A stretch of 35,790 nucleotides of DNA. Origin: Bacteroidaceae bacterium (lineage in GTDB: Bacteria > Bacteroidota > Bacteroidia > Bacteroidales > Bacteroidaceae). The position numbers were made by a program, and so were the translations under genes. The notes under the pieces were generated by a model, which did no database searches, was not told where the DNA came from, and worked only from the letters and a program-made list of their open reading frames with translations. The DNA is taken from positions 1-35,790 of the forward strand of contig JAFZIA010000056.1 of the NCBI GenBank assembly GCA_017554605.1, in the 5' to 3' direction. Shown piece after piece: positions 1-35,790 of this stretch. Each line of letters begins with the position of its first letter. Within the stretch, counting starts at the first letter, position 1.

Positions 1-231
1 ATGCAAGCATTCACCCATTCGCTTGCACAAGCTTTCTCTCGCACTGTTTCCTTAAAACAGCCTACCCGCAACCTGAATTTCTTTTCGGCGTGCAGTTGGT
101 CTGAAAATCACCTGCTTAAACAGATAAAATCATATGGCGCTCCATTAATATAAGCAAATTACCCACACCTTTTTTCTACTGAGTGATTTTCAGGAGAAGC
201 GCAACAACAAAAGTTTAGCCAATCTCTTTTT
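1..231. other. Intergenic region with an 11-bp inverted repeat
   Basis: I see no convincing gene here. An open frame of 50 codons runs from position 1 to 153 on the plus strand but has no recognisable product. An exact 11-bp inverted repeat (CTGAAAATCAC at 101-111, GTGATTTTCAG at 183-193) is separated by 71 bp. It lies downstream of the minus-strand lipoprotein gene and could be a transcript 3' structure or a remnant of a mobile element end. No T-run follows it that would make a classical terminator. Confidence 0.35.
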
Positions 232-996
232 TTACGGCTTCACACTATCGGTATAAATCATATATACCTTATTCCTGTACCCCTCGGGAATTTCAAGAAG
301 AGTATCGTTCACCGTAAAAAGAGCCGCCTTATAATCGAAAAGCGCGTCTATAATCTTAAAAGGCAGCTTCTCGAATGCCGACGTATGCAGTGTAATCCAT
401 TCAATTCGAGGACCGGAAAAGAGGCGATGCAACACAAAATGCTTCAACAAAGAGCTTGTAACATCTTGTGCCATACAAGAATACAAAACTCTATAATATC
501 CCCTGTCAAGCAACGAGACATAATCGTCGTAACTGAATGCCTCTACAATCATACGCCCTTTTATTCGCGGAAAATATTCGCCAAGCACTTTCGCATCGGA
601 CATCTTGTCAACCACAAGATAAAGGGAATCGTTAGCAAGGAAGAGTTCCTGAACGTCAGATGCCGTAAGAGGAGTGTATCTTGAATGAATGCGGCGCGAA
701 ATGAACTCCGAGAGCACAGGGGCTGTATCACGCAAATGGGAATATCCGCTCATTTCATTGAATTTCTCCCACGAATGGGCTGCCACAAGAACACTGTCTG
801 CAGTAAAGATAAAATCGAATTCCACAAAGCGGTAACCGCTCTCCACCGCCCTCTCAAACGCCTCGTAAGAATTAGTATAGACACAGCCGTCAATTGCACC
901 GCCTGCGTGCGCTATAAACTCATATTCCCCCTTCCTGCCAGCATCGGAACAAGCAGAGAGGGAGAATATAAGCAATAGTATATATATATTACGCAT
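232..996 (-). CDS. Glycerophosphodiester phosphodiesterase-like lipoprotein
   Basis: This 254-aa protein belongs to the GDPD/PI-PLC-like TIM-barrel group, whose members hydrolyse glycerophosphodiesters. It starts with a lipoprotein signal: a hydrophobic stretch ends in the lipobox LSAC with Cys16, so it is probably anchored in an envelope membrane. The active-site signature is visible as His30 (in HAGG), Glu59 and Asp61 (in VEFDF) and His74 (in AAHS). The usual HRG is HAG here and the usual ENT is NS, so it is a divergent member and its substrate is uncertain. Its start lies 3 bp after the stop of the upstream aminopeptidase gene, so the two are probably co-transcribed. I am confident of the fold, less so of the substrate. 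Confidence 0.75.
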   Translation of the reverse strand: MRNIYILLLIFSLSACSDAGRKGEYEFIAHAGGAIDGCVYTNSYEAFERAVESGYRFVEFDFIFTADSVLVAAHSWEKFNEMSGYSHLRDTAPVLSEFISRRIHSRYTPLTASDVQELFLANDSLYLVVDKMSDAKVLGEYFPRIKGRMIVEAFSYDDYVSLLDRGYYRVLYSCMAQDVTSSLLKHFVLHRLFSGPRIEWITLHTSAFEKLPFKIIDALFDYKAALFTVNDTLLEIPEGYRNKVYMIYTDSVKP

Positions 997-999
997 CTG

Positions 1000-2775
1000 C
1001 TACAATGGCGCACAAGCCATTTTAAGAAAATCGAACATCTCACCTTCGAAATAGGGCGACAACTGTTCGAACACCCAAGCGTGATAACTGTTGAGATACT
1101 CTATGCCGTCCATTCCAAGCAATTCGGGGATAATGGGAGTTTTGTCTATCGGGCATATTGTAAGAGGCTGCAACGCGCAAAAATCGCCAAATTCGGTACT
1201 TGCATACGGGGTTACGAGCATTGTATTCTCTATACGTATTCCGTAACGTCCCGACTTATACAATCCGGGCTCGTTGGTCACTGTCATTCCAGGCACAAGA
1301 GGCGCTGGGACGTAATTCATACGAATCTGATGAGGACCCTCGTGAACATTCAGGAAGTGGCCGACACCGTGCCCCGTACCGTGCAGATAATTCTCACCCG
1401 CCTGCCACAACCACTGCCGCGCAAGCACATCGAGCTGTGTACCGCTCGCGCCCTTAGGAAATTTTGCCTTTGCAAGCGAAATATGACCGCGGAGCACGCG
1501 TGTGTAATCCTCTTTTTGCTCCTTGGTAAGAGGGCCAAGCGCTATCGTACGGGTTATGTCCGTTGTACCGCAAGCATACTGTCCTCCACAGTCGAGCAAC
1601 AGGAAACCCTGAGGCTGCAACAGCTTATTTTCATTCTCGGTAGGCTCATAATGTACTATGGCAGCATTCTCGCCGTATGCCGAAATTGTAGCGAAGCTAA
1701 GACCGCGGAATTCGGCATTCTCGCGCCTGAGTTCAGCGAGCTTGCGGTCAACATCAAGCTCCGTCACGCCGCCCTTTTCCACAGCCGGCTTCAGCCAATA
1801 GAGCAGGTTGGCAAGGGCGATACCCTCGGCAAGCATAGCACGCTTAAAGCCTTCTATCTCCGCATCATTCTTTACAGCCTTCATCATTGCCACGGGAGAG
1901 TCGCGGTATATACTCTTTTCTGCGCCCACCCTGCCGGCAATAGCCGCATTGCATTTTGCAGGCTGCAACAGCAAGGGGTATTTGCCGCAGTTATCCAACG
2001 CCTGCCATATATTCTCATAGTCATCTACAGCAATTCCCTGAGATGAGAGATACTCGCGTACCTCGCCGCTCACTTTGCGGGCATCGATAAAAAGAGTAGC
2101 ACTTTCATCGGTTACCAGCATATACGACACGAGCACCGGGTTATACTCAACATCACTGCCACGCAGGTTTGCGAGCCAAGCAACCTCGTCGAGCATAGTC
2201 ACAACCATACCCTTTGCACCCTCCTCGCGCAAAATTGTACGCAAGCGATGCAGTTTATCGGCAGAAGACTCGCCGGCAAGCTCCAAGGGCATTATCTCGG
2301 CTTTGCTGAGGGGGATACTCGGACGGTTGCTCCACAACTCCTCGAACGGGTCTTTAGAAAAATCAATGTCTATACCGCACTCCGCAAGCGCAGCCTTCCA
2401 GCCGTTTACCTCTTGAGCCGAACATACTGCGCCGTCGACGCCAACCACGCTGCCCGGCCGAAGATTAGCGCACAGCCACGATACTATTGAAGGAGTATCG
2501 GCAGCACCATCTTTCATAAGCCCGTATCCGCTGCCCTGCAAGCATTTGTCCGCCGCCAACCAATAACGCGAATCGGTCCACAGAAGCGCCTTATCCTGCG
2601 TTATCACCGCTGTTCCGGCAGAACCGTCAAAGCCGCTTATCCACTCGCGCGATTTCCATCTGTCAGCTACATACTCACTGCTATGTGCATCGCTGCTCAC
2701 AACTATAAAAGCATCGAGCCCGTTTGCAGACATATATCTTCTAATAGCGTCCAATCTCTGTGCAACCTCTTTCAT
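1000..2775 (-). CDS. Xaa-Pro aminopeptidase (M24B, three-domain type)
   Basis: This 591-aa cytoplasmic metallopeptidase removes the N-terminal residue from peptides with proline in second position. Its length and layout (two creatinase-like N-terminal domains, then a pita-bread catalytic domain from about residue 310) match the long eukaryote-like aminopeptidase P rather than the shorter E. coli PepP. The metal-binding motifs are intact: LLLDCGG and GTTDITRT give the two Asp ligands, HGTGHGVGH the His, and TNEPGLY and GIRIENT the two Glu. It is the first gene of a two-gene unit with the downstream lipoprotein. No strong promoter motif is visible directly upstream, where about 60 bp separate it from the tRNA terminator. 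The family assignment is secure. Confidence 0.95.
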   Translation of the reverse strand: MKEVAQRLDAIRRYMSANGLDAFIVVSSDAHSSEYVADRWKSREWISGFDGSAGTAVITQDKALLWTDSRYWLAADKCLQGSGYGLMKDGAADTPSIVSWLCANLRPGSVVGVDGAVCSAQEVNGWKAALAECGIDIDFSKDPFEELWSNRPSIPLSKAEIMPLELAGESSADKLHRLRTILREEGAKGMVVTMLDEVAWLANLRGSDVEYNPVLVSYMLVTDESATLFIDARKVSGEVREYLSSQGIAVDDYENIWQALDNCGKYPLLLQPAKCNAAIAGRVGAEKSIYRDSPVAMMKAVKNDAEIEGFKRAMLAEGIALANLLYWLKPAVEKGGVTELDVDRKLAELRRENAEFRGLSFATISAYGENAAIVHYEPTENENKLLQPQGFLLLDCGGQYACGTTDITRTIALGPLTKEQKEDYTRVLRGHISLAKAKFPKGASGTQLDVLARQWLWQAGENYLHGTGHGVGHFLNVHEGPHQIRMNYVPAPLVPGMTVTNEPGLYKSGRYGIRIENTMLVTPYASTEFGDFCALQPLTICPIDKTPIIPELLGMDGIEYLNSYHAWVFEQLSPYFEGEMFDFLKMACAPL

Positions 2776-2839
2776 ATTGAAATCATTTATTGTTCGCGAA
2801 ATTAATAAACATAAATCATATTACAAAGACAAATAAGAA

Positions 2840-2867
2840 AAAGGAGCAGATTTTACTCTACTCCTTT
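2840..2867 (-). terminator. Terminator of the tRNA-His transcript
   Basis: A 7-bp stem (AAAGGAG at 2840-2846, CTCCTTT at 2861-2867) with a 14-nt loop sits directly after the 3' end of tRNA-His. On the minus strand the stem is followed by a T-rich stretch, as expected for intrinsic termination. Confidence 0.75.
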
Positions 2868-2868
2868 G

Positions 2869-2943
2869 GGTGACTAGTGGGATTCGAACCCACGACATTC
2901 AGAACCACAATCTGACGCTCTAACCGACTGAACTATAGTCACC
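2869..2943 (-). tRNA. tRNA-His (GTG anticodon)
   Basis: The minus strand folds into a cloverleaf. The 7-bp acceptor stem is GTGACTA/TAGTCAC, the anticodon stem TCAGA/TCTGA encloses loop TTGTGGT (anticodon GTG, histidine), and the T-arm contains GTTCGAATC. A G at 2943 sits one base before the acceptor stem and can pair with C73 at 2869, which is the His-specific G-1 identity element. The full CCA tail is not encoded. It is flanked by its own promoter and terminator. Confidence 0.97.
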
Positions 2944-2977
2944 ATCTAAACGTCTGCTATTCCTTAGAAAAGCGATG

Positions 2978-2985
2978 CAAAGATA
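2978..2985 (-). promoter_or_regulatory. Bacteroidetes -7 box for tRNA-His
   Basis: The minus strand reads TATCTTTG, a match to the Bacteroidetes TAnnTTTG element, about 35 bp upstream of the mature tRNA 5' end. Confidence 0.6.
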
Positions 2986-3144
2986 TGGATTAAATTTTAT
3001 ACCTGCAAGTGTTTAAGCACTTTTTTTCACATAAAATCAAAAAAAATCGGAAAACGAGCTGTTTTTTGATGAAAGACCCATATTTCGAGGCTCTTCAATG
3101 ACTGCATTCTAAAAAGCGGCACCATTCAGCAACAGTCCACCAGC

Positions 3145-4434
3145 CTACTCGCTATACGTGTAATACCACCAATAAGTGTTGCCGTAGTGCTTTCTTATGA
3201 AATTCGAACGTATGTGCAACTGCGGATATTTCTTCTCGAGTTCGAGCATTGCCACAAACTCCCTGCCGAGCGAATCTACATCGAGCATATTGCTGAAGTC
3301 GGCCGAGCTGAGAGCATAATCCTTAAAGGCATCTTTATAGTGCTGCGGCACGTCCTGACCGTAATTCCAGTTGAGCAACCCCATAAGAATAAGTTCGGAG
3401 CGCAGGCTGTCTGCCCGAAAATCAATCTCACAGTCGTCAATAGTAGTCACATAATATATAAGCGCTTCCTTATAATGCAAAGGCAGCTCCTCGCCGCTGC
3501 GTACATCGTAATACCGCGGCAGCTCCTCTACAAAATCCGTAAGACGCTTGTCGAGCAACAATGCACACAGATAATAGTCGACAGCCGCCTGCGAAGGAAC
3601 AGAATCATTTTCCACCGCCCGGCGAAGATAGTCCACCGCCGGCTCTTTTTCGTTACGGAGCAGACCGAATCTTGCATACACCGTATCCGAAGAGAGGGGC
3701 GATGTCTGCCGCATTGCCGGCAACAGGCCTTCGGCACCATAATATTGCGGGAAAGCGAAGAGCCTGTCGCCCATCTGCCCGCATTCGGCAAGATAAAAGG
3801 CACGCGCAGCCGTAAGCTCGTGCGTTGCATCGAGCGAACGCCTTGCAACATTCAGGGCAGCACCGGCATTACCGTGTTTATAACGGCTATACGCTGCCGC
3901 CTCGTGCTTGAAGCCCTCTTCGCTGTTTGTCAGCCACCCTGTCAGGCAGAAAAATATGACAAACAGCAACAGGTTGCGCCACACTATCCTGCTGCCCTCC
4001 ATCTGCAGATTCTTGATTTTTGCAAACAGCACGCGCTGCAGCAGGAACGCAATGAGCGCATACAGCGCAAAGGTGGCAATGAAAATCCACAGCCAAGGCA
4101 TCGGACTGCTGCCGCCCGAGTATATCGAACGGTCAATGTCCGTAATATAAGCCAGCAGTATACAGGCGGGCAAATAGGCAAAGGCACTCCATTCACGCTG
4201 GAAGCGCGCCAGCCTGTTGAGCCACCACGTCAACAACACGAGTAATGTGGTAACTATTGCAGCTACCACATACCCGTTGAATTGTAATTTTCCCGTTGCA
4301 ACCTTATCGTACAATGCTTCGAGCAATGGAGCCTGATACACTGCAACAAAGGTAAAGCAAAAGAGAGCAAACACACAGGCACACAGCCCGTTCACCCATC
4401 TTTGCAAACGCTTTTCTCCGCGCTGCTCTCTCAT
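3145..4434 (-). CDS. Multi-TM protein with C-terminal helical-repeat domain (DUF6057-like)
   Basis: This 429-aa protein has about five hydrophobic segments in its first 170 residues (around 15-36, 52-71, 82-98, 110-132 and 150-167). A soluble, alpha-helical C-terminal part follows, with TPR-like alternation of aromatic and alanine positions. It resembles the Bacteroidales family annotated as DUF6057, which has no established function; that match is from memory and not proven here. It begins 5 bp downstream of the stop of the branching-enzyme gene, so it is almost certainly translated from the same transcript. The linkage could point to envelope or storage-polysaccharide physiology, but nothing in the sequence gives a reaction. 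Confidence 0.7.
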   Translation of the reverse strand: MREQRGEKRLQRWVNGLCACVFALFCFTFVAVYQAPLLEALYDKVATGKLQFNGYVVAAIVTTLLVLLTWWLNRLARFQREWSAFAYLPACILLAYITDIDRSIYSGGSSPMPWLWIFIATFALYALIAFLLQRVLFAKIKNLQMEGSRIVWRNLLLFVIFFCLTGWLTNSEEGFKHEAAAYSRYKHGNAGAALNVARRSLDATHELTAARAFYLAECGQMGDRLFAFPQYYGAEGLLPAMRQTSPLSSDTVYARFGLLRNEKEPAVDYLRRAVENDSVPSQAAVDYYLCALLLDKRLTDFVEELPRYYDVRSGEELPLHYKEALIYYVTTIDDCEIDFRADSLRSELILMGLLNWNYGQDVPQHYKDAFKDYALSSADFSNMLDVDSLGREFVAMLELEKKYPQLHIRSNFIRKHYGNTYWWYYTYSE

Positions 4435-4439
4435 AATGT

Positions 4440-6449
4440 CTATTTCTTTCTGTTTTTCTTAAGTACCAATGCTGTACGCGAGGGCAGATAGAGCATAAGC
4501 CACCCTTTCTTGCGACGCGCGTGCAGTTTGTCGTATTGTGTAAAATGTACTTGCGATTCATCGACAAGACCGTATCCGCCGAACTTCTCGTTGTCGCTGC
4601 TCATCACTATTGAGTAATCTCCCTCGGGAACAAGCAGGCCATAGTCGGTGAACGAGCGTGTAGGATTGAAATTGAACACGAATATGAAGTCGCGGCGCGA
4701 GAACGCAAGCACCTGGTCGCCGTCGTTGTGCCAAATTTCCTTCACGGGACGTGTCTGGAAGTTCTTAGCTCCGCCTATGAGCTTTGTCATCTCCTTGTCG
4801 AATTCTCCGAGCACAGTGTAGAAGTAGTCGGGATTGTCGACCAGGCTCCACTGACGGCGTGCATACTTGTGGCTCCAGCCGTTGCCCTCGCGCGGGAAGT
4901 CTATCCACTCGGGGTGTCCGAACTCATTGCCCATAAAGTTGAGGTAACCGCCGTTTATGGTAGCGAGCGTGATGAGTCTTATCATCTTGTGCAGCGCAAT
5001 ACCGCGGGTAACGGTACTTGTCTCGTCACCGCGTTTGAAATGCCAATACATATCGGCATCTATCAGACGGAAGATTATGGTCTTGTCGCCCACAAGCGCC
5101 TGGTCGTGGCTCTCGGCATACGAGATTGTCATTTCGTCCTTACGGCGGTTGGTGAGTTCCCAGAAGATCGAAGAGGGCTTCCAGTCCTCGTCGCGCTGCT
5201 CCTTAATCATCTTTATCCAATAGTCGGGGATATTCATAGCCATTCGGTAATCGAAGCCGTAGCCGCCGTCCTCAACGGGAGCTGCAAGTCCGGGCATTCC
5301 CGACACCTCCTCGGCAATGGTTATTGCAGTGGGGTTAACCTGGTGGATAAGGCGGTTGGCCAGTGTAAGGTAGCATATTGCATCGCCGTCCTGATGACCG
5401 TTGAAGTAGTCGCCGTAACCGCAGAATGCCTCGCCCAGTCCGTGGCTGTAATATATCATAGAGGTTACACCGTCGAAGCGGAATCCGTCGAACTTGTACT
5501 CTTCGAGCCAATATTTGCAGTTGGAGAGCAGGAAGTGTATCACCTCGTTCTTGCCATAGTCGAAGCAGAGCGAATCCCAAGCAGAGTGTACACGGCGCCC
5601 GCCATCGTGGAAATATTGCGCAGGGTTACCGTCGAGCAGTCCCAGACCCTCGTCCACATTCTTCACCGCGTGCGAGTGTACAAGATCCATAATCACAGCA
5701 ATTCCCATTCCGTGGGCTGCATCGATGAGTTCCTTGAGTTCCTCGGGTGTTCCGAAGCGCGACGAAGGGGCAAAGAAGTTAGACACGTGATAACCGAAGC
5801 TGCCATAATAGGGGTGCTCCTGTATAGCCATTATCTGAATGCAGTTGTAGCCGTCGGCAGCAACGCGGGGGAGGATTTTATCCTTGAACTCGCGATATGT
5901 ACCAACCTTTTCCTCTTCCTGAGCCATTCCAATGTGGCACTCGTATATGAGCAACGGGTTCTTGTTTACCTTGTATTTTGTATTCTTGAAGGTGTACTCC
6001 TCCTGGGGACTCCACACCTGTGCACAGAAGATTTTTGTTGCTTCATCTTGCACCACCCTGCGTGTCCAGGCGGGAATACGGTCGCCACAGCCGCCGTCCC
6101 AATATACTCTCATCTTGTAGTGCTGTCCGTGCGAAAGGGCTTTTTTGGGAAACTTTCTTTCCCACACTCCTCCGGGAAGCGCCTTCAACTCATACTCGGG
6201 ACGCTCCTCCCAATTGGAAAAGTCGCCCACAAGCACTATTCTTGTTGCATTGGGCGCCCACTCGCGGAAGCACCAGCCTGTAGCGGTTTTGTGAAGACCA
6301 AAATAAAGATAACCCGACGCAAAGTCGGACAGTGTCTGCCTGCCGTTCTTTGTCAATTCCTTCTCCTTTTGCAGGAAATAGCGGTAACGGCCGTCTATTT
6401 CAAGCGTATAAGGCTCAAGATAGCTGTCACGTGCAATTAGATTGAGCAT
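4440..6449 (-). CDS. glgB: 1,4-alpha-glucan branching enzyme
   Basis: This 669-aa cytoplasmic GH13 enzyme cuts alpha-1,4 chains and re-attaches them through alpha-1,6 bonds during glycogen synthesis. An N-terminal CBM48-like domain (about 55-150, with CFREWAPNA) precedes the catalytic barrel. The four GH13 signatures are present: DLVHSHAVKN, GFRFDGVTSM with nucleophile Asp326, IAEEVSGMPG with acid/base Glu380, and AESHDQALVGDKT. These strings are closer to eukaryotic GBE1 than to E. coli GlgB, as is common in Bacteroidetes. It lies 48 bp after the YhcH-family gene and 5 bp before the membrane protein gene, forming a three-gene minus-strand unit. Confidence 0.97.
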   Translation of the reverse strand: MLNLIARDSYLEPYTLEIDGRYRYFLQKEKELTKNGRQTLSDFASGYLYFGLHKTATGWCFREWAPNATRIVLVGDFSNWEERPEYELKALPGGVWERKFPKKALSHGQHYKMRVYWDGGCGDRIPAWTRRVVQDEATKIFCAQVWSPQEEYTFKNTKYKVNKNPLLIYECHIGMAQEEEKVGTYREFKDKILPRVAADGYNCIQIMAIQEHPYYGSFGYHVSNFFAPSSRFGTPEELKELIDAAHGMGIAVIMDLVHSHAVKNVDEGLGLLDGNPAQYFHDGGRRVHSAWDSLCFDYGKNEVIHFLLSNCKYWLEEYKFDGFRFDGVTSMIYYSHGLGEAFCGYGDYFNGHQDGDAICYLTLANRLIHQVNPTAITIAEEVSGMPGLAAPVEDGGYGFDYRMAMNIPDYWIKMIKEQRDEDWKPSSIFWELTNRRKDEMTISYAESHDQALVGDKTIIFRLIDADMYWHFKRGDETSTVTRGIALHKMIRLITLATINGGYLNFMGNEFGHPEWIDFPREGNGWSHKYARRQWSLVDNPDYFYTVLGEFDKEMTKLIGGAKNFQTRPVKEIWHNDGDQVLAFSRRDFIFVFNFNPTRSFTDYGLLVPEGDYSIVMSSDNEKFGGYGLVDESQVHFTQYDKLHARRKKGWLMLYLPSRTALVLKKNRKK

Positions 6450-6497
6450 AGTGGTAAATTTTATATTAATAATTCTTAGAAGCTGTTTATTAGAGCG

Positions 6498-6944
6498 TTA
6501 CACCGCAACCTTTACAATAACCTTCTTCAGTTTGACAGGGGTTATTGCCGGAGCGTGTCCGTCCTGCGGGAAGAAGATTGCGAACATCGAGCGCGTCACG
6601 TTAAGGTAGTCGGTAGCAAGCATTCCTACGGGATAGAGGGCTGCATCGGTCTCCTCTTTATAATCGCCCTCGGGGAGCTGCTCCTTGGGTATGTAGCCCA
6701 TCACCTCATCGGCTGTAATAGGTATCTGAATATCGATGTATTTACGGTGAATTTCAATGGGTGATTCCTCTTTTGTACGGGGCTGTGCCTCCATTACATT
6801 TGCAAATATCTCGTCACCGCATATCTCGTTACGGCCCAAAGGCAGGGCATTGAGGTCGGTATTGAGAATAAACTCAATAGCCTTGGGGAAACGGGGATTT
6901 ATAGAGGCGTACGCCTTAAGATTGTCGAGTGAATCTAAAATCAT
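6498..6944 (-). CDS. YhcH/YjgK/YiaL family protein
   Basis: This 148-aa cupin-like protein matches the YhcH/YjgK/YiaL (DUF386) family, found near sugar and sialic-acid utilisation genes; the biochemical role of most members is unsettled. Typical features are the motif EIHRKYIDIQ in the middle, the run around FAIFFPQDGHAP that carries putative metal-binding His, and the KVIVKV ending. I place the start at the ATG at 6944 (MILDSLDN). The frame extends 22 codons further upstream, but those residues do not look like the family. It is the first gene of a likely operon with glgB and the membrane protein; I found no clear -7 box upstream. Confidence 0.9.
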   Translation of the reverse strand: MILDSLDNLKAYASINPRFPKAIEFILNTDLNALPLGRNEICGDEIFANVMEAQPRTKEESPIEIHRKYIDIQIPITADEVMGYIPKEQLPEGDYKEETDAALYPVGMLATDYLNVTRSMFAIFFPQDGHAPAITPVKLKKVIVKVAV

Positions 6945-7075
6945 AGCTGTTGTTTTTTGTGTTGTACAATATTTTTCTTTGACTTTATGCGATATAAGGC
7001 ACCGCACCATTCAAACTTGAATTCCTTTCATTCCAGTTCTTGCTCTTTGCTCACAAGCATCAGCCGTACAAAGGG

Positions 7076-8236
7076 TTATTTTTGCTGTTGTCCCATTATA
7101 TACTCGCACTCGCGAATGAGTTTTCCGTCACTGTCCTTCACTTTGAAATGTCCGTCGCGCTGTCCTTCGGTAAAATTGCCCTCGTAACGGAAACCGTCAC
7201 AGTCGACAGCAACGCCCTCTCCGTGCTCGTGCCCGTCCTCGAACGAGCCGCTGTATCTTGTCCCATTGACAAGGCGCAACACCCCTTTGCCGTGCATTGC
7301 ACCTTCTACCCAGTCGCCTTCGTAAACATCGCCATTGGCCCAGGTGTAAGTACCCTTGCCATCGGGGTAATTGTCTTTCCAGTCGCCGGTATATGTTGCG
7401 CCATTCTCAAAGAACATCTCTCCTTTTCCGTTGCGCAGGCCGTTCTCAAAGTATCCGCGGTACACAGAGCCTGTCCCGGTACGATAGATGCCCATTCCGC
7501 ACCACTCGCCTGCCACATATTCTCCCTCATACATTGCACCGTCGGCAAAATTGTATATTCCGTGACCCTCGCGCACGCCGTTTTTCCATTCGCCGTTGTA
7601 CTTGTCGCCGTTGGCAAAGGTATAAGCGCCTTTTCCGTTGCGCAGGCCGTTCTTCCACTGCCCCACGTATCTGCTGTTGTCACTCCAGATGAAAGTTCCC
7701 ATTCCGTTGCGCATATCCTTGCCCCACTCTCCCACGTACAATGTACCGTCGGCAAAGAAGTAGCTGCCAGTACCTTCCCTATGGTCTTCGGCCCACATTC
7801 CAATATACACATCACCGTTGGGAAAGGTCATCTGTCCGTATCCGTGCTGATAGTCGTTGCTCCAACTGCCGTCGTACACCCTACCGTCGTTGAAACGGTA
7901 TATGCCATTGCCGTGCTGTTTGTCCTGATGGAACTCACCGTCGTACGACTCACCGTCGGCAAAAAGATACAAGCCCTTGCCCTGCATCTTGCCCTTTACA
8001 AATTGCCCCTCGTAGACGTCGCCATTCGGGAACACCTTTTTGCCCTTGCCGTGAGGGCGCTGGCCTTTTGCCTCACCGACATACGTGGAACCGTCCTTGA
8101 GCTTAAAGGTTTTAATTGCGTTGGAATAGACCACCTTTATCTTTGCACTGTCTGCAACCGCCTGCGCCGACACTGGCGCCACAACCAGCAGCAGCATTGC
8201 CAACAGCACTGTCTGTTTTATTCTTTTATTGTTCAT
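7076..8236 (-). CDS. Secreted MORN-repeat protein (14 repeats)
   Basis: This 386-aa protein has a signal peptide (positively charged start, hydrophobic core, predicted cleavage after about residue 25 at VSAQA). About 14 tandem MORN repeats of 23 residues follow, of the form YxGxW...G.G.y.f.dG, with the last unit degenerate. MORN repeats form elongated beta-hairpin stacks and can bind membranes or proteins; no enzymatic domain is attached. It is a single-gene unit with its own promoter at 8293-8325. The repetitive codons leave a long spurious open frame on the opposite strand. The domain call is certain; the function is unknown. Confidence 0.9.
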   Translation of the reverse strand: MNNKRIKQTVLLAMLLLVVAPVSAQAVADSAKIKVVYSNAIKTFKLKDGSTYVGEAKGQRPHGKGKKVFPNGDVYEGQFVKGKMQGKGLYLFADGESYDGEFHQDKQHGNGIYRFNDGRVYDGSWSNDYQHGYGQMTFPNGDVYIGMWAEDHREGTGSYFFADGTLYVGEWGKDMRNGMGTFIWSDNSRYVGQWKNGLRNGKGAYTFANGDKYNGEWKNGVREGHGIYNFADGAMYEGEYVAGEWCGMGIYRTGTGSVYRGYFENGLRNGKGEMFFENGATYTGDWKDNYPDGKGTYTWANGDVYEGDWVEGAMHGKGVLRLVNGTRYSGSFEDGHEHGEGVAVDCDGFRYEGNFTEGQRDGHFKVKDSDGKLIRECEYIMGQQQK

Positions 8237-8292
8237 TTGCGTTTATTTTTTTTATGCAGCGCAACAGTGTAATTCGAAGCACTACGATTAAG

Positions 8293-8325
8293 CAAAGATA
8301 ACAAGATAGTTGATAAAAGGCAAAA
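8293..8325 (-). promoter_or_regulatory. Promoter of the MORN-repeat gene
   Basis: On the minus strand, TTTTG (8321-8325) is followed after 20 bp by TATCTTTG (8293-8300), matching the Bacteroidetes -33/-7 consensus. The predicted leader to the ATG at 8236 is about 50 nt. Confidence 0.7.
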
Positions 8326-8484
8326 TTTAGAGAATTATTTTAATCGCGATTCTGAAATTAAGTGAAATAAAGTCCTGCCCGGACACGCGCTACCGCGTTT
8401 CCTTGCATACAAGAGTACCTATATGACCTTGAAAAAATCACAGAAGAACAGAAAAAGCCATACACATTGCAAATTACATACACA

Positions 8485-8518
8485 AATGGGACCCGGCAAA
8501 TCAACGCCGGGTCCCATT
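8485..8518 (-). terminator. Strong hairpin after the PBP1A-kdsB-M16 operon
   Basis: A perfect 13-bp GC-rich stem (AATGGGACCCGGC at 8485-8497, GCCGGGTCCCATT at 8506-8518) encloses an 8-nt loop and begins 4 bp after the M16-like stop codon. Only a short T-run follows on the minus strand, so it may end transcription weakly or mainly protect the 3' end. The rest of 8237-8484 holds only the MORN promoter. Confidence 0.75.
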
Positions 8519-8522
8519 CGTA

Positions 8523-9800
8523 TCACATACCTGCTACCACTGTAGACATTCTTTCCTGCACAAGATACTTGCGCGCGAGTTCGCGCAACTCCTCTGCCGT
8601 AACGGTACGTATAGCCTCGAGATAATCGTTCAATGCCGAAAAGGGCTGTCCCGACTGCCATACACTTATGAACGCTTCGGTCTTTTGGAACGCACCCTCA
8701 TACTCGCGGCACAGCTCGCCCAATGTGTAGTTGCGCACCAGTTCAAGCTCGGACTCGCCCACCAGCTCGTCACGCAACAGCTCAATCTCGGAGCTAACCT
8801 CGCCGAGCAAGCGTTCGACATATCCGTTGGCCGTTTCGGTGGTTATCATAAAGGCGTTTTTCTTTCCGTAAGCATCTATCTCTGCTTCGATATGATAGGT
8901 ATAGCCCTTCTCTTCGCGTATATTGCTCATCAGCCTGCTGCCGAAATATCCGCCGAGCAGCACTGTGAGGAAGCGGAACTTGAAATAGTCCTCATCGTCG
9001 GAATCGAGTGCCATAAATCCAACTTTCACACCACTCTGCAGCGTTCCGTCCAAAGCGACATTGCGCCGGCCAAAGATTGGAGCAGCAGGCATCGCATCTA
9101 CCGCAGGAAGAGCAAAAGGACCTCCCCACACGCCGTCTCCGAAGCGCTCGTCGAGTGCCTCTACAATCCTGTCGTCCAATTTCCCCGTGAGGAAGATCTC
9201 CAAACGGGAATTTGAATAGACACTGTTGTGGTACTCCACAAGCGAGTCGCGTGTTATCGCATCGTAATCCTCGGCACATACAATATGTCCGAGGGGGTGA
9301 GCCTCGCCCCACAGCATATTCTCAAAATGGCGCTGCGCCACCGTCTCTACCTTCCTGCTGTTTATCTTGTAGAATGCCTTATTGCTGTTGCGTACAACAG
9401 AGAGGTTCTTTTGCGGGAAGAGAGGACGCTTGACCATCGACTCCAAGAGGTCGAGCATAGGCTCGACGTGCTTGCCCAACGAGTACATTGTCAGCCTGTT
9501 GCACCCTTGCATCACATAGGCTTCGAGCCAGGCGCCGTAGTAATCGAGCCTGCGCGAAATTTCGGACGCGGTATAATCGGCAGTACCCTCGCGCAGCATT
9601 CTGTTGGTAAAAAGTGCCTGCAACGGCAAGCGCTGCACGCCGTATCCTCCTGAAAAAAGAAAATCGATGCGCAGTGCTTCCTCTGCTCTTCCTTCGACAA
9701 GATGCAGCAACACTCCATTGCCCAACCGTATTGTACGCGGCAAAGGCTGGTCGGGCATTATCATAGGTTTTATCAACGGTGGCAAGGGCATACTATACAA
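8523..9800 (-). CDS. M16 family peptidase-like protein, catalytically inactive
   Basis: This 425-aa protein has the two-lobe architecture of M16B (pitrilysin/processing peptidase) proteins, with C-terminal-lobe features such as GGYFGSRLMSNIREEKGY. The zinc motif HxxEH, expected around residues 61-65, is replaced: the region reads ALFTNRMLREGT where active enzymes have a form like AHFLEHMLFKGT. It is therefore probably a non-catalytic subunit. Such subunits normally pair with an active M16 protease, which is not in this window. No signal peptide is evident. It starts 3 bp after the kdsB stop, so translation may be coupled, and it is the last gene of the PBP1A-kdsB unit. Confidence 0.88.
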   Translation of the reverse strand: MYSMPLPPLIKPMIMPDQPLPRTIRLGNGVLLHLVEGRAEEALRIDFLFSGGYGVQRLPLQALFTNRMLREGTADYTASEISRRLDYYGAWLEAYVMQGCNRLTMYSLGKHVEPMLDLLESMVKRPLFPQKNLSVVRNSNKAFYKINSRKVETVAQRHFENMLWGEAHPLGHIVCAEDYDAITRDSLVEYHNSVYSNSRLEIFLTGKLDDRIVEALDERFGDGVWGGPFALPAVDAMPAAPIFGRRNVALDGTLQSGVKVGFMALDSDDEDYFKFRFLTVLLGGYFGSRLMSNIREEKGYTYHIEAEIDAYGKKNAFMITTETANGYVERLLGEVSSEIELLRDELVGESELELVRNYTLGELCREYEGAFQKTEAFISVWQSGQPFSALNDYLEAIRTVTAEELRELARKYLVQERMSTVVAGM

Positions 9801-9803
9801 TCT

Positions 9804-10571
9804 TTAGTCGTTCCACTGCAGACCGATGGACGCAGCAAACTCCTTTGCACGTTCAAGGTCCTCGGGAGTGTCAATGCCGACAGTCTCAATGTCGGTCACA
9901 CCCACTCTTATCCTATATCCATTCTCGAGCCAACGGAGCTGCTCAAGCGACTCGGCCTTTTCCATTGGCGACTGGGGAAGGGTTGTAATCTTCTCGAGTA
10001 CACTCACCTTGTAGGCATATATGCCAAGATGCTTGTAGAATGTATGCTTCTCGAGCCATTGCTCCTTCTCCACCCCGCGGAGGTAAGGTATCACCGAGCG
10101 GCTGAAATATATTGCAAAGCCATTGGTGTTCATCACCACCTTGGGAGAATTCGGACACTCCAGACGCTCCAGCCCGTCCTCCTTCTCAAAAGGCTTGACA
10201 AGCGTGGCAATATCTGTCTCGGGAGCGTCAAAGCACGACTTGAGCGCCTCCACCTGCCTGTGCTGTATGAAAGGCTCGTCGCCTTGTATGTTCACTATCA
10301 CATCGCACTCAATGCCCAAATTGCGATAAGCATCGAGGCTACGCTCAGTGCCATTGTTACACGACTCCGAAGTCATAACCACCTGACCGCCAAAGCCTCT
10401 TACACAGTCGGCAATGCGTTCATCGTCTGTGGCAACATAAACCTCCTCGAAGCAATCCTTAACCTGTTCATACACACGCTGTATCACAGTCTTTCCGCCA
10501 AGCATTGCAAGGGGTTTGCCGGGGAAACGCGTCGATGCGTATCGCGCCGGAATTATTCCTACGAATTTCAT
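9804..10571 (-). CDS. kdsB: 3-deoxy-manno-octulosonate cytidylyltransferase (CMP-KDO synthetase)
   Basis: This 255-aa cytoplasmic enzyme activates KDO with CTP to give CMP-KDO for lipopolysaccharide core assembly. The nucleotide-binding start IIPARYASTRFPGKPL is intact, followed by VATDDERI, the substrate segment SCNNGTERS and the metal-binding IQGDEPFI. The length is normal for the family. It follows the PBP1A gene by 27 bp and precedes the M16-like gene by 3 bp, so this unit links peptidoglycan and LPS precursor functions. The assignment is secure. Confidence 0.97.
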   Translation of the reverse strand: MKFVGIIPARYASTRFPGKPLAMLGGKTVIQRVYEQVKDCFEEVYVATDDERIADCVRGFGGQVVMTSESCNNGTERSLDAYRNLGIECDVIVNIQGDEPFIQHRQVEALKSCFDAPETDIATLVKPFEKEDGLERLECPNSPKVVMNTNGFAIYFSRSVIPYLRGVEKEQWLEKHTFYKHLGIYAYKVSVLEKITTLPQSPMEKAESLEQLRWLENGYRIRVGVTDIETVGIDTPEDLERAKEFAASIGLQWND

Positions 10572-10598
10572 AGTATTATATTGTTTTATTTATAGTTT

Positions 10599-12977
10599 TT
10601 ACTGGAAAAGGTCGTCAAAGCCTTCGGTTGTAGTGGTGGCGGGAGTTATAACAGCGGGGGTATCAACCATCACCGTGTCGCCCTCTTCGGTTGTCGTGAA
10701 AAGATAGCCGCGGCAAGCGTCCCAACCTACAGGAATGTCGAATTTCTCGTCCTGAGAATAGGGCAACGTCTTGTCGGAATATACCTTATTCATATATAAT
10801 CCCCAGATGGGCAGCGCCATAGAAGCACCCTGTCCGTCGCTCATTCTGTCGAAGTGAATATCGCGCTCCTCGCCGCCTACCCAACAGCCGGTTACCAACG
10901 AGGGTGTGAAGCCCATAAACCAGCCATCGGAATTATTCTGCGTTGTACCGGTCTTTCCGCCCATATCCGCTGTGATGTTATATACGCGTCTTATTCTGCC
11001 GCCTGTTCCTTCGTCGACAACGGCACGCAACATCTCTATCATCTTGTACGAGCTCTCTTCGCTTATGACCTCTGTCTTTTCGGCAGTGAAAGAAGCAAGG
11101 GTATTACCCGCATTATCCTCGATGCGTGTTACAAAAAGTGGAGATGTACGGATACCCTTGCACACAAAAGCCGTGTAAGCGCTCACCATCTCGCCCACCG
11201 ACGCATCGCACACGCCAAGACAGAGCGAGGGTGTAGGCTCAATATCCTTGTTGCGCAAGCCATACTGGTGCAACAGTTTCTTGAACGAATAGGGATTGAG
11301 CTTGCTCATAAGATAGGCCGAAATCCAGTTGTTCGAATTTGCCAATCCCCAGCGGAGGGTCACAATTTCGCCGTATCGTGCCTTGGAGGTATTCTTGGGA
11401 CTCCAAATTTTTCCGTCCTCGGTGAGCAGTGTCTGCTCCACGTTGCGTGTCTCGTCGCAGGGAGTAAAGCCGTTCTCCATTGCCAGAGAATAAAGATAAG
11501 GCTTTATTGTAGAACCTACCTGACGTCGACCCACAAATGCCATATCGTACTTGAAGTTATAGTAGTTGGGGCCACCAACGTATGCCTTTACCTCGCCCGA
11601 ATAGGGATCCATCGAGACTACTCCCGTACGCAGGAAGTACTTGTAGTACTTGAGCGAATCCATAGGAGTCATCACCGTGTCTATCATACCTTTATAACTG
11701 AACACGCGCATCTCCTCCTTGGTATTGAACGCACGCTTTATCTCCTCGTCGGTTGCGCCGTTCTTTTTCATTATGCGGTAACGGTCGCTGTTGCGCATTG
11801 CCCTGTCCATAATGGCATTCACCTCCTCTACAGTAAGGTCATCGGTAAAGGGAGCAGTCCTCTTGCCTTTCTTTGCCTTGAAGAACCTCGGCTGCATATA
11901 TTGGGCAACGTGCTCGTCTACAGCCTCCTCGAGGTAGCGCTGCATACGCGAGTCTATAGTGGTGTAAATCTTGAGTCCGTCGGTATAAATGTTGTAGTTG
12001 CTGCCGTCGGGCTTTTTATTCTTGCTGCACCAGCCATAGAGGGGATTGTTGGCCCAATCGATAGAATCCTCGTAATACTGCTGCATCTGCCAGCCACGGT
12101 AGTTCTTTTTCTCGGGCTTCTTTGCAACCATCATAACACGCAGATATTCACGAAAATAAGGAGCAAGACCAGCATTATGGTCGGCCGAGTGGAAGTTGAG
12201 CTTCATCTCGGTCTGCGAAAGACTATCAGCCTCGGCCTTTGTTATATAACCTACTTTTGCCATCTGTCCAAAAACAACATTTCTGCGCTGTTTTGTCTTC
12301 TCGGGACGGCGGCGGGGGTTGTACAACGACGAGTTCTTGCACATTCCCACAAGCATTGCAGCCTCTTGAACATTAAGTTCCTTGGGGGTCTTTCCGAAAT
12401 AGACACGTGCCGCACTGTGTATTCCCACCGCATTGTATCCGAAGTCGTATTTGTTCAGATACATTGTCACTATCTCTTCCTTAGTATAGTATCTCTCCAA
12501 CTGCACGGCAATCACCCACTCGATGGGCTTTTGCATAATACGCTCCATCTCGTTTGCCGCAACAACTTGTGTGTAGAGCAATTTTGCAAGCTGCTGCGTC
12601 AGTGTACTTCCTCCTCCGGCACTCTCATTGCGCAAGAGTCCGCGCTTTACAACCGCACGCATCAATGCCCTTCCGTCTATTCCCGAATGCTTGGCGAAAC
12701 GCTCGTCCTCGGTTGCAATGAGGGCTTTAATTAAATTAGGTGAAATATCCTTATACTCCACATACGTGCGGTTCTCCTTGCTGTAGGACCAGGTGCCGAG
12801 CACCTTGCCGTCGGACGAGATTACCTGCGATGCAAACTTGTACGAGGGATTCTCGAGCTCAGACATTTGGGGCATATACCCTATCCAGCCATTGGCTATT
12901 GCCGTAAAGAAGAGCACCGCTCCCAACATACCAAGCAGGAACAACGTCCATACGGCTACCATTATTTTCTTTATCAT
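10599..12977 (-). CDS. Class A penicillin-binding protein 1A (glycosyltransferase/transpeptidase)
   Basis: This 792-aa bifunctional peptidoglycan synthase has an N-terminal membrane anchor (about 5-30). A GT51 domain follows, with catalytic Glu90 in ATEDERF and the GGSTLTQQLAK motif. The transpeptidase domain carries Ser489 in GSTIKP (SxxK), SNN in LANSNNW (SxN) and KTGTTQNNSDGW (KTG). The length and domain order are those of ordinary PBP1A. It is the first gene of a likely operon with kdsB and the M16-like gene. It is the standard counterpart to the unusual SEDS-PBP fusion encoded later in the window. Confidence 0.96.
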   Translation of the reverse strand: MIKKIMVAVWTLFLLGMLGAVLFFTAIANGWIGYMPQMSELENPSYKFASQVISSDGKVLGTWSYSKENRTYVEYKDISPNLIKALIATEDERFAKHSGIDGRALMRAVVKRGLLRNESAGGGSTLTQQLAKLLYTQVVAANEMERIMQKPIEWVIAVQLERYYTKEEIVTMYLNKYDFGYNAVGIHSAARVYFGKTPKELNVQEAAMLVGMCKNSSLYNPRRRPEKTKQRRNVVFGQMAKVGYITKAEADSLSQTEMKLNFHSADHNAGLAPYFREYLRVMMVAKKPEKKNYRGWQMQQYYEDSIDWANNPLYGWCSKNKKPDGSNYNIYTDGLKIYTTIDSRMQRYLEEAVDEHVAQYMQPRFFKAKKGKRTAPFTDDLTVEEVNAIMDRAMRNSDRYRIMKKNGATDEEIKRAFNTKEEMRVFSYKGMIDTVMTPMDSLKYYKYFLRTGVVSMDPYSGEVKAYVGGPNYYNFKYDMAFVGRRQVGSTIKPYLYSLAMENGFTPCDETRNVEQTLLTEDGKIWSPKNTSKARYGEIVTLRWGLANSNNWISAYLMSKLNPYSFKKLLHQYGLRNKDIEPTPSLCLGVCDASVGEMVSAYTAFVCKGIRTSPLFVTRIEDNAGNTLASFTAEKTEVISEESSYKMIEMLRAVVDEGTGGRIRRVYNITADMGGKTGTTQNNSDGWFMGFTPSLVTGCWVGGEERDIHFDRMSDGQGASMALPIWGLYMNKVYSDKTLPYSQDEKFDIPVGWDACRGYLFTTTEEGDTVMVDTPAVITPATTTTEGFDDLFQ

Positions 12978-13008
12978 AGTGTCGTGCTAAATTTCAGGTT
13001 ATATTTTG

Positions 13009-13016
13009 CAAATATA
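13009..13016 (-). promoter_or_regulatory. Candidate -7 box for the PBP1A operon
   Basis: The minus strand reads TATATTTG, a match to TAnnTTTG, about 32 bp upstream of the PBP1A start codon. The -33 region is not convincing. Confidence 0.45.
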
Positions 13017-13099
13017 AGAATAAAATTCCAATTACGTTCCAATAATAAAAAAATAGCACAAATTATACACCGAACGCTCGTTATTTCGCAACTATTGTC

Positions 13100-13107
13100 T
13101 ATCTTTA
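13100..13107 (+). promoter_or_regulatory. Candidate -7 box for the pyrB operon
   Basis: TATCTTTA, one mismatch from TAnnTTTG, lies about 40 bp upstream of the pyrB ATG. No clear TTG element is found 19-21 bp further upstream, so confidence is limited. Confidence 0.4.
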
Positions 13108-13146
13108 CGGGAAATTACCACGTACAACACAAAAAAATCCGATAAT

Positions 13147-14061
13147 ATGGAAAAAAGAAGTTTAGTATCAATCAACGATTTGTCGCGCGAAAAGATACTC
13201 TCACTGCTCGACACGGCAAGGAAATTCGAAGAGTGCCCCAACCGCGACATTCTGTCGGGAATGGTTGTAGGCTCACTGTTCTTTGAACCCTCTACACGCA
13301 CACGTCTCAGCTTCGAGACTGCAGCAATGCGTCTGGGCGCACGCGTCATCGGCTTCAGCGATGCAGCAACAAGCTCGGCAAGCAAGGGAGAGACACTGAA
13401 GGACACCATAATGATGGTATCCAACTATGCCGATGTAATTGTGATGCGCCACCGTCTCGAAGGTGCAGCACGCTATGCCAGCGAAATTTCACCTGTACCC
13501 GTGATAAACGCAGGCGACGGAGCCAACCAGCACCCCTCGCAGACGATGCTCGACCTGTACTCGATACAAAAGACACAAGGCACGCTTGAGAACCTGCACA
13601 TTCATCTTGTGGGCGACCTCAAGTACGGACGCACCGTACACTCGCTGCTTCACGCAATGCGCCACTTCAAGCCCACATTCCATTTTATCGCCCCCGAGGA
13701 GCTGCATATGCCCGAGGAGTACCGCGAGTTCTGCCGAAAGAACGACATACCGTTCACCGAGACAACCGAGTTCAACGAGGACGTAATATCTACGGCAGAC
13801 ATTATATATATGACCCGAGTGCAGCGCGAACGCTTCAGCGACCTTATGGAATACGAAAAGGTGAAGAACTGCTACCGCCTGACAAACGCGATGCTCGCAG
13901 GCAGCAAGGAGAACCTGCGCATACTCCATCCCCTGCCCCGCGTCACCGAAATTGCCTACGACGTGGACGACAACCCCAAAGCATACTACTTTCAGCAGGC
14001 GCAGAATGGACTATACGTGCGCGAGGCGCTCATTTGCGACGTACTTGGTATAAACATCTAA
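13147..14061 (+). CDS. pyrB: Aspartate carbamoyltransferase, catalytic subunit
   Basis: This 304-aa cytoplasmic enzyme joins carbamoyl phosphate and aspartate in the first committed step of pyrimidine synthesis. Visible family motifs are the carbamoyl-phosphate loop [11 protein letters not shown], the SKGETLKDT segment with its catalytic-site Lys, [25 protein letters not shown] and the C-terminal HPLPRVTEI. The length is typical. The regulatory-subunit gene begins 15 bp downstream, so the holoenzyme is presumably the allosteric c6r6 type. Flanking codon use is GC-rich (CGC/CGT for Arg), unlike the accessory locus downstream. Confidence 0.98.
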
Positions 14062-14076
14062 AAAAACAGAAGAAGT

Positions 14077-14538
14077 ATGAACCAGAATAAAAAAGAACTG
14101 CAGGTGTCGGCACTATGCAACGGCACTGTGATAGACCACATTCCCGCCAACAAGCTGTTCGAAGTGGTAAACCTGCTCAACATATCCTCTATGAGCACCA
14201 ACGTCACAATAGGCAACAACCTCGAGAGCAAGAAACTGGGCAAGAAAGGCATAATCAAGGTAGCCGACAAGTACTTCACCGACGACGAGGTGAACAGGAT
14301 TTCCCTCGTTGCACCCAGTGTAGTGCTGAACATAATACAGAATTACCAGGTAGTGGAGAAACGCGAAGTGAAAATGCCCGAAACGCTGCACAACATTGTA
14401 AAATGCAGCAACCCCAACTGCATTACCAACAACGAGCCTACAGGCACTATCTTCCATCTTGTCAACTGCGAGAAAGGCATACTCAAATGCCACTACTGCG
14501 AAAAAGAGAAGAGTGTGAAAGACATTGAGCTGCTATAA
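14077..14538 (+). CDS. pyrI: Aspartate carbamoyltransferase, regulatory subunit
   Basis: This 153-aa protein binds nucleotide effectors and docks to the catalytic trimers through a zinc domain. The start ([19 protein letters not shown]) matches the allosteric domain. The C-terminal zinc-binding cysteines are visible as CSNPNC and CHYC. The length equals that of E. coli PyrI. It is co-transcribed with pyrB. The following 131 bp contain no gene. Confidence 0.97.
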
Positions 14539-14669
14539 TAAAGAAGGATTTTCATACGCTGTAACGCAAGGACAATCCCGCAACGAATGTTGCAGCAGAT
14601 TATCGGACAGCCTACCATAAACCACTTTTCAACCAGATTGTTTTAAACGAACAGACCAACCGACGCCCT

Positions 14670-15248
14670 ATGAAACTCCATTGGAAACCCGGAACAATGA
14701 TATACCCTTTGCCCGCAGTACTCATCAGTTGCGGCAGCACACCCGACGAATACAATATGTTCACTGTATCGTGGGTGGGCACAATATGCACCAATCCCGC
14801 AATGTGCTATATATCAGTGCGTCCCGAGCGCCACTCCTACCCCATCATAAGCAAGAATCAGGAATTTGTAATAAACCTCACCACCACAGCAATGGCACGC
14901 GCCACCGACTGGTGCGGTGTGCGTTCGGGCAAGGACTACGACAAGGCAAAGGAAACGGGGCTCACCTACGCACCCTCAAAGGAGATAAAAGCACCCATCA
15001 TTGCCGAGTCGCCGCTGAGCATAGAATGCAGGGTAAAACAGGTCATACCGCTGGGCTCGCACGATATGTTCATAGCCGAGGTTGTGAACGTACAGGCCGA
15101 CGACAGTCTGCTGAACCCCGAGACCGGCGAATGGGACCTCTCAGCAGCCGACCCTCTCGTATACACCCACGGCAAATATTTCCATCTGGGCGAGTTCATA
15201 GGCAAATTCGGCTGGAGCGTAAAAAAGGAAACAACCAAAAAGAGATAG
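14670..15248 (+). CDS. Flavin reductase family protein (FMN-binding split barrel)
   Basis: This 192-aa protein matches the flavin reductase-like/flavoredoxin family. It begins with the typical WKPGTMIYPLPAVLISCG, followed by the flavin-contact segment around NMFTVSWVGTICTNP and by SKNQEFVINL. Members bind FMN and pass electrons from NAD(P)H or other donors; the partner is unknown here. It lies 131 bp after pyrI and 3 bp before the PorT-like gene. An order of pyrB, pyrI, flavin reductase, then a PorT-type barrel is one I recall from other Bacteroidales, which suggests conserved synteny rather than shared function. Confidence 0.88.
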   Translation: MKLHWKPGTMIYPLPAVLISCGSTPDEYNMFTVSWVGTICTNPAMCYISVRPERHSYPIISKNQEFVINLTTTAMARATDWCGVRSGKDYDKAKETGLTYAPSKEIKAPIIAESPLSIECRVKQVIPLGSHDMFIAEVVNVQADDSLLNPETGEWDLSAADPLVYTHGKYFHLGEFIGKFGWSVKKETTKKR

Positions 15249-15251
15249 AAG

Positions 15252-15956
15252 ATGTACGCACGTTGCCTGTTGATAGCATTTGCACTGCTGCTTCCCGCAA
15301 CCCTGTTGCCACAAGAGAGGAGCGGGAGCAGAATTAAAGTCAGCACCGGCTTTAAGGTGGGCTTTCACGCAGCAACCTACAACGAGACCGACTTTGAGAT
15401 AGACGGTTACGAATTCAACGAGGACATTATACAGAGCAACAAGATAGGATACTCGGCAAGCCCCTTCGTGAGGGTGAGCAAGGGGAAATACTACCTGCAG
15501 ACAGAGGCCACGATGAGCATATCGCGCCACTACTTCGAGTTCAACGACCTGCGCCCCGAAGAGGCACTGCAACAGACACCCGCAAACACCCCCGAATACA
15601 AGCTCACCACATACTGCATACAAGTACCGCTGCTCTTCGGTTACGAATTCCTGCAATCGGGGCACTATGCAATGAGCGCCTTCACCGGCCCCAATGTAAA
15701 ATTCGTATTCACGGCCCACGACAAGCAGGAGTTCAATCACTTCCGCAACAACGACCTCTGTGAACAGATAAGGCCCACCTTGTTTTATTGGAAAGTAGGT
15801 CTCGGCGTGAAAATATCAAGAGTATGTTTCGACTTTACCTACGACGTGGGACTGAACAACAACACCCGGGGCATAATATCCACAAAGAGCGGCAAAAAGT
15901 TCAAAGCAAAGCGCAGCGACAACCTGCTCAGCTTTTCTGTAGGAATAACATTCTGA
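15252..15956 (+). CDS. PorT-like outer-membrane beta-barrel protein
   Basis: This 234-aa protein has a signal peptide (hydrophobic core about 4-19, cleavage near LLPQE). A series of amphipathic beta strands with alternating aromatic and glycine residues follows, and it ends in Phe (SFSVGITF), as outer-membrane barrels do. The pattern matches the Bacteroidetes PorT/outer-membrane beta-barrel family. PorT itself is needed for type IX secretion in Porphyromonas; whether this copy has that role cannot be told from sequence. It starts 3 bp after the flavin reductase stop and is the last gene of the pyr operon, followed by a strong terminator. Confidence 0.8.
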   Translation: MYARCLLIAFALLLPATLLPQERSGSRIKVSTGFKVGFHAATYNETDFEIDGYEFNEDIIQSNKIGYSASPFVRVSKGKYYLQTEATMSISRHYFEFNDLRPEEALQQTPANTPEYKLTTYCIQVPLLFGYEFLQSGHYAMSAFTGPNVKFVFTAHDKQEFNHFRNNDLCEQIRPTLFYWKVGLGVKISRVCFDFTYDVGLNNNTRGIISTKSGKKFKAKRSDNLLSFSVGITF

Positions 15957-15983
15957 CAACAGCAATCCTATAAAGCCACAAAT

Positions 15984-16034
15984 AAAAAAAGACAACCCTC
16001 GGTTCACTTCACAATCGTAGAGTTGTCTTTTTTT
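15984..16034 (+). terminator. Terminator after the pyrB operon
   Basis: A 13-bp stem (seven A then GACAAC at 15984-15996; GTTGTC then seven T at 16022-16034) with a 25-nt loop ends in a T-run. It is symmetrical enough to act in both directions and marks the left boundary of the accessory locus. Confidence 0.85.
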
Positions 16035-16136
16035 CTGTCAATATACCATCATATCGGCTCAATATCCATAAAAGGTCGGTATTATTTTCCATCGCCATAT
16101 ATATACAATTCAAAGAAAACATTATTCGTAAAAATC

Positions 16137-16167
16137 TTGTATTTTTCAAATACACTTTTTATATTTG
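16137..16167 (+). promoter_or_regulatory. Main promoter of the Hsp70-like/SEDS-PBP locus
   Basis: TTG (16137-16139), a 20-bp spacer and TATATTTG (16160-16167) match the Bacteroidetes -33/-7 consensus exactly. The predicted leader to the ATG at 16298 is roughly 125 nt. This is the only strong promoter I find for the seven downstream genes. The surrounding stretch 16035-16297 holds no gene. Confidence 0.75.
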
Positions 16168-16297
16168 CAAGTTGACGCATTTTTCATCATTAAAACACAA
16201 ATCAAACTGCATTGCATAACCCAAATGCCTGTACACGATTTACAAAGAGAAAAAACACGACAACCATTAACACAGCAAATAACAAAAACACAATATT

Positions 16298-19200
16298 ATG
16301 AAAAAAGCAATTACAGCCATCAGCGAACAGGGGCAAATCCAAAAAGATTACTGCCGAAATGCAAACAACAGAATAAGAAACACTTTTAAGTGGAAAATAG
16401 ACGTAACCGACACAAAATTCTTTAGTGATTCTGACAAAGGCACATATATACTACAGATACGCACTCTTGAAAATTGCGGAAATTACACATTCTCGATATG
16501 TGACATACAATCGACAAACGACTCAAAAATAAAAATCAACCCAGACAACACCATTGATATAAAAGGCGATGCATCTGTCGACTTCAAGGTTGTATGCGAA
16601 ATTGACGCAAATAAGATAAACAATCAGGAGACAAAATACGACATAATATTAAAAAAGGTCGGAACATCGGAATACGACACCATATCGGACGTATTCAGCT
16701 TTACCTTAACCACCCAAAAGGAGCTATGCAGAATATGCCAAAGTCCCCACAACCTGGGTATATGCCGAATAGAGCCCAAAGCAGTTGAATTCATTGGCAC
16801 AACTGCTGCCACGGACGTAGAGGTAGCCGACATTGTAATATCATCATTGCCAGATGCCACAGCTAACGACATTATAAGTATACAGTACAATCAGCCGAAT
16901 CACGACGTAGAGGTCAAGTATGGAAATGTATCTTGTGAATGTTACCTCTTTTTAGGAAGCACAAATGGAGAAACAGACATTCCTATTCCCACTGCGGGAG
17001 AAATACGCATACCCATTCGCGTGCAGCAATTGCCTACACCGAATATCAACACCCAAGAGCTGACAATTTCGGCCGATATACAATATACCTCTTGTCGACA
17101 CAATGCTGAATATCACACAATAACAGCAACAGTCCCCTATAGAATATCGACTAAAGTCAATGCATTGAAATTGACGATAGACGACCCTGCCGAAATTGAG
17201 AAAAAAGATGTGACAAACATCAACGAGGACAAAAAGAAAGTGACAATAACACCCCCGGCAACATACACAATAGACCTAAACATCGAGAATGAAGCACTGC
17301 AGGCCGTGGGAGCAGACTGTGGCATACACGTCCGCAACATCAAGAGAACCGTACTCAACTCCCAGGATTTGACAGGCCGTTTTGAAAATGCCGCATTTGA
17401 CCCTGCAAATGAGTGGAACTTATCAAGCAACAACACATATATCGTACACAGTGTAAACAAAGGAATTGCCACTTTAGACAAAGATAGTGAAGCCTTGCCC
17501 AATACTCAAAATGTAAATCACATTGCTATTCCTTTGCTTATCGATTCGGAGGCAATAAAGAACATTGTAATAAAAGACCATAACAGAACAGCCGATGTAA
17601 AAATAAAGGTTGAGTTCGATTACAAAGTAGACCAATTGGCAATTGACAACGTCAACAACAGTATAATAGCCGCAGAAAACAATAATGACGGATACATTCA
17701 TCACGAATTCCACTTCACCTTGATACTGGAAAGAAGCCATATAACAGAATGGCACGCACTGGACTTTGGAACATCGGCTGTGGTAAATATAAAATCGGGA
17801 AACAATTGGCATACGCAGTCTACAACAAACCTAAAATCGAAAAAAGGAAAACTGTTGGCAGAAATATACCCAATAAAGGAAGAGGAGGCCAAGAGAAATG
17901 ACACAGGCGAAGAAGATGCTCCCAACCTTATTGCCTCTACCTTGTACATTAACCCGGCGGCTGATACAACAGCACAGGCCGAAGGAGCTCAGCAATACAT
18001 TAACAGCAGGCTATGGTTCTCGCCCTCGACAGGTATGGTAAACCCTGGCAACAGGCTTCCTTGCGTAAAGAATATGATTGGTAACCGGGTGCTACCCCCA
18101 ATCCCAGGAGTAGACTGTAACGGATTGGACGTGGAACAGGTGGTAAGCACAGCATACGAACAGTTGTGCAAGTACTATCTTAATGATGAGAATATAGAAG
18201 GTCTTATATTAACAGTGCCAAACTCTTTCACTCCATTACACATCAACAGAATACGCAAAATTGTAATGAACCAGATAAGCAGTTTGTCAAAAGACACATT
18301 GGATTTTGTAAGCGAGAGCGATGCCGTATTGTGGTCATATATCAAAAAGACTCGACAAACATTGCCTGCATTCAAACAAGACCTCACGAATCTGAACCAA
18401 CAGAACAAGGAATATATCCTTATATTTGATATGGGTGCTGGTACATTGGATATCACGTATGCCGAGTGTACCGACGAAATTGTCAATGGAAAGTTCAAGT
18501 GCAGTATAGACATAAAGTCGAGAATTGGAGTAAGTAAAGCCGGAAACTACATCGACTATCTGATAGGAGAGATTATACTCAAGATTATGGGTAACAAGGG
18601 AATAACACCAGCACAATGGAACAGATACGCAAGAACCCTGTCAATCACGGGTGACGCCGACCATAGAGAGAAGAAAGACCTGAGAGAGTATTTGCGTAAC
18701 AAAGTAAAAGTTATGCTTGGCAACCCCGAGATGACACTACCTCCCGTTAACCCCAACGCAAACGACGGAGAGAGATACAAACTCTTCAACGACTGCGACA
18801 GCTACGAGATTCTTGGCAAGATAAAGGTAAAAGAGATTCTCGAGGACCAGCTGTTCCAGGATTTCATAGAGAGCTGTACGCGCAAGCTGATGCAAGAACT
18901 GGCCCTAAAACAAGGCAGTACAGATTTTGACCCCAACAGACAAGTATCCAAATTCCTTTTGGATACAGTCATTCTGTCGGGTAGAACAACTTCGCTTCCG
19001 GCAATAAGCCAGTCGCTGAAAGAGAGTTTTAACGAATACAGCACACCCAACTACAATTTCCACCTTAAAAATACGATAAGTAGTAGATTGCAGGAAATAA
19101 ATGCTATTAATGATATTCTATATTTGGAATCGGCTACAAACGATAGGAAAACTGTAGTAGCACGTGGAGCACTCGATTATGTGCAATTAATCAACCACTG

Positions 19201-19639
19201 TAACGGATATGAAATCACAAGCAAGAAAAGGATATACGGTTGCTATGGTCTCTTGTATAAGTTCGGTGATCAAGTAGTAGATTGGAAACCATTAGTGAGC
19301 GAGGAAAACTATATGCAGGACGGCATACACGACGTTGCAACCAACACATATAGCAACGAGATAATTGTCAACACTGATGAAAAAAACGAAATTCTCCTCT
19401 GCCACACATACAACAGCAATCCAATGGAGGCTGCTACCTCAGGCAACTACGATTCGATAACAATTTTGCGCGAAGACACAGTAGAGGGTGTCAGCAACAT
19501 TAGAATAAGTATTGAAATTAACGACGAGCGTGAAATAAACTACAAATTCAAGGGACAAACGCTCATTTTGCAACCGCACGACGAGTATACAAACGAAGCA
19601 CTGCGAAAGAGTTTGTGGCCCGTTGTTTATAGAAATTAA
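16298..19639 (+). CDS. Hsp70/actin-fold ATPase with large N-terminal beta-rich region
   Basis: This 1113-aa protein has no signal peptide or membrane segment. Residues 1-480 look beta-rich, like several immunoglobulin-type sandwiches, with a Cys/His cluster C144-x2-C147-x3-H151-x4-C156 that could bind a metal. An Hsp70-like ATPase domain follows: phosphate-1 LDFGTSAV (Asp489, Gly491), the segment LTVPNSFTPLHINRI that parallels the TVPA-x-F region of DnaK, SESDAVLW near the EP.AA site, phosphate-2 IFDMGAGTLDI (Asp711) and adenosine motif LSGRTTSLP (894-902). About 110 beta-rich residues end the protein. A canonical Hsp70 substrate lid is not evident. It is first in the locus, and a second Hsp70-like gene lies two genes downstream. 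The fold is well supported; the function is unknown. Arg codons are mostly AGA. Confidence 0.8.
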   Translation: MKKAITAISEQGQIQKDYCRNANNRIRNTFKWKIDVTDTKFFSDSDKGTYILQIRTLENCGNYTFSICDIQSTNDSKIKINPDNTIDIKGDASVDFKVVCEIDANKINNQETKYDIILKKVGTSEYDTISDVFSFTLTTQKELCRICQSPHNLGICRIEPKAVEFIGTTAATDVEVADIVISSLPDATANDIISIQYNQPNHDVEVKYGNVSCECYLFLGSTNGETDIPIPTAGEIRIPIRVQQLPTPNINTQELTISADIQYTSCRHNAEYHTITATVPYRISTKVNALKLTIDDPAEIEKKDVTNINEDKKKVTITPPATYTIDLNIENEALQAVGADCGIHVRNIKRTVLNSQDLTGRFENAAFDPANEWNLSSNNTYIVHSVNKGIATLDKDSEALPNTQNVNHIAIPLLIDSEAIKNIVIKDHNRTADVKIKVEFDYKVDQLAIDNVNNSIIAAENNNDGYIHHEFHFTLILERSHITEWHALDFGTSAVVNIKSGNNWHTQSTTNLKSKKGKLLAEIYPIKEEEAKRNDTGEEDAPNLIASTLYINPAADTTAQAEGAQQYINSRLWFSPSTGMVNPGNRLPCVKNMIGNRVLPPIPGVDCNGLDVEQVVSTAYEQLCKYYLNDENIEGLILTVPNSFTPLHINRIRKIVMNQISSLSKDTLDFVSESDAVLWSYIKKTRQTLPAFKQDLTNLNQQNKEYILIFDMGAGTLDITYAECTDEIVNGKFKCSIDIKSRIGVSKAGNYIDYLIGEIILKIMGNKGITPAQWNRYARTLSITGDADHREKKDLREYLRNKVKVMLGNPEMTLPPVNPNANDGERYKLFNDCDSYEILGKIKVKEILEDQLFQDFIESCTRKLMQELALKQGSTDFDPNRQVSKFLLDTVILSGRTTSLPAISQSLKESFNEYSTPNYNFHLKNTISSRLQEINAINDILYLESATNDRKTVVARGALDYVQLINHCNGYEITSKKRIYGCYGLLYKFGDQVVDWKPLVSEENYMQDGIHDVATNTYSNEIIVNTDEKNEILLCHTYNSNPMEAATSGNYDSITILREDTVEGVSNIRISIEINDEREINYKFKGQTLILQPHDEYTNEALRKSLWPVVYRN

Positions 19640-19985
19640 AGACAAGCCACGTCTATCTATAAGAATTGCAGTATAAACGGTGTATTTGTTTTTATGCTCC
19701 ACTGATAGGGAGCATAAAAACAAATACAGGTAATGTAACGGCAAGGTTTGTTCAGAAGCAGTTTTATTTATATCGCCAAGTTTTTATAGAGCAAATATAG
19801 GGTGTTTATTTATTTTTAAGGGCGCATAGTAGGCTATGTAACCGTAATAAATAAATATCTTATATAAAACACAATCTTTTTCTTTTTTAAAGCGAACAAA
19901 TATTTTACAACCAAGTTACTGCAAATAAGCGAAATACCATAGTTATACCATTGGTATATAACAACAAATTATAATTTATATAATT
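19640..19985 (+). other. Non-coding gap with hairpins and a small palindrome
   Basis: No gene is seen in these 346 bp. They hold a perfect 20-bp stem-loop (19681-19728), an imperfect A/T-rich inverted repeat around a CATAG/CTATG core (about 19805-19856) and an ATACCA/TGGTAT palindrome at 19944-19956 with a further ATACCAT just upstream. I see no confident plus-strand promoter. Confidence 0.6.
19681..19728 (+). terminator. Perfect 20-bp stem-loop after the first Hsp70-like gene
   Basis: The arms at 19681-19700 and 19709-19728 are exact complements around an 8-nt loop (ACTGATAG). The right arm is A-rich and no T-run follows, so it could be a partial terminator, an RNA-stability structure or a processing site that sets the ratio of the upstream and downstream proteins. 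Confidence 0.6.
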
Positions 19986-21782
19986 ATGTGCCTTAAATCA
20001 TTTTTTAATAAGATTATGAGTTCCAAAAACAAGAATACAACAGACGCAAGCGGTGCGTTAATTAGTACTGTCGAGCTTGAAAAAGTTATTCAAGAAACTA
20101 TGCAAAATACGTTGAAAGAGATATTGCCAAAAGTATTGGTCGATTATTTTGCACAAAACAACAATAGCGAAGAGTGCGACAGTGCACAAATACTCCAGGA
20201 TATAACGGGCTATATAACAAGTATAAAAAGGAAATTGAGTGAAGTAAACGATGAAATCTCTAAATTCAAGAAAACAGAAGAAACCTTGAATAAAGGAATT
20301 GAAGACAGAGACAATAGCATTCAAGCGCTGAAGGCTATAATCGATACTCTTAAAGTAGCAGAAACATACAAAAGCGCAAAAGAAACACAGGAAAGCCGAA
20401 TAAAAGATCTCGAGCAACAGCAGATAAATAATGAAGGCACTATAAAAAAACTGGAAGAAAGTATTGCACCACTCAACCAAGAGTTACAGGCGGAACAACA
20501 GAAAAATTCGAATCTCGAGCAAGAGAAGAAAGAGAAAGAAGAGACTATAAACAAGCAAAGAGAGGAATTGGAGCAACAAAAGGAAAAGCACCAAAATGAA
20601 ATTTCTGTACTCCAAAAAAAGATTGATGATCTTGAAAATCAAAGCCAAGATTACATTAAAAAGATTGAAGCATCGCAAACAGAGAATGCTCAGCTCAAGC
20701 AGGAACAAACCAATCATCAGAGCGAGATAAATACACGCGATACACAAATTAATGAACTCAAGCAACAGTTACTTGGGAAAGAACAGGAAATAGGTGAGCT
20801 TAATGGAGAAATTACATCACTCAACCAACAGTTGCTTGGGAAACGACAGGAAATAGATAAGCTTAGTGGAGAAATTGCACCGCTCGAACAACAGCTACAG
20901 GAATATCGACAGAGTATAAATGAGCTTAATGCACAGATTGCACAATACTCGCAACAGCACACAACCGACTGCAATACCATTGAACTGCAAAAGAAAGAGA
21001 TTGAAGAGCTTGAGAACATCAACAAGAACTCTGTAGAGATTGTCAACAGCCATAAGGCCAAAATCACGGAGCTGAACAACGAAATAGACGAACTCAACAA
21101 CAGTGTAGACTCGCTATACAACGACCTTCAGGCAGCAATTCAGCACAACACCACTCTACAAACACAGAACTCGACGCTTGCAAATGAAAATGAGAGCTTG
21201 CGCAATGAGATAAAAAATATGATAATGCCCATTTACAACAGGATAGACTCAAGCATAGAGCAACTCTACCAAAATGTAAATGCATATCACACAAGCGACG
21301 ATACAATATACAACAATGCGAGCGACATTAAACAAGGATTCGAAAAACTGTATTCACTAATTGAACGTGTGATAGAGGGCAACGAACCCGATAAAAAAAC
21401 AATCATACGCAACGAACTTATAGCCAAACTAACCTCGAACAGTTGGGTAAACATAATCATAAGACTGAATGCCTATACTAAGATTGCATCATTCAAAGTT
21501 ACACAGATTGTAAAGAATGACATTGCATATTTAGGTATGCTCATAACAGACCTGTACAAATCATACAATATAGATATTATTGTACCCGAACTGCTAAAAG
21601 AGGAGTTCAACAGCGAAAAGCAGGAATACGGCAATAACGAAACAACCTGGATAGCTTTCTTGTGCGATGTAAAACCGGCAGAGCATCGTGGCAAGATATA
21701 CGACATTATAAGAGCCGGATATACAATACACAACAACGACGGAACACAGGAACATCATAAACCAATAGTTTACTATTACTGA
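19986..21782 (+). CDS. Long coiled-coil protein with GrpE-like C-terminal end
   Basis: This 598-aa protein is dominated by a heptad-rich coiled coil from about residue 50 to 410, rich in Gln, Glu, Lys and Leu, with a tandem 21-residue repeat at 258-320. The last 170 residues form a separate domain. The extreme C-terminus (GKIYDIIRAGYTIHNNDG, then KPIVYYY) resembles the end of GrpE, where a GY-containing strand and a final P-x-V-x-V strand form the beta wing that contacts DnaK. Together with the flanking Hsp70-like genes, this suggests a nucleotide-exchange factor or scaffold. That reading is inference from a short pattern. ATG at 19986 is taken as the start; an in-frame ATG at 20016 is an alternative. 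There is no membrane segment. Confidence 0.7.
   Translation: MCLKSFFNKIMSSKNKNTTDASGALISTVELEKVIQETMQNTLKEILPKVLVDYFAQNNNSEECDSAQILQDITGYITSIKRKLSEVNDEISKFKKTEETLNKGIEDRDNSIQALKAIIDTLKVAETYKSAKETQESRIKDLEQQQINNEGTIKKLEESIAPLNQELQAEQQKNSNLEQEKKEKEETINKQREELEQQKEKHQNEISVLQKKIDDLENQSQDYIKKIEASQTENAQLKQEQTNHQSEINTRDTQINELKQQLLGKEQEIGELNGEITSLNQQLLGKRQEIDKLSGEIAPLEQQLQEYRQSINELNAQIAQYSQQHTTDCNTIELQKKEIEELENINKNSVEIVNSHKAKITELNNEIDELNNSVDSLYNDLQAAIQHNTTLQTQNSTLANENESLRNEIKNMIMPIYNRIDSSIEQLYQNVNAYHTSDDTIYNNASDIKQGFEKLYSLIERVIEGNEPDKKTIIRNELIAKLTSNSWVNIIIRLNAYTKIASFKVTQIVKNDIAYLGMLITDLYKSYNIDIIVPELLKEEFNSEKQEYGNNETTWIAFLCDVKPAEHRGKIYDIIRAGYTIHNNDGTQEHHKPIVYYY
20757..20945 (+). repeat. Three 63-bp (21-residue) coiled-coil repeats
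   Basis: Three consecutive units of 21 residues (three heptads) begin LKQQLLGKEQEI, LNQQLLGKRQEI and LEQQLQEYRQSI. The first two are also close at DNA level, which indicates recent in-frame duplication that lengthens the rod. Confidence 0.75.
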
Positions 21783-22102
21783 TAAACTGCTTTCCCGATA
21801 GAAAAACAGACAATTCAATCGCACTTGTATGCCCAAAAGCATACAGGAGCGATTGAGTTTAGAAAGACCTTAAGAGGCTATTTACTGTTATCACGTGAGC
21901 GTCAATAGCTATACAATTATCAAGAAATGATAGAAACCGACAGGTAAACCACATCTCTATTACAGACAGCAAATGACTCAAGCACTCGTAAAAGCAAGGG
22001 CAACAGCTTGAAACAAAGTAGCATTTTGTGGAGCCGACCGCCATAATTTTATCGTAGACCAAAAGATTGAAACAATTTTAATAACACAAATAAAGAGAAA
22101 AT
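21783..22102 (+). other. Non-coding gap with a long stem-loop
   Basis: No gene or clear promoter is seen in these 320 bp apart from the stem-loop listed separately. Short open frames on either strand lack family resemblance. Confidence 0.55.
21816..21855 (+). terminator. 17-bp stem-loop after the coiled-coil gene
   Basis: Arms at 21816-21832 and 21839-21855 pair over 17 positions, with one mismatch and one pair that is wobble in one transcript direction, around a 6-nt loop. Weaker pairing extends outward for about four more bases. The T-run after it is short, so it may attenuate rather than fully stop transcription into the second Hsp70-like gene. Confidence 0.5.
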
Positions 22103-24832
22103 ATGATACTACTTCCTATTAATATCGACAACAAATACGACCATCTGATTGACTTCGAGAGCCAACGCAAAGTGAATGATTCGTTTATCATAAAGAGTAA
22201 CGGACAGGGCTCCATCTTCGATTTTTATCACAAATTCGAAATCAACCATAATATAAATGTTGGCAATACAAATATTCCCCAATTGGGAGGAATCCTGCTT
22301 ATATCGGGAAGTAGCAAACAAAACAAATTTCTTCACATAAACGCAATAAACACAGAACAAATAGGGGATAATAAATACAACGTATATATAACCCTAAGCG
22401 AACAACAACAGGGACAAGGCGTAACAAATGATGGCGATGCAATAAAATACAACAACCTCTCTCTCACTTATAATAACATTGACACTGCAACCACTGTATC
22501 CGTCACATTCGAGTACGCAGGTAAGACCAAATGCGTGATATTCCATTTGGTACCGGCCAACCAGATATGGAAAGCCGTCATTGACAGCGGTTCCGAATCG
22601 ACACAGATAAAGGTATTCTCCCCTACAGGAGAGGGAAACAGAATTGACATAGCCTCTTATATTTGGGGATTAAGTGGTATTAAAGAGAATGATATATCGA
22701 ATTATCTCAAGAACAATAACGATATTATCCAAGTTGAAAAGAGAGGGAATAATTTCAACAGAACCTTATACAAATCAACATATTACATTAAAAAAGCGAT
22801 ACGCGACAATGACATTGCTCCTGAGTCTCTTGTTCCTCAAAGATGCGGACAGACTTACAACGACCCTATAAGAATGTTTACACTCTCGTCGGACTTTACA
22901 GATGCCAATTTCAAGAACAGCTATGTAAAACTGGGCAACCTTAAGATAGCATCTTTCGGCGGTGTTGAATTGCCCAATATAATGCTCAACGGCCATTCTG
23001 TTCCAGCAGACAAGGTGGGCGACAATTATTATTACAGAAAGTATATGGGCGAGTTCTGCTATCATATACTCGACTACATTAAGACAGCCGCTAAAGCGAA
23101 TGACACCCCCAAATATCTGTCGCTCTATGTGCTTGTACCCAATGTTTACAGTGTACAGAAAATACGCAAGAACCTCGACTGCATAATAGAGGCAATGGAG
23201 AGTATCTTGGCTCAACAAGAGAATAAATATATCAGCGGTTTCAGTATAACAGCAGTATCGGAAAGCGATGCCTCTCTCATTGGAAGCATAGGCCAATTAA
23301 ACGAAAAGCCGACCAACAGCAACTGCTTGATAATGGATGCCGGTAAGGGTACACTCGATTTCAGCCTTGTCAACATTGACGAGCAGGACAAATTTACAAA
23401 TATCTCAAAAAATGGTATAATCGGTGCTGCCGCAGCCATCAACTACGGATTCATACTCGACCTGCTGTGTGCCTACTACAAAGAAATAGGTATTACGTTA
23501 AGCAAAGATGAGCTCAAAGAAAAGATTGAAAATGGTATTTTAGGAAGAGGCAATAGCGCCGTATCAGGAGCTGGAGCAGGAGCTGGAGCAGGAGACGTTG
23601 CGCTACTGAATAAGCTTATGAACGCTGTTGACAATTACAAGATTAGATACAGCACATTGCAGCCTGCAAACGACACGCATATCACCACCGTCTCAAATGC
23701 TCAGGACAACAGTTTTTCGCTCGCGGCATTTACACAATGGATAGAGAAAAATAACAACAAGATTCCCGATAATTATGTCAAGGGAATAATTAATGAGATT
23801 GTAGGAAACTGTATCGATAAAATAGATAAATCGACAAAAATAAACGAAACAGAAATAAACTACGTACTGTACGCAGGACGCGGTTTCTTGTACAAAGACT
23901 TCAAAAAGGCTATGCACAAAGCCCTCAAAGAGCAATACTCTGCAATAAAGGAGATACAGATGAGCAATGCTCCGTTTGATACAGACCTGCTAAAGACAAT
24001 GTGCCTTGATATTGCCTCGGTGATAGATGAGGGAAGATATAATCCCTACAGTTTTCCCGAAGAACAACCGGTAACAGAAGACAATCAAAGCAATTTTATA
24101 ACTGCAATAAAAAATTTCTTACCTTCAAGTATAAAAGATATTTTTGGTCTTAATGACAACGATGGTATGAAACCTAAAAAGGTCGTAAATGAACCAAGAA
24201 AAAATTACAAGGAAATAAAAATCAAAGTTCTACCCAACAGTAAGTTGCAAATTGGAGCGACATATTACGATTTGAGAAATTTTGCCGAAGGAGATGCGTC
24301 GCTGTTCATAAGCAACGAGAACGTTTATCTGCGTGACAGCCAAGGAAATGTTAGGATTATTACAGAAATTCAAAGCAACGACAGAGTAAACGCATTGGTT
24401 TTCCCATCATTGTTCCCCGACGTAAATGCGCAGACAGCAATATATATGCCCAATCCAGTAATTGCAACAAAGCCCGTCAATAACAGCACAGTCAACAGCG
24501 GCACTACACAGCCCGTGAACAACAGCGGCACTACACAGCCCGTGAACAACAGCAGTGCTACACAGCCAGCGAACAACAGCGGTGCTACACAGCCCGTGAA
24601 CAACAGCGGCACTACACAGCCAGCGAACAACAGCGGTGCTACACAGCCAGCGAATAATAGCGGTGCTACACAGCCCGTGAACAACAGCGGCACTACACAG
24701 CCCGTGAACAACAGCGGTGCTACACAGCCTGCGAACAACAGCGGCACTACACAGCCAGCGAATAATAGCGGCACAAAGAAGAATGTAGGTAATAATGATT
24801 TCAGTGACCTTGATGACTTTTTCGGCAACTAA
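22103..24832 (+). CDS. Second, divergent Hsp70-like ATPase with repeat tail
   Basis: This 909-aa protein has no signal peptide or membrane segment. A beta-rich N-terminal domain (about 1-150) is followed by an Hsp70/actin-fold domain: phosphate-1 VIDSGSEST (Asp161, Gly163), LYVLVPNVYSVQKIRKNL matching the DnaK VPA segment, phosphate-2 LIMDAGKGTLDF (Asp412) and adenosine motif VLYAGRGFLYKDF (588-600). A Gly-Ala run (GAGAGAGAG) from a 12-bp duplication lies inside the ATPase region. A beta-rich segment (about 705-785) leads to ten nine-residue repeats and a terminal acidic-aromatic motif, NNDFSDLDDFFGN. The tail layout recalls the linker plus hub-binding peptide of FtsZ or SSB. It shares the order beta domain then ATPase with the 1113-aa protein, yet the two are very divergent. 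The fold is well supported; the function is unknown. Confidence 0.78.
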   Translation: MILLPINIDNKYDHLIDFESQRKVNDSFIIKSNGQGSIFDFYHKFEINHNINVGNTNIPQLGGILLISGSSKQNKFLHINAINTEQIGDNKYNVYITLSEQQQGQGVTNDGDAIKYNNLSLTYNNIDTATTVSVTFEYAGKTKCVIFHLVPANQIWKAVIDSGSESTQIKVFSPTGEGNRIDIASYIWGLSGIKENDISNYLKNNNDIIQVEKRGNNFNRTLYKSTYYIKKAIRDNDIAPESLVPQRCGQTYNDPIRMFTLSSDFTDANFKNSYVKLGNLKIASFGGVELPNIMLNGHSVPADKVGDNYYYRKYMGEFCYHILDYIKTAAKANDTPKYLSLYVLVPNVYSVQKIRKNLDCIIEAMESILAQQENKYISGFSITAVSESDASLIGSIGQLNEKPTNSNCLIMDAGKGTLDFSLVNIDEQDKFTNISKNGIIGAAAAINYGFILDLLCAYYKEIGITLSKDELKEKIENGILGRGNSAVSGAGAGAGAGDVALLNKLMNAVDNYKIRYSTLQPANDTHITTVSNAQDNSFSLAAFTQWIEKNNNKIPDNYVKGIINEIVGNCIDKIDKSTKINETEINYVLYAGRGFLYKDFKKAMHKALKEQYSAIKEIQMSNAPFDTDLLKTMCLDIASVIDEGRYNPYSFPEEQPVTEDNQSNFITAIKNFLPSSIKDIFGLNDNDGMKPKKVVNEPRKNYKEIKIKVLPNSKLQIGATYYDLRNFAEGDASLFISNENVYLRDSQGNVRIITEIQSNDRVNALVFPSLFPDVNAQTAIYMPNPVIATKPVNNSTVNSGTTQPVNNSGTTQPVNNSSATQPANNSGATQPVNNSGTTQPANNSGATQPANNSGATQPVNNSGTTQPVNNSGATQPANNSGTTQPANNSGTKKNVGNNDFSDLDDFFGN
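23567..23590 (+). repeat. Tandem 12-bp repeat encoding Gly-Ala
   Basis: Two exact copies of GGAGCTGGAGCA stand in tandem and are followed by GGAG. The insertion is in frame and lies in a loop of the ATPase domain between the second phosphate motif and the adenosine motif. Confidence 0.8.
24500..24769 (+). repeat. Ten 27-bp repeats encoding G[T/A]TQP[V/A]NNS
   Basis: Ten consecutive 27-bp units encode a nine-residue Thr-Gln-Pro-Asn-Asn-Ser-Gly repeat, with alternation at two positions (Thr/Ala and Val/Ala). The repeat number is likely to vary between strains without shifting the frame. The product is a flexible linker before the conserved-looking C-terminal peptide. Confidence 0.95.
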
Positions 24833-24858
24833 TAAACCGTAATAAAACTTGCATTCCA

Positions 24859-24886
24859 CGATAATAGAGAACACCCTCTGTTATCG
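24859..24886 (+). other. Intercistronic 11-bp hairpin
   Basis: Arms CGATAATAGAG (24859-24869) and CTCTGTTATCG (24876-24886) pair with one wobble position around a 6-nt loop, 31 bp before the next start codon. It may stabilise or process the transcript; it lacks a T-run. Confidence 0.5.
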
Positions 24887-24916
24887 ACACAACAACACTA
24901 CTAAAAAAGAAGAAAT

Positions 24917-25555
24917 ATGGAAACCTTATCAATACCAGTATTGGCTATAATAGCTATAATTATTCCCACTGTAATAATGATAGCTGTGTATCAATTATAC
25001 ATAATGCCAAAGAAGTTACAGGAGGCCAAGCTGTCATCGGGAAACAACAATAAGGAAAAGGAGAATATAAAAAGATTGGAAGAACAGATAGCTATCCTTA
25101 AGTTAAATAACCAGAAATTATATGCAATAACCGAAGAATATAATATCGAGGAGCTGAGCAACAAAACAAATAAGCTGAGGAATATCCTACAGAATATCCC
25201 CGACATCTCTGCCGCTCAAAATAACGAGGAGTGCTTTACAATGCTCAATAACTTTTTGAGCGAGTATATATTCAAGGAGTACAAGGAGTACGACTATTCC
25301 CAATATTCTCCCAAGCTCAAGCAGTGTATAGATGCTTATTGGAACATTATCGAGCTACGGAAAATGATGTACGACGTAAGCAGATACCTGGAAAGCCAGG
25401 GAGAGCCACCACTCAGCACCGAAAATTACACAAAGAACATAGAAACGCTTTTGAATATTGCAACAACTTGCTTCGGCACTATGAAAACTCAGATAGTAAG
25501 CGAAGAAGAAAAACAGAAACTTGCCCAAGTAATTAAAGATATTACTCAAAGATAA
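24917..25555 (+). CDS. Membrane-anchored coiled-coil protein, copy A
   Basis: This 212-aa protein has one N-terminal membrane helix (about residues 7-28, with the flank YQLYIMPKK). A predicted cytoplasmic coiled coil follows (about 45-80, LEEQIAILKLNNQKL), then a helical domain. It is paralogous to the next gene: both have the anchor, a Y-x-x-Y-(I/L)-(I/M)-P-(K/G)-K-like flank, the coiled coil, and a late segment with a Cys-Phe pair (LLNIATTCFGT here, ILDLSMICFDT there). No known family is recognised. The anchor and gene order suggest that it tethers the soluble Hsp70-like/coiled-coil components to the membrane next to the SEDS-PBP protein. The gap to copy B is 30 bp. Confidence 0.7.
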   Translation: METLSIPVLAIIAIIIPTVIMIAVYQLYIMPKKLQEAKLSSGNNNKEKENIKRLEEQIAILKLNNQKLYAITEEYNIEELSNKTNKLRNILQNIPDISAAQNNEECFTMLNNFLSEYIFKEYKEYDYSQYSPKLKQCIDAYWNIIELRKMMYDVSRYLESQGEPPLSTENYTKNIETLLNIATTCFGTMKTQIVSEEEKQKLAQVIKDITQR

Positions 25556-25585
25556 ACAACACACATACGTCAACATATTGAACTT

Positions 25586-26359
25586 ATGGAAAATATATTT
25601 ATAATATTTGCAATAGGCATAATAGGCTCATTAGCTGCTGTCATCGCTTTCTACGATTTCTATCTTATCCCCGGGAAAACAAAGCAGATAAACGCCTCGT
25701 CGGACAACAGAAGCAATGATATTGAAAAGTTGGAGAACGAACTAAGCGCGCTTCAGAACGAGAACAAACGACTTAACGAAGAGATTGACAATAACAATAT
25801 TCTAAAGTACAAGAAGTATGCCGAGATATACGACAAGCTCGTAAACAGAATATACACTCTCGATTTGCAGCATTCGGCAAACAAAGAATCGACAAAAAAC
25901 TTCGATAACTTATTGAAAGAGTTCATCTTTATAAAAAAAGACGAAAAAAGGAGTGCTTACGAAAATTATTCGGTCTGCATTATATCGGGAATGGAAGCGT
26001 ACAACATTTCGTACAAGCTGGGACTGAAATTAAAAGAAGTTTTGTTGCCCATTATAAACAAGCCACTTCCGCTAAGCGATTACGATAAGAAAGAATGTCT
26101 CGAAAAGATACTCGACCTGTCGATGATATGTTTCGATACCGTTACAACCGCATTCAACAATAGGAATGCACGCGAAAGACAACATCTGAATGTTCATTTA
26201 CTTAACGGACAAGACCGAAGCCAATTGCTCGATAAAGCCGAGCCTATGACAGACAGGAGCGACTTGACCCCCTTGTGGATACGTATAATAAAGAAGAGTG
26301 TTGAATCATTCGGAATAAAACGCTCAAACACCATTTTCTCGGGATATAAACTATCTTAA
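25586..26359 (+). CDS. Membrane-anchored coiled-coil protein, copy B
   Basis: This 257-aa protein has an N-terminal membrane helix (about 3-27, ending FYDFYLIPGK), a short coiled coil (about 45-72, LENELSALQNENKRL) and a helical domain like that of copy A. It also has an extra tail of about 60 residues, basic near its end. Paralogy with copy A is visible but weak, so the duplication is old and the two probably play distinct roles. The start of the giant membrane-protein gene lies 11 bp downstream, implying co-translation. No known family is recognised. The orientation of the helix (short N-terminus outside or inside) cannot be fixed from sequence. Confidence 0.7.
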   Translation: MENIFIIFAIGIIGSLAAVIAFYDFYLIPGKTKQINASSDNRSNDIEKLENELSALQNENKRLNEEIDNNNILKYKKYAEIYDKLVNRIYTLDLQHSANKESTKNFDNLLKEFIFIKKDEKRSAYENYSVCIISGMEAYNISYKLGLKLKEVLLPIINKPLPLSDYDKKECLEKILDLSMICFDTVTTAFNNRNARERQHLNVHLLNGQDRSQLLDKAEPMTDRSDLTPLWIRIIKKSVESFGIKRSNTIFSGYKLS

Positions 26360-26370
26360 CAAAAATAATT

Positions 26371-29300
26371 ATGAAAGACGCAAAAAACAACATATTTACT
26401 GTAATAAGAAGACTGATAGCAATCATACTTGTTATTATACCAATATTCTTGTGGATAGCATCGCCTTTGAACTTTACTACATTGGGACTTATAGCTCTTG
26501 CAGCCATACTTCTTCCCACATTAACAAGAAGGCCGCACCTGTTCCTCGACAAGAAAGAACTGAACAACTTTTTCGGATTAGGAGGAACCGGTACATATAT
26601 CCCATTCATCAGGAACAATACGCAAGGAACATTAGCAATAATATTCCTTGCGATATATTCTGTAATAACAGTCTCCACTCTGAATAACTATTTCTATGCC
26701 GACGAGAATATATACACGAACAACCAGCACCATATTCTTCGCCTTGATAGCATAACTATAAAGAACACAAAGAATTTTGTGCTCGCAGGAAGCGACGACA
26801 ATGCACTCTTCGACAACAAAGGGTACAATGGCAAAATAACTATTGACTCGTACGACGAAAAATCGGTACGACTGAAATTGAACAATTTCAGTCAACCAGT
26901 GTATAAATATCGGAAAGTTTCAAAAGATAAGAGGTCATTCCTCAATAAGGATAAAGAAATACGTAGGGACACTATTCTGAATAGCAATCTACTGTCATTC
27001 AGAGCTGGCGTTATAGATACCCCCAATAAACAGGAGGAAATTACACCAGATTCACTTGTATTCACAAACAATAATGGCGACAAAGTATATTTCTGGATTA
27101 CCGAATGCAATATAGATAAAGGATTTTTCAGTAGTTTCAAGGAAAACACCGATACTGCGGTGTATCACTTCAGTATATACCGAAATGGCAATAATACCCC
27201 GCAGCAAATCACTTCCAAAACAACTTTTATATGTAAAGAGGGATTGGGCTTGAACTATCTGCTCGATGGTGTAACAGCCGACGGATTTAACTTCGACGGC
27301 GTCAACATTGCACGTTGCGCGACACACCAACAGAGCAACCGCGACGAGCGCTCCGATGGTGCAAGAACAAGATATGCATTGTCGTTGGACAGTATTGTAT
27401 ACAGAAAAACCAACGACAATAATGCCATTGCAAGCATTGCAAGCATTACACACAAAAATATCGTCAGCGACACTACGATATATAAATTAGATTACATTTA
27501 TAACGACTCCATAACATTAAATTTATACGAACTGAAGAACGAAAAAAAAGTACCTATAGAGATAATGATTGGATACGGTGTCAACAAGACTGCACCATTC
27601 TATTTCTCGTTCAACAACGACACCAGTCTGAACATTGTGTTCAAGGAGCCAGTCTCTCACCAGCTTCATAGCAACAACTCCAACAAGACAAACACACTCT
27701 ATGTAACCTCGTCATTAATAAAGGACACAGAGAATGCAAGTAATAAAGAGAAAGAATTTGGCATAAATGTGCCCAATAATATCCTGTTGTTCAACATATT
27801 GAACAGAAGAGACAATGCCAACCGCTTTACACCTTTCAATCTCTCCTTTGTACCCGGCCATACTACCGACAGCCTGATACTGCTATGCAACTACAAGGAT
27901 AAAGTATTTGAAAAGAGAGTAAACGAGAACATAAGCATTAGCACTCTTGGCAACGAGAATGTTGTTTGGAATTTCTCTATGGCAAATCTGCGAGAAGAGA
28001 CAAGAACAGCCACTATTATCGGTCCTTTTAAAATTCCCATAAAACCGCACGCACTGCTATGGGTGGTATTTGCCGTTGCACTGTTGGCTATAGCTTCGAT
28101 GGCTATGCAGGTGGGCTTCAGCTACCAAAAGGAGACATTCCACAGAAACACTTTCAATTATGTTGAATACATAATGTACGTGGTGCTTATTTTCCTTGTG
28201 GCAATGCGTTGCTTCATTGTATGGCGTACAATGGTATTCCGTCCGGTGGAAGACATCTCGCAAATCGAGCTCAATGATATAATATACCAGACAACCGCCT
28301 TCAGGGCATTTATATGCGGTATCATTATGTTCTTCGGCATTATATTCCTGCTGAAACTGTACATATATTGCTCGCATAAAATGATATTCCACAATAACAG
28401 CTATACAACCTATTACGGCGACATCAGCATAAAGCTCACCCCCGCTGAGGAACTTGCATTGAGAGCTTCGAGCGACAGCATATACAACAAAATTCACAAC
28501 TTGTTGTACAAGATATTGTTATGCGAAACTGCAATCGACAACGACGAGGGTATATTGACAAGACTGGTTACAGCTGCACTGGAGAAGATGCATCTTGACA
28601 AGATGCTGAATATTTATCTAAAGACAAGAGATATTTTAAAATCTTTGTTCCGAGAATTCCGAAGCCTCAGTTTCGGATTTAAGTTCTCACTGGTTTGGGT
28701 CATAATGGCACTTTTGTCCGTAGCAATATCCAACCCACGATTCATAATTGTTATGCTGGTAATATCATATTTCTATATAGATATGGTGATATATGCCAAC
28801 AACAAATACAACAGCTATAAAGCCGAAGAGGTAGACAACAAAGAAGGTGAGATAATTGTATCGTCACTACTCTACTCTCTATTGAATATGATTATTACAA
28901 TGGGATTGATGTTTGTCTTCACCCACGACACAGGCTTTGTGATTATGTTTGCGACATTCTCCCTGGCATCGATGTTACTTAAAGTACTGGAGTTATACAC
29001 AAAAATGTTCCGCAGCATCGGAAGCAGCCTGTTCAATATATATCTTGTGCTTATGCCCATCATAATTGTAGTCATATTCACATTATATAAGGAGATTGTC
29101 ATTGACGTGATATTCGACAGCTACCTGATATTTTGGATTGCCGTTATATTGACAGTACTCTTATGGTTGATTCTGCGTAGTTCTTATATCACTTCTGGCT
29201 CTTCGCAAAACGCCAATAACACCCTGCTGAAGAAAGTGCTACACTTTTTAGTGGGAAAAACAGACTGGAACATAAAGGATATACTACTGATTATTGTGCT

Positions 29301-32300
29301 TCCAGTTGTACTTATAGTTACGCTTGCGCTCTACAAGGACGCTATCGAATATTTCATAAATTTCATTTTATTGTTTGCTGTAGTTGGCTTGTTGCTGTTC
29401 GCATATTTCAAGTGGGAAGCATTCAAATATACAATGAAATACTTCTTTAATATCAAGCGAATTATATTCAGCATTGTTGTTGCAACATTCACAGCAGGAA
29501 TAATTTTCATCATTGAGGACAAATCACCGGCCGACAGTCTGGGCCGCCACACCCTGCAACGTATAAACGTACAGGTTTACAACGATGAGCCGCACAAGGC
29601 GCTTGCCCTTACCGAGACATCGGGCGACGAGATACGCTTCCTGCAAGCATCGCATAACCACTGGATAATAGAACAGTATTACAATAGAGGAAGAGAGATA
29701 AACGCTGCCAACAGCAACGGTTACTTCAGGCTTCAGCCACAGAGCAAAGTGGGTGCAATGTGGAATGCCCAGCTCACCGACATTGTGCTGCTGAGATATG
29801 TCATTGCCGAACACGGAACATTCCTTCCTATACTCATTATAGCGTTGTTCCTCGTTATGCTGTATTATGGTCTGAAGAAAACAACATACTACCGTTTCAC
29901 CAAATCGATACTTACACAGATACCGTTGCTCATTCTGGTTCAAGCAGTATTGGTGTGGCTGGCAAACACACAGCGCTTCGTATTCTTCGGTCAGGACTTC
30001 CCTATGCTGTCAATAACATCGAGTGCAATGGTCATATACTTCCTGGCATTGACCGCAATATGGGTATGCGCAGCTATCATTGAATCGATAATGTGCCGAG
30101 CATATAAGGAAGAGGACGAATACGGCACTCTTAACACATTCAACAAAAAGACAAGTATCAGATTCTGCTCTTATCTTATCTTTGCTGTAATTTTGTTGAT
30201 CATTGTTAAACAAATAAGACAGATTAGTAACAACGACAACCGCTACAGTATGAGCGAGCTGTTCAATATGACCGACAGCTACGTAACCCACATCGACAGT
30301 TCGTTTGTAAATTATCAAGAAGCCGAGAAATCACTTTACAATAAGTCACTAAAAAAGAAACCTATAAAATACGACAAGAAGAATTTTGTAAGCTACAAGA
30401 ATAACAGTGCCGAATTCGTACTGAACAGCAATATGCACTCGGTAATAAACGACTTCAACAACAATTACAAGATTACCGATACTATAAACATCGACAACAA
30501 CTATACAGGGCTGTTGTTGAGAGCTCGTGCCATATCAAACAAGAGTGAATTCTTGAATGCAATAGATTCGGCGTTCAAATACAGCAACTCATCACTTGCA
30601 GAAAGACAAAAGAGCTTCTTTAATATTTTCAATGCTTTAAAATCGGATAATGACACCACTTACACTGTTGTCCATTACCCCGATACGATAAACACCAATT
30701 CGGTTGTCATCAAATTTAATGGAGAGGAGCAGGTTAATTACGCCTACCACATACACAATGACACCATTATCAAGACAATAAAGGATTCTGTTTTAAATAA
30801 AAAAACAAACAAATTTACCGACTATTATAGAAAGGAAAAAGTTGCACTCAACAACATCGTAGAACAAGTATCGGTTGAAGCCTCCATTATGAGAATTCCT
30901 TTGAATTCCATTATCAGAGCCAATGATATAAGTGCTCAAGCACTTCATATATTCGACTCAATAGCAGACACGAGGGAATATAAATATATGCAACGCATTT
31001 GGAGGAAATATGTAGAGAGCGGTTCATCGGTCAACTCATACGGCGGATTGTTGCACATTCACAAAGTAGGTTCAAACCTAAGAATTGCAATGCGCGACAC
31101 ATACTACGATGTAACTCTTCCCAACCACAACAGGGACGAGTGGAAAGGAAGCATCGTGGAGCACTATGAGCCATACAAGCTGTCTGATACTCTGATACGT
31201 AGAGGTACAAAGCAATACACCTACTACCAACTGCCAAGATCGTGGATAAGAGAAAGAGAGACACCGCATATACTTAATGTAAAAGACGACAGTTTAAGAA
31301 TCTTCTCGCTCGACAACAACGAAATTGTGCAAACAGAGAATAGCGGCATTGAGTCGATCCTTGCACTGTACAAAGATGATATTGTGAAGTTCGGCAAAGA
31401 TGTACTGAATGGCGACAGCCTGCCGGTAGATGTACGCAAGTATTGGGCACGCAACATTCTTGTAAACGGAAGACAGAGCTTCATATACCCCCAGGGAAAA
31501 TCACTCTTCTGGATATGGCACTTTGCCAATGCCGTCAAGGGACAAAAAGACAGAAAGCTACGCGAAAGTGCTGGCAGCCAAAACGAGCAAGAATTGTATG
31601 CCGATGTAGCTATTACACTCGACAGCAAGCTGACCGACAGCGTTCGCCGTATACTTGACAACAAAATAAAGAAAGCATATAAAATATTAGGTAAAAAATT
31701 AGGTGATAGTATTAATAAAGCAGTAAAAGAAACCCCCAATCATTATCGTCTTAAAGACCAAATGGATAACAAACTTTTGGCATTCTCTGTAATTATAGCA
31801 GACGATAACGGTCATATACACGCAATGGTAGATGCAAAAGATAGTACATATAACATCAATCCGAACGATCACAAACAGATTGGTGAGCTCAACGAAATGT
31901 TCTATATGAACTTTGCAGGAAACAGAAACGAACAAGAGAGGTATTATATAGACAATATGAACCTTACACATATGAGGGGAGGACCTGGTTCTACCCAAAA
32001 ACCTCTTATGTGGACAGCTGTTGCTTCGAGAATTAAAGACTTGAAGTGGAATTCGCTAGATCTTAAACACAAAAACAATTTAAGAAGGAAAGAAAGAGGC
32101 TATTACATATTACCACAATATAACGGTGCAGAAATGTTAAATATGGAAATATTGCAATCGGACGAATGGATAACATGTGACAAAAATGGAATAAAAGTTA
32201 CTGACAAGAATGCAGAATATATGGACCTCACAAACTTCCTATCAAGATCCAGCAATTACTATAACGCAATGATGGTTTACTTTGGATTACAACCCGACAG

Positions 32301-33546
32301 TTGTTATAGGAACAACAAATTTATTAATCTAAATACTGTCAGTGTGAACAGAACTCAGAACTATTTGTTCAAGAAGGCATTACCCGAAAGTGAATGGAAT
32401 AAAGAATATTATAATGACAACTATCCTTTTATCCAGCATAATCATAATGAAAAAGAGATACTTACATTTAACAGACAGATTAAGCTTGAGGATTATACAA
32501 ACAGCGTACTATACAAACAATTCATCGAAAATTATGGTCTAAGAGCCAATTTCTCACCGATTGATACAACATATCTCGACAATAATGGCAACAAGAGAAA
32601 ATCAACCATCAGAAGATATGCCAAGAATTTGTATAAAGAATATTTCTCTATTGAGAACAATAATTCGACATTCAGTTTACCCGAGTTATCAATTCTTAAT
32701 TTGAGAGGATATTACGAGGAGATGACCGACAGTCTTAATTATCACCGAAAAGGCGAAAAAACAAATGACAAAGATACTATAAATGAAACCAATGGCAGAT
32801 ATGCAAACAACGGTATGCGCAATATAACAGTTGGAGGTAAGCAGATGTGGATTGTAACTCCGTATGAAATGGCGCAGATGTACGGTAAGATGTTTACGTT
32901 GAATACAAACTATGCATTGACACTCGACCCCAATACTGTATTGTTCGACAAGAACGATATAAACATAGGTAGGGACAAGAACGATAAAGATACTGTAGAC
33001 AACAAAAATTTCTACGAGGCATTACCCATTGCATTCAACAGTATGAACCTGTTCTTTACACACGGAACAGGAAGAACTGGAAAGGAAATAGGTATCCTGA
33101 ATTTCGGAGATGGTGATCAGTCTACTTATGTGTACGACGGAAAAAGAAAAGGAAACAAAAACGGAAAAGGAAAAGGAAAAGGAAACAAAAACGGAAAAGG
33201 AAACGAAAACGAAAAAGGAAAAGTAAACGAAAAAACCTACTATCTGTATGGAAAAACAGGAACATCAAATGAGGACAAAATATTCAAAGGCGAAAAAACC
33301 AAAAATGAGTTCCGCCGATTGGCTATTATCATATCTGATACAAAATTGCATAACGAAGTAAAGAATGGTTCTTATAGCGAAGTCGACACTGCCGAAGTTA
33401 AGAAAAATGCCAAGAAAGCAAAATTCTTTGTGCTATACTTCACATTAGACTATGATGCAAGCTTGCTAAATGAAATTGCAAGAGAAGTTATAGAAGAGGT
33501 AATACACTCCGAGGCATTCCAGAATTATATGAAACCCAAAAATTGA
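26371..33546 (+). CDS. Giant SEDS glycosyltransferase-class B PBP fusion protein
   Basis: This 2391-aa protein has about 19 membrane helices by eye. Three lie in 15-105. A beta-rich extracytoplasmic domain (106-555) follows, then three helices (560-668), a cytoplasmic stretch (670-770), twelve more helices (770-1233) and one at 1264-1283. The last ten of the block ending at 1233 fit RodA/FtsW topology. The large external loop holds QRINVQVYNDEP (family RRI...DP) and AQLTDIVLLRYVIAEHG (family HTDFIFAVLAEELG) with catalytic-type Asp1137; FFGQDFPMLSITSS stands for the usual P.SYGGSS. After 1264 comes a class B PBP: LYADVAITLDS, DDNGHIHAMV, SxxK Ser1874-Lys1877 (GPGSTQKP), SxN 1960-1962 (RSSNYYNA), VTPYEMAQMYG and KTGT 2295-2298. 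A Lys/Gly-rich tract (2257-2286) precedes KTG. Expected roles are glycan polymerisation and cross-linking. Confidence 0.82.
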   Translation: MKDAKNNIFTVIRRLIAIILVIIPIFLWIASPLNFTTLGLIALAAILLPTLTRRPHLFLDKKELNNFFGLGGTGTYIPFIRNNTQGTLAIIFLAIYSVITVSTLNNYFYADENIYTNNQHHILRLDSITIKNTKNFVLAGSDDNALFDNKGYNGKITIDSYDEKSVRLKLNNFSQPVYKYRKVSKDKRSFLNKDKEIRRDTILNSNLLSFRAGVIDTPNKQEEITPDSLVFTNNNGDKVYFWITECNIDKGFFSSFKENTDTAVYHFSIYRNGNNTPQQITSKTTFICKEGLGLNYLLDGVTADGFNFDGVNIARCATHQQSNRDERSDGARTRYALSLDSIVYRKTNDNNAIASIASITHKNIVSDTTIYKLDYIYNDSITLNLYELKNEKKVPIEIMIGYGVNKTAPFYFSFNNDTSLNIVFKEPVSHQLHSNNSNKTNTLYVTSSLIKDTENASNKEKEFGINVPNNILLFNILNRRDNANRFTPFNLSFVPGHTTDSLILLCNYKDKVFEKRVNENISISTLGNENVVWNFSMANLREETRTATIIGPFKIPIKPHALLWVVFAVALLAIASMAMQVGFSYQKETFHRNTFNYVEYIMYVVLIFLVAMRCFIVWRTMVFRPVEDISQIELNDIIYQTTAFRAFICGIIMFFGIIFLLKLYIYCSHKMIFHNNSYTTYYGDISIKLTPAEELALRASSDSIYNKIHNLLYKILLCETAIDNDEGILTRLVTAALEKMHLDKMLNIYLKTRDILKSLFREFRSLSFGFKFSLVWVIMALLSVAISNPRFIIVMLVISYFYIDMVIYANNKYNSYKAEEVDNKEGEIIVSSLLYSLLNMIITMGLMFVFTHDTGFVIMFATFSLASMLLKVLELYTKMFRSIGSSLFNIYLVLMPIIIVVIFTLYKEIVIDVIFDSYLIFWIAVILTVLLWLILRSSYITSGSSQNANNTLLKKVLHFLVGKTDWNIKDILLIIVLPVVLIVTLALYKDAIEYFINFILLFAVVGLLLFAYFKWEAFKYTMKYFFNIKRIIFSIVVATFTAGIIFIIEDKSPADSLGRHTLQRINVQVYNDEPHKALALTETSGDEIRFLQASHNHWIIEQYYNRGREINAANSNGYFRLQPQSKVGAMWNAQLTDIVLLRYVIAEHGTFLPILIIALFLVMLYYGLKKTTYYRFTKSILTQIPLLILVQAVLVWLANTQRFVFFGQDFPMLSITSSAMVIYFLALTAIWVCAAIIESIMCRAYKEEDEYGTLNTFNKKTSIRFCSYLIFAVILLIIVKQIRQISNNDNRYSMSELFNMTDSYVTHIDSSFVNYQEAEKSLYNKSLKKKPIKYDKKNFVSYKNNSAEFVLNSNMHSVINDFNNNYKITDTINIDNNYTGLLLRARAISNKSEFLNAIDSAFKYSNSSLAERQKSFFNIFNALKSDNDTTYTVVHYPDTINTNSVVIKFNGEEQVNYAYHIHNDTIIKTIKDSVLNKKTNKFTDYYRKEKVALNNIVEQVSVEASIMRIPLNSIIRANDISAQALHIFDSIADTREYKYMQRIWRKYVESGSSVNSYGGLLHIHKVGSNLRIAMRDTYYDVTLPNHNRDEWKGSIVEHYEPYKLSDTLIRRGTKQYTYYQLPRSWIRERETPHILNVKDDSLRIFSLDNNEIVQTENSGIESILALYKDDIVKFGKDVLNGDSLPVDVRKYWARNILVNGRQSFIYPQGKSLFWIWHFANAVKGQKDRKLRESAGSQNEQELYADVAITLDSKLTDSVRRILDNKIKKAYKILGKKLGDSINKAVKETPNHYRLKDQMDNKLLAFSVIIADDNGHIHAMVDAKDSTYNINPNDHKQIGELNEMFYMNFAGNRNEQERYYIDNMNLTHMRGGPGSTQKPLMWTAVASRIKDLKWNSLDLKHKNNLRRKERGYYILPQYNGAEMLNMEILQSDEWITCDKNGIKVTDKNAEYMDLTNFLSRSSNYYNAMMVYFGLQPDSCYRNNKFINLNTVSVNRTQNYLFKKALPESEWNKEYYNDNYPFIQHNHNEKEILTFNRQIKLEDYTNSVLYKQFIENYGLRANFSPIDTTYLDNNGNKRKSTIRRYAKNLYKEYFSIENNNSTFSLPELSILNLRGYYEEMTDSLNYHRKGEKTNDKDTINETNGRYANNGMRNITVGGKQMWIVTPYEMAQMYGKMFTLNTNYALTLDPNTVLFDKNDINIGRDKNDKDTVDNKNFYEALPIAFNSMNLFFTHGTGRTGKEIGILNFGDGDQSTYVYDGKRKGNKNGKGKGKGNKNGKGNENEKGKVNEKTYYLYGKTGTSNEDKIFKGEKTKNEFRRLAIIISDTKLHNEVKNGSYSEVDTAEVKKNAKKAKFFVLYFTLDYDASLLNEIAREVIEEVIHSEAFQNYMKPKN
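33139..33231 (+). repeat. In-frame purine-rich repeat encoding Lys/Gly/Asn
   Basis: Imperfect 6-bp units (GGAAAA, GGAAAC, AAAAAC) encode a run of Lys, Gly and Asn close before the KTGT motif of the transpeptidase domain. The unit length keeps the frame when the copy number changes. The strong strand bias (almost no pyrimidines) makes slippage likely. Confidence 0.85.
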
Positions 33547-33554
33547 AACAGACA

Positions 33555-34106
33555 ATGAGAAAGTTTATAATATTAATGTTATTTGTTGCAGCCATATTCG
33601 CATCATTGGCTATAAATATACTTAACAGCAACGGGTACAACAAAGGTAAAATACCCGTAAAGGACGAGAGCAAATACTTTATACAAATAAAGGACAGAGT
33701 ATTTACCAAGGCAATCACAGAGGAGAATTCTGTTATAAAAGTAGTAAACAGTAGCAAATACAGGCTACAGTTGTGTGCGGCAAGCGATACAGCAAAATTC
33801 CTTGCAATCTTCTCGGACAAGGACAGTATGGCACAGAGAACCGTCGAGAAATTCAACGGACGAGGCTTCGAGTGGGTTGTCGGCGACAGCATACAAGGAA
33901 CGTACTTTTCTTTGCCACGCGAAAAATGTATGAACGATGCCAATGACTATGTGACAGTACCTGTGTGGCTCATTGCGAAACTGCTTGATGAAAAAATTAT
34001 AGACAAAGATTTCAAAATTATAGGCAATAACAATGAGGGATTTATTGAAAAGATAAAAAATTCGTGTATCGAATTTTGGGATTTAATAATCAATCTGTTC
34101 AATTGA
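33555..34106 (+). CDS. Small membrane-anchored extracytoplasmic protein
   Basis: This 183-aa protein has one N-terminal hydrophobic helix (about 4-24) after MRK, followed by a mixed alpha/beta domain with no recognised family. With the basic start inside, the body would face the periplasm, where it could meet the PBP domain encoded just upstream. I take the ATG at 33555, 8 bp after the stop of the giant gene; an in-frame TTG at 33543 overlapping that stop is an alternative. It ends the accessory transcription unit and is followed by a stem-loop terminator. Composition matches the locus. Confidence 0.7.
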   Translation: MRKFIILMLFVAAIFASLAINILNSNGYNKGKIPVKDESKYFIQIKDRVFTKAITEENSVIKVVNSSKYRLQLCAASDTAKFLAIFSDKDSMAQRTVEKFNGRGFEWVVGDSIQGTYFSLPREKCMNDANDYVTVPVWLIAKLLDEKIIDKDFKIIGNNNEGFIEKIKNSCIEFWDLIINLFN

Positions 34107-34143
34107 GAATAAGCTCATCTTCTCACAAAGAAAACGCAACCAA

Positions 34144-34188
34144 GCACCTTATGCTCCGTGTAAAAAACTTATAAGAAGCATAAGGTGC
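34144..34188 (+). terminator. Stem-loop at the end of the accessory locus
   Basis: A perfect 12-bp stem (GCACCTTATGCT at 34144-34155, AGCATAAGGTGC at 34177-34188) with a 21-nt loop lies 37 bp after the last stop codon and is followed by ATTATTTAT. It probably ends the long transcript. Confidence 0.65.
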
Positions 34189-34278
34189 ATTATTTATAGC
34201 TATTTTTGAGGTTCTCCCTACGCTCAGTAAGCGGTAACTATCCCTTAACAACAGCTATAGACTAAAACAAGTGCTAAA

Positions 34279-34311
34279 TTTTGTATTACTGAACAGAACA
34301 ATGTATCTTTG
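34279..34311 (+). promoter_or_regulatory. Promoter of the M50-like/patatin genes
   Basis: TTTTG (34279-34283), 20 bp and TATCTTTG (34304-34311) match the Bacteroidetes consensus. The box overlaps an upstream in-frame TTG at 34309, which argues that translation starts at the later ATG (34357). Confidence 0.75.
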
Positions 34312-34356
34312 CACAAATTAACAGCTTCTAAGAAAAAAGCCCTATTATACAAAATT

Positions 34357-35010
34357 ATGGGAATAGTAAAATTCATTCTGTGGATGGTAGCTCTTGCTGC
34401 ATTTCTCGTACTGCAAATCCTCACTTTGGACGACGTTTTTATTGTTGTGTGGAACAGTTTATCGCGCTATTGGTGGTTTGTTGCAGGAGTAGTTCTTATA
34501 TTCCTCGCCGATAAATACACATCAAAGAACAACAGCATATTAAAGACCTTCCACCACGAGACAACACACCTGTTCGTGGGAATCGTTACATTCCGTAAGA
34601 TACTCAATTTTAAGGTTGATATTTTTGGTGGCCTTGTTGCATCGGCCGGAAAAAGATGGATGTACGAGGTAGATGCCCTTGCACCCTACTGCTTGCCCCT
34701 TGCGGCATACGTGGTAATGTTCTTCGGATTCTTCTTTGCAAACGATATGACGCATATCCTCACCATTATGCTTGGAATTGCATACGGCTTTCATCTGCTG
34801 TGCATAAAAGAGGATTTCGGGTCGTGGAAGCAATTGGGCATCCACCAAACGGACATCAACCAATTTCCGTTGCTCTTCTCCTATATGTACATATTGTGCT
34901 TCTGGCTTTTCAACACAGCCATAATACTGCTCTCTATCCGCATCGACATCTACGAGGCATACAAGTATATCCTCGGTTGCTACAAGGAGACAATAGTATC
35001 ATTCTTTTAA
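34357..35010 (+). CDS. Integral-membrane HETTH protein, putative M50-like metalloprotease
   Basis: This 217-aa protein has about five or six membrane helices (around 4-25, 35-52, 112-130, 132-150 and 172-195). A HExxH zinc motif, HETTH, lies at 67-71 between helices, as in site-2 protease-like M50 peptidases. A later segment (ALAPYCLPLAAY) may supply the further conserved part; the typical NPDG-type third ligand motif is not obvious, so proteolytic activity is unproven. The start is the ATG at 34357 because the -7 promoter box overlaps the more upstream TTG. It is followed after 21 bp by the patatin-like gene. The first residues resemble small Bacteroidales membrane proteins, but I recognise no named family member. 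Confidence 0.7.
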   Translation: MGIVKFILWMVALAAFLVLQILTLDDVFIVVWNSLSRYWWFVAGVVLIFLADKYTSKNNSILKTFHHETTHLFVGIVTFRKILNFKVDIFGGLVASAGKRWMYEVDALAPYCLPLAAYVVMFFGFFFANDMTHILTIMLGIAYGFHLLCIKEDFGSWKQLGIHQTDINQFPLLFSYMYILCFWLFNTAIILLSIRIDIYEAYKYILGCYKETIVSFF

Positions 35011-35031
35011 CTGTTGACAAGCCACACGCAA

Positions 35032-35679
35032 ATGAGCAAGCAATTAAGCCTCGACAACAAGAGCGCCCTCATTCTGGAGGGCGGAGGTATGCGCGGTGTA
35101 TTCACCGCCGGCGTACTCGACAACCTTATGGACCGCGGGATACAATTCCCCTACGTCATTGGGGTGAGTGCAGGCGCCTGCTGCGCACTCTCATATATGG
35201 CACATCAACGCGGAAGAGCAAAATACGGAAATATAGACCTGCTGGAGCAATACAACTACATAGGTATCGGCAATCTTATCTTCAAAGGGAACATAATGGA
35301 TTTTGACTTGCTGTTCCACACCTTCCCCGAGAAGATTTATCCCTACGACTACGAAGCCCTTGCCCGCAACAGTGCACGGTTCGAGATTGTAACAACAAGC
35401 TGCCTCACAGGCAAGCCCTGCTACTACGACGAGCGACAGTCGTCGCCACGACGCATAATAGACATTGTAAAGGCGTCGAGCAGTATGCCGTTCGTATCGC
35501 CAATTGTCTATGTGGACGGCGAGCCAATGCTGGACGGCGGCATAGGAGACTCCATTCCTCTTATGCGTGCAATGGAGCAAGGTTACAAGAACAATATGGT
35601 GGTACTCACACGCAACAGAGGCTACCGCAAACCCGACAAGCCCTCGCGCGGTAAGCATCCGAAGAAATGCATATTGTAG
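35032..35679 (+). CDS. Patatin-like phospholipase, probably truncated by an IS
   Basis: This 215-aa open frame encodes a patatin-type lipid acyl hydrolase of the YjjU-like group. It has the oxyanion loop LEGGGMRGVFTAGVLD, the nucleophile elbow GVSAG with Ser46, and the catalytic Asp168 in LDGGIGD. The Ser-Asp dyad is therefore intact. The protein ends abruptly after RGYRKPDKPSR plus nine residues, whereas relatives of this group usually continue for several tens of residues. The abrupt end coincides with a sequence that looks like the left end of an IS66-type element at 35651, which would supply the last codons and the stop. The ATG at 35032 is preferred over an in-frame TTG at 35014. Residual activity cannot be judged. 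Confidence 0.85.
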   Translation: MSKQLSLDNKSALILEGGGMRGVFTAGVLDNLMDRGIQFPYVIGVSAGACCALSYMAHQRGRAKYGNIDLLEQYNYIGIGNLIFKGNIMDFDLLFHTFPEKIYPYDYEALARNSARFEIVTTSCLTGKPCYYDERQSSPRRIIDIVKASSSMPFVSPIVYVDGEPMLDGGIGDSIPLMRAMEQGYKNNMVVLTRNRGYRKPDKPSRGKHPKKCIL

Positions 35680-35704
35680 CGTGTAACAATGCTTACTACC
35701 TTTG
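35674..35704 (+). promoter_or_regulatory. Promoter near the IS left end
   Basis: TTG (35674-35676), 20 bp and TACCTTTG (35697-35704) match the Bacteroidetes consensus and lie 17 bp before the start codon of the IS gene. Confidence 0.65.
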
Positions 35705-35721
35705 CACAAAAACGTAATTTT

Positions 35722-35790
35722 ATGATGACACGTGAAGAAATCCTTTCAATAGAGGAGTATTGTGCAGAACATAAGGTATCGCACAGGAAG
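35722..35790 (+). CDS. IS66-type accessory protein TnpA-like, N-terminal fragment
   Basis: The frame is open from ATG 35722 (a second ATG follows at once) to the window edge, 23 codons: MTREEILSIEEYCAEHKVSH and on. It resembles from memory the N-termini of small IS66-family TnpA-like proteins of Bacteroidales, which typically continue with a helix-turn-helix-like segment. Only the first residues are visible, so the assignment rests on a short match plus the adjacent IS-like end and promoter. Confidence 0.55.
   Translation, partial: MMTREEILSIEEYCAEHKVSHRK

Follow-up and report, generated by a model that had tools for sequence, protein, structure and literature searches.

The pairing of an ATPase with a wall synthase is kept across a great evolutionary distance among scattered Bacteroidota, and we describe it here in the window, the whole 35,790-nucleotide stretch of DNA that was analysed. 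The locus probably encodes an accessory peptidoglycan synthase complex that was acquired horizontally, is controlled by its ATPase (C) by way of a membrane protein (E) and works beside the normal SEDS proteins and MreB. Its seven open reading frames, A–G, all lie on the + strand between 16298 and 34106, which agrees with the seven-gene, same-strand layout given in a preliminary description of this DNA. The interpretation offered there, an ATPase module tethered to a dedicated wall synthase, is supported in part. A literature search, mostly of open-access papers, did not find a paper describing this gene set. The features are as follows.

16137–16167, + strand: putative promoter-like site TTG-N20-TATATTTG, 5′ of A (pattern scan)
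16298–19639, + strand: A, 1113 aa, second Hsp70-like ATPase, N-terminal region of ~480 aa (motifs by eye)
19681–19728, + strand: 20-bp perfect hairpin, A–B gap (−28.8 kcal/mol, z −8.3)
19986–21782, + strand: B, 598 aa, long coiled coil, C-terminal ~200 aa common to L024
21812–21859, + strand: hairpin, B–C gap (−27.3 kcal/mol, z −9.3)
22103–24832, + strand: C, 909 aa, core Hsp70/actin-fold ATPase (motifs, predicted model)
24493–24774, + strand: coding part of the repeat tail of C
24917–25555, + strand: D, 212 aa, N-terminal TM and coiled-coil-type sequence, extra relative of E
25586–26359, + strand: E, 257 aa, core bitopic protein with TM, coiled coil and the end ...GYKLS
26371–33546, + strand: F, 2391 aa, predicted SEDS–bPBP fusion with an N-terminal TM/extracytoplasmic module
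28138–30096, + strand: predicted SEDS-fold region of F, about residues 590–1242 (model, profile comparison)
29779–29781, + strand: Asp1137 codon; the residue aligns with the conserved Asp of SEDS proteins
31990–32001, + strand: SxxK motif (S1874, K1877), transpeptidase domain of F
32248–32256, + strand: SxN motif of F (S1960–N1962)
33253–33264, + strand: KTGT motif of F (2295–2298)
33543–34106, + strand: G, 187 aa, one TM and a small, presumably extracytoplasmic part (hydropathy), overlapping the F stop
34144–34188, + strand: closing hairpin, 3′ of G (−22.5 kcal/mol, z −6.3)
34281–34311, + strand: putative promoter-like site TTG-N20-TATCTTTG, 5′ of H (pattern scan)
34357–35010, + strand: H, candidate membrane metallopeptidase with HETTH (ORF given as starting at 34309)

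The SEDS and bPBP parts of F form one chain of 1,700–2,400 aa, or two ORFs in locus L089, and the earlier assignment of F as a SEDS–PBP fusion holds up, with a SEDS-like fold in the predicted model and PBP motifs in the sequence. Specifically, the model suggests the ten-helix SEDS fold at low confidence (pLDDT 55, pTM 0.60); in a Foldseek search its FtsW/RodA E-values were weak (0.1–0.2) and the top row by E-value was an unrelated cytochrome oxidase subunit (0.048). D1137 is invariant in 27 of 27 F proteins, aligns with the Asp of canonical SEDS proteins and would correspond to the essential Asp of their large extracytoplasmic loop. The motifs SxxK, SxN and KTG occur in this order in 27 of 27 F proteins longer than 1,600 aa, a count that leaves out cut-off or shorter ones.

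With respect to family profiles, PF00905 was matched in 11 of 26 F members at E ≤ 0.1 (best 8e-8). When members were searched singly, L031 scored 24.2 bits, over the cut-off of 22.1, which points to a PF00905 domain in the F family; L050 (19.3 bits), L024 (14.8) and L089 (11.8) fell below it, and three of the seven members (L030, L036 and L049) gave no match. For F of the window itself, Pfam gave no match, PF00905 included. A comparison by hhalign with only two SEDS sequences gave no match (probability 0.5%), a profile comparison with 19 SEDS sequences succeeded, and the FtsW comparison gave a value of 50%; sequence searches of the PDB were uninformative, the best rows for the F profile being rhodopsins. 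PF01098 matched other loci of the window's own genome but not F, and none was reported among the 26 F members at E ≤ 0.1. This absence, the position of WaaL as the next fold after SEDS for the F model, and the clan that SEDS proteins share with O-antigen ligases and some polysaccharide polymerases, according to excerpts of PMC10920833, would also fit a GT half that makes another sugar-diphospholipid product, a reading that we consider improbable.

The proposal of two Hsp70/actin-fold ATPases likewise stands. By eye, A and C both carry Hsp70/actin phosphate-1, phosphate-2 and adenosine-site motifs (DFGTSA, SESDA, DMGAGTLD and LSGR in A), and the Hsp70/MreB-like model of C, of moderate confidence (pLDDT 65.8, pTM 0.74), suggests an Hsp70-type nucleotide-binding fold at residues 154–650, flanked by N- and C-terminal beta regions. 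A was found only in the window and in L024 of the congener G014, and its match to NCBIfam DnaK (0.005) is below cut-off. C appears not to be an MreB orthologue, as PF06723 (MreB) was matched in only 8 of 24 C proteins at E ≤ 0.1 (best 0.0072) and a separate strong MreB is present in 10 of 10 genomes examined. In L032, the profile label given to C was A. Weak C matches without F in G294, G181 and G162 were rejected, these being ordinary proteins of the Hsp70 type that carry DFGGGTLD motifs.

Instead of dynamically regulating the activity of F, C (like A with B) might serve as its dedicated chaperone, folding it, inserting it or protecting it under stress. The best structural matches of C are Hsp110/Hsp70, A is paired with the coiled-coil B, and F is very large, all of which would suit such a role. 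However, where a substrate-binding domain was sought in C, the model has only a small low-confidence beta region (residues 705–755), no J-domain was matched in A–G with Pfam or NCBIfam, SESDA takes the place of the EPTAA-type motif of Hsp70, and an E-like membrane-anchored gene lies beside C in 32 of 32 loci. We therefore regard a chaperone as rather unlikely.

In terms of tethering, D and E each have one N-terminal TM by hydropathy and coiled-coil-type sequence, as had been claimed for two anchored coiled-coil proteins. The GY end of E recurs in 22 of 32, the E of L085–L088 was assigned from position and TM alone, the E of L032 has no TM at the hydropathy threshold used, and other proteins besides D and E are picked up by the D/E profile. 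G, previously called a small extracytoplasmic protein, has one TM by hydropathy and probably faces that side; its only relative by sequence profile is in L024, G proteins elsewhere being assigned by place and size and not by the window's profile.

In the accessory synthase complex that we favour, F would sit in the inner membrane, its SEDS half polymerising lipid II and its fused class B PBP half crosslinking the strands. Cytoplasmic C would dock on bitopic E, at its coiled coil and C-terminal end, and E would relay the ATP-dependent state of C to F and so switch or place the synthase, much as MreB and its membrane partners do with RodA–PBP2, or FtsA with FtsW–FtsI. G would be a small extracytoplasmic subunit, and the window's lineage would add a second ATPase (A), the coiled-coil B and a membrane protease (H).

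The set, we suggest, was horizontally acquired and would supplement the normal SEDS genes and MreB without replacing them. Its occurrence is patchy, it is missing from the window's site in congeners, and genomes carrying the set also have canonical SEDS genes and MreB. In L024, only 2–100 nt separate neighbouring genes of the series A-B-C-E-F-G-H; in L052, C and E are divergent from F. A tree built by a quick method places the window as sister to L024 (100), with L025 and L027 joining next (95, 96) and long branches meeting there. Weak partial F matches occur in G101, G192 and G263 (2e-5 to 6e-4), and no match was obtained in searches for carriage, in which the Edaphocola C was compared with plasmids and F with phages. 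This patchy distribution, extra to the canonical genes, would also suit a synthase kept in reserve against stress or antibiotics, for which the ATPase would act as the sensor. Such conditional use is possible if doubtful, and compatible with the accessory complex. The available text of PMC12724132 offers a precedent in E. faecalis and L. monocytogenes, whose additional SEDS proteins likewise exist beside FtsW and RodA but are described there with separate bPBPs and without an Hsp70-like partner gene.

Many loci have TM proteins with predicted extracytoplasmic parts 3′ of F, as might be expected if the wall were remodelled locally to accommodate an appendage, a secretion structure or another surface structure. 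No conserved family of this kind was seen for the 74 flanking proteins among 25 of 78 families listed, and this role is improbable. An anti-phage or conflict system is very unlikely. It would fit the patchy occurrence, the matches of the PADLOC candidate PDC-M61B to A (6e-6) and to 5 of 24 C proteins (best 4.7e-6), the BrxL and weak DO-GTPase2 matches adjoining L025, and the Hsp70 and GrpE that accompany some DO-GTPase systems in the portion of PMC7159879 available, where an HSP70-family protein likewise belongs to a multi-gene accessory system. Against it, the PDC-M61B match in A is 66 residues long and lies at the phosphate-2 region, none of the 25 of 39 PADLOC families listed (BrxL, PDC-S02 and PD_DExK among them) matched more than one of the 74 flanking proteins, and the Pfam families listed for the flanks are mostly metabolic, regulatory or transport. 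The locus also differs in that a DO-GTPase core was not seen for the 74 flanking proteins among 25 of 78 families listed at E ≤ 1e-8, the one DO-GTPase2 match beside L025 (0.0016) being below cut-off. A defence island was set aside as a candidate, the PADLOC matches listed for these proteins being scattered and single. The labels serine hydroxymethyltransferase, insertion-sequence and TerD in this analysis are presumptive.

Among known systems, the Rod complex, or elongasome (MreB, RodZ, MreC, MreD, RodA and PBP2), resembles the locus in joining an actin-fold ATPase, bitopic proteins and a SEDS–bPBP pair. The locus differs in that SEDS and bPBP share one chain with an extra N-terminal module, C is closer to Hsp70 by score and carries extra beta regions, and the genes are clustered and patchy, with MreB present as well. 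The divisome core (FtsA, FtsQLB/DivIC and FtsW–FtsI) similarly combines an actin-fold protein, coiled-coil bitopic proteins and a SEDS–bPBP pair, but A–G have no Pfam or NCBIfam match over cut-off to divisome families, and the only weak one, to DivIC in the E coiled coil (1.6e-3), falls under it. Natural SEDS–PBP fusions, in which both parts likewise share one ORF, are mentioned in PMC10449877 with citation of the Rhodococcus RHA1 genome; compared by description only, they differ in that the portion of that paper available mentions no ATPase partner.

A broader view, to which we give somewhat less than an even chance, is that the locus represents a third ATPase-directed wall-building machine beside the Rod complex and divisome: a transferable C–E–F cassette in which an Hsp70-like switch drives a single-chain SEDS–PBP synthase, and thus a minimal, genetically separable form of cytoskeleton-to-synthase signalling. 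Signalling from a cytoplasmic actin-fold ATPase across the membrane to SEDS–bPBP is hard to study, the Rod and divisome parts being many and usually essential. Here, a similar logic seemingly resides in a linked group of three or four genes. Because these are few, GT and TP share a chain and the hosts keep canonical SEDS and MreB, we would expect deletion to be viable and the parts to be rebuildable in vitro. A further suggestion is that a wall synthase can be transferred from one genome to another along with an ATPase of its own.

The observations of the preliminary description were borne out in part, the exceptions being the GrpE-like end of B and the single transcript. With respect to the former, the last 198 aa of B and the last 200 aa of its homologue resemble GrpE by eye only, and GrpE is not among the matches listed for these two C-termini, where filters may drop weak matches. 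As to transcription, the promoter proposed 5′ of A has a counterpart in the site at 16137, which matches the Bacteroidetes −33/−7 consensus, and the next + strand match to the pattern is the site at 34281. A lone match is weak evidence because 12 occur across the window (5 on the + strand, 7 on the −). The closing hairpin is present, but those in the A–B and B–C gaps are more stable (−28.8 and −27.3 versus −22.5 kcal/mol); a single transcript is thus not established, and the internal hairpins may divide it. A further + strand gene, H, was absent from the earlier description. The window's own H has no Pfam match, those of L024, L025 and L052 match Peptidase_M50B below cut-off (9e-5 to 2e-4), and HExxH is present in all four H homologues.

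The seven open reading frames that the preliminary description had placed on one strand are all present, and they are followed by an eighth gene, H, which encodes a putative membrane metallopeptidase and has its best start at 34357. None of the seven (0/7) exceeded the cut-off in Pfam or NCBIfam. The window comprises an entire 35,790-base contig of a 2.48 Mb assembly.

Genes A to G of the window locus, all open reading frames on the same strand
16298-19639, A, putative Hsp70-like ATPase
19986-21782, B, coiled-coil protein
22103-24832, C, predicted Hsp70/actin-fold ATPase
24917-25555, D, transmembrane coiled-coil protein
25586-26359, E, transmembrane coiled-coil protein
26371-33546, F, giant SEDS-bPBP fusion
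33543-34106, G, small protein with one transmembrane segment

The tail of C contains a 27-bp tandem repeat (about 10 copies, 24493-24774) coding QPVNNSGTT-like sequence, and inspection by eye revealed no such tail in homologues. Directly 3′ of H lies a patatin-like phospholipase gene (35014-35679; PF01734, 1.8e-26), which may therefore be co-transcribed with H.

Two peptide patterns were scanned against a collection of 84,980 genomes to find relatives, and 31 of the 278 stretches returned encode one, corresponding to 30 loci. All are titled Bacteroidota (29/30; Taibaiella, Edaphocola, Emticicia, Chitinophagales, Saprospirales, Sphingobacteriales, Flavobacteriaceae, Bacteroidales and others) except L053, titled just 'uncultured bacterium'. 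A profile search in the family of G077, a genome taken as Edaphocola flava, found F in 12 of 117 genomes, a divergent clade among them; seven loci were read, of which L085-L089 were new and L090 and L091 repeated L034 and L037. Together with the window this gave 36 F loci, of which 32 entered the linkage count, since L026, L030, L046 and L049 begin at a contig edge and are unreadable upstream. L026 and L041, from the same genome, probably each hold half of a single gene.

In all 32 loci readable upstream, C and an E-like gene adjoin F, and in 31 the order C-E-F runs on one strand; in L052, C and E are divergent from F. Extra genes between these core genes are D in the window and a 273-aa gene in L025. 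E was assigned by profile in 28 loci and by position and a transmembrane segment in L085-L088, and the C of L032, for which the A profile scores higher, was read as C from its place and alignment. In L089 (5314-10671), F is divided into an N-terminal module (595 aa) and a SEDS-PBP part (1188 aa), so the N-terminal part is separable. The sole match of the window's G profile was L024, the copy in congener G014 (which resembles sheep-rectum Bacteroidaceae MAG RGIG6402); elsewhere G is thus a match by place and size, many loci holding an about 150-aa gene in its place and a ~400-aa gene 3′ of F. A and B were seen in the window and L024 only, among 31 loci searched, with a weak A match from the C of L041 (7e-5).

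Across a 395-genome phylum sample, strong matches to F and to C each came from the window's genome and G077 only, and A was found in the window's own genome (1/395). The sample also held three weak, partial F matches; three weak C matches, considered as independent occurrences of C, were rejected as ordinary Hsp70-type proteins. Pairwise identities of C and F correlate at 0.98 over 24 loci, which, as locus pairs are non-independent, shows shared history and nothing beyond.

In 10 of 10 hosts tested, PF01098 proteins exceeded the cut-off at two places per genome, taken as FtsW and RodA, and MreB was likewise present in 10 of 10, so F is an extra. The reading with the best support is that of an accessory, ATPase-gated SEDS-bPBP synthase, in which C would provide cytoplasmic sensing or movement, E would carry the signal and F would build and crosslink glycan. 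What the data show directly is gene linkage and predicted folds; contacts between the proteins, gating and the biological role of the set are inferences. The main alternatives are that C is a dedicated chaperone, or that the whole set serves as a stress backup. Defence had also been raised as a role, and the families listed for 74 proteins flanking the loci do not point to it. Both standard synthases are directed by actin-fold ATPases, and in a bolder reading the locus could encode a third ATPase-linked SEDS-bPBP machine. Natural SEDS-PBP fusions (PMC10449877) and extra SEDS proteins (PMC12724132) have already been published; the literature searched yielded no account of such a fusion with a linked Hsp70-like ATPase.

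With respect to transcription, a pattern scan placed a promoter-like site 5′ of A and the next + strand match 5′ of H, while hairpins also occur inside the locus.

Hairpins of the window locus
19681-19728, A-B gap, z -8.3
21812-21859, B-C gap, z -9.3
34144-34188, G-H gap, closing hairpin, z -6.3

Both internal hairpins are stronger than the closing one, and A, B and C-G may therefore be expressed unequally or separately, which qualifies the single-transcript part of the proposal. The hairpins at 19681-19728 and 34144-34188 have a common core, TTATGCTCC or TTTATGCTCC.

The distribution of F is patchy within genera, with 2 of 44 genomes in the window's genus (its own and G014) and 4 of 11 in Emticicia. 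The G014 locus has the window's order, A-B-C-E-F-G-H, with gaps of 2-100 nt and without a separate D. For site comparison, 16 congeners were picked from the 40 further genomes in which PyrB had a match; the order pyrB, pyrI, g14670, OMP found left of the window locus is unchanged in 16/16, and the 7-10 kb read in each gave no match to A-H at this site. Beyond the OMP gene, 12 of 16 carry a serine-hydroxymethyltransferase-like gene (by eye), and gene content 3′ of OMP differs among several congeners (L098-L113), so the site may be variable. G014 has the window's site without the locus, which is located elsewhere in that genome. BLAST gives 27-31% identity between the two copies in A, B, C, E and F (global alignment puts F at 38%); identity is 42% in G and 53% in H, versus 50% for FtsW, 70% for RodA and 91% for PyrB from the same genomes. 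This low identity and the different sites would be accounted for by separate gain, or by gain together with rapid change and relocation; in the F tree the two are sisters. The right border of the window locus falls beyond the contig, at whose end (35723-35790) an ORF beginning MMTREEILSIEEYCAEHKVSHRK resembles, by eye, an insertion-sequence accessory gene; this ORF could be a marker for the right-hand edge of an acquired segment.

Upstream of the G014 copy (L010:5999-11529) are a P-type cation ATPase and two similar 271-aa TerD-like proteins (by eye). In a Bacteroidales locus (L025:237-18839), a DO-GTPase2-like protein (0.0016) is encoded upstream and BrxL (5e-96) downstream. In L027 (13960-14739), an FHA-domain protein (4e-7) with a transmembrane stretch, possibly a phospho-signal reader, is encoded directly 3′ of the gene in G's place.
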